A DNA stretch of 64,000 nt from Trebouxia sp. TZW2008 (Eukaryota > Chlorophyta > Trebouxiophyceae > Trebouxiales > Trebouxiaceae), in NCBI GenBank assembly GCA_002118135.1, contig BDIU01000121.1, positions 124,001 through 188,000 on the forward strand, in the 5' to 3' direction. Positions 1 to 64,000 of this stretch are shown here, piece by piece (the first letter of the stretch is position 1; each line of letters starts with the position of its first letter). The notes beneath the pieces are model-generated. The model saw only the letters and a list, made by a program, of their open reading frames with translations, did not search any database and had not been told where the DNA came from. The position numbers and the translations under genes are program-made.

Positions 1-144
1 CAATGCAGTCAGAATACAATAGCTGGTTCCCAATTGCATTGTCCTTACATTAAGATCATTTTTATATTGATTGTCCTTGTAAAGAAAAATTACTTAACAC
101 GACTTGCAAGCTGTCTCTTGAATTCTGATGGGGCTGCGCTGCAG

Positions 145-458
145 GTCAAAGAAACAATGATGTGAGAGATATGCAGAGACATGATTTCCAGCAATCGTAT
201 GAACGGCCCAGACAGCAAGCATACGATGAGGGCAGGCACAGCAAACATGGAGACGAAAGGCAGCGTGACAGGCATCATGAAAGAGAGGCATATCAGCAAA
301 AGTCCAGTAGTGATCATCGGCATGGGGATGATAGGCACAGTGTGCCTTCTTACGACCGCTGCTCAGGGTCTGACCGGCGGCATACATCTCGTAGAACTGA
401 GCAGGATAGGGAGATAGATCACCATCAGTATCATTCAAGACGACATGCAGGTAGTTGA
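145..458 (+). CDS. Last exon of an Arg/Asp/His-rich (RS-like) protein, 5' part outside the window
   Basis: An open frame follows an acceptor-like CTGCAG at 139-144 and runs about 104 codons to a TGA at 456-458. It is very rich in Arg, Asp, His, Glu and Ser (for example RQRDRHHERE and HRHGDDRH), with almost no hydrophobic residues. Such RS/RD/RH tails occur in splicing and RNA-processing proteins, where they are disordered and phosphorylated. No folded domain is visible, so the family cannot be named. The upstream part of the gene would lie left of the window, and 1-144 would be its last intron. A CAG|GTAG donor-like string just before the stop (447-453) means the exon could end slightly earlier. 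A chance open frame in low-complexity DNA is the main alternative. Confidence 0.45.
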
Positions 459-1097
459 AGATGCCCTGCAGTGCTTTGTAAGATCATGTGTGGCCATTTG
501 ATCCCTAAACATTCTTTACCCATGAACATGCATATGAGTCTTTGGCATCCATTCTACTTTGGCTTCTTGCGCAACCTCTGACGCTTCACAACACAGTTTT
601 TGATGTGCAGCAATCACATGATACTGCACTGCAACGCGGGATTGCTGAAGCTGAGCAATATCTGTTTCCACTCACGCTCAGCACTACCATAATGATAGTC
701 CTTGAAAACAGCTTGCATGTGATGACATGCTGGGGGGCTGGCGGGTCAGTGAGACTGCTATGCCTGAGACAAACTTAGAGTAGCATGCAGGCCGCTCGAG
801 AAAGCTTCGAGGCTGCCTTGACGATCGTATGTGAACAAATAGTATTACGAGCCTTTGTCGTGATGCATGCGCATCATCTTGACATGTTAGCAAATCTTCT
901 GGCAAATCTTTGGGACTTTAGGTAAGTCGCGTTATCGCAAGTCGGAGCCGCGCACGAAGCTGCACATGATGCAGATTGCGCGGGAAATGCCATAGTAGAG
1001 GCCTGCTGATGTCAGCAGCTGCTTTTGTAGCTGCCCGCTGTTGGGTGTTGACCAATTCTTGGATCTCTTCAGATTCCGCATGTTGAGCTTGTACACC
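459..1097. promoter_or_regulatory. Intergenic region with CpG-dense start region of CFAP69
   Basis: No convincing coding exon lies here. Most of the stretch is TG/CA-rich and poor in CpG. Around 915-1000 CpG becomes frequent (GTCGCG, CCGCGC, GCGCGG), as at the other gene starts of this window. This is the likely promoter and 5' untranslated region of the gene beginning at 1098. An in-frame ATG also exists at 1080. Confidence 0.4.
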
Positions 1098-4000
1098 ATG
1101 GCTCCAGCAGACAGGCTACAGCCTATAGACGCTGCAATGCCGGGTCTGCGCAGCAGCCCTGCTGTGATGCTCCAGGCTCAAGGCGCAGAATGTGCTGAAC
1201 AAAGCTTGAGCCTGCTTACAAAGCCACTATCGAAGGACCTAGCTTCACGCCACATCGTTTCCATCAAGCACTTATGCGAAGAGTATCGTGGAGGATGTCC
1301 TCTCGAGAGTTTGCCAGCTGTGTGTCAAATCCTTGCCATTGTCTTGCAAAATGCAAAGGGGGACCCGGACGGTCCCTTTGTGCAGTCTGCTTGCCAGCTG
1401 CTAAGGTGAGTGTTGGCACTGGTCTGTCCCGCACATGTTGACGCTGTGGCCAATGAATGTGACGGCGGTGCCATCGTTTGCAGGATGCTTGCGCTGCCGC
1501 TCGTGCGACTGCGTTCCAGTCAAGATCTGACCTTGAACTCCAATGTCTCCTTGCTGTTACAGACAGTGGCTCACTGTCTCCAGCCTGAGGTGCCTGCAGA
1601 CGTGCAATGCTGCGCAGCAACGGTGGGCAATACATGCAGTCATGTACATATATCTCAACGCTTGTGTGGTCCTCAAGCTTGGCCTGTTGCTGCAGCTTTT
1701 GCAGAGCTTTGCAAGAGACAATGCAGCGCAAAGAGGCCACAGTCCAGACGCAGCTTATGCTGTGTCCAAGCTAAGCAAACAAACACATGTCAGGTCAGCA
1801 ATGTCAGTGACTTGCCAGTGGACCTAGTGCAGTCACCCAGATATCTCGCTTTTCAACTTAAATTCAAGTATGTATGCACCTAGCTGCGTCCTGAAACCTC
1901 ATGACAAACATGTATACAATGATGATGGCTACATGTCTTCTGCAGGTTGCTTGCAGATGCTCAGATCAGCCGGGTTCTGGTCATGGCTCTCAAGCATGCT
2001 GACAGCTCTCCTCAAATGTCAAAGAGCTTCAGCATTGCAGCACTGAAGCCTCTCTTGCAGGCGGCCACTGCAAACTCTCAGTTGCCAGATGCCAACATGG
2101 CACCTGCAGACCCTGAAACAGCCCTTCTGCAAGCAGCTGTAGCGTTCAGCACAAGCAAGCAGTTGGCAATGCAGCTAATGTCAGCTGGGGTGATGCAGAC
2201 CATTGCTCACATACTGCACCAGGGCAGCATTCGCAGCCAGAACATCTCGTTAGCTGTAGATTTGCTCTGGAACCTGCTGGAGTCTTGCCCACAGCCAGAC
2301 CCCAGCCTTGCTCACATTGGTACAGATGAAAGAATGCGTTCCCTGTCTCCACGCCACTTACAGTTGGCCAAATCTGTTCAGCAAGATACAGAACAACAGC
2401 TGCCAAATGATGGGACAGGGAGTGGTTTGCAAGATGACAGTCTAGCAGAAACGCCCATGGGAGAGGGAGAGGGTGATGATGCAGACAATGCAGAAATGGC
2501 CAGGCCCGAGAACAGCCATAGCAGTCCTGCTGCAGACAGTGAAGATGCTCCTCAGGGCGACAGCTCGGACAGCAATTTCGGCGTAGCTGAAGTTGAAGCA
2601 GCGTGTGTCTCTGCATCTGATGTTGGCATGGGCAGCAACTTGACTGAACGTCATGCAACGGAACAGCTGCTTCACGACTTCAGTGATGATGCCACAGCCG
2701 TCAACTCAGCTGTGCAACAGGATGAGTTGGACAGCACTGCAGCGGGAACAGCTTCAGGGTCTGATCAGACTGAAAATGCTGATGCAACTGGCACAAATGC
2801 AGCAGTAACAGCTCCAGGGTCTAATCAGAGAGACCAGATTGACCAGATTGACTCTATGTCTACCAATGACAATGCGGCAGCAATAGCCCTTGCAAGTGGT
2901 CTGGTCAAAGTGCTGACAGATTGCTTGGCCAATGGTTATAGTGTCGCTGACAAGGAGCTGAGGAACACGGTGCTCATTGTGGTGCAGTTGCTGGCTCAAG
3001 CAAGGCAGTACAGAGCTGCGCTGTGTGATGAAGGCATGCTGAATCAGCTGCTTGTCATGTGCACTGAGCCTGAGCTTGGTGACTGTAGTACTTTGTACCT
3101 CAAGGTGAAACCTCAGCTTGCACTGCATTGAAGTTTGCTGCCAGCAATGCATCCCTTCAAGCCCCGTACCTGGCTTCATGACAGTCTTTGCACTTTCTGG
3201 CACATGTGCTATGCTTATGTGGATTGAGTCTTGTCTTGCCATGCCATGTGCCCACGTCTGGGGCTTTGGCACCTCTGCTACTGTTGTTGTGCTGCAACAG
3301 ATCCTCAGAACTGTGTCAGATTCAGACTGTTCATGACTGCTGTGCTTGCTGGCAATTGTCAGAAGAAGTACGCCCCACAGAGATGCCTGGTCGTGACAGT
3401 GCATGCACCCAAATGCTTCATTGATAGCTGAAGCGGACCAGATGCTTGTGATGCAAGACACAGTGTGCATCAAGGAATTGCTTTGCTGGCAGGTGGCAAG
3501 TCAGAGCATAGATGCCGAGGACTTTGAGATGCGGCAGCTGGCGTGGACATGCATGGCACAGCTGCTGCAGCATGACCCATCAGCCGTCAACAGCTATGCT
3601 TACAGCTTTGTCAGGTATATTGCATTACAGTGTACATGTAGAATAGTAAGCTGTCTGACATCAGCAAACATTGCTTGCTGACCCTTGGATCAGAAGCCCA
3701 CAAAACATGTACAGTAGCCTGCTGCTGTCGCTTTAGCATCCCTCATGCATATGCCTACTGTCAAGAATGCCTAGAGGGTCTTTGTTTCTTGAACAAAAGA
3801 AATGTGGAAACTGTTTGTCTGGCAGCAGGGTGTCTTTGTTTGACTTGTAACAGCAAAAGGCAAGCAGGCAGCAAGGCAAGCTTGATTTCCAACACATGTT
3901 TTGTGCCAAGCTTTATTCAAACCCCAATGCATCCCAAAATCATCAGTATGCTTTGTTTTGGTGGCAAAATACGCTTTGCCTCAGATGTGAATGGGGTTCT

Positions 4001-7000
4001 TGTTGCTGTCTGCAGGGTGCTGCTGCTGTACGTGCAGCCAGGGGAAGCATACGAGGGTGTTGTTCTCAACTGGACTCAACCCCAGCTGACAACTCTGCGT
4101 TATGCTGCGCTGGGTCTGCTTCACAGCATGGCTCCATGCTTCCCTCAGGTCAGCCCTTTTCATCATGCCGACCATCATGCAATCACAATCAGCATCACAA
4201 TCGCATTCACCATCACCACCACCACCATCATCATTGTCATCACTCACATGCTGGCCAGTGAGTTTTCCTGATGCTGCTAGATGCTCACTCAAGCATTCAA
4301 ATGCTTTCACACAATACATGGGAAACTCCAGTTTGAAAGCTGGGAAATGCTGTCTTGGGAATACCCTGACACCATCTCTGCGAAGTCCTCCTGCGCTGTG
4401 CTGAAATTGACAAGTGTTCTGTTCCTTCTGCAGGCATATGATGAGTGCGGTGGGCCAGCGCAGATGCTGCAGTTTCTGGCTGGCTGCACAGACTTCAAAC
4501 TGCTAGAGGCAGGCTTGCACCACATGCACAGGTGTGTCAGCATGTGCAGCAACAGCTCAAAACATGGCAACTTTATTTGTGAACATCTGACTTCGTTGCC
4601 TATCACGTGCTCAAGACAACAGGCTGTGAAGGCTGACTTGCACCAATGCACACCTGTGTCAGTATGAGCAGCACAAGCTGATGTCATGACAATGCTTGGA
4701 CAGCTTTGTCACTTGGGCTGTGAACACAAAGTAGGCCCTTAAGCCTGTGCCAGAGTTGCTGTCAACATGAACCTACAGAACCCTTCAAGTTTTGCTGAGG
4801 TTCGCTGAGAGAATAATGTTGTTTCAAATTTGTACCATCCACGCCGTACTTGGCAGTATCAACCATCAAGCACGTGACCTTCGTCTTCTGCGAGGCACCA
4901 ACTTGGCGTTATCTTGTTCTTCTGCAGGGCTTGCAGTGGAAGCGCCCTGCTGTGTAATACTTGGGGGGAGCAGGGCTGCATGGAAATGGCCCTCGCTGTG
5001 GCGGCTGACTCCACCTGGCCTGAGAGAGTCAGGCGCAGTGCACTGCTGCTGATCTCAGTCGCCTGCCGCAACAGCTTGCATGCTGCCCAGCAGTTTCTGC
5101 AACTTGAGGTCTGTTGTGCAAATGCTCTTTTATGCCAGCAAGCTCCATAACTTTTGTCCTAGAGAATTTCCAGTCACAACTTTGCAGAGGTCTGCTGTGG
5201 CGACTGACTCCACCTGGCCTGAGAAGGTCAGGCGCAGTGCACTGCTGCTGATCTCGGTTGCCTGCTGTGACAGCTCCCATGCTGCCCAGCAGTTGCTGCA
5301 GCTTGAGGTGCAACTGTTGCTGTGTTTCAGAGCAATACATGAAATTATGTAACAATACGATTCTCAATGCAGCTTTGCTGAAGGTCATGACAGCTTTAAA
5401 TCAGCAGACCCTGCAGCTTGAGATAGACCCAGCAATTGTTGTCTATTCGGAGCTTTAAGTAGAGAAATGACAGTTGCAGCGCTGCTCTGACCAATGCAGG
5501 GGGGGGAGTCCCTGCATTGTTGATCAAGGGATCAGTGAGATCAAGCAACGCTGCTGCGATGCCATGGTGATGAAGGTCTATGAAGGAGGGAAATGATCTT
5601 GCCTGCCTGCTTTAGACCTTGTTCCTGACCAGCTGTGCATGCAGGATATGACAGTCCTGTGCCTAGAGCTGCCAAAGCTGAAGCTGACGGGCAGTCAAGC
5701 AGCCACGCTGTACATCTCTGCAGTCCCGGCTTCAACACTTTTTGGCATGTAAACATTGTGCCTCAAGTAGGCGTTGCTGGTCTGTTGAAGTACATCCAAA
5801 TATCATGCTGTAGTCCAAATGTGTGCATGCAGGGTGTGACAGGTCTATGCCTGGAGCTGCAAAAGCTGAAGCTGATGGGCAGTGAAGCGGCCATGCTGTA
5901 CAACTTTGCAGTGCTGGCTTCATGACCTTTTGGCATGTGCACAATGATGCAACTTGCCTCAAGCAGGGCTTGTTGGTCTGTACGAAACCATCACATGAAG
6001 AATGTCTCATATGTGCTGTCACTGTGTATGCAGGGAGTGACAGTTCTGTGTCTGGAGCTGCAAAAGCTGAAGCTGATGGGCAGTGAGGCAGCCACACTGT
6101 ATGACTTTGCAGTGCTGGATGCCCTGTGGAGCGGCATTGTACAGAGTTCCAAAGCCATGCAGAGCTTTCTGGCAGCAGATGGCCTTGGGTCACTGCTGGA
6201 TGTACTGGAATGCAAAGCTGTTGCCTTGAAACCTGTGCTGCTGACCATCATTGCTGGTGAGGCAAAGTATTGAACAATCTGAACTTTAATCTGTCTTGAA
6301 GACTGCGCTGCTAATTATCATTGCTGAGGCAGATTGTGCAATATGCAAATGCTGATGCAAATTGTAGTGCAATATGTGCCATGAAAACAGCGTGCAGAGC
6401 TGTTTGACAGCAAATGGCCTTGGATCATTGCTGAATCTGTTGAAGTGTGGAGCTGTTGCCTTGGGACCTGTGCTGCTGACTTTCATAGCTGGTGAGAAAT
6501 TGGCACATACATCTCGATGTGCATGCCATATACAACACACAATGATATGCAATGAACATCATGCTGGGCTGACAGGCTCACTAGGCCAATTTTTTGAAAT
6601 AGTGAGCTAGCTGCAGTGTTGCTGATCAGCAGAATGTACCATGTCCCTTGGTGAATGGTTTACACTGATTGTCAAATCTACTGACAGATGGCAAAGATTC
6701 GAGCTTCAAAGCGCCAGCAATGTGCCAGTGCACAGCAACTTGTATCAATCATGTTGCAGATGTGTTGGGATCAGACTGCGGTAGGCACCTGGATGCTGCG
6801 TCAATCCTGTATGAATGGCAGTCCAGCAAACAGCGGTCTGCCTGTCACATCGTCCTGGACCTCTGGCGACAAGAAGAGACTGGCAAGGGTCTGCAGAGCC
6901 CAGCAGTGAGTCCCAGGTAGGGTTGGGCATAACGCTCCTCAACCATATCTGTCATTGTTTGCTGTGCACAGCTGATCTTGAATCTGACCATGACTTGGAC

Positions 7001-8738
7001 GCATGTGAATAAAGTAATGAGACATGCTTTGATGCTTTACAAACCTGACCATGTCTGCAAGTTTGCATAAGTACTCTGGTCTGTTGCTTCACCAAGAAAG
7101 GCAGTGCGGCATAGTGGTCAGCAGATCTTGTGATAAACCTCATTCTGTGCATTGCAGAGGCAATAAAGCTGCTGCAATTCCAGCGAGCGCCAGCAGCAGC
7201 TTATTCATCAAGATCCATGCAGTCTTCTCACAACTGAGGTTTGCTGAGGCGGCTAGTCACATGAGCTTGCCAGATCAGGCAACCCTGTGTGCAGTGGAGC
7301 ATCACATGGCCCTGCAGCAGGGTTTGGTGTGGCAGACTATGGCAGATAAGTTTGCTGCTGAGGGTTTTGCTCCAACTGAGGAGGACCAGGCCAGGATACA
7401 GGCAGGCATTCAGCAGGCTGCTGACATCAGGCAGTCTGTTGCTGAAAGGCAGCAGGCCCTTTTGACAAAGCATGCTGATCAGCTGATGCAGGCTGAGCTT
7501 GACTTTGTCAGGTGATGACCTGCTGCATGCAACTGTGCAAGCAAGGTTGCTTGTGTCCCAGGATGTAAGTTGCAAGTGATTACATGACTCAGCTAATGAG
7601 TTGTTGGCTGGATCTGAGGCTGTCTTTCAAGCAGTATTGAGCAACAGAGCAAAGTCTTTGGGAGTTTGTTTGCAGATCTGTTCTGCAGAACGCCTTGAAT
7701 TGTGTGCATGCTGTGAAGATGATCATATGACATTCTTTTTGCCTCATCTGCTGCGATTTGCTCAGTTGCTTCATGTGTCGACACTTGCCACATCAGCAGC
7801 TTTGAGTCGACTTCAATGTCAGCTCAAGCTTCAACAAGCGACACACGCCAGCGTGTATTAGTCTGTTAATCTAAATGTTGATGAGGCTGCATGCAGAGCA
7901 AAAAGGGAGCAGGATGAGCGTGATGCTGAGGCACGACGCTACCATAAGGATACTTCAACGCTCACTGTCAAGGTAGGACACTTGCAATGCTGATGTGCTG
8001 CAGCACATACTTCGGTGCCTGCTTGCCAGAAACTATGATCTCAACCAATCTGCACTGCTTGGAAGCAATTGACTTTGCTGCTAAAGATGCCTGCATCCAA
8101 TGTATGATGACATGTCTTGTGGAAAGACCATGGTGCTGATGGTGTCAGTGACAAAGCATAGGTTGCTCAGTATGCCAAGACAAGCTGGTTATGGTATCAT
8201 GACTGGCGCATGAATCAAGTGACTACTTACAGTGGTTTGCTCACGATCCTGTTGCACGTGCAAATGCGTTGGCTTGACCGAACACATCGCTAAGCTGAGT
8301 GCATACACTTGCAAGTTGTTGTTTGTGCAGGAGCGCTTGGCAGCCAAGGCCAAGAGGGAGCAAATGCTGCTCAACAGCTTCAGCAAGGAGGAGCAGCTTG
8401 TCTTTGAGGATCAGCTGGCACTTGAGCAAGTCAGCAGGCGGCCCAGTCATGTTGCTCAGCATGACATTGTGGATCGGCTGTCAGCATCACCAAGCCCAAT
8501 TGCCAGGAGCGCTGCTGACCTACTGAGACAGCAGTACCCTGAGCAGAGGATCGAAGCACGCACCCAATCTCCCAAAACAACAGCAACAAGAGGGACCAGC
8601 AGCCATTCACATAAGGGCGAGCGCCCCTGGTCAGAGCCAAGTGGACTGGGCGGAACTGAGGCAGACTATGATGATCTTGATCACCACAGGGATTCTGGGT
8701 CAGATATGAGTGATGAGGAAGGCTTTGACAGTGACTAA
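1098..8738 (+). CDS. CFAP69: CFAP69 homologue (FAP69), armadillo-like central-apparatus flagellar protein
   Basis: CFAP69 belongs to the C1b projection of the axonemal central pair and helps motile cilia beat. Proposed exons: 1098-1405, 1484-1622, 1696-1793, 1946-3104, 3493-3614, 4016-4148, 4434-4531, 4928-5108, 6034-6256, 6760-6916, 7158-7511, 7897-7972, 8331-8738. All phases match and the sum is 3456 nt, or 1151 aa (human about 941). Landmarks recalled from human CFAP69 align in order: LLWNLLE (human ILWNLLE), ELRNTVLIVVQLLAQ (LRNDILVITTIIAQ), the FEMRQLAW block, LDLWRQEE (IKLWRKEE) and HHMALQQGLVWQTMADKF (HRYFDFKIGEIWNEIYEE). Residues about 312-485 are an acidic Gln/Ser/Asp-rich insertion between helical repeats. 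The C-terminus is a charged coiled-coil-like stretch with an acidic Ser/Asp tail. Start choice between 1080 and 1098 is open. Several introns contain decayed copies of neighbouring exons. Confidence 0.88.
4163..4256. repeat. CAT/CAC-rich microsatellite in CFAP69 intron
   Basis: The intron after the exon ending at 4148 contains an imperfect run of CATCAC, CACCAC and CATCAT units. Translation of this stretch gives artefactual His or Met/Thr runs. It shows no splice-site copies and looks like simple replication slippage. Confidence 0.7.
5188..5307 (+). repeat. Open, phase-0 duplicate of the CFAP69 exon 4928-5108
   Basis: This 120-nt stretch is a close copy of the last two thirds of the exon at 4928-5108 (the STWPE(R/K)VRRSALLLIS block). 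It follows a plausible acceptor, CTTTGCAG, and ends GAG|GTGCAA. It has no stop and is exactly 40 codons in phase 0, so it could be included between the exons ending at 5108 and starting at 6034 without shifting frame. It may be a decaying duplicate or a cassette exon that adds a second helical repeat. A shorter, more decayed echo ends near 5425 (CTGCAGCTTGAG). Confidence 0.7.
5638..5925 (+). repeat. Two decayed copies of the 5' edge of CFAP69 exon 6034-6256
   Basis: Copies begin near 5644 and 5833. Each carries a GCAG-type acceptor and the first 90 or so coding bases of the exon at 6034 (block CLELQKLKLMGSEAA). Both lose the frame or the following coding sequence after about 30 codons. Spacing is about 190-200 bp, so the unit includes intron sequence together with the exon edge. 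Confidence 0.8.
6383..6495 (+). repeat. Decayed copy of the 3' edge of CFAP69 exon 6034-6256 with its donor
   Basis: The stretch repeats the end of the exon that stops at 6256 (GLGSLL..L...AVALGPVLL) and its donor, here GCTG|GTGAGA. It lies downstream of the intact exon and lacks that exon's 5' half. This is the mirror of the upstream copies at 5638-5925. Confidence 0.8.
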
Positions 8739-8972
8739 CACTGCTCAGAACAAAGTTTGCGCTCAATTAAACAAACTCTTTCAGCTCAAACTGCCGTCCA
8801 ACAATACTGACATGTGAATAGCTAGGTGATGTTACATGCATTTTCATCTGCAATGCAAGCCAATGTTGGTGGAAAAGTCTACATTCTACAGTGATGCAAG
8901 ACCCCTATATCTAACACCTGCAACAGCAACTTGTAACAACCCGCACACAACACTCCAGCAACAATGTGTCTT
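8739..8972. other. Convergent 3' ends of CFAP69 and the NIFK-like gene
   Basis: Stops of a plus-strand and a minus-strand gene face each other with 234 bp between them. The DNA is AT-rich with no coding sequence and must hold both 3' untranslated regions, which may overlap. Confidence 0.6.
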
Positions 8973-9687
8973 CTACTTGAACATCTTGTGAGCAGACTTG
9001 ACTGGTATCTGTGCTTGCAGCGGCTCATACTGGTAATCTATGCCTGCTGCCTTGATGCGTCGCTGCCGCTGTTTGTCCTTGGCAATTGTCTTTTTCACTC
9101 GCAGCTGTTCCTCTTCTGCAGTCCGTTCCCGATTATGCTGTTCCCTGCTGAGCTTTTGCCGTGGTATCGCTTTGAACTTTCTGTTGGCCCCTTTGAATAG
9201 TAGTGGATGCAAGTCTGCAGTCTTGATGACATGCACCTTTAGCTTCTGTTTGAACATCATGTAGTTGTCCATTGCTTCTGCTGCTATGGCTGCAACTTCT
9301 GGTGACTGAAACTCCACAAAGGCGTAGTGCTTTGCCTTGCCAGTCTTTTTATTTCGTGACACCCGCAGACGAGTCACTAAGCCGAACTGGTCAAAAAACC
9401 CTGCGCAGCAGCGCTGATTGAGCACATGCCCAACAATGTTTGCTGCAACAGTACGTTTGGGTAGACTGCAAGAGTAGGTTTGGGTAGATTGCAAGACCAT
9501 ATACAGATCCTTTTGCCCGCTCACCTTTGAGTTGCTCTTCGTAAAAGCCGTGTGGAAGCTGACCGATGTATATGACGCGGCTTGCGCTGTCGGTTCCGGT
9601 ACTACTTGGATCTTCACCTCTCCCAGCGTTTGGAATTGCGGCGTCCTCAGACGGCGCTACTGACGGACCGTCGGCTCTGCGTGGCAT
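8973..9687 (-). CDS. NIFK: NIFK/Nop15-type nucleolar RRM protein
   Basis: Nucleolar RNA-binding protein of the family that includes human NIFK and yeast Nop15, needed for pre-60S ribosome maturation. Two exons on the minus strand, 9687-9525 and 9400-8973, join in phase to give 196 aa. Residues about 1-36 are a low-complexity leader. One RRM follows (about 38-115), with RNP2 VIYIGQL and RNP1 KHYAFVEF, then the conserved stretch in which the helix carries the hydrophobic MMFKQKLKVHV and LHPLLFKG. The C-terminal half is basic and helical (REQHNRERTAEEEQ), as in Nop15. It is shorter than NIFK (293 aa) and near the length of yeast Nop15 (220 aa). The single 124-bp intron contains a short tandem repeat of TTTGGGTAGA. 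Its start lies 340 bp from the divergent uL29m gene. Confidence 0.9.
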
Positions 9688-10027
9688 GACCGATTGATGC
9701 TTTGATCAAGGAATCAGTGGCTCGGCGAAGTCTGCAGAGCGCGACTACGTTCAACTTTGGCGAGATAGGGTTTGTTAGCTCCGGTAGGGTTTGCACACCC
9801 CTGGGGCGTTTGCACACAGCATGAGCTGCATGACTGAGCATGCACATCGCTGAGATAGCATTGCTTTGCAAGAAGTCTCAGTCAGGCCAATCGAGGGCCC
9901 AGATTGTACCTGTCTCTACATTCTGGTCGCATCAGGCAGGATTTGATGGTAGCAACTTCCTCGTAGAATGGTTTTTGGGTTAGTGATGTGACACAGCAAC
10001 TGCAGCTTGCGCCTCACCGTACAATAT
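9688..10027. promoter_or_regulatory. Bidirectional promoter region between NIFK-like and uL29m genes
   Basis: Two divergent genes for ribosome biogenesis or translation start 340 bp apart, so the promoter is probably shared. CpG is dense on both flanks (9560-9760 and 10018-10180) compared with intronic DNA. No specific binding motif can be named with confidence. Confidence 0.5.
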
Positions 10028-10778
10028 ATGTTGCGTCAAGTGGCGGCAAGCCTTCGGCCGCTGATCCGCCAACAGCCGTCATATCTGCCAATCCTTCAGA
10101 CAAGCCTTGGCTTCCATAGTAGTGCTGTCGGACAGGGACTCGAGGAATTCTTTGAAGTTCCGCTCGCTGAAGGTGACAAGCCCAGGACAGGTAACAGCAT
10201 GCAGTGCTACAGCTCTCATATACAGCGCGTTAGCCCTTTATTGAGCAGAATACATCGATAGTCTAGCAGCTTTTGACAAGCTTGACATGCATGCACCAGG
10301 CAAGGACTGGAAGGCTGCAGAACTGAGGCAGAAGTCTTGGGAGGATCTGCACAAACTTTGGTATGTTCACTCAACATGACATGACTTCTACGCTCTTGTC
10401 TGCTGCACGCCATCTTGCACTACTGTTGTTGTACATACATGCATGTACTGATCTGTCCAAGCAGATGTGATATACCCATGCGATGCAGGTATGTACTGCT
10501 GAAGGAGCGTAACATGCTTGCCTCTGAACAGATGCGCAGCAGGGCGCGAGGGGAGAAGATGCCAAATCCCTCAAGAACGACCAAGGTAGATATCCAACAT
10601 CATGCAGAGCCCCTGTTCCTCCTGCATCATTGACACTAATGCAAAGTGAGTGCATTTTGTCTTGATCTCGCAGGTCAGAAAGTCTATGGCGCGCATCAAG
10701 CTAGTCTTAACAGAGCGGGCTATAGCTCATGCAGATCCAGTGCAGTCACAGGCTATGAGAGCAATGATCAACAGCTGA
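10028..10778 (+). CDS. MRPL47: Mitochondrial large-subunit ribosomal protein uL29m (MRPL47)
   Basis: Structural protein of the mitochondrial 54S/39S ribosomal subunit near the exit tunnel. Exons 10028-10190, 10300-10360, 10489-10585 and 10674-10778 join in matching phases (426 nt, 141 aa). Residues about 1-35 are Arg/Ser/Gln-rich without acidic residues, as expected of a mitochondrial targeting peptide. The family signature follows across two introns: GDKPRTGK, WKAAELRQKSWEDLHKLW, YVLLKERNMLASEQ. The rest is basic and helical (KVRKSMARIKLVLTERA). The upstream in-frame codon at 10007 is not an ATG, so 10028 is preferred. Confidence 0.92.
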
Positions 10779-11937
10779 CAGCTGCATTCACCAGCAAACA
10801 GTTTGAGCACAGCATGTGGCGCTAGCAGTAGAGCAGAGACAACTCAGCAATGCAACTCCTGGACTGTGGTCAGTGAGGTGCCATCAGAAGTTGTGCCTAA
10901 GGATTTGCTTAGCAAGGATGGTTTGGCGGCACACATTCTGCCATGGGTGTGAGGGTTTTTAGCACAATGCCATAAGCTGCCATTATGTTGGTGGCTCTGT
11001 CAATTAGGGGACAACACGACAGCAATTATTTGCCGCAACAACTATCACAACAGCTGTCACAAACACAAGTACTGCAGTGGTTATTCGAATTCGAAAGAAT
11101 TCTTTGTTTCCTGAATGAGTCGGTCCGAGCATCAATTTTTGCAGAGCATGAGACTGAAGTAGACATACGCCTCCAAGGCTTCCTGGTGGTACAAGAATGC
11201 AACAAGCTTTCCAGTTTTGGTTTTGCACAAAACTAGTTCAGCCTGTGCAATGACTATCATGAGGCGGATTTCAAGTAAAGTGTTGCAAATAGATGCAGCG
11301 AACCTTGATGCATCGTGCCAGCAAGCATATTGATGCATGCCATGATTGTCATGTCATAAAGATTACGTGCACAGTGTCGGTCAACGTGATGGCGAGTATG
11401 CAGGGCGCGTCGATTTGTGTGTATAGCCGGCTTTCTGCACTGCAAGCAAGCCTCCCACCCGGAATGCACATTGGTGTCTCACCTTCTGAAACAACTTCTC
11501 ACGCGTATTCGATGACAAGCAAAGCGGGGGTGGTTACGTAGATTTCGCGCATTTCCACGTGCCCGTACACCCTCGTGATCGGTCGTGAAGAAACTCGCAT
11601 CATCATGGCAGGCAGGAAGAAGAAGAGTGTGTCTTCGACATTCTGTCAGTCAGTCATCGGAGCTTTGTTAAGTTTGTTGAGGGAGCCTTAGAGTTCATGT
11701 GTCACAAGCAAAGCGACATACACGCGTCAGACGCTCAGGCCGGTTCGATCACAGCACACTGGTGAGGTCCGCAGGGGGTTTTCCGGGAGTCTGCGTGGAT
11801 TCCGAAACGACGTTGCGTGCGAGATCTTCTTGAGTCTGAAGACACGCGGCGCGCGGTACCCGCTTTGGTCTCGTCGAGCTTGGCGCAAAGGGGTTCGTTC
11901 ATCGAGGCAGTGAATGTAACACCACGCAGCCTTTCGT
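10779..11937. promoter_or_regulatory. Intergenic region; CpG-dense promoter of the kinase gene in its last 450 bp
   Basis: No exon could be supported at 10779-11500. Open frames on both strands there show no family features. From about 11490 to 11937 CpG is common (CACGCGTATTCG, GATCGGTCGTG, GGCGCGCGGTACCCG). This fits the promoter and 5' leader of the gene that starts at 11938. Confidence 0.45.
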
Positions 11938-14900
11938 ATGGGCTGTTACGCCTCAAAACATAACTCGTCGCGGCAAAGCCTCGGAAGTTGTTGGGGCTTT
12001 GAAGGATCAGCTGTATTGGAAGACACTCCTCGGTGAGACCTCAGCTGAACAGTACAAACAAGTGTTCTCAGCACGCAATGCCAGCAGACGTCGTCCAACC
12101 ATATTCAAATGCTTGGACAAGCTTGTGGTAGCCACAAAAGACAGCACTGTGCACAGCAGTGCAACAAAGCCAGCAATTTGCTAAGCCATGCCATCACTGC
12201 AGCTGCATGTTTTACAGCTGCAATAAATTGGGCTTGCTGATGTTGCACAATGCAGTGTTTGCTATGAGGTTGCCGTTTGACCCTGATAAACAGAAACAGT
12301 GCAGACTGTGCAAACTTCAGTGCCTTGCACACCAGCGCAAGCGCTGCTTGCTAAAGATATGATGGCACTCATAGGGAAATTGTTAAACCAGTAGAGCAGC
12401 CTGAGGTCATACAAGAGCGACCGCTAGCAGACTCTGCGGAAGAGTCACCCTACATACACCCTGCCAGCAAAGCTCGTTTCAGTGCTCAGCAGAAGAGTAT
12501 ACAGTCTCAGCAGCCGTATGCACAAAACGGTATGCTTACCCTACCTACGTGCAGCAACTGTTCCAACACCTTTTGTCTATTGTTTTCAGCTCAAAGTTAT
12601 GACACAAGTGCAAGCCTGCAGGGTGGCCCAACCTAACCTGCTTGAAGTTGTATCAGCTGTATGCATTGCAATTCTGTGCTTGTGGCGCTGTCAGCTATGC
12701 TCAAAGGCCTGATGATTGCAGGAAACTACAGTCCCAATGATGTGCTGGATCGGCGAGAGTCTGTGCTGTCAGATTTCTCATCAGAAACTGAAAGCGAGTC
12801 AGACTGGGATAAGTACTCCAGCGGTGAAAACAGCAATGAGACCAGTGAGGCTCTTGCGGACAGAAAAGCTAGGACTGTTGAGGCACGCAAGCGGGAAACC
12901 TCCCTTTTTGGTGTCACAGACAAGCGGCTTTCTGCTCCTCTCAAGTAAGCATGCTTGCTTCTTCGATTCTTTTGTATGCCTGCACTGACCCCATGATAAA
13001 GGACTCAGCTAGGTGCACATGCTGATCATGTCCTGCTTGCGAGCTATCCTGCTGTGCTATTGACAGCACGCTCTTCAAGCAGAAGCCACTTGCAGTCAGC
13101 GATCGATGCAAACCTCATGTTTGCCTGAGAAGGTACCGTGTTCAAAGACTCGCCTACTCTTGGCGCCCTTGCAATTTGGCAACATGTAGAGGCAACCCTA
13201 AATCAGCTTTGAAACAGGGCACATGATCATCAAAGCTCACACTGACTCAATGATCATGCATGGATGCTTATCAAACTTGCACTTGCTCAAGATCAGTCAA
13301 AGTTTCAGTATTGACATCATGCAGCTTTCTATTGCTGAATTTGTGTATATGCTTCAGGGAGACCAGCAGTCTGAAGCTAGCCAAGCTCAGAGGCTGCACC
13401 TTTGTAAACCAATATGTAGTCATCAAGTACCTTGGGAGAGGGGCATGCGGCAGAGTATTCCTGTGCATGGACATGACAGACAACCGATTGTATGCTGTTA
13501 AGGTATGAAAGCATACAAAGCTGAGCTGGCTTTTCTCTTCAAATTGATGACCAGTATATGTAGCTGAGCAAGAACCCATATTTGCAGCTGTGGAGAAATG
13601 TTCTCAAGATGAGGAACTTTGTCTGGTGTACAGATTGCCTGATGCCTTCTCAGCCTTTGTGAGGCGGTGTGATTGGCTGCATCCCTGCACTAGCATATAA
13701 TGCATACACTGCAGTCCATGCCACCTTATCGTGACGCGTTCCAGCATGTATACATGTCGCTCCTTGACAGGATGGCAATCTCAAGTCACTGCTCCTTGCC
13801 TTTTGCCATGTTCTTGCTTTGTTCATGGTAGAGGTTTTCTTGCTGCAGTTTCTAGGTGATTCTCTTGTCGCAGATTGTGAAAAAGGTTGAGCTGGAAGCT
13901 CAGAGGTCCAAAACCCCTCAGGAGGCTAGGGGTGGTAGGCGGCGGCGCAATCCTGTTGAAGACCTGAAGCGGGAAGTGGCTATCATGCGTACTCTTCGGC
14001 ATAAGAACATAGTCTCACTGCAGGTGTGAACACGTTGTAACAGAGATTACTGATTGTGCAGTGAGGTGTACAATCAGTAGCCAAAAGGTTGCTTGTAGCG
14101 GCAGTGAGCTGTACAAGCAAACTTTTGACTTGAACAGCAGTGTCCAGCTTAGGCCATCCTTTGCAAAGAGTACACAGCAAAGACTCACATGAACATGACA
14201 GTTCTCACAGCGGTTCTTGTCATTGATTGTTGTGCACAGCAGCATCATGCATGTGTCATTTAAAGCAGCATCTGTTTGTGACCTTATTGCACATTGCACC
14301 CCTGTACCGACTGATTCAACAGCCTGCCCTTTGTTCTTTCACAGCCAGGCTTTGCTTAATCAGTTGGCACAAGGGTGTGTCTGGACAACACTGTGCCATG
14401 CTTGGCTTGACATGACAGTTTCAAATGCATATCTTAGTCAAACTTGTTTTGATGGTCATTGTTGAAAGCCTGCTGCAACCAATTTGTTTCCTGCTATCCA
14501 ACAGGAAGTAGTGGATGACCCAACCGGCAACAAGATGCTGCTGGTGATGGACTACATGGAGGGCGGCCCTGTCATGACTCGTGATGCCCTAGAAAGGGGC
14601 CGTTGTATACCAGAGCCCCTGGCCCTGCAGTACTTCAGGGACATGTGCAAGGTCAGTAACTGCTTAAGGACGCCTCATGCAGCTGCAGCCCTCATCAACC
14701 AGTCAACCAATTGTAGGCGCATTTAAAAACACGCCATGCATGCCTGACCTGCTGCGCCCTCCAACAGGACATTAATGCTTCTAAGATCTACTTGTCATGC
14801 TGTGCTTGTGTGCTAGGTGTCCTGACTGTTGATGTGCGAACTGGCGCACAGACGTACATGGCTTAATGTTATGTTAGATCTGGCTGCACCCAGCAGGTAT

Positions 14901-17900
14901 GCATGTTTTGAGGGTGTGCAACCGGTCCTTCATGGCTTGCTGCAGGCTCTGGATTACTTGCACTACCACAAGGTGGTGCATGGTGACCTGAAGCCCGAGA
15001 ATGTACTGATGAGTGCCAGGGGAAATGTGACACTCAGCGACTTTGGTTGCAGCAAAGTCATCATCAGCGGCAATGAGTACCTGGAGCGATGTAATGGCAC
15101 TCCAGCGTTCCTTGCCCCTGAGATGATGCGTCCCCATTCCAGATACAGGTTGGTAGTCTTGAACTGCTGAACCTAAGGCTATGCATGGCGTAATCGGTCA
15201 GCATGCTGGTTATAATAATCCATGCACAATGACTTTGGTGGCAACTGATTTTGCAGGAAGGCTGACTGCAAGTTCTCAACCTTGCGGTGTCTCACACCAT
15301 TGTCCAACAAAGTGGTGTGGCTCAGGCTGCATGCGCAAGCAGGTTTTCATGTGACAGAAGCCAAAACTGCTATGTGATGTGCTCTTGTCTGACAGCATGT
15401 CATGAAGCAGTTTGGGCTGCTATCATGTCATCAGCCTGTTCTGGGCGGTGGCATCGCTGAGTCTTCGGTCATCTTAGTATGCATTTGCCGCCACCAAGTC
15501 ACCCCTGCAGGTGTCCATCTCAGCTTCGACTAATGTGCATTGACAATGCAGCAGTGTGCAATGTCTGCATTTGCAGGCTGCCCTCATGCCATGCAGATGC
15601 CCCTTGTGATGCACACATATAGTGTTAGATGGGCTTGTGTTCTTCCAGCCCATTTAGAAGGTGTGGACTCATGCAGGACTCCCTGATGCCCCTTACTCTT
15701 CAACGCAGCACTGTATACAGTTGTTGCTGCATGGTCCTAGGCTGTGCGCAAGTTTGTAAGATTAAGCATGAGCTCAGCATATATGTATTTCATCCACGAC
15801 ATGACCTGGTTCAATGCAGGGGCCGACCGACAGACATATACGCATTGGGGGCCTGCTTGTACACCTTTGTGTTTGGGCGCATCCCCTTCAATGCGCCATC
15901 GGTCTTCAAGCTGTTCCAGGTGGTGCAGCATGAACCCTTGCGCTTCCCTGCACAGCCCCAGGTCTCCCACGATCTCAAGGACCTTCTCCTCAGAATGCTG
16001 GCCAAGGTATGCTGCCCTGACAATTTGTTTGACAGCTTGTTTGATAGCTTGTTTCAAAAGCACGACCTGAAATATGAATAGCGAGCCTTCCCTTCTGCTT
16101 AATGCTCTTCAAGCCATGCTGATCCCTGACAACATCCTCCAGCAGCAAATGCGAATGAGTGTCATGAATCTCTGCGCTGCCATGCCCAGCCCCAGATCTC
16201 TCACAACCTCAAGCATCTCCTCCTCAAAATGCAGGCCAAGGTACGCTCTGAGCTCTGAGCTGTGAGATGCACAGATGGCTACAGTGGTCTCAGCTATACT
16301 CTCTGTTGCATATAGGACCCTGGTTTGCTGACCTTACGCCTTTACATGCTTCAGTCTTACTGCTACTCATTGCAGCGTTTCAGTCGCCACACTGGGTCAA
16401 TACAATGTGTAAGCGCCTTTCGGATTGGCAAGGGTGGCTGAGCAGACTCTCAATCAGCACTTGCTGGTCAGACTCTACTTGGACCACATGTGCCAATCGA
16501 CAAGGCAACTACATTTCTCATTGACCCAGCGTTTCAGTCACACTGGGTCAACACAATGCGTAAGCGCCTTCTGGTTTGGCAAGGGTGGCTGAGCAGACTC
16601 TCAATCAGCACTTGCTGTTCAGATTCTGCTTGGGTCATGTATGCCAATCGCCAAGGCTCTCACATTTTTCATTGACCCAGGAAGCCAGCAATGACAACGG
16701 CTTTGTTGTACATTTGCTTATAGTGCAAATTGCTCCAGGTTTTGCAGGCCATGCAATGGTCTAGCACTGCTGCCTCGCAGCAAGGTGCAGTGTGCTTCAT
16801 CTGGCAATCACTCAGTCAGCAAGATGAGCTTAAGGCATGTGAGTTTTGACTGGTTGCAAGGGACGTACCTGGCATTGTTGCCATGCTGCGCAGCATCAGA
16901 GGTGGATTTTTCGCATATCAGCAGGATTGTAGAGCAAACACCCAATAGCAGGAAGTGCAAGCTTCTGAGCGCAGCACAGACAGGCTGTCAACATGCCTTT
17001 GTGAAGCTGCCTGCTTGCCTTGTGTAACTGCAATCACCTAGTACATTTCTGTCTCCATCACTGTTGCTAAGACCGTTTCCATCATGAGGCCTGTCATTTA
17101 CAACTTGTACTTGCCTTGAGCAGGACCCCAAGGAGCGCATCACGTTGAGTCGCATGATGAAGCACCCGTGGGTGACGCGGCGTGGCAGCTGGCCCTTACG
17201 CAGCGTCAAGGAGATGGTGCGCCAGGGGGACACCCCCGAGCTGCCCCCCGTCCTCCCTGACCTCATGTCCACCCTCAATGTCCTTGATATCCCCAGACAG
17301 GTGAGGCTGCTTTCCGTACTGTGACTGCTGTGCTATGCATGTTGATCTTTCGACTGCTGCTGCTGCTGCTGATGCTCCTGCTGCTGTTTGATGGTGTTGC
17401 CATGGATTTGAGTGGATGCGCCCGTCTCTCCCTGACCTCATGTCCACCCTCAATGTCCTAGATATCCCCAGGCAGGTGCACCAGGTGCAGAATGCTGCAC
17501 CGTGCACAGTGCTCACATGGGGAGGAGGTTGGTGTATCACATCATTGCACAAGAATTACTGTGCATACTGTAGCCGCCGCTGCTGCTTATGCTGCCATTG
17601 TTCATGCTGGTTGCAGTGCTTTTGCTGGTGGCAGCAGATCTGCTGGGTAAATGAGGCGTCTCATGTATCAATCACCCTATTTTGAGCTGCTGTCATGCTG
17701 TTGTTCAGTTGTATGGTCCACATATCATGCTCATGAATGGCAGCAGAGGTCTGTGTCTTGTTGGCTGCAGGATCACTTGACGGGCGTGTTGCAGCCAGGA
17801 CTGCCAGAGAAGGTGTTCCAGGACGGGGAGCTGCTGATTAGGCAAGGGGAGCAGGGTACCTTCATGATGTACATACTAGAGGGCCAAGTGGAGGTCACTG

Positions 17901-20230
17901 TCAAGCTACAGATCCCTAAAGATGGCGGCAACAATGCCAGGTAGAGGCAATCACTCCCATGTTTGTGGTCATTACGTCAAGAAGATACTGGACCATATGA
18001 AGGCAGCATCACGTCGATTGGAATTTGGCTTTGCAAGCTTTGGCCCAGCTGCGCGCATTATGATGCCATCACAGTGCACGGCGGATGTCATGTACATCCT
18101 GAACGTTCAAATTGAGGTCAGTGTCAAACTACAAATCTTCAAAAACAGCGGCAACCATGCCAGATCTTTGCTAGCTGGGATGTATGACAGCTTGTCAGCT
18201 GCATTTCATGCATGGAAGTCAGCTTGGCTTTGCAAACTGCAGCCCAACCATGCTTGTATGGTGTATGACATGCCTTTAGGGAAGTTTGCTTACTTACAAG
18301 CCACAGATGTCAGGCAAAAGCAGTGAGAGTGTGTTGCAAGCAATGCACATGTTGCGTCAGCACAGCGCGGTGTGATTCAAAGGCTGGCCTGTGGTCTGCT
18401 CTGGTGTCACCCCTAGCTGTGTTGTGATATACCTAGTGACAGGGTATCCAGTTGGCTTTGTGCCTGCACAGCTGTGTTGAAGCGGCCGTGGCAACAGTTG
18501 ACTGCACACTTTGTCCCTACTGTGTGATCACTTGTTGCCAAGACTGATTTGGCAACAGCTGTGCAGATTCAAGGCTGACAGGAGAAAGTTTGATTCAGGT
18601 TTTGGTGCAAAGGACAGCAGCACAAAATCTGCATCACTCGTTGTGCACAATGCTCAGTGCGATCAAGGGACAACAGAGCACATATGCATTTCACTGCAAA
18701 GGCTTGTCAAGCTCACTAGATGGCCCTAGCTCAGAGAGGCTACATGTGAGTTCAGGAACACTTCTCAAGAGAACTTGTCAGCCTCGACGCCTGTGCGGCA
18801 GAAATGCGTAGAAAGGCAGCTTGACTGGCTGGTGTACTGCGCGCAGGGTGATACAGTCGCGGCATCTGAGTCGGCCCATGGAAAATGAGGATGAAGGTGA
18901 CACGCGCAGTGAAGTCAGCAACCGACAGCCCAAGGGTGATGTCATTGGCGATGATCTGCCTCCCGCGCTCATTGAGGTGTGCAAATGCAATCTGCAATGG
19001 GTTTGACTCACAGTCATGATCATAAATTACTCAATTTAGCACAGGTGCTACGTGTATCTCCTCCCAGTCCTGTTTTGCCAGGCCAGGTTGCCACTGCATG
19101 GCAGTTTTGCATTGCCTGAAGCTAGCATGCAGCGCTGGGATCACTTCCTGGGTAAACGCTTGCATGTGATCATTGCCGCCAGCAGTCAATGTTCTGAAAG
19201 GCCTCTGCACATTTGCTTGAAGGCTGTTTGTTGGCAGGCAGTGCCTTACTTTGCACTTCTGCAGGGTGCTTTCAAAGCACATGACTTTGCACCAAGCTTG
19301 TCAAGCGGTCCTTGAGAGTATCGAGTCGCAGTGCGCTCAGGTTGCTGCTTCTCTGCTGAGAAAAGCTCAAGCTGTCATGGCTGTCCAGGGACAAACAGTG
19401 GCTGAGTCTGCCTTTTTGCAGGGTGCTTCAAAGGCGCATGACTTTGCAACTAGCTTGTCGCGTGGTCCTCGTGAGTACCTAGTGGCAGTGCGCTCCGAGG
19501 GGCAGTTTGTTGGGGAGATGGCGCTCTTTGCAACCGCTGCTGTCCGCTGTGCATCTGTGCGTGCCAAGGGTCCTGTCAGGGTCAAGATTGTTGCTGGAGA
19601 AAGTTTGGAAGATTTGATTGATGTTGCGCCTGAGGTGATGTCCGCTGTGCTGAGTTTGTGAATGCTACCTTGCTGTCCGGTGTGTTGAAACGCACATACT
19701 GTCTAGATAACGCAAGCCTTGGCACGATTTCGTCCTCTGTGAGTGCAGACAGCATAGTCACATCTGCTGCCTTGTTGACAGATTGCATCTGCATTGTGCA
19801 GCCAATGCATGCCTGGGCAATGGGTGGTACATAGTCCATGCCTTCCACATAAGACACATGTTTTGACATGTAAGCTACCTGACTTGCCACAGATCATGCG
19901 ATAGGGTGACTTGATGGGGTATCTAAGATTGGGCAATGTTGCCATGCATGTTTCGTGGCTGCCCTCTGCCCTGTCTGCTTCATTGCTCTTGTGATAGCAG
20001 ATCATACGTGTGAACCATCTTGGACTGCTATGCTCATGCGCTTCCCTGCTGTTCAGGCACGGCAACAGGTGCAGGAGATGGTATGGATGAAACAAAGCGA
20101 GAACATGGTGTTGGAAGCTATGACCCGCTTGTCCACTGTTCACGATGCATTGGAAGAGCTATTAATGGGTGCCTTGATGTCAAAGCAGCCAACAGCAGAT
20201 GCAACACCAGTTGTTGAGCATCGCGAGTAG
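11938..20230 (+). CDS. CaMKK/GRIK-like protein kinase fused to a cyclic-nucleotide-binding domain
   Basis: Ser/Thr kinase of the CaMKK/GRIK (SnRK1/AMPK-activating) type. Exons: 11938-12032, 12375-12529, 12722-12944, 13358-13502, 13874-14023, 14505-14651, 14946-15148, 15820-16006, 17124-17300, 17771-17940, 18847-18976, 19422-19634, 20057-20230. Phases match throughout, giving 722 aa. The N-terminus MGCYASKHNSS fits myristoylation of Gly2 and palmitoylation of Cys3. Residues 4-157 are Ser/Glu-rich. Kinase domain about 177-452: G-loop GRGACG at 184, Lys206, RS/Arg-rich insert 217-231 as in CaMKK, Glu240, GPVM, HGDLKPEN with Asp319, DFG 337, GTPAFLAPE, HPWVT. From about 495 a cyclic-nucleotide-binding fold follows. 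It is split by a roughly 65-residue insertion and has cassette GQFVGEMALF with Glu626 and Arg636. Exon 2's acceptor (CATAG) is the weakest junction. Confidence 0.82.
16145..16244 (+). repeat. Decayed copy of the 3' edge of kinase exon 15820-16006 with donor
   Basis: The stretch repeats CCCAGATCTCTCACAACCTC... against the exon's CCCAGGTCTCCCACGATCTC, and ends GCCAAG|GTACGC against the exon's GCCAAG|GTATGC. It lies about 140 bp downstream of the true donor and carries frame-breaking changes. This is an exon-edge duplicate, not a second functional exon. Confidence 0.8.
16392..16529. mobile_element. 138-bp inverted-repeat element, copy 1
   Basis: The unit starts CTGGGTCAA and ends with its exact reverse complement TTGACCCAG. 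An almost identical 138-bp unit lies 151 bp further on. This is consistent with a short non-autonomous element with 9-bp terminal inverted repeats that was tandemly duplicated with 13 bp of flank (ending GTTTCAGTCACA-like). It sits in an intron of the kinase gene. Confidence 0.5.
16543..16680. mobile_element. 138-bp inverted-repeat element, copy 2
   Basis: This is the second unit, with the same CTGGGTCAA...TTGACCCAG ends and the same length as copy 1. It shares the internal block GGCAAGGGTGGCTGAGCAGA. The two copies differ at scattered positions, so the duplication is not brand new. Confidence 0.5.
17402..17480 (+). repeat. Copy of the 3' edge of kinase exon 17124-17300 with donor
   Basis: The copy repeats the block encoding LPDLMSTLNVLDIPRQ almost exactly and ends in a donor-like CAG|GTGCAC. 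It lies about 100 bp downstream of the true donor CAG|GTGAGG. Confidence 0.85.
18060..18172 (+). repeat. Decayed copy of the 3' edge of kinase exon 17771-17940
   Basis: This stretch repeats the MMYILEGQVEVTVKLQI block as a degenerate version (MYILNVQIEVSVKLQI). The donor has decayed: the exon ends GCCAG|GTAGAG, the copy reads GCCAGATCTT. Confidence 0.8.
19262..19345 (+). repeat. Decayed copy of the 5' edge of kinase exon 19422-19634
   Basis: The copy carries the acceptor GCAG and the start of the exon (GA.KAHDFA.SLS.GP), about 159 bp upstream of the intact version. It contains an in-frame TGA at the position matching PR of the exon. Confidence 0.8.
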
Positions 20231-21023
20231 ACAAAATTACAGCCTTACTCAGTTCAAATGGGCTGTTTGCTATGGGTAGGAATGTGCACTTGGCACAGCT
20301 CAGCCACAAGTGTCAGTAAGCCCTTTCAGACAGTGCTCCTTTTTGGCATTCTTTGATATGCTGAAGCTATTAGATGTTCTGTCAGCGGTTTTTTCAAAAG
20401 TAGCTTTGAAGCTTGCTGCTCAGCAGGCCTGTACCCCTATCTGTGCGTGAGGCTTATTGTAGCTTGGCAGTATAGTCGTGTTTTTGGGTTCAACCCATCA
20501 TCTTCTTCTGGGCGTAGATGTGAAGTGCGCTGTGTACAGTATGCGCTCCATGCGTCTAGTAGCGAATGGGGCATTTGATGACTAGCTTTGTGCTGTCTGT
20601 CATCTCTGAGCAATAAGGCCAATAAGCTCTCAGTAAAGCTTGCCTTACCCAGTGTTCACCGACTCCTTCCATCTTCTCATTGCTGCGTGTCATGAAAGCA
20701 ACATCGTTATAATAAATGGGCATGAATGGCTTGAGCATGTAGCGTGTGTTGCGGTTCTGAGCTCAAGTTCGACCGATCAGTCATCACCCACATGGTGCAA
20801 ATATACATGCGCAAAAGACTTTTGAGAAAGCCTTTTCTATCTACTACAAGCACGGGGCAGTCAGCACAGTGTCACTGAGAACAAAGCCACTTGTTCAAAC
20901 AACAATTGCAGCAGAAACGACAGCACTCCTGCGAATATGTACAGGTCAAATCATTGATCTGACAGGTTCAACTTGACTGCTCAACTTGCATCAACCTGTT
21001 CTGGTGGCATTGTCCAAACGAAA
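20231..21023. other. Convergent intergenic region between the kinase and Sfi1-like genes
   Basis: This 793-bp stretch separates two stop codons that face each other. No coding frame of substance is present. A perfect 13-bp palindrome TGGGTTCAACCCA lies at 20485-20497. Confidence 0.5.
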
Positions 21024-24000
21024 TCAAATACTTGCGCAGCTTCTGGCCAGTGCTGCTCTGAGCTGGCCTGCCACAGCTTCCACAGCTGGTTTCTTCCTTG
21101 CAGCTGCGTTTTTGAGCTCTTGCAAGGTCTCCAATACACCTTTCAGCTGCTCATCTGCACCCTGCGCTTTGCTGCTGTCATGCTGAAGGCTGGTGATGCC
21201 ATATCTAGAAGCAGTTTGCCTACTCTGCAGCCATCCTGCGTTGCTCTGCATTGAAGCAACCTGAGTCTCTGCTGCTGTAATCTGAGCACGCAGAGCTTCA
21301 TAGTCAGCCAATACAGCCTCGATTGCAGCAACGTCAGCATCTGTACCATTCCCTGCAGGTTCTTGCTCTGTGCCCCGCCTGCTGTGTGTGTGCATTCCAG
21401 ACTGCTGTGCTGATGTCAGCTCAGTGCATTGTAGCCTAGGCTGCTCTTGAAAATGAGACCAGTCAAAGCACCTGATGCCTGGCTGCTGGTGCTGCTGCTG
21501 TTGCGACTGCCACACAACATACGAGCGGTGAGGCTCATGTGGGCCATGTGTTCTGTATGGGACACAAGACCAGCCTCGCTCTTGGGCATGATTTAGCTGC
21601 TGCCATGGAATATGTTGCCTCTGAGCTGCCTGCTTATCAGTAGTGCTGGGAATGCTTCTTGAAAGGCTCTCAGCAGGCAGCCTCTGGTGAAGTCTTGGGC
21701 AATCTTGCCCTGTTCCAGGGTCTGTTTGCTCTCTGTTGCCACTCCTGACAGCAGCAGCGTGCCAGCCTGACGCAATTTCAGCATGATGGCTTGCATCTGA
21801 CAACAAGCTCTGGTGCTGTCTGCCTGCAAAGACATGTGGTTGAGACTGTTCCAGAGTATCATGCCACCTATCTGCCTGCTGAGCATGCTGAGCATGCCCA
21901 CTAGCTGCAGTCCACCTGTCATTGGTGGATGGCCAATCAGTCTGCTGATTGTGCTGCCTATGTTGCGCCTTGCCCCTGTTTGTCTCTGGTCTCACATTGT
22001 GCCTGATGCCAGTCATAGCACCTGACCCCATGACACAGCTACCCTGCTGACCAAGCAAGTCCAGGTGTGCATCCTTGTTTGGTCCAGCATGCATCTCGTC
22101 TGTGCAGAGCGCAGCACCAATGGTGCTGAGGCTGGGAACATGCGGTATGTAAGGAGGGTACAAGGGGCAGGCAGTGGCTGGGCGTTGGTGGGGGTTGGGC
22201 AGGGTGAAGGAGGGGTCCCTTGGCATGATCGGGGGCTCAGTTTGATGCACAGGATGATTGGCTAGCAGTGAAGAGGTCAGGCCTGGAAGGCCTTGGCTGC
22301 TGCATGTGAAGTCCCGTCGCCTTGGCTGCACATCAAACTTCAGTTTGTGAGCCCATACCTTATCAATGCTCAGTGCAACTTTCAGTTGATCAATGTTGCA
22401 TCTTGGGCAAACTTGCGCAGGACTGGATCAGGAACGGCTTGGACAGGCATCATGCAAAGCAGCCAGATGCAGGTTGTTGCATGACCATGTTCAGCCCTTT
22501 GGTGTTGATGCACTGGAGCAAATCAACAGTGCTTTGGTCTTGGTGCAATGTTCATTGCATGTCTGCTGCTGTTCACAGATCAGGCTGCAAATCACAATAA
22601 GTATAGGTTGGGAAACCTAAACAGCCATAACAGGATTTTGTGCTTCATATATCGCTCGCGCTGGCAAACCTCAACTTGAGCAGAGTTGTCTCTGTCATGA
22701 GCCATGAAAGCTGCACAGTCAGTGCAATCTCAACAAGCTACGTGCACCTGGGACAGCATGTATTGACAGAAGATACTGTCAGTTGTTCACCTGCAATCTC
22801 TCGCGCCGCAAGGAGGATGGTCTTATCTGCTCCAAGGCAGCAGCTGAGCTGATGCTGCATCCATAAGCTGCACCAGCCTGCATCATGCAAGCTGTCGGTA
22901 GACGCATCCATCTCAATTGCGATGGCCGCAGTCAGACTTTTCATACATTGTGTCCCGTTTGCTGCCTTTCAGTGAAACCTTCTGGCAAGCAGTTGTATTT
23001 GGCCTCATGTTGTAATGTCCAAATCACACTAATAAGCAGCACTGCAGCCATGTGCAGAAATAGTCCTCATAGACATATACAATCAAAAATTGATTTAGCA
23101 ACACATGTGCGTATCCTGGCACTTAGCATGGCTCCAGCATCATTGTCACACCATCAACAACATGAATTTGCAGTGTGTACAGGTTTACCTGCAATAGAAA
23201 CAAGCATACCCTGGTGTAGTGTGCAGCAATGCGGCCATGGGCAGAAAGGGAGGCAGCAAAATGGCTGGCTTGCTATGATTGAGACGCTGCAGGGTGATGT
23301 TGCACCAGTGAGCAGCACTGCTGCTATGCCCAGGAAGATTCGACAAAAACCATGATGCAGCAACAGAAGTAAGCCTACCCTGGTCCTCAGGACAACGTCG
23401 GCGTCATGGTCACAGTAGTAACCAGCAGCGCTGCCGTGTGGGCAGCAAGGGAGGCAACCAAGTGGCTGGCTTGTCTTTGATTGCATTGCTGCAGGGTGAT
23501 GTGACAGCAGTGAGCAACACTGCTGCCGTGGCAGAGAAGTCAAGCAAAATATGATGCAACAGCAGGTGTAGGCATACCCTGGCCCTCAACATGGCTTCAG
23601 CGTCAAAGTCATGGAAATGGCCAAGACTTGTGCTGTGGGCAGCAAGTGAGGCAGCCAGGTGGCTGGCTTGCCTCTGGGTGCGGCGCTGCAGGGTGATCTT
23701 GCGCCAATGGGAAGCATAAGGCGCCACCAGAAGCAGCTGGGCTGCTGCAGCCCTGGCCTGCAGGCAAACAGGCATGAAGACTGTGAAGAGAACAGTCATG
23801 CGCTATACATACACTTGCCTCTGGTTGCGGCCCTGCAGGGTGATGTTAAGCCAATGGGAAGCATAAGGCGCCACCAGAAGCAGCTGGGGCGCTGCAGCCC
23901 TGGCCTGCATGCCCAATGGGTGTTGATCAACAGCACGCATTGATTGCAACTGCGTTGATGATGACCTCATTGATGGCTTGAGCAGTCTTCATGTGTGCCA

Positions 24001-27000
24001 TGACTGCAGCCAAGCTGATTTCATGCCTTTACATCAGTCTTGTCTGTAGGTCTCCCCTACTTGTGCAGCATGCCATTTCACACGCAGAACAAGGCCCACA
24101 TTAGAGGGCCATCAGATGTGACGCCATGCGCCATTGGCATTTGCGACAACAGGCAGCAGCTTCTTGTGCTGGAAAAGCGCAGGGACTCGAGACTGCATGC
24201 TGCTGCAATGTCCAATTTGAGCTACACCGCTGATCCGGGATCTTGCAGCAGTACTCAGGCGTCCAAAGTATCTGCAGGTTTAGAAAGTGGACCGGCTCAA
24301 TGATAAACAGTCATCTGCTATGCGCTATGCGCTCGCCATCAGCACACGCACGGATGAGATCTAGCGTGCAGCACGCCAAGCGCTGTGCAATGCATCCCAT
24401 TTTTCTTCTTCTTGAAGCACAACAAAGCCACTGCAAAGCTGCAGTGCGCTGATACACAGCATGTACCACCAAGTTCTATATTTAGGGTTTAGGGTAAAAC
24501 CCTAAAAATACTTACACCAAGTTTGATAATCCACCAAGTTCTCTTGCTGCTGCCACACAAAGCGTCCAAAGAGTACTCAGGTCACCTTGAATTGGACAGA
24601 ACGCACTCATCAGCATGGGCAACTGCACTTGCAAGTGCGCAGTGCTGTGCAAGACAACCGCCTGGTTTACCTGATCAAGCCAGGGTAGAAAAGCCTTGCG
24701 CAGCATGCTGTACGACCAGCAGCGCAGACTGGCAGCATGGGCAGCGGCCTTGGCGTGCCGTCTCCTTGTCACTGCTTGCCAACCAGAAATGCCACGCTTG
24801 AGACGACACCGCCTGCAGAACAGGTTTTGCTGCCTATACACATAGATTGGCCAATCAGCAAGAAACTATTATTTGTACCCTTTATGAATAAAAATACAAT
24901 AGGATCTTCAGAGACTATACGCAAAACAACTTTGTGTTTCTACAATTACCAACAGAGCACAGTCTTACACAAGAAAACTTGTACAAACACAGAAGTCCTC
25001 TCTTAATTTGTAGGGTTTGCAGAGGGGGACGGTAGCTTTATTGTTAGAATGCAAACTGATGGAATGCATGTCCAAAACTGATCAATTGATCATTGGGAAA
25101 CACAAAACAATCTGATGCTTACATACGTGGATTGCAGACGTGTTGTAGCATCATGATCGGGCTAGACAGCAAGCGCTAGACGTTGCTCCAAATTTTAGAA
25201 AATGGGTGTGGTTGAGCAGGACACTAGGGTGTTGAACACTCCAACAGGAGCCTGTTGGGACCAAGTGATGGTGTGCGACGAGCAACTGTAGGCAATGCGC
25301 AAATCCTCATTTGCTGTTGGTGGCATATTGCTGCAACATGCCTGAGTAAGATGACTTGCCAAATGCTCAAAATGTCATGCTGATGAAACCGCAAAGTCAA
25401 CGTGTACACTACAAAGTGCATCAGCCCTGCTCAGGACTTGAATCCTGCTCCTTGCAACAGTGGTCATGCGCCATCTTACACAAGCACATATACACAGTCG
25501 GCACTGCGCAAAAAAAGACACTTGCATTGCGCACCAGAGAAATTGTACTGCTGCATTTTGCATGGAGCCTTTGTGTGCTTGTGCCTTGGCATAGCTTTGC
25601 CAACACAGCAGGGCACGCTGCTCTAGCTGATTCCTGAAGAGAGCCTGTGCACGCGCAATCTGGAAGCGCTTCATCACACTGTGGATGTAGACATCATGCC
25701 ACGCTGTGAGCACTCTCTGCTTTGCATGCCTTGCTAAGGTATCCTGCATCAGCAAGAACAAAGATTGCGTGCCTTGTTGCTCGCGTTAGGTGCAATTTGA
25801 CACGCAAAGGGCAGCTGAAAGGCTGTTGCTTTGGAGGCAAAGAGCGGGTGGAAGGCAGGCAGAAGGCAGTCAAGGCAGTGACAAGGGGCGAGCAAAAGGC
25901 AGACAAAGGGCAGGTGACAGGCAGTCAAGCCAGAGTCAAAGGGCAGCAGACCAAAGGTACTCAAGTGAGAGACATTGAGCGTCTGAAAAGTCGTACAAGG
26001 CTATCAATTGTGAGGTGAGTGTCAGTTCAAAGGCAGACAAGGGGCAGGTGAAAGGCAGACAAGCGTCAGGTGAAAAGCAGATAAGGGGCAGGAGACAGGC
26101 AGTCAAGTGGGAGGCAAATAGCGGGTGAAAGGCAGACAAAGACCAGGTGAAAGGCAATTGAAAGGCTAACCTGAGCCTGCATTAGACGTTCCTGCTTGGC
26201 AGTAGCATGTGCCATGTGCTGAACAAGCCAAGAGCACCAGGCATGCATTGCTCTGTATAACAGCCCCAATTGGTAGTGTAGAATTGCTTCCCGCTGTTGA
26301 GCGCTGTGTGCTGCCAGAACTATAGTCACCTGCACAAGCCAAGCAGACCAGGCTCATGCCGCTCTGTTATCCGCTTTGGAAAACTGCCTTATGGTTGGTC
26401 AAAGCATGCAAAATTCTTCTTCCAGTGGCAAGCAGACCAAGCTTGTGATATACGCATCAGCCAGATAAATGCGACCTTTGCATATTGTTTGGACCGGAAG
26501 AAGACAGTTGCACAAAGCTGCTTGGGTTCAGGTGACAAGGCAATACCTCATGTGTCAGGCACACTCAGAGAGGAGGAGTTGGCACAATCCGTCACCACTG
26601 TATGATGCATAGCCAGCTTGAACAGGATGTAACAAATCATGGGCATCAGCTTCGCACAGCATCATAGGAAACCCCGAAGGTATGAAAGCAAAGATGTTGG
26701 GGCATCAAAAGCCCCAGCAAGCAACACAAAGAACAGTGAGGTGAGTGTCAGCAGGCACAGCATGTCGGTGGACTAGCAGGGGACTTGTGCAAAACACGTA
26801 GGACAGCAATGCTACCAACCGCTGCCCAGGCTTGGATGGAGCTCCTGAGAGTATTCATTCGCCAAACCCGATTTGCTGTCAGGTGCGCCTCCCGCTTCTG
26901 CCGAGCCGCTGGTAGAACTTCATGCTGCCATACAGACCATGTCTGCTTGCGCTGGCAGCAGTCATGTCGCCTAGCCAGCTGCAAGTACTGTTTTGTCTTT

Positions 27001-30000
27001 GTAACACTGCGCTGATGGGTCATGACCCATGCTGCAAAACCCTGTCTCAGCACTGTAAAGTATCTGCACAGCGGCACAAGCTCCTATGAGCAAGCATCGC
27101 ACCGCTGCCACAAAAGGACCAAGACAGTATGAGTTCAAACATGAACCGCCGCACATATGCAGGAGTTCATTATTTTACGTACAGTGTCTGTGCATTCACA
27201 CACTGCAGGCATGCTGCAGATGCTTGGACGTTCACCTAATCAAATGGATGATGCCATACAGCAAGGTATTTTCATAGCACGCAGCACAGGGACGGCTTCA
27301 ATGGCGCAGCCTGTGGCTAAGCTAGCCAAAGATGCAGTTATCGCTGCATGATCACTGGTGTGAAAACTGCAGATGCAGATGACAGATGTATTCATGACGC
27401 ACATTGTCTCCAGGTAGGGTCCAGATGCACATGACACATGGGCTGTCATGCTGCTGATGCAAGACAGAGTGGATGCAGCAAATGTTCTGCATGCATTTAC
27501 CAGTTTGACCAAGCAGCTGCATGATACTCAAAATCTGCTAATGAGATTCATTTGGTACGGAGGGGCAACAAGCCAGCACATCATTTGACAGACATACAAT
27601 TTGCTTTGGAACGGTACCTATGGCGCACAGCCATGCGCTTGCGCTGCTGCTGCTCCAGCTTGTACAAGGTGTGATCTTGCCATGCATGGACAACAGATCT
27701 CAGCAGCTGGATTTGGCGCCACTGGTACGCTTTCTGGCGCTGTTTGCGGGCCATCCAAGCCTGTTTGCAAGCCATGCGTCAGCATTTTGAAGTTATGTCA
27801 ACAGGCATCAATTGTGCAGATAAGCTGGGGAGCGCATGCACACATCGCAATCAGAGCATGAAACACCGTGTGTCAGCCTTGCATGCTCTTACGCAGAAAA
27901 CTGTTTGCCCTGTGAGCAAAGGCAAGCACATCCTAAATGCAAGCTGCAAGGCGCATACCAACACACACCAGCACTAATGTTGCAACAAACTGGGCTCAAA
28001 ATGGCAGACCAGGTGCTAGCCTTGCAGGCTTTCCAACAGCAGGTCATGTGCCCAGTGAGCAAAGGCAAGCTCCTCGTAGAAGCAAGCTGCAAGGTGGCCA
28101 GCAACACGCAGATGGCAATTGATTGTGTCCATATGTTGGGAAGTGAATGCAAAACGACGCACCATGTGCCAGCCTTGCATGCTCTTGAGTAGCAACCTGC
28201 CTGCCCTGTGGTCAAAAGCAAGCTCCTCCTTCCAGCCAGTGTCCCTGCTCCATTTAGTGCACCACCGCCACTGCTGCAAACTCTGCTGCAGAAGCTTGTC
28301 GCCACAGTAGTCAGCTGCTGCCTGCTTCCTGTGGCAGCACAGCGCACACACTTATACGCTCAGCAGTACCAGCTGCCTTGGCGCTTGTGATGCCCGTGCG
28401 GGGCTGTCAAACTCAACATACATGTAACACTAGGGATGCTTGATCTAGAAGTGGCACAGTCTGACGTAATCATTGATTTGCTGCTACCATGGTTGTGGAC
28501 TGGGCAGGTTGCTGTCTAATGCCATCACGTGCAGACACATCAAGTGGGATGTCAGAAACGTGGTTGTGCCCAAGCCTAGATGCTCAGCGTGACTTTGCTC
28601 CCAGTCAAAAGTGTGTCTACAAACATGCGCATGGCTGACACAGCAATTTTTGACTGCTACTAAAGACATGGTAGCTCACGCACCAGTAGAGCAGGTGTTG
28701 CGCATGTGCTGCATTGTGTGCATGCCGGTGTTGCACTCTGTAGCATGGTGTCATCAGTCCATGCATCGCCACAAGCATGTCTGGACACAGTGTAAACAGA
28801 TATTGTGCAATGAGTGCCCTTACTTGATTCTTTTCTGCTGGCTTTGATCAGCTGCTAGTCTCCAGGCATGTACACAGCGCCACAAGAAAGTGGCGTTCAT
28901 GAGCCTGACAACACTAGCCAACTTTGTCTGCTCAGCAACAGCCAGGGCAGTCGTTGTTCTCCAGGCTCTGAAGCTAGCTCGTAGCAAGACAGCCTGCACT
29001 GTCAAGGTGAATTGGCAACAGATGCTGCTGAAGCATTTGATGCAGCAGTTCACAAGGAAACACTCGTAGGTCGAGGCTTCCTTCTGCCATCATTTGCTGT
29101 ACATTATCCCCTGGCTCATACAAGCTGTGCAGAATATGTACTACCAGGGCAAAAGTGTCAGACTTGCATAGGGTGATGAATGATGCGTTGTGCTGGCCTG
29201 CTATAGAATGCTCTGCTGTCTCTGCATTAGAGAATGATGATGTTGAGATGCATTACGTGATTGAGCGGACCGCATGCCTTGGACACATCCCTCTGCCAAA
29301 ATTGCAAAATCACTGCGAGCAAACAGTACATACGCTCCAGTGCTGGGCAAAGGCACACCTGTCGCATGCTGTGTTCTTGTTGCTCAAGCTGTTGCAGGAA
29401 CTGGGCTGCCCAGGTGGTCCAGGCAGCATGCATGTGCAAGCGCCTTGCTACAGGTTTCACTTGTTCAGTCAGCTGCTGCATGGCGTGTCTGTGCTGAATC
29501 TCCGATTGCCATCTGCACATCACATCTGTGTTCATTGGCTCTAAACCTCAGACCCAGGCTTGACATGGCACATGAATTTGCTCGCTCAGCTGCCGCATGT
29601 TATGCCTTTGCTAAATTTCCAATTGGCATCTGCGAATCGCATTTGTGTTGACTTGCTCAAAAACTCAAATTTGGGCTTGACATGCCACATGAATCTGCTC
29701 AATCAGCTGCCGTGTGCCATGTCTTTGCTGAGTTTCCAATTGCCGTTTGTAAAGGACACCTGTGTTTGGTGGCTCAAGAACTGAGTGATGTGCTTGCTAC
29801 GTCAACAACTCTTCTTTTGAGTCTTCTTAATCTTACCTTGAGTGTTCATGCATACAGAGCGTACTTGCTTTCAAGCATTTTGTGGGTACTGTTGCTGTGT
29901 TGTGTGAGCTCAGCATGCCCTGAACACTGATTCATATACAGTGTACATGCTTGCATGCGCTGTATTCCTGTTGTTGCTGTGCTGTAGCAGACATATGAGT

Positions 30001-31836
30001 TTATCCTTGAGGTCAAACACCAGGCGAGCTCATGCATACAGAATGCGCTTGCTTGCATTTCACATGCTTTCACCAGACAGTATGATGCAGAGCAGAGTGT
30101 TATGTACCCAATGAGACCATGACTCAGCAGCGCTGGCTTGGCTGTGTTGTACACACCTTGCTACAGCCTTCACATGTAAGCATCATCAGCCAGTGTACAA
30201 TGGGCTTGCGTTTGCTACAGCACACACGACAATGCTACTGCACTGTAAACGCTTGCAAGCAAAAATGCTCTATGTCCATCACAAGTTAAGGTGACTACAA
30301 GAAGAAGACATATTTTGCATGCTTCAGCCAGTCATTATGGTGCGGACCAGAGTGTCACGCACCCTATGAGACCACGCCTCAGCAGCGCCTGCTTAGCTAG
30401 GCTGTTAGCATGTCTCTTCAGGCGCCTCCAGCCTGCTAGAGCTTGGCTACCAGTTCTCCAGTCTTGCAACAGTGATCTCAGTCTATGTAGTTGCAGATTC
30501 TGACTGAACACCTGCAGTGAAACACATGCCAGCACTGGATGTAAAAGGTTGCCCATCAGATACCCACACATGAGCTTTTGGTTGACGCCTGTTATGTTGC
30601 TTGTGATGAATTTTGGTATACATGAACAAGTTCAACAGTACTCATGTCACCATCTGTAGACTATCTGAGGCTTCTTTATTTCAACATGTCTGATAACTCG
30701 CTGCAAGGAGTACACAGAAACTGTACAAGTTGCCATTGCTTGCTGGCATGAGCTGAGTCAGAACTGATGCCATGCCTGACGATTATGCAGCCAGCACCTG
30801 CTGTCCACCTTATGCCAATGCCTACAATGTGAGCAGGACACATGCATCAGCTGCAACAGCTGTACACTGCTGAGCTGAGCTGCAGTACCTGCAAGGCATG
30901 TGATGCTAGTGTTCTGGCACTCTGGGCCTCACCCACTGCTGTTCGCCAATGCTGCAAGACTGCCACGCTCAGCTTGTGCTTGTGCCAATCCTCTGCCTGC
31001 TGCTTCATCTGGTGTGCGTGCTGCTGAAGTTGTTTGCCAGACTGCCAGGAGGCAAATGCCTTGCTATACTGTCTGGTTGCCCAAAACGACAGAGCATTTT
31101 GAATCTTAGCCTTCTTCGCCGCAGATGCTGTTGCTGCAGCAACCCATTGCTGAACAGCAGATGTCAGCAGGACAAAGCTTCTGTAGAAATCTGCCCGGAG
31201 CTTTTGCTTCCTGCTTTCTGCCTTAAGTCTCTTGTACTCCCACAAGGCACTGAAGCAAGCACGCTTCTGCTTATTATGCCTGACAAGCCTTGCAGTCATC
31301 AGCTTCTGCTGCACCTTCTTGCTGTAGTCAAGCTGAGCATGCCACAGAAGCAGACATCTGCCTTGAGTTAGGTACTGCCTCCTGTGATTGAAAATGGCAG
31401 CTCTGCGCCATTCAAGCTGACGGTGTGCAGAGTGCCGCTGCAAGGCCAGAAGTGAGCTCAAAAGCAGTCTGTGACTGTGGTGGCGAACGGCTGCACGTGT
31501 TCTAACTCTTTCTTTTGTGAACCATTTCCACTGGTCTGCAACAATCCTTGCAACTCTCTTTCGATGCATGCGTCTTGACTGCCTTTGTGCATCTGTTCTC
31601 CGCTCGGAAGTGAGCCTGTCACTCCTTGCAGCGTGGGCTGGCTGGCTATTGCTGCGAAGCTCAGCGAAAGAAGCTTGATGCTGCGCATGTATGCCAGCTG
31701 CTGATCTGCCAATGCTTCTCAGCTGCTGCTTGGATGACAGCGTTGACCTCTGCCGTGGCTGGGTTGTGGAGTTGGTCAAGTCCTGGAAAGCTGTGCCAGA
31801 GACTTGCATTTGCGCTGCGCACGTCGGCGAAGACAC
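21024..31836 (-). CDS. Sfi1-like protein with centrin-binding type repeats
   Basis: Long helical scaffold of the Sfi1 type. Such proteins bind centrin at basal bodies, centrosomes or spindle poles. Twelve minus-strand exons were joined in phase: 31836-30889, 30511-30363, 29512-29359, 28993-28824, 28328-28163, 27760-27618, 27063-26820, 26329-26171, 25743-25535, 24812-24671, 23757-23578, 22325-21024 (1321 aa). About 18 units of 25-35 residues contain a Leu/Phe-x-x-Trp core, for example SVAVLQHWRTAV, RASFRAWRTTT, SVVHAWQDH, LRCWSYSMLRKAFLPWLDQ, LLCWQSYAK and QGFAAWVMTHQ. Residues 1-90 are Ser/Gln/Arg-rich. The last exon (residues about 889-1321) is a Pro/Gln/His-rich tail that ends in an Ala/Gln coiled coil. 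This rapidly evolving family is recognised by pattern rather than identity, so the product name is tentative. Introns hold many exon-edge copies. Confidence 0.72.
23238..23577 (-). repeat. Decayed downstream copies of Sfi1-like exon 23757-23578
   Basis: On the minus strand, two copies of the exon's 3' half follow its donor at about 200-bp spacing. On the plus strand each shows GGCTGGCTTG...CTGCAGGGTGAT (near 23264 and 23463; the intact exon has it near 23659). Frames are broken. Confidence 0.75.
23804..23915 (-). repeat. Copy of the 5' edge of Sfi1-like exon 23757-23578
   Basis: A near-identical copy of the start of the exon (LLLVAPYASHW block) lies upstream on the minus strand. It is preceded by a GCAG acceptor and then diverges. 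Confidence 0.8.
24481..24506. repeat. Interstitial telomere-like motif in head-to-head array
   Basis: Two TTTAGGG units are followed after TAAA by an inverted ACCCTAAA. This is the plant/algal telomere unit. The inverted arrangement forms a small foldback inside an intron of the Sfi1-like gene. Confidence 0.65.
25838..26165. repeat. Purine-rich minisatellite (AAAGGCAGACAAGGGGCAGG-like units)
   Basis: Units built from AAGGCAGACAA, GGGCAGGTGA and GGCAGTCAAG repeat irregularly for about 330 bp. The plus strand is strongly purine-biased. The array ends almost at the donor of the Sfi1-like exon that finishes at 26171, in the intron before the exon starting at 25743. Confidence 0.75.
27840..28135 (-). 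repeat. Two decayed copies of the 3' half of Sfi1-like exon 28328-28163
   Basis: Copies of the EELAFDHRAGRLLLKSMQGW block follow the intact exon on the minus strand at about 150-170 bp spacing. Both have a stop codon at or right after the position of the conserved Trp (TAG in one, TGA in the other). Confidence 0.8.
29535..29790 (-). repeat. Two decayed copies of the 5' half of Sfi1-like exon 29512-29359
   Basis: The DNA carries two further versions of the exon start at about 120-bp spacing upstream on the minus strand (DANWKFSKG and NGNWKLSKD against the exon's DGNRRFSTD frame). Both contain stops. The acceptor-side intron sequence is duplicated with them. Confidence 0.75.
30045..30150 (-). 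repeat. Decayed copy of the 3' edge of Sfi1-like exon 30511-30363 with flank
   Basis: The stretch around GTACCCAATGAGACCATGACTCAGCAGCG matches the exon end and donor region around GCACCCTATGAGACCACGCCTCAGCAGCG. The intron flank (GCAGAGCAGAGTGT against GCGGACCAGAGTGT) is included, so the duplicated unit crosses the splice site. Confidence 0.75.
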
Positions 31837-32826
31837 TTCTGTTTGGAGCTTTCGAGCCTACGCTCCGGGTGTCCAAAGTGCAAACGTGATGCAACGCATG
31901 GCTGGAAAGTGAGGCGTTCCACTTATAGATCAGGTGCAGTGATCTCAGTGATCACAAGACCTCAGTCAGCAAGGACACGGTGCGGTGTCGTGAGCTGTAG
32001 CACGAGTGTTCAGAGGGACGTTTTGCTGGTTCCGTGATTTGTGTGGAAGCTCCAGAAGAGCCAGTGGCGACCAAGGTCTGCTGAGCAACTTTTGTTGTGG
32101 CTGTGACGTCTGCTGTCAAATGCAGTAAAGTTTCACATGATAATTGACCTGCCACTTCTGCCTTGGCTTAGGGGATGAGATTACCCCAGTTTATTGAATG
32201 TGCATCGTCTGAGGTGCTTGCATAGTATGACCCCGTGCTGTGGTCATAACGCACGCACTTGCTTTGCACAGCATAGCTTTTTTTGGATGTCCCACATTGT
32301 GATTTGCCGAAATGTGACGAACACATAGTCATTGCTGTTGTGTGGCATATGCGATCAGCCTTGTTGGCTGGCTAAAGCATGTGACAAACGTGTTCTGCAT
32401 CATCATATCAATGAGCTTGCTGATGATGAGATTCAAGCACATTTCGGAGCTGATGTTTTTGTAACACACCTCTAAATTCAAAGGTTTCATTGAAGGGAGG
32501 CCAAAGATGCTGCAGCGGTTGAACGTGCGTAAGACTAGTACCAGCTGCATGAATCACAGGCCGCACGTGACAGGCGTGCGTCCAAGGATGGCTGCACGAG
32601 CGGTCGTGATGCAACCACGGCTCGGCAATGGGTCATCAGCAGTTATGGGAAGGGCCGTCATTTGTCAGACAAGTGATGGGCCAATCCTCCAACAGAAGCT
32701 GAGCAGCATGGCTTCCTTATCCTGTAACTTATAAGGGCAGCGAAGTTTGACAGTCCAACCACGCGTGTGCATTCGACACACGAGCTTTTTGTAGACGCTG
32801 AGGCTGTCATTGACCCTCCTGTGACC
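31837..32826. promoter_or_regulatory. Divergent promoter region between the Sfi1-like and Cys-rich genes
   Basis: CpG is dense near 31790-32030 and again from about 32520, with a CpG-poor AT-rich stretch between. This fits two separate start regions. An open frame at 32507-32734 (+) has no recognisable features and is left unannotated. Confidence 0.45.
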
Positions 32827-33228
32827 ATGGCCGCTGTCGCGAACAAGGTATGCGCACAGCCTAACCCGCTTATGCCTGGGCCTACAATGCTCGGGCGTCG
32901 TGCAGAGTACAATCCGCGTGAACGTCACATTTCTCTGATCGCGCTGCAGGTGCTGGTCATGGCCCTCTGCCTGGCTCTGCTCGTTGGGCCGTCCTTGTCG
33001 CGTCATGTGGCGGTGGAGGATGGGCACGGCCATTCTCGTCGTCTGAAATCAAAGATCGCGGCTGATGGTTGCCTGGTTGTGAACTTCAGTGGCACTTGCC
33101 CAGCTACCGACCATCCAATCCCAGCATGTTGCACTGGAGCAACCTCCTCTGACACCTGCACCACTGACAACAGCGGTGCCGATGTGAGCTGCCCAGATCC
33201 CCAGCTGGGAGGATGCTGCCCAGCTTGA
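32827..33228 (+). CDS. Small secreted cysteine-rich protein, function unknown
   Basis: Two exons are proposed, 32827-32847 and 32950-33228, joined in phase 0 to give 99 aa. The 102-bp intron has a good donor (AAG|GTATGC) and acceptor (GCTGCAG). Removing it creates an almost ideal signal peptide: MAAVANK followed by a 16-residue hydrophobic core ending near GPSLS. Reading through the intron instead inserts 34 mostly polar residues and spoils it. The mature part is His/Arg/Lys-rich at first, then has ten cysteines including PACC and GGCCPA, suggesting disulphide bonds. It resembles small secreted or wall-associated proteins in general form only, and no family was recognised. Confidence 0.65.
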   Translation: MAAVANKVCAQPNPLMPGPTMLGRRAEYNPRERHISLIALQVLVMALCLALLVGPSLSRHVAVEDGHGHSRRLKSKIAADGCLVVNFSGTCPATDHPIPACCTGATSSDTCTTDNSGADVSCPDPQLGGCCPA

Positions 33229-33344
33229 GTCGACACGGCGCGTGCGACTCAGCAGAGCTCGTGCAGTTTTTGTTTTGTCGCCTTCACCGTGTTTGTCGCT
33301 TCTTCCGTGTGAAGCAGCACTAGGGTGACCGGTCTGCCTCACAA

Positions 33345-33364
33345 GCTTATTAAGCTTAATAAGC
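33345..33364. other. Perfect 20-bp palindrome
   Basis: GCTTATTAAGCTTAATAAGC equals its own reverse complement. It lies 117 bp after the stop of the Cys-rich gene and contains AATAAG on both strands, so it might mark RNA 3' ends. Confidence 0.6.
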
Positions 33365-33939
33365 AAATGTTTTCAGCTGAGCCAGATTAACAGTTTTGAT
33401 AAGGATGATACATGCCATCAGTTTTTACTCTTGATAGCTTCCACATGGGCTATTTAGGGGAGAAGACGTTAGTGTTGATGATGCTCTGCAAAGATCTATC
33501 TAGATCTACGGGTGGATTTGCTATACCGTGCGCATCATTTACAAGCTTGACTTCGATTGTCGATGTAACAATGTGCTTGACTTGAGCAAACTTAAGCCCC
33601 GCTTTGGTCTCAGACATGTGCATCTTCATGTTGTGAAAACTGCACAGTCTATGCACATATTGTGTTGTATACTGCAGACCTGTTGCAAAGTGCAAAAGCT
33701 GCGCACATGGATCACAATGTACTCTGTGTTTGCTTGAAGCAAATTTCATATGAATGCATTGCTGCACTCAAGATTCAGTGTAGCTGCAAGCACTTTGTCA
33801 GCTGAAGACACAGCAAGCATAGTGTGGCACACAAACTTAGCTTGCAGTCGACCTGTTGCAATCAAGTGTATGCCACACCATAGCATCGATATAATTTTAC
33901 TTGGGGCAGATGGCATGAAGCTTTGATTTCAAACTGTGT

Positions 33940-33980
33940 CAATGTGCGTCACCATTACTTGCCAATGGTGACGCACATTG
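33940..33980. other. Perfect 17-bp stem hairpin with 7-nt loop
   Basis: CAATGTGCGTCACCATT is followed by ACTTGCC and then the exact reverse complement. Part of the stem (CACATTGGTGACGC) appears again near 34008. Such a structure could come from a short inverted duplication or act in RNA. Confidence 0.65.
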
Positions 33981-35575
33981 GCAAGTCATGCCAGAAGCAA
34001 CAAAGTTCACATTGGTGACGCGGCAGTCAACAATCAAGCAAGTGTTGGTCAGGTTTGTTGTGACTGCATTGCAGTCGCCCGAATGCTTCAACAGCAGCTG
34101 CATCACAAGCTTTTACAGGGCCTAGCATCATCTGCAGCCATCGCCAAGTGCATAGACAGGGACACTGAGTACAGCACAAGTATAGCGCACTCTGCAGATG
34201 TTCCTGCTACTGTGCAAGGGTGACGCTCTTCCAAGCCCTGTCCTATGGTGTGAACATCAAACCCCCCATATCACAGTGCTCAGCAGCTCATGCTTGATGG
34301 ATTGCAAACTCTGTGCCACCAGGCTGACTAAAAGCAACAGGGCTGTGGCAGGGCATGCTTTGACGGCATGCATAATTACTTCTCGTGTGTGTTGAACAGT
34401 TTGGCATCTACACAGACAATCTGTACTTTGTCAACTGCTACTTCAGGGGCATTGGTGGTAGAGCTCAAGCTGGACAGGTTTGTCTTGAACTTTGCATCTG
34501 AAAGGATGAAGGTCCACACCTACAAACGCATGCTCCACTTGTCAGCAAATATCGCTTGGATGGCACACACTAAGCTTTCTGCATACCCCTTCGCAGTTTC
34601 TGTAGGTGTCCAACTTCCCTTTAAACGTTGACTTCGATTTGAAGCTGTTCTTGATTGCCTCAACGTATGACTGCGGGGACAGACAGTCCTGTCAAGGCCC
34701 ATGCAGGTAAAGTAAGTTGCACACCAGAGCGAAAGTGTGGACTTGTCCTGCGTCCAGTTGAGGCGTACCGTATCGAACTGCATCACACACATCATGCATC
34801 AGTACCAAGTCTGACACAAATGAAACATGCAGATCGCATCTTGGCGGCACAAACGTACCTCGGACAACACTTTTATAGCCAGTTCAGGAGTGATCTTCCC
34901 GTTATCAAGCAAATCTTCCAAAGCAGCAACTAGGGAGTCCCCAAGCTTTGTCTGTCGGTATATCTCAACACTCATCCCCGCACGAAGCAGTCGCAGCGCA
35001 CCTGCTCAGAGTATGGAAGCAGGGAAGTGCCTCAGCAAGACAAGCCACTTGCTCTTCTTCGTCAGCTCATTACTAAAAGTGCAACCTGCTGTGCATGCTG
35101 AGTTGCAGTCACACTGACAGACTGTGTCAGCATGTCGCTATGGCGCTGTGGCTAGGGTAGGTGTTGCACGATTGCGGCACGCTCTGAGTTCGCGAGAAGC
35201 TGTTTGAGTGAATACCGCAACTGTGTGGGGCAACAATAGGTGCAAGTCGACTGTTAATGCGCAGGTTAGCAACAGCTCGATTCGGCACTTTCTAGCGCTT
35301 GCTCGTGCCTGCTTGCACTAAGACAGCTTGCCGCGATAGTACTGAGTAGTACGAGTTTGCTAGCTGAGCGCCCACCATGCGACAGAGCGCTGGCAAACGC
35401 CGGAACTGACAATCGAAGGCCGGAGAGATCTGGGCTCGCAGGTTGACGTCGTCGCAAACTTGCAGGATTCCGGGCAGGTTTCTCTTGAGAACACGCACAG
35501 TCGAAAGCTTTGCCGTATCGATGTACAAGTGTTCTGCCTTGAAGGCCTTGTCTGCATCGGCAGAGACAAACTCAG

Positions 35576-38500
35576 ATGCAGCCTGGTTTCTACCCATATG
35601 GGTCCAACCCCATGATGTCTCCTTACGAGTGGTCGCAAGGAATGCAAATGGCTGGAGTGCCCGCAACTGGCCTGTACATGTCTGGCCCTCAGTCTGGGAC
35701 GCAGGGACCTTGGAACTGGAACCATGCAATGTCTGGCACATTTCCGCAAGTTCCTGGGCGTACCACAAACAGGCCACAAACAGGACCTGCCATCCGCAGC
35801 CTCCAGCAGGCTATTCAGGCAAGAACGCAAGTCTGGCAAATGTCAAGATGGCAGAAATGTTGTCTACACATGATTGCAGTGCATCACAGAGGACTACACT
35901 GCAGCAAATGAGACTTCACAACTTGGTCTCAGCCCAGGCCTGGCGTAGCGCTCCGTCAGCCTGACATTGCAAGCATGATGGTGGAGGAGCACTTGCTGCT
36001 CTGAAAGCAGCAGTCCTGAGCTGCTTCTACTCACCAAAGCCCCCGCTATGGCGCCTAAATGCGCTAACTAGTGCATTTGCCTGAGATCTTGCCATTCAAT
36101 GCTACCTCCTGCACACAAGTCATCTAAGGGTGAATGTTCAAGCGCTGCTGCACCTGCATGCCACAATGACATGCTGAGGCATAGCCTTTTCTTTGCGTGT
36201 GCAGGAGCAGTTCAGCAATCTGCCATCAGCAGCAGCTCTGGCTGTAGAGATGCACATCAGCATGTCAGTGCGGCATGCAGATGCAGCAGCGCTTGAGCTT
36301 GTGTCCTTAGATGACCTGTTTGCAGCAGCTAGCATTGAATGGTAAGGTCCCAGGCAAATGCACTAGCTAGCGCCTTTGCTACAATGTGTACTCTATGACT
36401 GAAGCTGGCAAAAGGGGACGTACACTTCGTATGAGATGCACACAACACTGGCAGGCTGTTGCAAGGCTACAGTCAAACGTAATCACAAAGCAGCAATGCA
36501 GGTGCAGTATGACATCATGCCGCAATAGTAGCATACCTCTTACGCTGAACATGTGTGCAGGAGCATGCGTTTGAAGGTGTTGCCGCCTAATGTTGTGACA
36601 TCACTCCCCTTGCAGAGCGCATGTGCAGAAAGCCTGAAGCAGTTGCAGCAGGTGAGCCCTTGCCTTTGCTGCCTTGCTGAAACATCACATTACTGGAGGT
36701 AGCTCCCAGAGAAGAGTGTTATTTCAGTGTATAGACTGCTGTTCTTTGTGTTGCTGTCATTGTCTCCTTAGAGAAGTATATTGATCAATCTGCAACAGGA
36801 TGAGCCTCTGCTGACAATATTCTCCTGTGTTTCAGGCCTATCTGACAGGTCAAGAAACGCCTTCATTGTATGTGACATACTACTGGGACAGCAAAGTACC
36901 TCAGCAGCATGTGTCCATACTCTCAGCGCCCCTGGAGGCTGCGTTGCAACAACTGGTAGCTCAGCCTTCTCTTGGGAAGCCCAAGGTGTCAAATGCAGTG
37001 CCAAATCTCAGTGGGCTGAACTTAGCAGCGCCCGGCGGGCAGGTTGGCTTTGTTGATAGTGAGGTAGAGGAATGGATCGAAGCTGGCGGCATTGAGAGGG
37101 TCCATGCTGCATATCATAAGGTTAGCAACTTGAGCCTGTGCTTGCACTTTAGACATGAAGTCACGCGCAAGCACATCATTGTTGCATCAAGCAAACAAAA
37201 TGGCAGACAGATGTTGTTGATGTTGCGGTAGAGGAATGAATTGAGGCTGGTGGCTTTGAGAGGGTCCACAATGCATATCACAAGGTCAGCAGGACCTTGT
37301 GATATGCATTGTTTTGCATGGCATGTATCAAGCTCTGATCCCTTGTCTGTGTTAACAAGTCTAGGCGTCAGCTCTGACACCAATTACTACGTCATTTGTC
37401 AGAAAGCACTCTACCTGATCTTGAGCATCAGCATCATTATTGTCCAACAGCTTGCAAATAAGGCAGCAGTAAGTCCTGTTGCCCCAAGAAAGTACACGCT
37501 TGCTGTGATTTCAGGCTGCCTCTACTCCCAGAGGCTCCAATGTTGACGCCTAGACGGCCCAGATTTTCTGTTTCTGCTTGAGGTTTCACATGTTGCATAG
37601 TCAAGTGCTCTGGGTCTTGAAGCTACGTTGTTGGCTTATCTGCCGCGGTTTGAGAGCTTGCAAGACTCAGAGATAGACAGTGTCTGCTCAAAGCCTTAGT
37701 TGTGGAGGGCTCTGGGGATGGTGTTGCTGCAGCTTCTGATCACAATCCCCAAGGTCAAGAGTTGCACAGTGACTCCACGATATGGCACGGGTGATGGAAT
37801 GAACCGCTGGCCAAATACTGATGATCTCATGCACTGTGCTTCAGGCCCAGGCTCTTGTCAATGGAAAGGCCTCTAAGGCTGGTGTTGCTGCAGCTTCTGG
37901 TCAAAAGCAGTCCTGTGAGGGGTCGAGTTCTGGCTGCCATGATGGCCTAATGAAGCAGAAGCAGCAGCCCAAGCAGAAGGAGCAGAAGTCTGCAAATGCT
38001 AGCAGCAATGCTTTTGCCATTCGCTGACTCGTGCTTCTTCTGCTTGGGCGGCTGCTTCTGCTTCTTCTTGACATCACGGCTGCCAGAGCTTGTCTCCTGA
38101 GAGCATCTTTGCCATTGATGCACCAAATGCAACATGTGTGTGAAACAGTACAACTTGCTGTCAAACTCTAAGGCCATGTACTTGTAACTGTCATCATGCA
38201 TCGACACATGGTGATACCCTGATTTTGCATGCGTCAAGGCAAACCAAGCATGAGGTGTGACATAGGCAAGGAACTCTGACATCTGTTGATAGGAAGAGCC
38301 TGGGCCTGGAGCACAGTGTATTGCGAAGATTATCAGCATTTAGACAGCAACCCTTCCCATCACCTGTGCCCTACGGTGCAGTCACCACACTTTTGAAGTT
38401 TGACTCAAGGTCAAAAATGTGTGCTTGAACAAAACAAGGCATCTGTGGTTTGACAAAAACACTTCATGAAGCTGGTTCTTGACTTTGGGTATCACTATGC

Positions 38501-41500
38501 AGGATCTCAGCAGACTGTCTCAAAATTATGCTGGTCTTGAATGTCAGCCCGTCTATCAGCTTTGCATTGCAGCAGCTTGTCTGTCAACAAATCGAGCCTG
38601 AAGACAGTACATGCATGATTTGGCTATCTTACAAAATACCAAGAGCTCTGACTCGTGAAGCTGTATCTGTGTGTTTGCAGGATCTCAGCAGACTGTCTCA
38701 AGATTATGCCGGTATTGATGTCAGCCCATCTATCAGCTTTGGACTGCGACAGCTTGTGCCTCAACAGACAGACCCTGAAGTTGATCACCAGTATGCATAC
38801 ATGTCAAGTTATGGGATCAGAACTCAGCAAAACAGTCAGCAGCCATTTAGTCAGCTGACCAACAGCAGCTCAGACCAGCTGGCTAGTCCAGACCATTTGA
38901 ACTACTTTAGGCAGCTTGTTGTCAAGAACACTCATTCTGACAACGTCCAGTTGATAGACGTCAGGTTTAGTCAGAAGTTGCCCATGTGGCCAAACACCAT
39001 GGCTCTTATTGATGATGCAGGCATTGTCTCAGTTGTGCAACATTCACAAAATAATGCACCTATAGGTTTTGGTCGGCAAGATCAGCATCACTTGCATCAG
39101 TCGGGTCATGCTAGTAGTCCTGCGCAAGATCAGCAAAAGAAACAGAAAAGAAAAAACAAAAACCAGCCCAAAAGTCAGCAAAATCAGCAGCAGCAGTCCA
39201 GTCTCAGCTCTCCAGGCAAATCTAGTACAGGCAGTTCAGGAGAGGCTTCAGCTGACAAGCAACCCCCAGATCTAGCCCAAGGGGGTCAGCAAGGGGGTCA
39301 ACAGGGGGGTCAGCAAGGGGTCCAACAGGGCATTCAGGGGGTGACCTTGCGGCAGGGGGAGGAATACGGCGTTACTGTTGTGTTGGACTGCCTTGACGGT
39401 CCTCACAGAAGGTAAGCCAGGCTGCATCAGCTTGCCTTGAAAAGAAGACAATGGGTCATGTCAGGAGCTGTCATTGATCCTTGAAGACTAGACAGGGGGC
39501 TTAACAGGGCGTATCAAGCACACATGGTGTGCTTTGTCAAAGCATTTGTCTCATAGTATGGCACTTGATCTTGGAGCCCAATTGGCTGATCTGCATAGAG
39601 GCTGCTGACTGTGCCACCAAGCTGCGGCATTTATATGCTGAGCCATGCGTCCTGCTACGCAAATGCTCATTCAGTAACACAGCTTGTGCATTTCATGTAG
39701 GCGGGAGTGTGGTGTATTGCCTCAGCTAGTCCTCTTCACCTTCTTAGTCAACCACACCAAAGCTGATACTAAAGTCAGCCGAGTTGGCAGTGGCGAGGTG
39801 AGTAACTCAGGGAGTGCTCACAGCAGCCGGCCAAGCAGTGCGGCGGCCACCGCTAGGACCCACACCCCACCGCCATGGCCGATGGCCACCGCTGGCCAGA
39901 AGCCAGCTGAAACCATCACAATGGCAGATGGCTCCTCTGCAGAAGTGGTGGTTGTAGGTATGCTGGGCCTCTCCACTCACCAATCACTCAAAGCAATCTG
40001 CTGTTTCAGGACCACTGCCACAGCAACCCAACAAAAGGTCATGGTATGAATGTCAGGCACTACACAGTCTTGGGAGCTCAGTAATTGTGCAGTGTCTGCA
40101 TGCATGTGAACCGTCTTGGCTGTTTGTAAGCCCTGTCTTATCAATCAGTCAGACTGCTGACACAATGGCTCAGGCAAAGCTCTTTGCACCTCCACAAGCT
40201 GTTGCTGTGAGTGCGCTGCATCTTTATGGGCTCTTTGTGAGGATGCAGCATACTCAGAGCAGTATTTAACAGCTGCAGAACAGCTTGGTTGCTGCATCAT
40301 GTTGATGCTAGGTGTGATATCGTACCCTTCAACAACCTTTCCCCTGTCAGACTAAGCTTTTTCCATTCAACTCCATGGTCCTCAACGCTAACTTCAAGGC
40401 AAACCTTGCACTCAGATGTATGCCATGTGATCGCTTAGCCTTGCAGCAATATTTGATATGCAGCAGATGCAAAATGGACAGACAACATATCAGGTGAAGA
40501 TGCTCTGACAATGATCAAATGTTGCCACATGAGGTGGTCTGCAGTGTTGATGCACGCTCAGATCTTTGTGTGCTGCACTGCAGCAAGCCAGATGTGGCGC
40601 ATCAGCGGCAGACCCTTCATGACATGGCAACAAGTGATTGCTGCACAAGATTGGTTGATGTGTTGAAGCACAGCTCGGTTTTGTGTAGTGCACTGCAGCA
40701 AGGCAGCTCTCTGTGTGCCTAGTGAGCAAGGCAGATGTGGCACTTCAGTGACAGATGCTGCCTGCCAGTGTTTGCTGCACAAGGTGGGTTTGACGTGACA
40801 CATGCACATCCAAGATATTGTGTGGTGCAATGCAGCAAGGCAGGTTTCTGTGTGCCTAGTCAGCAAGGCACATGCGGCAGATCAGCGGCAAATGCTCAGT
40901 GTCAAGGTCAACAGTAATCGCTGCACGACTTTGGCCTGTGGTGTTGACGTAAAGCTAAGTTGTCTGTGTGGTGCAATGCAGCAAGGCAGGTTTCTGTGTG
41001 CCTAGTCAGCAAGGCAGATGCGGCAGATCAGCGGTAAATGCTCAGTGTCAAGGTCAACAGTGATCGCTGCACAACTTTGGCCTGTGGTGTTGACGTAAAG
41101 CTAAGTTGTCTGTGTGATGCCTTGCAGCAAGGCAGGTCTCTGTGTGCCTAGTCAGCAAGGCAGATGCGGCAGATCAGCAGCAAATGCTCAGTGTTGAGGC
41201 CAAGCCTTTTGTCCCAGACCACCTCAAGGCCCTGTTTGACATGCGGCCAGCCCACTTTGTGTCGTGCCAGAGGCCCCTAGACATTCTTTTTGGCCGCTGG
41301 TGAGCTCAAAGCCTTTTGTTACAGACTCTCTCAACAGTGTATGCAACCAGCAATCAGCACACTTTGCGCTGAGTCAGAAGCTCTGAGACGTTTGCTTTGG
41401 TTGCTGTTTAGCTGAAAGCGCTTTGTCCCAGACCATCTCAACATCCTCTTGGACCAGCGGCCAGCCCACTGTATGTCATGCCAGAGGCCCCTAGGCATGC

Positions 41501-44500
41501 TGTGTGGTCAATGACAAGCTCAACAGCCAGATTTGCATTGAGATGTGTCTGCTGGTGTCAAGAGTCAGGTCTGGAATGTGCACATGCAGCGCATGCCTCT
41601 CATGCAATGCATAAAGTGGCTAATTGACCAACAATTTGACTGCAAGTGCTTCAGGTATACCGTAGGGTTGATACAGACAATGTCAAGGGTGACAGCAAAA
41701 GCATTTGTGCTGTGCCTGCTGAAGCATTATCCATGTGTGCATTGTGAGGCGCATGCCAGTGCGACAGAGAAACATCTCCCTCTTTCCTTACACACATTTG
41801 ACCTGAGTTGATGGTTAGCTATCTATGGTACTTCAGGCTGCATGAAAGTGACAGCAGGGTTTTTGCCGCTTATGGCACCGACTCAGTGAATGCAGGCTGA
41901 GTGATAGTGACAGCAAAAGCGAGCAAGCTTGCAGGCAAAGCTCAGTCTCATCGTTGCCTGAGGGGTGGTCGTTGAAAGACATCTCAACAGTACTTTCTTG
42001 GCAAGGCTAAGATCTGGATGTCGCCACAGTGCAGGAGATCGCAAGCCAGACTGTCCTGAGCGATCCGTCTTGTTCATGGATTGCCTCTTGTGATGCAGGC
42101 TGAGTGATAGTGACAGCACAAGTGTGCAAGCTTACAGGCAAAGCTCAGTGTCACCTTTACCTGAGGGGTGGTCCCTAAAAGATACCTCAGCAGCTGTCCG
42201 CAAGTGGGTGCGTCTGTTGCGCCTGGAGGAGACTGCACTTCATCAAGACATCAAAAGGCAAGCATTGTTGTTGCGCAACTGTCAGATTCCCAACTGCAAT
42301 TTGCGTCCTGCTCGAATTGCATTGTGTTTGTCCCTACTTACTTCTAGTGCGCTGGGATACTTTGAAGCAACCGCTGTTTCCTTAAAGTTTGAAAGAAAAA
42401 ACCACCATCATTGTTTCTTTGCTTCTGCAATTGTGATGCATCTGTGCTTCCTGTCCATGAAGCTTGACATGTATATACACATCTTGCAGCAGTCTGTCAC
42501 GCAAGCTGCATTTTATTTAGGAAGTTGTGATCAATTTAGCACAGACGTCTTGGCACGATGCGATTTGTGTGTAAATGAGACATGGAATGAAGCATGCATT
42601 CTAGATTGTATTGTGCCCATGAGCATATTGTTGCAAGGCTGCTTTCTTGTCTGAATCACCTTCTTGCAGCAACAGCTGGCATGTGATTTTGCCATGCATG
42701 CACTAAATTTTATTGTTTCTAATTTCCATTTGCCAATATAGAATGTGACTGACTTCGCATGGCACAACGTTCATGAAATGCAAAAGTCTGATCCCCATGC
42801 AGGTTTGACATGTTCAATGTCAAGCTCAGTCAAGTCAAGTTCTACCCCAACCAGCGCTCTTACTACCTCAAGGATTTGGGCAAAGATGAGCCAACTGAAA
42901 AGCAGAACTTCCCATACAGGTGAGACGTTTTCAAAGTCTCTGAATGGTTGCCTGCAGCTGTCAGCAGATGTTGTGCGCAGTTTTGTTGTTCATTTGAGTT
43001 CATGGGAGGGGCAGCTCTGTGTCCCTGGCAGTAGGCAAAGCTGTGTGTCCAAGCTGCAGTAATGCTCACACTTGCTCAGCTCAAAGCCAGTTGCTGTGTG
43101 CTCTGGGGCTTTGACTTGACTGAAGGTTCTCCTCATGTGGGAATGTCTGCGTTGTAGCACCAACGCCAGGCCATACAAATGCCTAAAGTTGCTACAGTAT
43201 GACATCTGGTATGGTCAGTTGCTGAAGCTACATCTGTTGCATCCCTGCTCTGGGGCTTCTCAGATACGCCATAGGCCTGAAGTCTGCGTCACTGTCCTAG
43301 GTTGCTTTATAGCTTGGTACATTGCAGATTCAATGGGACCATGCTACTCATTCAGTTCAGTGAGCTGCATGCAGAGGAACCAATTTCATGATGTTGCGTC
43401 ATGCAGTTATCAGTTTCAATGATGATGCTTCCAAGCATCCATGCTTGAGAGTGGATGTTGTGCCAGCGCAAGCATCAAGACCTGGACGACAAGCCTTGTG
43501 TTTTGACTGGGTATCAAAACCATTTCAATTTTGAGTGCTTTTGTGCAAGGGGTCCAAAGCTGCAGAGCCTGACCAAAAGCTTCCAGAAGAATGGCAAACA
43601 ATCTCTGCCATTCTTTGCCTTACAGGTACTAGCAGAAACTGCCAAGTTTTGCCTTTTAGCATGCAGAGCGCTTGACCATCACTGCATTCACCACCATTCA
43701 CCTGAAAGGCCACTTGCTCAACATTGTCTCATGCAAAGACTGCCACCATGCGCAGTCTGAAAGCCCTTTTGCTGTCACTTGCAAAGTCCTGCTGAACATG
43801 TCGTGTGCTGTTGCTGTAGCAGATTATTTGGGACAGTGCTTGATCACGCATGCCTTTGTCTGCGCTGTAGTTCCATGGTGCAAGAGCTTGTACAGGCTGT
43901 GGCACTTGATCTTGCCTTGGCTCTGTTGCACATGAGGTGTCAGGTTGATCTCCCCGCTTCATTCTTTCATTCATTGTAAACGTGGGCTGGGCAGGCTCAG
44001 CAGGCCCATCTAGGTATGTACAGAAGCAATCAACTGTCTCCAACCAGTTCAAACATGCATATTAGGAATTGGGTGTGCAAGATGTCTATTATGGCAGAGT
44101 GTTGCATGAGCTTTCCTCGTTTTGCTGCCCCCTCTCCCCTCCTTCCTCACCCCCCGCCCACAATCTATGTGGAAGCCTGAGACATCACCTGATTTCTATC
44201 CAGTTGTTGCCAGAAGCCCTAAGCTTTTCTTATGCTGCCGGTTTTGTCTTTCCTGATGTGTTTCTCAACGATTCTGATGCATTGCAGGTTCCAGGGTTGG
44301 TGGAGAAGAGACCCAACTTGGTTATTGGAGACCTGGTCTACCTCAGGTTACTCCATGCCTTGATAGCTTGATGCATGTTATGGCCAGATGCTAACTACAT
44401 AGGAGGCAAAGCTTTGTGTTGTGCATTTCTTAGTCTACATCAAGTCATCCCATGTCATTCAAAGCATCCATCTGCAAGCACCATTCTTGCCTGCCTTGCA

Positions 44501-47500
44501 GCAGCACAAAGAATATGCAGATTTAGCTCTGCCTTTACTTGGCCTTGCCACTGCCAGATTTCATGTCTAAAACATTGTACTGCACTGAAATTTGTGCAAG
44601 ACTGTTGGTGTATTTGACAAGCTTTTGCTTGCGAAGACTCACTCAGAGCAGCAACAGGCTGTCAGCATGAGGCCTGACATGCTTCACCATCGCAAAACGT
44701 TCCTGGGCTTCTCAAAGCACTGCGTATGGGCTGAGCTGTTGCACAGGTTTGCTGGCAGTGCATACAAGGTGTGCAATATGTTGGTGGTACCACACTGTGT
44801 CTAAAGCTCCACATATTCATCACTGTCTTCCTTCTTTGTCTCAAGTGATGTATCTGACTAGAGCCATGGCCCAGGTTTGCTGGCAACGCATACAAGGAGT
44901 GGAGTGGGTGGGTGCTCCCGCACTATGTCTAATGCTCCAGATACGCATCACAGTCTTCCTGCTCTGTTTCAAGTGATGTCTGTGACCAGAGCTGTGGCAC
45001 AGGGGTTGCCAGCAGTGCATACAAGCAGTCCCTGACACCAGCAAAATGCTGCCACACTGTGTCTGAAACTTCCATACTCCCCACATTAGAAAAGTCTTCC
45101 CTTGCTATCAACTGCTGCACCTGACTTGTGGCGCAGGTTTGCTGGCGGTGCATACAAGGAGTGGAGTGGGTGGGTGGTTGTTACACAAGACGCTCAGTGC
45201 ATGCTGGCAGTGCCTCAATTGGACTCCGACCAAGGTTGGTCATTACTAGCAGTATGCAAGCCTTGCTTGAAGTCTCTGCCTCAATGGCGCCCTTGTGCGC
45301 ATCAGCAGCAAGAGTTGTATGCAGCCCACTGCTCTCCTGTACTGCCTGCAGCTCAAGTCTGTTGCAGTGCAGTGTAGCAATTGTTATGACAATGTCACCA
45401 ATGATCAGCAGGCAGCCACAACTTCTGATGTCTTGTAGCATTGCTGTTGCAGATGTTGGGAGCTGTGTGTTGGTGCATATGAGCTTCACCTGTGACAGGA
45501 CACCTTTCAGGCGCATGCTGCGTGCTCTGCATGCTGTGACCAAGCACCTACACACAATGTGGATTTCATCAACAGTCAATAGGCGGACTTCCTGATGTCT
45601 TGTAGCATTGATGTTGCAGATTTTGGGAGCCATGGGTTGGTTCATGTGCGCTTCACCTTTGACAGGACACCCTTCAGGCGCATGTTGCATACTCTGCATG
45701 CTGTGGCCATGCACCCACACACCATATGGATGTAGTCAACGTTCCCCAGGCACAGTCTCGGATATCTTGCGGTTGCAGATGTTGGGAGCCGTGGGCTGGT
45801 CCACGTACGCTTCACTTTTGACAGGACGCCCTTCAGGCGCATGCTGCGTGCTTTGTATGCTGTGGCTACGCACCCACGCACAATGCAGCTGCTGCCACCA
45901 CAACCTGTCAGCACCACCTTGAAAGGTGATGGCTTGTCTAGTCCCTGACTTGCTGCCTTATATCCATTGCAACCCATACCAACCCCAGCTCAACAAGGCT
46001 GGCCTGGCCCGCACTGCGCCGTGATGTGCTGTGCACTATCGTGCTGTACTGTTCTCATCATTGCCTGCCCAAGAGATCAACGTCAATCTCTGTCAGCGAG
46101 CTGCATTCAAAATGCTGGCATTTGCAGCACACATTTCTGCTTTGCTGACAATGACTGAGCGCACTCATTTCTGCTTTGCCTCTTCGTGTCCTGCTCCAAT
46201 TTGTCTGCCTCTCACGCTTCAAATGGTGCTGCCTGTACATTGTGACCCTGTGCTACCCTTGTCTCCCTACCATGTCACGACTGCATGGGCACTTATCTCA
46301 CTGTCACATCATGACTTGCAGGTGGAGGGGCAGGGGCAGGGCCAGAGGGCAGCAGCCCTGGCGCTAAAGCTGGCCTGCCCAGTGATGGCCTGTTCAAAGC
46401 CGCCCTCACAGCTCAAGCTGCACAGGTCTGCAAGCAATTCCTGTTGTGATGATGTACTGTGGTCCTTGTGGTCCTGCATCTCAGGAAAGTACAGTCCTAA
46501 GTCACAGTCTGTACATGCTGTGGACTGCAGCTTTTGATGAATATCAATTAAGGAAGCCTGATACGTGTTGTTGAGACAGCATAGCCCATTGTGGCTGGCC
46601 ACCAGCTGCACCTGTGCTGCTGTTCAAGCAGCCTTATGCCGAGTGGTTCATGCAACTGTGAAGGGCACCAAGACTGCACAACTGCCAAGCCAGCAAAAGC
46701 TCAACAGGAAAGCCAGATTGCTGGAGGAGCTGGCAGCACAGAAGCTGAACACTCAGCAGCGCCATATGGTGGCAATCTGCTCTTGGCTGAGTAGCTTTGC
46801 ACAAGTGCTCAATGTGACTGTGAAGGGCAACAAGGCTGAACAGCTGCAAAGTCAGTACGCACCAAAGTGAGACTCCAGTTCAAGCATTCATCAACACTCA
46901 TCATCAACTTGGAACTTCTGTCTGTGCAATTCTTCCTCAAGTGAGCAATCAGCGATGTGACTATGAAGGGCACCAAGACTGCACAGCTGCCAAGCAAGCA
47001 GAAGTTGAACAGGAAAGCTGGATTCCTGGAGGAGTTGGGAGCACAGAAGCTGAACAGTCAGCAGCGAGAAGCAGTGGCGTCTGTGCTGGTGGGCGCAGGG
47101 GGGGGGTTGCATCCCCTCACCCTGTTTGGGCCCCCTGGCACTGGCAAGACAGTCACTCTTGTTGAGAGCGCTCTCCAGGTGTGCTGCAAAGTCATTATGC
47201 ATTCACACAAATTGCAGCAGTCGCTATTCAAGCTAAACAAGCTGTGGGGGGGGGACGGGGGGGGGGGAAGGCGCCTGTGCTGGTGGGCGCAGGTGGCCCC
47301 CCCCCCTCACCCTCTATGGGCCTTCGGGCAAGACAGCCATCCTGGTTGAGTGCGCTCTTCAGGTGAGCTGCAAGGTCATCATGCACTCTCAAGTTCAACA
47401 TGGCTAGTCAAGCGTTATAAGAGGGGTACAGGGGGGTTGGGGAGTTGCCCTGACTCGATTTGGGCCCCTGGCACCGGCAAGACAATCACCCTTGTTGAGA

Positions 47501-49111
47501 GCGACCTTTAGGTGTGCCTTGACAAAACAAGCACTCCAGTTGTACCACACCGACGGACACTGTTGGCACTTGCATGCAGTTGGAATTGGCCTGTACAGCA
47601 CTTGGCTTGCAACTGGCCAGTAGACACAAGACTACACGAGTACAGCACAAAATTGTTGAGGCCGCTCTAGATGAGTCAGGACATAATCCCACCACGCATT
47701 CAAAGTGGACATTCCAGTACACAATCACGATCGGAGTACATTTGAGCAAGCACCAAACTGGTAGTGGAGAAATGACTGAATCCTCGTTGGTGAGCAGCAA
47801 AGCGGCAGAAGTCATTTGGTCAAAATGTTTTGCAGGTGTATAGGACAGTGAAAGGGGCTCGGCTGCTGATGTGTGCCCCTCAGAACTACAGTGCAGATCT
47901 GCTGTATCGTGCCCTGGCCGCTGCGGGCATCACCACTGACTACATGGTCAGGCTGGTTGACCCTCGCATCCCACCTGCACAGGTGGGAATTTGCTCTCCA
48001 GTTGCTGTTTCTGGCAGTAAGTTTGGCAAGAGGCAAAAATTTCCCTCCAACTGCTCAAGTTGCACTTGCTGCTGCTGGCAACAGCACTCATGAACAAGAG
48101 ACTTTTGCACAGAGCATGCATGTCACTATTGACTCCATGGTCAGGCTGGTTGACCCTCGCACCCCTCCAGCACAGGTCACATACCTCTCTCAGTTTGCAG
48201 CCCATGGCAATGGCTTTTGCATTCGCACACTCCTCACTTGTTCAGATGTGTGATTGAGGATTGTTGAGGCACCTGATGCCACAAGTGCCGATAGAACCAA
48301 GAGGTTGTCTAGCTTCTCCATTTCAGTACATCTTTAGCTCATTGTGTGAGTTTGCACGCCCAGACTGTGTGATGCTGTAAGCACCATCACCCACCTTCTG
48401 CGCAATCTAGCTCCTGTGCCAATCAGTCAAGGCCATGGTGTAACACGGTTCTGCATGCAAGGCACAACTTCGCATGCATGAAATATCTTGTGGCTGCAGT
48501 ACCCAGCCATCCCTTTTCACAATACATTTTGGACCAAATACACGTGACAAATTCATTGGACCTAGTGCTTCCACATCGCTTGCTTTGTTCATGGTCAGAT
48601 GTAGATGTCAACAAGTGTTGCAGCAACACTGTTCAACTTACCTTCATGGGTGAACTTGAAAGCTCTTTTGCTCAATCAGCAGCTTGCAAACAGGTGCAAG
48701 AGGACGTCAGGCCCAAGTGCCTGTTTGATGATGACACCAACTACTTTGGACTGCCTAGCCCGGAGCAGCTGGCCAGCTACTATGTGGTGGTCTGCACTTG
48801 TGGCGCTGCCGGTGATCACTGTCTTTGATCCTTATCCTGCTGTTGACTGTCACTGAGCCGTGTGCTGTTGGTCACTGTCACTGACTCTTGTTGTGCTGCT
48901 GCTGCTGCTGCTGTTGCTAGCTTGCGCTTGTGCACATGTGGCAATGCTGTTGAGCACTGTTGTTGAGGCTAGTGCTGTTGCTGCTGCTGCTGCTCCCGGT
49001 GATCACTGTCTCTACATCATGTGCTGTTGTTGTTGCTGCAGCTGCTGTTTCTGCCGATGAGCACCGTTTCTGACTCTTGTGCTGTTGCTGTTGCTGCAAT
49101 CGTTGCTGCAA

Positions 49112-49155
<44 letters not shown>

Positions 49156-49365
49156 GCCGCCGGTGATCACTGTTTCTGCATCTTGTGCTGTTGGTGTTGC
49201 TGCAACTGTTGCTGCTGCTGGTGATCACTGTCTCTATATTTTGTGCTGTTGATGTTGCTGCAACTGCTGCTGCTGCTTTTCTGCTGGTGAGCATTGTCAC
49301 TGACTCTTGTGCTGTTGCTGTTGCGCACCAGCTCTGAGTCACTGCTGTTGCCCACTTCCACTGAG

Positions 49366-49406
<41 letters not shown>

Positions 49407-52400
49407 AACATTGCAGGATTAGACTCAGCACCAGGTTCAATGACTGCAAGCACCAGCACAAGACCTTGGTCTAGCGAGTCTTGTACTGGGACTCACAGTC
49501 ACTGGGTGCGGTGCTGCTGCTGCAGCTGTTGCTATTGCTGCTGCTGCTGCTGCTGCTCCTGCTCCTGCTCCTGCGTAGCATGCTACGATAGCAGCACGTC
49601 GTACCAAAACCTGGCTGACTGGTATATCCTTGGTCAGATGCATATGGGTGCTGCACAGGCATCCTGCGGGAGGGTGCGTATGGCAGCTACTATGCTGAGG
49701 CCTGCAAGGAGCAAGTGAAGCAGAAGAGCACTGGTCTAAGGCCCTTGGAGTTCTCTCATGTCATGATTGATGAAGCAGGACAGGTCAGCTCTGCTTCTCC
49801 TTGCATGCTATACGCGTGTTGCATTGCAGTCAGTCTGCCACTTGTTTCTCCGTCCGTCCATGATTGCTCACTCGCAAACTAGTCACTCAACTGCTCATTG
49901 CCCGCCTGTCAACTCACTCACCCTGCAACCCAGCTACCTTGTTGCCAGTGAGATGTCAAGATCATCCATGAGGCTGGCATATTTTGATTCCTGACTCATA
50001 CACCTACTTGTGCCATGTGCCTGATATCTGGAGCAGGCTCCAAATGACGCAGTTGTCAATAACATGCCACAAGCTTGTGATAAACAGGTTGACATGGCAT
50101 ATTCAGCAACAGCAGCAATTTTTTGGCAAGCATGCTGAAGTGATCCCATAGACTGGATTCAGCTGCGCAGTCTGTATGTGAGCTGGTACAGTCAGGCTAG
50201 ACTGTAATCAACAGACCAAGATTGCTGTTGAGCAGACAAACTGCACCTGAAGGCAAAAGCTGCTTTGCCCTGTGTACATGTTGTTGCACCCTTCGTAACA
50301 AAGTGTGTGTCCACGCAATACATAATCTGCCTGTGGCCATACGGTTGACCAGGCATAGCTGAGTCCAAACTGATGTTGTTGAGCATAGACAACTGAGAAC
50401 AGGGATTTCAGCTCAAGGTCTGCCCATAGGAAAACCAGGAACATTTCTCTACCTTCAAGAAAGGAAAGACCTCTTGACAAATGCTGTTGCCTTTCTGCAG
50501 CTGTGGTGTGCATGGTGCAGTGATATGGCACTGTCTTCAACAAGCCCGAATTTGCAATGCTGCTTATGATACTTGTGTCAGTGTCAAGACTGCTCGTGAC
50601 AGATGAAGATGTGTCATGATGAAGTGTGCTTGTGTTTGCAGGCACTGGGGCCTGAGGCTTTGATCCCGCTGACGCTGCTTGCCCCCAAGGATAGCTGCGC
50701 CATGCTGTGTGGAGACCCAAGGTCAGCCTGTGAATCTCCTGCATAATTGCTGCACATTTCCCTTTGTGTTGCTATGCTGCATCCCTCTTTTTGCCTTGCT
50801 GCCCATCTTCCAAACTTGCTGGTTTTGAGATTTTCCAGCTGTCTTTCCTGCCGCCCACAGCTCCTTTCCAAGCTCTTCTTTTGGACTGCACAGGTATATC
50901 TTTTCTGGTCGCTCATTTTGCCAAAGTGGCTGAGACTGGTTGCTTTTTTGATATACACTGCTTCAACTGCAGGCAGTTGGGACCAGTGCTGCACTCCACA
51001 GCAGCTGAAGCTCATGGCCTCAAGACATCTCTGCTGGAGGCCTTTGTGCAGTACCATGGGACTCAGCAAGCACTGTACACAGAACAAGGCCTAGCACCCT
51101 GCCTAGGTATTCCTAAGCATATTTTGCTCAACCTTAGCATAGTCAGATCCTCGTGATCACTGTTGTGGCTCCACTTTTATGTTGAATTTCGATACTCTGT
51201 GCAATTTGTGCTGAATGCATGATCACTGCTGAAGTCTGAGTCTGCTAAGACATCTCTGCTGGAAGCCTGTGCGCAGTTGCACAAAACTCAGCTCCAGCTG
51301 TACACAGATCAAGGCCTAGCACCTTGCCTGGGTACTCCTTAGCATAGGTCCTGCAAGCCCAGCACATTCAGAAGTTGATGGTCATGTTGCATTCTGATAC
51401 TCTGTGCAGTTTGTGCTGGATGCGCGTTCACTCCTGAAGTCTGAGTCTGATAAGGCATCTTTGCTAGAGGTCTTTGTGCAGTATCATGGGATTCAGCTCC
51501 AGCTGTACACAGATCAAGGCCTGGCGCCCTGCCTAGGTAATTGGACCTTTGCAATGTCAATCTGACTTTGCATTGTAGACACTGCTGGTTTGAAGCCAAC
51601 CCTGCATTGCTGAGGTGACTTTGTGCTGCACACACGCTGGTGCAATCCAGTGATGCGAATTTGCAAGTGCTAAAGTGTAAAGTTCAACAACCCAGTCAGG
51701 CCTGCAGTGATGTGTCCCTGGTCAAAAGTCAGGCTTACAGTGCAATTGTGATATGATCTTTCTTCTGCAGGCATATTTGGCTGGCTGGACTTTGCCCTGC
51801 AGGCATTGCTGATAGGACTTCTCTTTTGCGCTGTAGGCATCCTGGTGCACAACTATTGCAGCCACCAGCGTCTGCTGGAGCTGCCCAGCAGGCTGTGTTC
51901 AGGCAATTGTGCTGGCATACTTGGCTGATTGCAGGCATTGCTGATGTTGAGTTGCACTGCAGCTGATGCGGCTTGGCAGCGCAGGCTTGCTGGTGTACTG
52001 CATTGCTATGATTGGCATTGCAGACATTGCTGATATGACTTCTTTTTGCGCTGCAGGCATGCTGGTCCACAACTATCGCAGCCACCAGCGCCTGCTAAAG
52101 CTGCCCAGCCGCCTCTGCTATGACGACCAGCTGCTGGCATATTTGGCTGGCAGGGCTCTGCCCTGCAGGCAGCTAATGTCACTATTATTCTGTTGTTCAT
52201 GTTACATTGCACCGCAGCCAATGCGCCTCAGCCCTCCAGGCATGTTGGTGCAACCTTGATGCAAAGGGCATTGCTGACGTGAGTTTGCCCCTGCAGGCAT
52301 GTTGGTGCACAACTACAGAAGCCATCAGCGTCTGCTGGAGCTGCCCAGCCGCCTCTACTACGACAACCAGCTGCTGGCATCAGCTGACCCCCAACTGGTC

Positions 52401-55400
52401 ACTGCACCTGCCTGGAGCGAGCTGCACAGGCGCAGGTCAGTATATTGCTGCTGCATGATCACCTTGTACACAATCCTTGGCACTTCCTTGTCTGGCACAC
52501 CAGTTGTGACACTGCAGTTACAGCGGTATGTGCTGTGCATCATTACATCACCCTGTACCAAGCTGCACAGGCACAGATCGAAGGCCTGCTGCGATGTCAC
52601 TATGTTGCAGACTTGCCACCCCTTGGCATGCCAGTTGCACTCCTGTTGATTTATGCAGTAACAACAAGATGTGCAAATCTCATTTTCGGACATTTGGCGG
52701 GAGAAGACCGTGCCGGCACAGGTCAGCCTCTCTGTCACCATCTTCTGCATTACTTTTCAGTCATCTGCATTGCTACGTACATGATGTGTGCTGAGTGATG
52801 GTCTGCAAGGCAAACGCAATCTGCAACGGTACAGTGCCACCAAGTAGCTGACTGTCAAGTGATGCACTTCCAAAGCCCGCTGCTTCAGGGGCATGTGTTT
52901 ATTCACTGCCGGCAACCCTTGAGGTCTGAGACTGTCAGAACGGGTTTAGGTCAAGGTTGAGGTGTCATCTGCAGGGAGGAAGAGGAGCAATGGGATGAAG
53001 CAGAAGAGCAACATGAGCAGAATGGCGGGTCTGATGCACAGCAAGCTGAAGCTGATGCCCCTGCTGGTCCTGATGCTAGTGGTGACAGCCCAGATGACAA
53101 CCAACTGCCAGTCAACACACTCTTTTATGGTGTGCGTGGTCAACAGGTAAATCAACGCCTTGCTACCACTATATCTGACTGTGCTTTCACAAATGACAAT
53201 GGACTGCCATTGAGCACCCTTTTCTTGGGGTGCAGGGTGTGCAGGCATATTATGGCTACACTTGTTGTAAAAAGTCTTTTGCTGTACATTGCTGACCTGA
53301 TACCCATGTAAGTGCCGCCCGACTTGGTATGCTCCAGTGCACCAATAAGATACAAACCCGTCTGTAGATGAGGGATGGTGATGCACCCAGCTACTACAGC
53401 CCAGTGGAGGCGTCTGCACTGGTCAAGCTGCTCCAGGGTCTATTGGTCTGGAAGCATATTCTCTCTCAGATTTTGGATGTTTTGCATTTCCTGCTTTCCC
53501 ACTTGCTGGTCACTTAGATGCCTGTGATTTGTGACCCAATGCCTTGATGTGCAGATGAGGGACGGTGATGCACCCAGCTATTACAACCCAGTGGAGGCAT
53601 CAGCACTGGTCAAGCTGCTCCAGGGTCTGTTGGCCTACAAGACCCCAGGCGGGCAGGCAGTGACAGTGCAAGACATTGGGGTCATTGCCACCTACAGAAA
53701 TCAGGTCAGACGCTACTGCATATCTCCCTTGCATTTGCCTCATCATTACTTCTATGCAATTACTTGGCTAACTTTGGTGTGCACATCTGCATTTGCCTCT
53801 GTAGTGCAGTGATCAGGTGTTGGTCTATTCATTGATTCCAAACGTGTGCGAGACAGGCTCAGCAGGCCCAGCTAGGTATATACTGGAGCAATCAACCATC
53901 TGCAACTGGTTTGGTCCTGTGCTATCCTGAACCATTTGCATTGAGCATGGAGGGGAGGTTGGCTTTGCCTCTGCAGCTACCATCGTGTTTGTCTCTGCAA
54001 TTGCCTTTCAGCACAGTCCAGGGCCAATAGCGCGTGAAATGAGACAGAACTTCAAGGACCTTGCCGCAAACAGCATTAGTCAGCCCCAAAACAGCAGCTT
54101 CAGGTTTGACCAGACTGCAGTTACACTAAAGGTTATATGACATGCAGGTGAAGAAGCTGAGACTACTGCTGCGAGCGCGTGAGCTGGGCGCTGTGCGAGT
54201 GGGTACTGTAGACGACTTCCAGGGGCAAGAAGCGCGCATCATCTTCATCTCCACAGTTTTGTCCAGGTACTCCAAAGCGTGGGGCCATCCACCTGTCCTT
54301 TAAGCATGCTGTTTCTTCTGTTTGTGCCTTTCATGCTTGTGTCCCTCATGTTTGTGCCCTCATGTTTGTGCCTTTATATTTGTGCAACTCATGTCTTCCA
54401 CCTCAAGGAACCAATGCATGTTTCTGAGCATACCGTGAACAGTGATGCTTTGCCAACATGGAGATAGGCAAGCATTGTATGTGTATTGGGCCAGGCTCTG
54501 TCTTACTGAGGAGTTGAAGTCCTGTGCAGGCCATCCAGAGAGACAAATGGCATGTCAAAGGGTGTTGCTGGCATGGCGCAAAGTGCTGCAGCTGATCCTG
54601 CAGTAGGCTTCTTCAGAAATCCCAACCGCTTTAATGTGGCTATCACCCGGGCTCAAGCCCTCATGGTAGTCCTAGGGCATCCCTTGGTCCTCATGCAGGT
54701 ACAGCGTTTGTGTGTTTGGTTCTTGGCCTTTACTTGTTTTGCATCTAGTCACATGTGCCATGAAAATAAATGGTTCATTGCTGCCCTTGATGTGATGTGA
54801 CTTGGCACTGATGCACTAAGCTCATAAATCTTTGCCATGTCTGCAAAGCAAAGTCTCATCAGCCAAGTACGGTTGTAGAGGAAAGTTCTGATTGGAGGTG
54901 CAAAATCCGGTCTACTTTGCATTTCTGTCATGGACTTCCCACTGCAGACAAGGCTGGCTGATCAGACTATTCCCAGCAGGCGTTGCTGATGTGACTTGGG
55001 GCTACATTGCCTAGGCTGACGTGACCTTGCCATTTCTGCAAGGCAAAGTACCACCACTCAGTATGTCTGCAGTGGAAAGTTCATGCTGGAGGTTCAGAAT
55101 CAGGTCTATAGGCGTCAGCAGAGTTGCCTTCGGTGATTATTTGAACATAATAGTAGGTTCTATTTATGTCTGCATGCGATGGTACTGGCTCAAGCGTTAT
55201 TCCATTTGTGTGCTGCATCTCTCTGTCAGGTACAATGGCTTGCTCATGTGCTTCCGTCTGAGTATCATCTCCCCCTTGCTGCACGCCTTTTCGTTTTGGA
55301 GTTTCAGCACCGCAGTGAAACCAATTGTCCTGACATCTGTTTCATTCTGATCTGCGTCGCATCGACAGCGTCAGTCAAGCTCAGCAACTACTGTGCACAG

Positions 55401-57142
55401 GCCAGACAGGCTGCCCCCTATGCAGCTTGCTCGAGCAGTAAGTAACTTGACAATGCAACCTGAGCAGACACAATGGCAATGGTTGCAAAGACAGCCCGTA
55501 CTCCAACGTCTTTGTGGTGGAGGGAGGGGGGAAAGGGGGAGAGGAGGGGGTTACAGTGAGGCCCTACAGGGGCCCCTACCTGGATGTTGAAGGCTGCCCG
55601 TCATGCACATGCATTGAGTCACATGAATGAAAGAAAACTCTTCTGCGGGATCCCAACTGGAGTGAGCTGGTGAAGTACTGTGCGGCAAGGGGGGCTTATA
55701 GGGGGGCCGGCTCAGAGTCCCTGGGCTTCCGGGTCAGCATGCAAGTGCATGGTATCAAATTATTGAAGCAAGTGGTGTCTGATGCAGGATCTCAACTTCA
55801 TTTGGGATGTGACCAGCATGCAGGTGCATTGAACGACATGAACAAACAAACCCGGTATTTGGCTGCAGGACCCCAACTGGAGTGAGCTGGTGAAATACTG
55901 TGCGGCCCGGGGGGCCTACAGGGGGGCTGGCTCAGACTCTCTGGGTCTACTGGTCAGGAACCAACCAGCAGAGGACAGCTATCTGCCTGGGGAGGATCAA
56001 GGTACATGCCTGCAAAAGACGTCATCTTTGCATATGACCACTATGTTTTGCTGTCTTATCTATGCCAATTTTGTAGCACCCATCAAAAAGCCAGCCAGCA
56101 GAGGACAGCTAGCTGCCTGGGGAGGATCCACTTATTGTAGTTATCATGTTATGCCACTCTTTACATGTTTGCTGTCATTCAGCCACATACGAGCCATACA
56201 GGAGCCAGCCAGCTGAGGCCAGCTACCTGCCTGGGAAGGCTCAAGGGAAGATTCTGCGTTCGCATTTTCATGCAACATTGTTCTTTGCTCTTTTGTTGTG
56301 AGTCTCGTGACTTGAGCCATTGGCTGACCATCAAGGGACCAGTCAGCAGAGGACAGCTACCTGCCCAGGGAGCATCAAGCTTCATGCCTGTATATTTGAT
56401 TCTATACATGATTATCTGTGTGCATTTGTATGTCCCTTGTGGGTTCAGCTCAGACTAAGCCACCAAAGAGGCAACCAGTAGAAGACAGCCATCCGATGAG
56501 GGTAAATGCTTGACAGCCCTATGAGCACAGGTTGTTGTCACAGTGATTGGTGCTGACTTGACTGCAGCAGCTGGTGAGTCTTGCATTCTAGGTACCAACA
56601 TCAGTGTTGTATACAGTAAACTCTCTTTGCGACAACTGCTTTGGTTACATTGAATTGTCCTTACTGAGAGAGACCACTGCAGTCAAATGCCAGTGATTGG
56701 TAACTAATGGCGTTGTCGTGACATCAAGATTGTCCTTACATTGAGTGTCCTTACAAACAGAGTTTACTGTATCAATATTACATTGGCCAGCATGAAAGGG
56801 CTGGTGGTGCTCGTTACGGCACTTGTGTAAAGCCCCATGCAACTTGCTGCAGAAGATCATGGGGAGGACGACAGTCTGAAGATCCAGCAGGCTGTGAGTC
56901 ACATTGCAATGTGTTGCAGGGTGCTTGCATGAGTACTGCAACCCTGCCATCTAATGCACATGAAACCTGTTGCAGAGGAAACAGGGGAGGAGGACAGTTT
57001 GGAAATCCAGCAGGCTGTGAGTCACATTGCAGAGGCAGCCTTGCTGGGTGTTGGTGACGCCAGCAAGATGTATCCTGAAACGCTTGAGGAGATGTATGAG
57101 TCCTACAGCGCCAATGAAATGGAGTTCCGTGTAATTCTGTAG
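35576..57142 (+). CDS. MOV10/SDE3-type RNA helicase (Upf1-like superfamily 1)
   Basis: ATP-dependent RNA helicase related to plant SDE3 and animal MOV10, which act in RNA silencing and retroelement control. Exons supported by phase and family: 35576-35818, 36616-36651, 36836-37120, 38681-39411, 39701-39957, 40010-40043, 41192-41299, 42138-42257, 42803-42919, 43450-43510, 44288-44346, 45137-45234, 45779-45925, 46322-46425 (less sure), about 46946-47178, 47836-47982, 48694-48811, 49659-49783, 50642-50721, 50973-51106, 52297-52435, 52975-53146, 53555-53704, 54148-54266, 54530-54698, 55869-55952, a small tail exon near 56460-56510, 56976-57142. Motifs in order: [23 protein letters not shown] (Walker A), [18 protein letters not shown] (motif II), GDPRQLGPVL (III), [13 protein letters not shown] (IV), [11 protein letters not shown] (V), [18 protein letters not shown] (VI). 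The N-terminal 500 or so residues are Gln/Gly/Pro-rich with an immunoglobulin-like segment. Confidence 0.85.
36061..36373. mobile_element. Foldback element with long terminal inverted repeats
   Basis: The left end GCGCTAACTAGTGCATTTGC and the right end GCAAATGCACTAGCTAGCGC are near-perfect inverted repeats. Complementarity continues inward for about 130 bp per arm (CATTCAATGCT, GTCATCTAAGG, CAAGCGCTGCTGCA, GCATGCC). The whole 313-bp unit can fold into one imperfect hairpin. It carries no open frame, so it is a non-autonomous foldback or MITE-like insertion in the first helicase intron. Confidence 0.75.
37201..37287 (+). repeat. Decayed copy of the 3' edge of helicase exon 36836-37120
   Basis: The copy repeats the GGTAGAGGAATG...GGCTTTGAGAGGGTCCA region and ends CACAAG|GTCAGC, against CATAAG|GTTAGC in the exon. 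It has stops in the exon frame. Confidence 0.8.
37268..37312. other. Perfect 20-bp stem inverted repeat at a duplicated donor
   Basis: ACAATGCATATCACAAGGTC, then AGCAG, then the exact reverse complement. The left arm is the end of the exon copy at 37201-37287 plus its donor. The last bases of the copied exon have therefore been copied again in inverted orientation. Confidence 0.75.
37847..38027 (+). repeat. Lys/Gln-rich exon-like stretch in helicase intron
   Basis: An open frame after the acceptor CTTCAG encodes an Ala/Ser then Lys/Gln-rich segment ([18 protein letters not shown]) and ends in TGA at 38025. The flanking exons (ending 37120, starting 38681) already join in phase 0, so this is optional. 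It may be an alternative exon that truncates the protein or a decayed exon. Part of it (GGTGTTGCTGCAGCTTCTG) is echoed near 37719-37738, and it has an inverted partner at 38030-38125. Confidence 0.4.
38030..38125 (-). repeat. Inverted copy of the Lys/Gln-rich exon-like stretch
   Basis: Read on the minus strand, this DNA encodes [19 protein letters not shown], which parallels the plus-strand [19 protein letters not shown] at 37920-37990. The two copies face each other and form a long imperfect inverted repeat. Stops are absent on the minus strand here, and the frame runs on into the reverse-transcriptase-like fragment. Confidence 0.7.
38126..38339 (-). mobile_element. Reverse-transcriptase fragment of a DIRS/Ty3-like retroelement
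   Basis: The minus-strand frame contains [20 protein letters not shown] followed by [15 protein letters not shown]. This matches the reverse-transcriptase core pattern D/H-x-KSGYHH-(I/V)-x-(I/M)H.DS.KY.(G/A)..F....Y.FT seen in DIRS and Ty3/gypsy elements. Only about 70 residues remain, with no catalytic YxDD motif, so it is a fossil. Confidence 0.6.
38505..38605 (+). repeat. Decayed copy of the 5' edge of helicase exon 38681-39411
   Basis: The copy starts with TGCAG|GATCTCAGCAGACTGTC as in the exon and keeps DLSRLSQ.YAG before frameshifting. It keeps the acceptor and is about 180 bp upstream of the intact exon. Confidence 0.85.
40560..41191 (+). repeat. Tandem array of about 146-bp units bearing an acceptor-like end
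   Basis: The core GCAGCAAGGCAG recurs at 40695, 40832, 40978 and 41124 (spacing 137, 146, 146), with a weaker unit at 40580. Each later unit holds GCAGATCAGC followed by AAATGCTCAGTGT, which is the acceptor and first bases of the helicase exon starting at 41192. The array therefore looks like serial duplication of that exon's 3' splice region. Confidence 0.85.
41300..41520 (+). repeat. Two decayed copies of helicase exon 41192-41299
   Basis: The stretch at 41308-41400 (AAAGCCTTTTGTTACAGAC) and a better copy at 41412-41510 (TTTGTCCCAGACCATCTC ... TGCCAGAGGCCCCTAG) repeat the exon body downstream. Both lack the intact donor TG|GTGAGC and carry substitutions. Confidence 0.8.
41920..42035 (+). 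repeat. Decayed copy of the 5' edge of helicase exon 42138-42257
   Basis: The copy has the acceptor CAAGCTTGCAG and GCAAAGCTCAGTCTCATC against GCAAAGCTCAGTGTCACC in the exon. CCTGAGGGGTGGTC is shared. It degrades after about 90 bp and lies about 208 bp upstream. Confidence 0.85.
43979..44054. repeat. Dispersed repeat, copy 1 (CAGGCTCAGCAGGCCCA family)
   Basis: The stretch shares CAGGCTCAGCAGGCCCA, TAGGTATGTAC and GCAATCAACTGTCTCC with copies at 53841 and 63041. All three lie in introns and in the same orientation. There are no clear terminal repeats. Confidence 0.75.
44745..45045 (+). repeat. Three decayed copies of the 5' edge of helicase exon 45137-45234
   Basis: Copies of acceptor plus RFAG.AYKE start at 44747, 44875 and 45003 (spacing 128 and 128; the intact exon is 134 further on). 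Intron sequence upstream of the acceptor (CATCAC..TCTTCC) is repeated in each unit, so the duplicated unit crosses the splice site. Confidence 0.88.
45447..45755 (+). repeat. Two copies of helicase exon 45779-45925
   Basis: Copies start at 45453 and 45620 after GTTGCAG acceptors and repeat the (S/R)FT(C/F)DRTPFRRML block. This block matches the conserved MOV10/SDE3 segment before the helicase core. The intact third copy alone continues to a good donor (AAAG|GTGATG). Confidence 0.85.
46655..46866 (+). repeat. Two partial upstream copies of the Walker A exon start
   Basis: The stretch at 46659-46780 repeats [19 protein letters not shown]...EELAAQKLN and a shorter piece near 46810-46860 repeats VKGNKAEQL. 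Neither reaches the Walker A motif. Because these copies are close to the real exon, the exact start of the Walker A exon remains uncertain. Confidence 0.75.
47230..47514 (+). repeat. Two decayed downstream copies of the Walker A exon end, with long G and C runs
   Basis: The first copy (about 47245-47362) keeps GTGGGCGCAGG and TTGAGTGCGCTCTTCAG|GTGAGC. The second (47430-47512) keeps [13 protein letters not shown] as a partial Walker A. Homopolymer runs (G9, G11, C11) show slippage in the segment that the functional exon encodes as GAGGG. Confidence 0.8.
48118..48182 (+). repeat. Copy of the 3' edge of helicase exon 47836-47982 with donor
   Basis: The copy repeats the [13 protein letters not shown] block and a donor-like CAG|GTCACA, about 195 bp downstream of the true donor. 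Confidence 0.85.
48885..49570. repeat. CTG-repeat array interleaved with copies of the exon 48694-48811 donor
   Basis: Pure or nearly pure CTG runs lie at about 49110-49152, 49364-49403 and 49517-49560. Between them about five units of 60-90 bp carry GGTGATCACTGTCTC or close variants (about 48993, 49060, 49160, 49226, 49287), which is the donor junction CCG|GTGATCACTGTC of the exon ending at 48811. Each unit continues with TGTGCTGTTGNTGTTGCTGC. A CAG-coded open frame on the minus strand is only low complexity. Confidence 0.85.
51240..51540 (+). repeat. Two copies of the 3' edge of helicase exon 50973-51106 with donor
   Basis: Copies at 51246-51330 and 51455-51537 repeat KTSLLEA and [13 protein letters not shown]. 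The copied donors read CTGG|GTACTC and CTAG|GTAATT. Frames are open for most of the length. Confidence 0.85.
51770..52165 (+). repeat. Copies of the 5' edge of helicase exon 52297-52435 (motif IV)
   Basis: Acceptor plus G(I/M)LVHNY.SHQRLL appears at 51836 and 52058. Associated flanks (GGCATTGCTGATATGACTTCT) recur and include bare acceptor-side pieces near 51770 and 51930. The copy at 52058 stays open for about 35 codons but has no donor at the matching place. Confidence 0.85.
53195..53245 (+). repeat. Decayed copy of the 3' edge of helicase exon 52975-53146
   Basis: GACAATGGACTGCCATTGAG...CTTTTCTTGGGGTGCAGG resembles the exon end encoding [15 protein letters not shown]. The frame is degenerate. 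Confidence 0.55.
53366..53455 (+). repeat. Open copy of the 5' edge of helicase exon 53555-53704
   Basis: After the acceptor TCTGTAG the copy encodes [19 protein letters not shown] without a stop and reaches TTG|GTCTGG at codon 28. It is the best preserved copy in the helicase gene. Confidence 0.85.
53841..53955. repeat. Dispersed repeat, copy 2
   Basis: This copy shares CAGGCTCAGCAGGCCCAGCT, GGAGCAATCAACCATCTGCA, GGTCCTGTGCT and TTGAGCATGG with copy 3 at 63041-63150. Confidence 0.75.
55488..55600 (+). other. G-rich coding-like stretch in a helicase intron
   Basis: One frame reads [17 protein letters not shown] and then [15 protein letters not shown] without a stop across a run of G tracts. 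It has codon-like structure but no clear splice sites, and no place in the helicase alignment was found. It could be an unplaced exon or a quadruplex-prone low-complexity segment. Confidence 0.25.
55645..55735 (+). repeat. Copy of helicase exon 55869-55952 with a broken acceptor
   Basis: The copy encodes [19 protein letters not shown] intact and ends CGG|GTCAGC. The expected CTGCAG acceptor reads CTGCGG, so splicing here should be lost. A very close second copy 220 bp on is the likely functional exon. Confidence 0.85.
55955..56510 (+). repeat. Five tandem copies of a short [14 protein letters not shown] exon
   Basis: Copies of CCAGCAGAGGACAGCTAYCTGCC occur near 55968, 56094, 56210, 56341 and 56483, spaced about 115-140 bp. 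They diverge in frame and ends. The last (QPVEDSHPM) seems best placed to join the terminal exon, but this could not be proved by phase. Confidence 0.75.
56614..56769. mobile_element. 156-bp MITE with TA target duplication (Tc1/mariner-pogo type ends)
   Basis: Perfect 11-bp terminal inverted repeats CAGTAAACTCT / AGAGTTTACTG are flanked on both sides by TA. Internal sequence has repeated TTGTCCTTAC motifs and no open frame. TA target sites and CAG-starting ends are typical of Tc1/mariner/pogo non-autonomous elements. It lies in a 3' intron of the helicase gene. Confidence 0.8.
56845..56920 (+). repeat. Decayed copy of the 5' edge of the helicase terminal exon
   Basis: GCTGCAG then [19 protein letters not shown] is a copy of the start of the exon at 56976. 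It runs into CATTGCAATGTG and loses similarity after 22 codons. Confidence 0.85.
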
Positions 57143-57758
57143 CCTGATCATCTCGTGCTGAATTACTCAAGTTAAAAGTGCATCCGTGTTTTGCGGGCTT
57201 GGTGAACATATTGAGGGCAATGACAGGCCTTTGGCACAGCAAACACTTGCTGGTGTCCAGCCTACTTAGTGGGTTGATACTCTTCTGAACCGTGCTGCCA
57301 CTGTAATACATTCAGTATCGTGTGCTCAGGCATGCAATTGCTAATAGCCTGCTTGCCATGGTCGATGCTAAGGAAGCACGTCTGTCGGCATTTGTCATTG
57401 CCATAAGGGCTGGCATGTTGATGAGCATAAGTGTCGTTGCCGTGTACTGCAGCTCGGGCAATGGAGTAAGATCATGAGTGATGGCATGCATACTGCTTGT
57501 GTCATGCATTACTGTACAGGCAAAAGCGTGTAGGTCACTGACCATACAGCATACAACATTGTGTCAAGCTTGACAGTGTCTTCGTGGGTTCATTCATGAC
57601 GGTTGGGTGAAGCCTTGTGTTGCCAGGATGTCACAGATTTTTGGCAACGGCACAGCTGTATTTACTACAGAACTTAGTCATGTTCTGCAGAGTGCAGTGC
57701 ACCTGAGAACTGCAGAGAGCATTCTGTCTGCTCACCGTTGCGGACCTTGATTGATGGC
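57143..57758. promoter_or_regulatory. Intergenic region between helicase and GLTP genes
   Basis: These 616 bp hold the helicase 3' untranslated region and then the start region of the GLTP gene. CpG becomes frequent near 57735. No exon was recognised. Confidence 0.4.
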
Positions 57759-58863
57759 ATGTCGAGCTCATTGTTTGTCCGAATCTCGGCTTTACTGCAG
57801 AAGGTGCGAGGTCCTGACGGCACTCCTGAGACAGAAGTGTTTCTGACCGTGTGTCGGCAGATCATCCCCGTGATCGGTACGCGAGCCAACTCAGCTGGCA
57901 CGCTTGCCGCGTCGTTTCTGATCTGAGCATCTCTTCAGCGTGCAGAAAAGTTTGGAACAAGTTTTCTGATCGTCAGAAGCGATATACAAGGCAACATAGA
58001 CAGGCTAGCCTCAAGGCAACAGACTGACCCGTCACGATATCAGCAGCTATATCCAATTGTGCTTGATGAAGCCAAGAAAGGAGACATTGGCAGCACGTCC
58101 TGTACGAAAGGACTTCTATGGCTGCAAAGGTATGCTCACTGTAGCCTCAATTCTTGCCTGGCGTTTATTGGTCATCCTTGAAGTAGCTGCAAGGTCTTGA
58201 GCCTCTGATCAGGGACTCAGATCTGCTATCAGATATAGACAGTAATGCAGCATGTTCATAGCCATGCAAGAAGCTGCTGGGAAGCAAAGGACCGTCTGTT
58301 TCATGCAGGGCCATGGGCTTTGTCGCAAGTCTGCTGAGACGCTTATATGATGATAGACAAGTCACTTTGGCGACTGCAGCCAGTGAAGTGTATACAGCAA
58401 CGCTGTATCATTATCATGGCTGGATAACATCTGCAGCCTTCACAGTCGCACTCAAGGTGAGGCATACCGCACAATTTCTTTGCCTGTGACCACAGCAAAT
58501 TGCTGCTAGCTCAAGTTTCCAGAAGCATCACTATTGCTATGCTATGCATTGTGTTGGTTCAAAGCAGCAGCAATCCTGGGCCAACTTCTTGAACAGAGGC
58601 TCCCGTCATGACGCCTAATGGCGTAGACTTATCTTTTTCTTTTCTGCATTGTATGTCTTATCTGCAACAGTCGCACATTGCAAAAGCAGTCTCTGTGTAT
58701 GCAGCTGGTTCCAAGCAGAGAGACCTTTCTAGAAAAGCTAGGGACACCAAACGAACAGCTATATCAGGAGATGGCAGCATTCCTGAATGATTTCCAGCCA
58801 GTATTACAAGACATTCATGCATTTTTCGTACAGCATGACCTTGATGACCCTACACGAGTATGA
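57759..58863 (+). CDS. GLTP: Glycolipid transfer protein (GLTP fold)
   Basis: Cytosolic all-helical protein that moves glycolipids (or ceramide-1-phosphate in some relatives) between membranes. Exons 57759-57876, 57946-58129, 58309-58456 and 58705-58863 join in matching phases (202 aa, against 209 in human GLTP). The lipid headgroup site is complete: Asp52 and Asn56 in SDIQGNI, Arg59 in place of the usual Lys, Trp98 in KGLLWLQR, and His137 in LYHYHGW. The C-terminal exon gives LVPSRETFLEKLG and ends with a hydrophobic and acidic tail. The acceptor of the last exon was placed at 58704 because it keeps phase 0 and the family pattern. An Asp/Asn/Arg headgroup set fits GLTP proper or plant GLTP-like proteins, and substrate choice cannot be read from sequence. 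No exon-edge duplicates were seen in its introns. Confidence 0.9.
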
Positions 58864-59696
58864 CAGCTGCTGTCAGACAGCATGTCGAGGCTTCCTGAGC
58901 AGCACGTACATGCAACATGTTGCCATTGTACATGTGAAGGGCATGCCTGTCATTGTTGGCGCCATCTGTATAAGAATGTGCTGCTGTTTGTTAATAATGA
59001 TAATCCTCTTACACTTGCCAGCAAATACTGCTAGGTGTGTGGGGCACAAGTCTTATCTTAGTGTCTGTTGCTGTTTGTTGATGCACAAGTTTGCAGGGTC
59101 TGCACACACATTCTAGGTTTGCAGACTACTGTCAATTTAAACTGCAAGTTTGCAAATCTAAACAAGACCAAGGGCTCCACAGGGACAAGCTATCTGGTGC
59201 TTTTTCTGTCATGTCACGTCACAGTGATGCAAATTTGCAAATAGTTTGCATCCTACTGGGGATGCCAGCCTTGCTTTGCAGCAGCTATGATCTATGGCAT
59301 TTGTCATGATAGCAAAATCTGCCAAGTGATTTGTCATTCATCACTTGACACACGATCTGATGATCTGATTTAGTGGTTTGTGCCCTGTGCATTACCTAGC
59401 CATTGACCGCTGTTGTGCTATCTGCTATGACACGATTTTCAGTATCCTGCCAATGTTTCTTCACGAGCAGCTCGCGCTAAGTGTTGAAGCACGGGAAACG
59501 GGCCGAAACGCCGGTACAGGACGCGGAATCTAAAGCATGCCAAGGAGATTAGAATCAGGCCATAATCCTAAGAAGTTGTGCGTGAACTTGCTGACGATCT
59601 GCGCATTCTTTGTATCTCGCGCATCCTTGTTTGATAACGCGCGCAACTTAACGTGTTGAAATTTGACTGCAACACCGATCTCAGACCTACGCAAAC
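58864..59696. promoter_or_regulatory. Intergenic region with CpG-dense start of the secreted-protein gene
   Basis: The first 550 bp are TG/CA-rich without a gene. From about 59460 to 59700 CpG is very dense (CAGCTCGCGC, CGGGCCGAAACGCCGG, AACGCGCGC). This is the likely promoter and leader of the gene starting at 59697. Confidence 0.5.
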
Positions 59697-61222
59697 ATGA
59701 GAGCTAGCGCGTCCACTATGCTGTTGGTGTTGACCGGGATGGCATGTTGTTTAGGATATGCTGCAGCGGCCGGGCAGGTAAGCGAAATGTTCTTCACCTA
59801 CATCATTTGCATGTGAATCTGATGTTATCAACTTTTGGCTTTCACGCTAGCTTGGACCAAGAAGCAGCTGCCAAACGCGCGGCGATAGCACTGCTTCGAC
59901 GCCATGCCGGCGCCCGAGCGGGCCAAGATAACAGCGACTTGGAATAGATACTGAAAAGTGCAATGCCTTTGTTGCAGTTCCCCACTGTAGGTCCTGCACC
60001 TGATATTGTGGGCGTGTGGGTCGACGACGTCGATATCGGAGCGATCTCCACCGATGGCAGCTTCATCTACCAGAGCGCAATCATCGGGGAAAGCCCCTAC
60101 ATCGGTCGCTACTTGAGCCACCAGTACGTTCATCAGCTTGTGTGCATGGACTGAACGCACTCGACTTTTGCGTGCTTGCTTGACGCCTGTGGCACAGCTG
60201 ACATGCCACAGAAGCCAAATTGCAGACCTTCTGAAGTGACTGGTGCTATTGCAGGTGTAACCCAGATGGCTCATGGTACACTGACTACATTCAATACTTC
60301 TTTGATGACAATGGCAATGTCAACGCAACCAGTCCCGGATGTGAGTCCACACCTTGTGCAGTACCGCCTGGCATCTGTGCACAAGCCCATCGCATGTGCC
60401 CTGATACATGCATGCATATGTCACTGCAGCTGGCTGATGCCAATTTGACATCCCCACCTTCTGCAAGATGCTTCGCTCCCCCTGTCATTAACAAGCATGT
60501 GTCATCAAGGGACTGAACAATGCCTGCATCTGTTGCAGGTGGAACTGGATACTTTGTTGATGGAGTGGTGAGTGGTGCTACATGCTGCCTGAGCTATGTC
60601 ACATCCCATGCTGCTGTCATGCCACCTGCTGTTTTCTGAGCTATGCCACAATCAATGCTGCTGCAATGCCACTTCCATCTCACCTCCCTTGGTCTGAGCT
60701 ACATCACAGTCAATGCTGCTGTCAAGCCGCTTCACTTTTCACTTTGCCCTAACTGCGCAATACACGTCAATGTTTGCCATCACCACCTTCGTGCTTCTTC
60801 TCACCTCATAGCCAGTTGTCTGCTCATTATACATGAGTGTTTGCCATCACTGCGCCATGTCTCGTCTCACTCCATCCCTACCTGTGCAGAACATGTCAGT
60901 CTTACAAGCTCTCAAACACTCCTCACTCAGTGTTCATTGTCTGTGCATACACATCAGTCTTTGCAATCGCTGAAACACTTTTCAACTCACCCTCCACTTG
61001 TCCATGCAGTACACATCCGTCTTTGCCATCACTGAGACAGAAGCCTGCCCAATCAGTCCTACCGCTCAGACCGAGAGTGTGTTCCACACCATGGTGCCCG
61101 GCAGCACTTTGGGAGCCCTACTGAATGGGACATTCTGTGCCCAAACACGCCGAGGTGTGCTTGAGCACCCTATCTTGCCATATGACACACCAGCCTCAAA
61201 CGCAGCATTGGGTACCCCCTGA
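59697..61222 (+). CDS. Secreted protein of unknown family, 184 aa
   Basis: Exons 59697-59777, 59978-60123, 60255-60340, 60539-60567 and 61010-61222 join in phase (555 nt, 184 aa). Residues 1-27 form a clear signal peptide with core MLLVLTGMACCLGYAAAA. Exon 1 ends just after it. The mature part has an acidic GVWVDDVDIGAISTDGSF start and looks beta-rich and aromatic (YIQYFFDDNG). It carries two N-glycosylation sequons (NATS and NGTF) and four cysteines. A GxW near the mature N-terminus followed by beta-strand-like stretches recalls lipocalin-type barrels, but this is only suggestive. No family was recognised. The intron before the last exon holds several decayed copies of that exon's start. It is probably exported or vacuolar. 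Confidence 0.75.
60590..61005 (+). repeat. Decayed copies of the 5' edge of exon 61010-61222
   Basis: Versions of TACACATCCGTCTTTGCCAT occur near 60761, 60829, 60889 and 60949, about 60 bp apart, before the real exon at 61010. A second tandem series of about 50-bp units (GAGCTAYRTCACA..CAATGCTGCTG) fills 60590-60730. Confidence 0.75.
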
Positions 61223-62312
61223 TCAAGGACCCCAACCTGTTATGCAAGCTGTGCTCAATACAAGTTGTGACCAGTGGAAGTGGTGACCCATACATACAGA
61301 TGTTGTTGACCAGTTGAGAGACAGCGAAGTTATACAGTCCAGGCCTAGCTAGAGACGTACAGCGATCGAAGTAGAGCAGAGTCCAGAGTGAACCTGGTTT
61401 AAGCCTTGTGCAGCTAAGACTGTTGTAGGCTCAAAGGAGTGTTGAAGTTGATGTGCTACAGGTGATATATTCCTACTGAGTGCAATCTAGGCTTATGCCA
61501 AAACCTGTATTGAGTTAGAGTCAGCTGCTGACAGCTGCGTGAGTTGACAACAGGCACTGAAGTTTGTGCGTGTGACTGCTTATATTGCTATCCTAATGCC
61601 TACATAGTTGCAGTGTTACCCTTGTGATACCACAATCCCTGAACTGAGGCGTAGTGCCTGTGACGTTCAAAAGCTGAAACTCTGTAAATATGAATGGTGA
61701 CAACGACGCGCTGATGATGAAATCGGTTGCATCGGACGGTGACTTGCAAGCATGTGCGCGTGGTTCTGGCTGAAGTTGATGCAACCTAGACGATGCTCTG
61801 CCTCTATGCATATTATGTGCACGCATGCATCCTACTATTTTGTGCTTTTGCATTCCTTTCAGTACAGTGCTTGACTCGATGACAGTGGGCTAGTGTTGCC
61901 TGAGCAAGAGGAACCATAGCTTGCCCAGTGAAATTGTTACTGATGAATTATTTTGAAATGTTGAAACCAAAGGCTTGCCCTTTAAAGTGCCTTTTGTCCT
62001 CATACGCGCCACTTAGATGAAGAGGCTGAGTCCTGCTGTGGTTTGCAACACTCAAACAAAGCCTGAGTAATATGGGTCATGCCACGCTCCCCACAGTATC
62101 ATTACTCAAGATGCTCATACTCTTATATGCACAGACAGACTGACATGACCCAAGACAGTCGGCACCAATCAAAAAGACTACAAATAACCCTAGACAACAA
62201 ACACTCACCAAACCCAACACCCAATGCGCCCAACAAACATACTATACATAATCAGCATAAACAGCAGGACTTTCATATTGAAACTAAATGGGCTGTCACA
62301 GTGCTTTATGTG
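61223..62312. other. Convergent intergenic region
   Basis: The stops of the secreted-protein gene (+) and the CDP-diacylglycerol synthase gene (-) face each other over 1.09 kb. The sequence is AT-rich toward 62150-62300 and no coding exon or RNA gene was recognised. Confidence 0.5.
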
Positions 62313-63498
62313 CTATAGACTAGCATTACAGCTGTTTGTATTCAAGAAGGCGTTGCTTCTGGCCTTTATTGTTTCTGTGATTTCATTGACAAGATCTTCT
62401 GGTAGGAGTTCATCGCCAGCCAGAATGTTTGCCAGTTTGCTGAAGAGTTCAAGCTGTTGCCTGGGACCCAGCTGCAACATGGATGTCAAAACACCACCAA
62501 CAGCCAGAGTCTCTCTGGCAACATAGTTGTTGAAGTAGAGATAGCTGAAAGTTGCCATCACAATCTGCAGGTGTCAAAATGAGCCAGTCAGACAAACATT
62601 GTCATGAACATGTTCCTGGGTCTTCACATGATGAGGCGGTGGTAACTTGCAACCAATCAAACAAGTTTTAGTGTCTTAAGGATCCAACATAAAGGTGATA
62701 CAGACAATGTCAAGAAAGTCATTCTATCCAAATGTCAAAAATGTTCGCAAACTTTGCAACATTCATCAAGCAGGCACATGTTCACAGGTATGTTCTTGAA
62801 GGAATGATGGGATGCGGGCGTGTAGATCTGGGCGTGTCCATCACATTCTTCTGATGCAATGCAATGCAAAGACAACACTCAACCCTTGCCTGTAGCTGTT
62901 GGCACAGGCTGTGAAAGCAAAGCAGAGGTGATCAGAGGTGAGCTGCTCAGCAGACTGCAAGGGCTGAGCGCATTGTGATCAATGGCAATACAGCACAGCG
63001 CCTTTCATAGCCACATCACAACACTCAAGCAATCAATCACGAGTGTTAGACAGGCTCAGCAGGCCCAGCTATGTACATACTGAAGCAATCAACTGTCTCC
63101 TACCAGTTCAGTCCTGTGCTGACCTAAATCATCTGTACTGAGCATGGGGAGAAGTGAGGTCCTTATACATGGTTGTCTGCCAAATTACAACTGGCTTGAA
63201 AAGCTGGCACCAACATAGACAGTTGTGTCAAATCAGCAGCGCCTGTGATGCTTGCACTCAATGCATTGCACACAAAGATGCTGATGAGCTTGATCACAAA
63301 GCAAGCATATGAAGTAGCTCTTGCATACCTGGCAATCCATTCGGTCTGTCATGCCTCCATGGCCAGGTATGCTGTCGCCAAAGTCTTTGATCTTGAAGCC
63401 TCGCTTGAATCCACTTGCAAAGAAGCCCCCAAAGGGTGCAATAATCGAAGCAAAGGCAGCCAGCACCATTGCATGAAACTGCGCCAAGGCAAAGACCT
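62313..63498 (-). CDS. CDP-diacylglycerol synthase, C-terminal exons (5' part beyond window or unresolved)
   Basis: Integral membrane phosphatidate cytidylyltransferase (CTP + phosphatidate to CDP-diacylglycerol), supplying phosphatidylinositol and phosphatidylglycerol synthesis. Two minus-strand exons, 63498-63329 and 62564-62313, join after MDCQ in phase. The first holds the end of a membrane helix, [20 protein letters not shown], then [16 protein letters not shown] and [14 protein letters not shown]. This is the complete CDS-family signature with Asp residues that bind metal and substrate. The second starts [16 protein letters not shown] and ends in the usual soluble C-terminal helix. Wording of the signature matches plant and algal enzymes. 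Earlier exons lie above 63498 and mostly beyond 64000. I could not assign any within 63499-64000. Confidence 0.9.
63041..63150. repeat. Dispersed repeat, copy 3
   Basis: The fullest copy of the family also seen at 43979 and 53841. It lies in the intron between the two CDP-diacylglycerol synthase exons. Confidence 0.75.
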
Positions 63499-64000
63499 CT
63501 GAAGGAGCAGATGCTGTTGCTGTGCACAAAGCAATGCTGCTGAGCAAAAAGACAACAAGACAGACAGCTTTGCCACAAGCAATCAAAGCTGCAAGCATGC
63601 TGCACTACTGCTCAACACAATCACAGCACCCGCCGCCACAACGGCCTGTGCACTGCACATCAATACAGTTTGACTGTAGATGATGATACAGACTCAGGCA
63701 CCAAGGTGCCTATATTAAAGCAATATGCCAGGGCTAGCTGGAAATGCCCTTGCCTTTGAACAGGGTCACATTGCTTGCATGCCTCTCAGGATGCCAGCTT
63801 GTAGTAAGTCAGCCCAATATACACTCGATAACCCAGAACCTGTTCTCAACTGTTATTACTGAACAAGAAAGTGTTAAATCTTGTATGTTTTCTTGCTCAC
63901 CTGCATTGGCCGTGCCACAAAGGACACTTGGCCCAGGGATGTGAGCCAAGGACCAATAAGGTGCATGCCCTGCCCGGTCTGCCACCACTGTAGCAAGTAG
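63499..64000. other. Probable intron of the CDP-diacylglycerol synthase gene
   Basis: A CTTCAG acceptor on the minus strand precedes the exon at 63498. Further up to the window edge no frame matches the expected preceding region of the enzyme. A minus-strand stretch ending at a CAG|GTGAGC donor at about 63900 is open in several frames but was not recognised. Confidence 0.4.

Follow-up and report, generated by a model that had tools for sequence, protein, structure and literature searches.

Copies of exon edges inside Trebouxia introns point to intron growth by short tandem duplications that spare the mRNA

Genes of a Trebouxia-type genome are rich in local direct repeats and poor in inverted ones, and copies of exon edges mostly occupy the intron that faces the copied edge, acceptor-edge copies lying upstream and donor-edge copies downstream of their source exon. 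The explanation that we favour, at a probability of roughly 0.7, is frequent tandem duplication of about 100-200 bp within genes, survival of those events that are neutral for the mRNA, and subsequent decay. The sequence studied, hereafter the window, is a stretch of 64,000 nucleotides from Trebouxia sp. TZW2008 (contig BDIU01000121.1, positions 124,001-188,000). The wider sample amounted to 292 kb in total, including 20 other kinase-anchored 10-kb stretches of the same genome, and four unanchored genic stretches were sampled besides these. Orthologous or transcript-like proteins served as an independent guide to exons; elsewhere our own predicted gene models were used, and the Sfi1-like and secreted-protein examples come from such models alone.

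The original prediction had placed exon-edge copies at eleven coordinates of the window, and all eleven carry the kind of edge described: 5638, 19262, 44745, 52058, 53366 and 60949 fall within repeat pairs, and 6383, 16145, 17402, 48118 and 51240 lie 5-19 bp before the start of one. The weakest of the eleven is 60949 (76% identity, 59-bp spacing). The phenomenon is confirmed as real. The exons and copies concerned are, in window coordinates:

4928..5108, + strand: CFAP69 exon, last 114 bp copied at about 5194-5307 (self-comparison, protein match)
5194..5307, + strand: donor-edge copy in CFAP69 intron, 89-90% identity, offset 199 (self-comparison, protein match)
5633..5725, + strand: acceptor-edge copy 1 of CFAP69 exon 6034-6256 (self-comparison, protein match)
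5827..5916, + strand: acceptor-edge copy 2 of the same exon, intron flank also repeated
6034..6256, + strand: CFAP69 exon with copies on either side (protein match)
6389..6496, + strand: donor-edge copy of CFAP69 exon 6034-6256, offset 235
15820..16006, + strand: kinase exon, confirmed by the transcript-like protein P0001
16163..16247, + strand: kinase donor-edge copy, absent from P0001
17124..17300, + strand: kinase exon, confirmed by P0001
17421..17478, + strand: kinase donor-edge copy, 95-96% identity
18087..18164, + strand: donor-edge copy of kinase exon 17771-17940
19253..19360, + strand: acceptor-edge copy of kinase exon 19422-19634, with a stop codon inside
23238..23500, - strand: Sfi1-like gene, copies of a predicted exon edge (gene model only)
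29461..29782, - strand: Sfi1-like gene, 117-bp-period array at a predicted acceptor (gene model only)
44733..45029, + strand: 128-bp-period array, edge copies of the helicase exon near 45132-45224
45473..45726, + strand: two acceptor-edge copies, helicase exon near 45790-45933
46652..46774, + strand: acceptor-edge copy, helicase exon 46969-47178
46969..47178, + strand: helicase (MOV10-like) exon with copies on either side
47279..47508, + strand: two donor-edge copies of helicase exon 46969-47178, the second weak (E 0.21)
48122..48178, + strand: donor-edge copy, helicase exon 47836-47982
51247..51538, + strand: two donor-edge copies, helicase exon 50973-51106
51812..52139, + strand: two acceptor-edge copies, helicase exon 52297-52435
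53363..53454, + strand: acceptor-edge copy, helicase exon 53555-53704, 91%
55640..55744, + strand: acceptor-edge copy, helicase exon 55869-56001
56086..56390, + strand: three donor-edge copies of helicase exon 55869-56001 (near 56091, 56199 and 56334), two matched by protein, weakly
56836..56908, + strand: acceptor-edge copy, exon 56976-57130
60882..60977, + strand: secreted-protein gene, weak acceptor-edge repeat of predicted exon 61010-61154, 59-bp offset (gene model only)

Self-comparison of the window (score at least 50, spacing below 4 kb) gave 61 direct local repeat pairs as opposed to five inverted ones, four of which are self-palindromes; two block-shuffled windows, with pairs counted at a score of at least 40, gave no pair in either orientation. 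Across the 292 kb we found 188 direct pairs, none of them at 800 bp or more, and a single non-palindromic inverted pair, and the four unanchored stretches held 49 direct pairs against one inverted. Orientation and locality are both those expected of local tandem duplication. Direct pairs are present in 15 of the 20 other kinase-anchored stretches and outer-edge pairs in 12, so that the pattern extends beyond the window, as had been surmised. The original prediction had also considered that mis-joined haplotypes might lie behind it. Pair identity in the 292-kb sample is mostly 70-90%, which argues against this; moreover, the one kinase intron tested matches only itself genome-wide, and the 11 CFAP69 matches are all confined to the contig that holds the window. 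Nothing speaks positively for an assembly artefact of mis-joined haplotypes or collapsed repeats, although collapsed young tandem copies could account for the scarcity of near-identical ones, and we regard it as extremely improbable.

Among single-edge pairs 81 of 88 show the outer geometry, in which the intact exon is left at the outer end as had been proposed, and seven the inner one; rotation of the annotation gives means of about 30 outer and 22 inner pairs. The window alone contributes 32 outer pairs out of 33, and additional partial matches found under protein guidance are outer throughout (23/23, four of them weak with E 0.2-0.4), which bears out the claim that acceptor copies lie upstream and donor copies downstream. 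A detectable copy exists at about 8% of the splice junctions tested (57/729). When exon edges were scanned against introns at a score of at least 36, facing introns contained copies for 31 of 365 donors and 32 of 364 acceptors, introns on the other side for 6/316 and 4/316, respectively, random introns for 0/1095 and 0/1092, and the reverse complement gave one match each; the copies are thus much commoner than chance would give. The unanchored stretches behave alike, with copies in the own facing intron at 15 of 70 junctions, on the other side at 6 of 62, in random introns at 0 of 210 and in the reverse complement at none.

In the detailed set of 57 junction copies, 47 reach the facing junction (random expectation 7, maximum 14 in 2000 trials), as is predicted if tandem events are filtered for an intact mRNA, and only three reach the far junction. 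The remaining ten end before the facing junction: four miss it by 7-20 bp and six by a wider margin (over 20 bp), which for two or more of these six is due to gene-model errors exposed by protein guidance. Copy-paste of exon pieces as the main mode was rejected on this account and because exon-interior copies are few. When random tandem duplication was simulated with an intact-mRNA filter and slower divergence of exon-containing pairs, the ratio of junction to intron-only events came to 1.1-5.8; the observed ratio is 2.5 (56 versus 22). Introns with copies have a median length of 584 bp and those without of 303 bp, a difference to be read with the greater room that longer introns offer for detecting copies. 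Recognisable copies make up 18,164 of 178,384 predicted intron bases (10%), and to call the introns filled with them was an overstatement.

The copies look like neutral relics. Their mismatches to the exon are distributed over codon positions as 193/163/304, and nearly all gaps (56/59) disrupt the reading frame. An old duplication with later loss of function was rejected because divergence on the exon branch alone would explain the third-position excess. Some copies might instead be functional duplicated exons, used in certain transcripts as alternative or mutually exclusive edges, since GT or AG is kept in 44 of 57 and the gene finder called several of them exons. However, neutral decay at 13% would leave roughly this degree of retention, frame-breaking gaps and stops abound, and the far junction is almost never included. 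Furthermore, the joined kinase exons equal residues 133-696 of P0001 exactly and skip all four copies in the kinase gene; the P0001 contig measures 2819 nt as compared with a genomic span of 6873 bp and is presumably transcript-derived. The CFAP69 orthologues P0241 and P0242 likewise contain one copy only. We therefore consider functional exons very improbable.

But if whole units were repeated head to tail, why is the intron part so often gone? Of the 57 copies, 16 retain similarity for more than 20 bp beyond the splice site on the intron side and the other 41 lose it sooner, so that the claim that flanking intron is repeated too stands for the former; likewise, tandem structure is evident for a minority of copies and would have to be extended to the rest. 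Even among the best-preserved copies intron-side similarity is lost within 20 bp in 16 of 22. The ends are bimodal, 16 long-flank copies having a mean flank z of 12 and 40 short-flank copies one of 0.56, and the 30 spacers between source and copy (41-217 bp) are mostly without clear homology: 8 of 29 match the expected intron at p<0.05 under strict and 5 of 29 under lenient scoring, and the 118-bp spacer before the kinase copy at 17421..17478 shows a weak, CTG-rich similarity (p 0.007-0.028). All this would suit a junction-directed process that, instead of duplicating one continuous unit, sets down the exon edge and splice-site core at a distance of about 100-150 bp, the gap being filled by unrelated sequence, and copies some 40-110 bp of exon and little beyond the core, perhaps guided by exon nucleosomes or nascent RNA. 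Yet several arrays are plainly tandem with the intron repeated too, a paste mechanism does not require placement mostly in the facing intron, and much of what is seen also emerges if introns turn over faster. In a first simulation with pair-specific rates the number of short flanks among 57 was 5 (range 2-9) at equal rates, 17 at 1.5x and 33 (25-40) at 2x, compared with 41 seen; the discrepancy shrank in broader simulations that included detection bias and vanished only when ages were old and long indels frequent. For the best-preserved copies equal-rate tandem simulations gave a short-flank share of 0.06-0.34, and of 0.64 only with frequent long indels and no young events. On balance we hold junction-directed copying to be rather unlikely. 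Two further candidates were discarded: an mRNA-derived retrocopy, given the retained GT or AG and an intron match beyond the splice site above the 95% null in 28 of 57 copies, and a mobile family of spacers, only one of 30 matching several other sampled loci and three of 30 having single short matches.

Gene conversion between exon and copy, acting after a tandem duplication, would likewise leave exon parts alike while intron parts diverge. At junctions with at least two copies, identity of the exon parts is 0.83 with the true exon (42 comparisons) and 0.82 from copy to copy (30; one junction is double-counted), although two decaying copies should differ more. At sites where own exon and orthologue differ, the copies side with the own exon by 16:1 (C0009), 19:2 (C0004) and 6:0 (C0006) in sum, these three belonging to the Trebouxia strains C0004-C0010 for which long-read genomes are published (PMC11523091). 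The majority of copies therefore seem younger than those splits, barring conversion, which would equally leave own-lineage residues. Against this, conversion works poorly on tracts as short and divergent as these (40-110 bp, 15%), and the frame-breaking gaps together with mismatches at all codon positions speak for free decay; we judge conversion unlikely. A search for a second genome, for age or presence/absence, found none among viral contigs and five pattern-matching stretches among genome contigs, none of which encodes a relative; within the own genome neither the kinase nor the CFAP69 gene has a second copy.

Coming back to tandem duplication with an mRNA filter, we suggest that segments of about 100-200 bp within genes have often been duplicated in this lineage. 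An event crossing one splice junction would create two junctions; splicing at the outer donor or acceptor would keep the mRNA unchanged, so that the event can persist, one unit of exon edge and intron would be added to the intron, and the inner copy would then decay at the neutral rate. Exon-internal or exon-breaking events would be selected out. The cause might be replication slippage or template switching at the nucleosome or Okazaki scale, or the repair of staggered nicks. Copy spacing is mainly 100-260 bp (median offset 174 bp) instead of the 60-200 bp first given, and unit size corrected for detectability peaks at 100-200 bp, exceeding 240 bp in 4 of 98 clusters under one age setting. Junction-spanning duplications and decayed intron copies thus agree with the idea of growth across splice sites; splice sites need not be the place where duplication is targeted, because exons are a slow-changing reference that keeps old events visible. 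We infer that tandem duplication was the primary event in every case and that introns lengthen with time. The early loss of intron-side similarity, the few spacers that match the expected intron, the seven inner pairs, the ten copies short of the junction and the few copies of at least 95% identity (2/57, below what a steady process should leave) count against this reading.

Intron gain by tandem genomic duplication was reportedly described by Rogers (1989), Gao and Lynch (2009) and Hellsten (2011). In the published accounts, as excerpted, exon sequence is duplicated and a new intron arises between the two copies (PMC3443670, PMC4974935). As there, duplication occurs within the gene, splicing selects among duplicated signals and the mRNA can stay unchanged; unlike there, an existing intron is lengthened with the copy buried inside it, in many genes, and intron length (median 584 bp) does not approximate the duplication period (174 bp). 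Messer and Arndt (2007) and Thomas (2004) reportedly noted that eukaryotic genomes contain short duplications, both local tandem and paired. The Trebouxia repeats are similarly direct, local and small but differ in their units of mostly 100-200 bp, their visibility chiefly at exon edges and their fixed geometry. Tandem exon duplication, as in mutually exclusive exons, also sets exon-derived copies beside the source exon; here, however, mostly one edge is copied, both splice sites being present in 3 of 57, and the copies decay and are absent from the transcript-like protein checked. Introners contribute to introns genome-wide and, in the excerpted account, occur chiefly in lineages that evolve fast, green algae among them (PMC9860276). 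Unlike these, the Trebouxia copies stem from the adjacent exon, and no common intron family appeared in the part tested, that is, one kinase intron searched genome-wide and 30 spacers compared with sampled loci. Among the literature matches listed, by titles and starts of abstracts, none describes intron growth by junction-spanning duplication.

Intron lengthening without transposons is a poorly known process. In these genes the exon itself serves as a slow clock that keeps old duplications visible, so that a single genome allows the rate and age of intron growth, and the size of its units, to be measured: under a mild age setting the 292 kb would hold about 150 events (56/0.63 at junctions and 22/0.35 within introns), which at 150 bp each would correspond to about 13% of intron DNA, and older settings would imply saturation. 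Since a gene finder can take the copies for exons, false exons may be present in annotations of such genomes. The predicted filter is simple, duplication being tolerated only where splicing can hide it, and the placement of copies where they spare the mRNA suggests that introns in this genome of a lichen alga, Trebouxia, grow through short tandem duplications that occur often.

Comparison of the window with itself gave, at a score of at least 50, 61 direct as against 5 inverted local pairs, and two block-shuffled windows compared at a score of 40 gave no pair of either orientation. In a 292-kb sample, made up of the window, twenty 10-kb stretches from other contigs that surround further kinase matches and eight small kinase loci, 188 direct pairs stood against 8 inverted ones, seven of which are self-palindromes. 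The repeats are mostly spaced at 100-260 bp, with larger spacings, partly multiples, that reach less than 800 bp. Two long imperfect palindromes in the window (36057-36377 and 37918-38098; 329 and 181 alignment columns at 75-76%) are possibly hairpin elements.

Exons were placed with a small gene finder trained on the 292-kb sample, which converged on clear donor (MAG|GTRNG) and acceptor (TGCAG|G) motifs. An exon edge lies in one copy only in 88 of the 188 direct pairs, and the intact exon is then the outer copy in 81 and the inner in 7, as compared to means near 30 and 22 when the annotation was rotated 200 times; of the remaining pairs, 36 contain junctions in each copy, 41 are purely noncoding, 18 are exon-interior, 4 whole-exon and 1 other. 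Independently of gene models, tblastn of the kinase protein P0001, the CFAP69 orthologues P0241 and P0242 and the further guide protein P0121 recovered the true exons of three genes (CFAP69, kinase and helicase) together with 23 extra partial matches (E <0.5, four at 0.2-0.4), all 23 of them in the facing intron, 11 as acceptor-edge and 12 as donor-edge copies. The 81:7 ratio and these 23 matches bear out the original observation that acceptor copies lie upstream of their exon and donor copies downstream. That such copies exceed chance holds as well: at a score of 36, 31 of 365 donors and 32 of 364 acceptors match within the facing intron, as against 0 of 1095 and 0 of 1092 in random introns, one of each in reverse complement, and 6 of 316 and 4 of 316 in the intron across the exon's other side.

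How would such copies arise? Pasting of exon pieces into introns would make interior pieces common, yet 47 of the 57 matches found between 389 exons of at least 80 bp and their adjacent introns reach the facing junction, where random positions give 7 expected and at most 14 in 2000 trials. A tandem duplication that spares the mRNA, on the other hand, would have to contain this junction. When random duplication was simulated with an mRNA filter and subsequent decay, the junction to intron-only ratio came to 1.1, 1.6, 2.6, 5.8 and 4.6 under five settings, as compared to 56 distinct junctions and 22 noncoding-only clusters observed, and targeting of splice sites is therefore not needed to explain the copies. 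The smallest spacing falls at 100-200 bp in 74 of 98 clusters, below this in 10 and above it in 14 (four beyond 240 bp). When one age setting is used to correct for detectability, most units measure 100-200 bp, and numbers drop steeply above 240 bp even though larger ones are more easily seen; nucleosomes and Okazaki fragments are of this size, and a causal tie to either would be a guess.

Plain tandem duplication does not fit the short intron flanks. Among 57 junction copies from 729 tested junctions, similarity on the intron side is lost in the first 20 bp past the splice site in 41 and extends further in 16; unanchored comparison gave a mean z of 0.56 for 40 short and 12 for 16 long flanks. 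Spacers resembled the expected intron (p<0.05) in 8 of 29 cases under strict and 5 of 29 under lenient scoring, the top two being arrays; in stretch L016, the 217-bp spacer beside exon 7708-7874 is a dispersed repeat with short matches at window positions 53824, 63043 and 43957 and in two other stretches (L024, L028). Of the copies with at least 0.88 identity, 16 of 22 stop less than 20 bp beyond the splice site; for these best-preserved copies, simulated plain tandem duplication gave short-flank fractions of 0.06, 0.23 and 0.34, and a value of 0.64 required that long indels be frequent and young events absent. When the full set of copies is taken, simulations with old ages and many long indels yield 0.66-0.82 against 0.72 observed, with fewer long-running flanks than the data. 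Either the turnover of intron sequence exceeds that of the exon-derived sequence lying within it, or conversion shields the exon part, or copying halts at junctions.

These copies are relics. In 4124 aligned exon bases of the 57 junction copies, mismatches at codon positions 1, 2 and 3 number 193, 163 and 304, and of the 59 gaps 56 disrupt the reading frame, which by our own arithmetic fits free decay of the copies (about 0.13 per site) combined with mostly synonymous exon change. GT or AG persists in 44 of 57, about the expectation at this decay, and CFAP69 orthologues carry the copied edge once. At sites where exon and orthologue differ, sums over copies (one of which scores 0:1) favour the own exon by 16:1 for Trebouxia strain C0009, 19:2 for C0004, 6:0 for C0006 and 37:4 for P0121 (neither: 10, 6, 3 and 12), and most copies therefore seem younger than the splits from those orthologues, unless conversion acted. 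Young copies are scarce (95th percentile of identity, 90%); a slowing of the process, rapid renewed loss of identical tandem units or their collapse in the assembly may account for this.

Repeat density differs strongly from gene to gene: six of the twenty kinase-anchored stretches hold at least 10 direct pairs, and five (L015, L018, L021, L024, L025) none at a score of 50. Five further stretches were unanchored and kept out of training. Four of them contain 49 direct pairs and 1 inverted, with edges matched in the own intron in 15 of 70 cases, on the other side in 6 of 62, in random introns in 0 of 210 and in reverse complement in none. The exception, L033:1-10000 (G000:C17:20001-30000), differs from the genic stretches in its 137 direct and 118 inverted local repeats, counted over every distance, and has no predicted exons and no tRNA found in a search for one; it is possibly an organellar or repeat-rich contig. 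In the helicase gene region, CTG-rich low complexity (window 48979-49574) disturbs gene models and repeat counts.

The assembly comprises 68.5 Mb in 527 contigs, with the window at C117:124001-188000; a GC content of 50% agrees with the table of six Trebouxia genomes in PMC11523091. Residues 133-696 of P0001 equal the joined kinase exons exactly, and since its source contig measures 2819 nt as compared to a genomic exon span of 6873 bp, we infer that P0001 represents a spliced transcript from this strain or one almost identical to it. Identity to a C0006 protein is 92% for the kinase; for the searched stretch of CFAP69 it is 74% to a protein of C0004 and 68% to one of C0009. The kinase gene (window 12357-20230) fuses a kinase domain to a cyclic-nucleotide-binding domain, and two-domain relatives from many green algae are among the matches listed.

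Recognisable copies occupy 18,164 of 178,384 intron bases (10%), 10,148 of 92,473 exon bases and 134 of 21,182 bases in a small intergenic sample, and a mild age setting implies some 150 duplication events in the 292 kb sampled. The median length is 584 bp for the 53 introns that contain copies and 303 bp for the 352 that do not, though longer introns also leave more space in which to detect a copy. Tandem genomic duplication is a documented source of new introns, as PMC3443670 and PMC4974935 report; among the titles and abstract openings listed by the searches, with subscription journals thinly covered, none describes junction-spanning copies elongating existing introns on this scale. Compared to that route to new introns, the copies here would lengthen introns already present. 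The gene finder called copies as exons at window 5188-5307, 5645-5748, 46580-46771, 51771-51902, 52057-52149 and 53368-53508. Through edge copies, false exons may enter the automatic annotation of such genomes.
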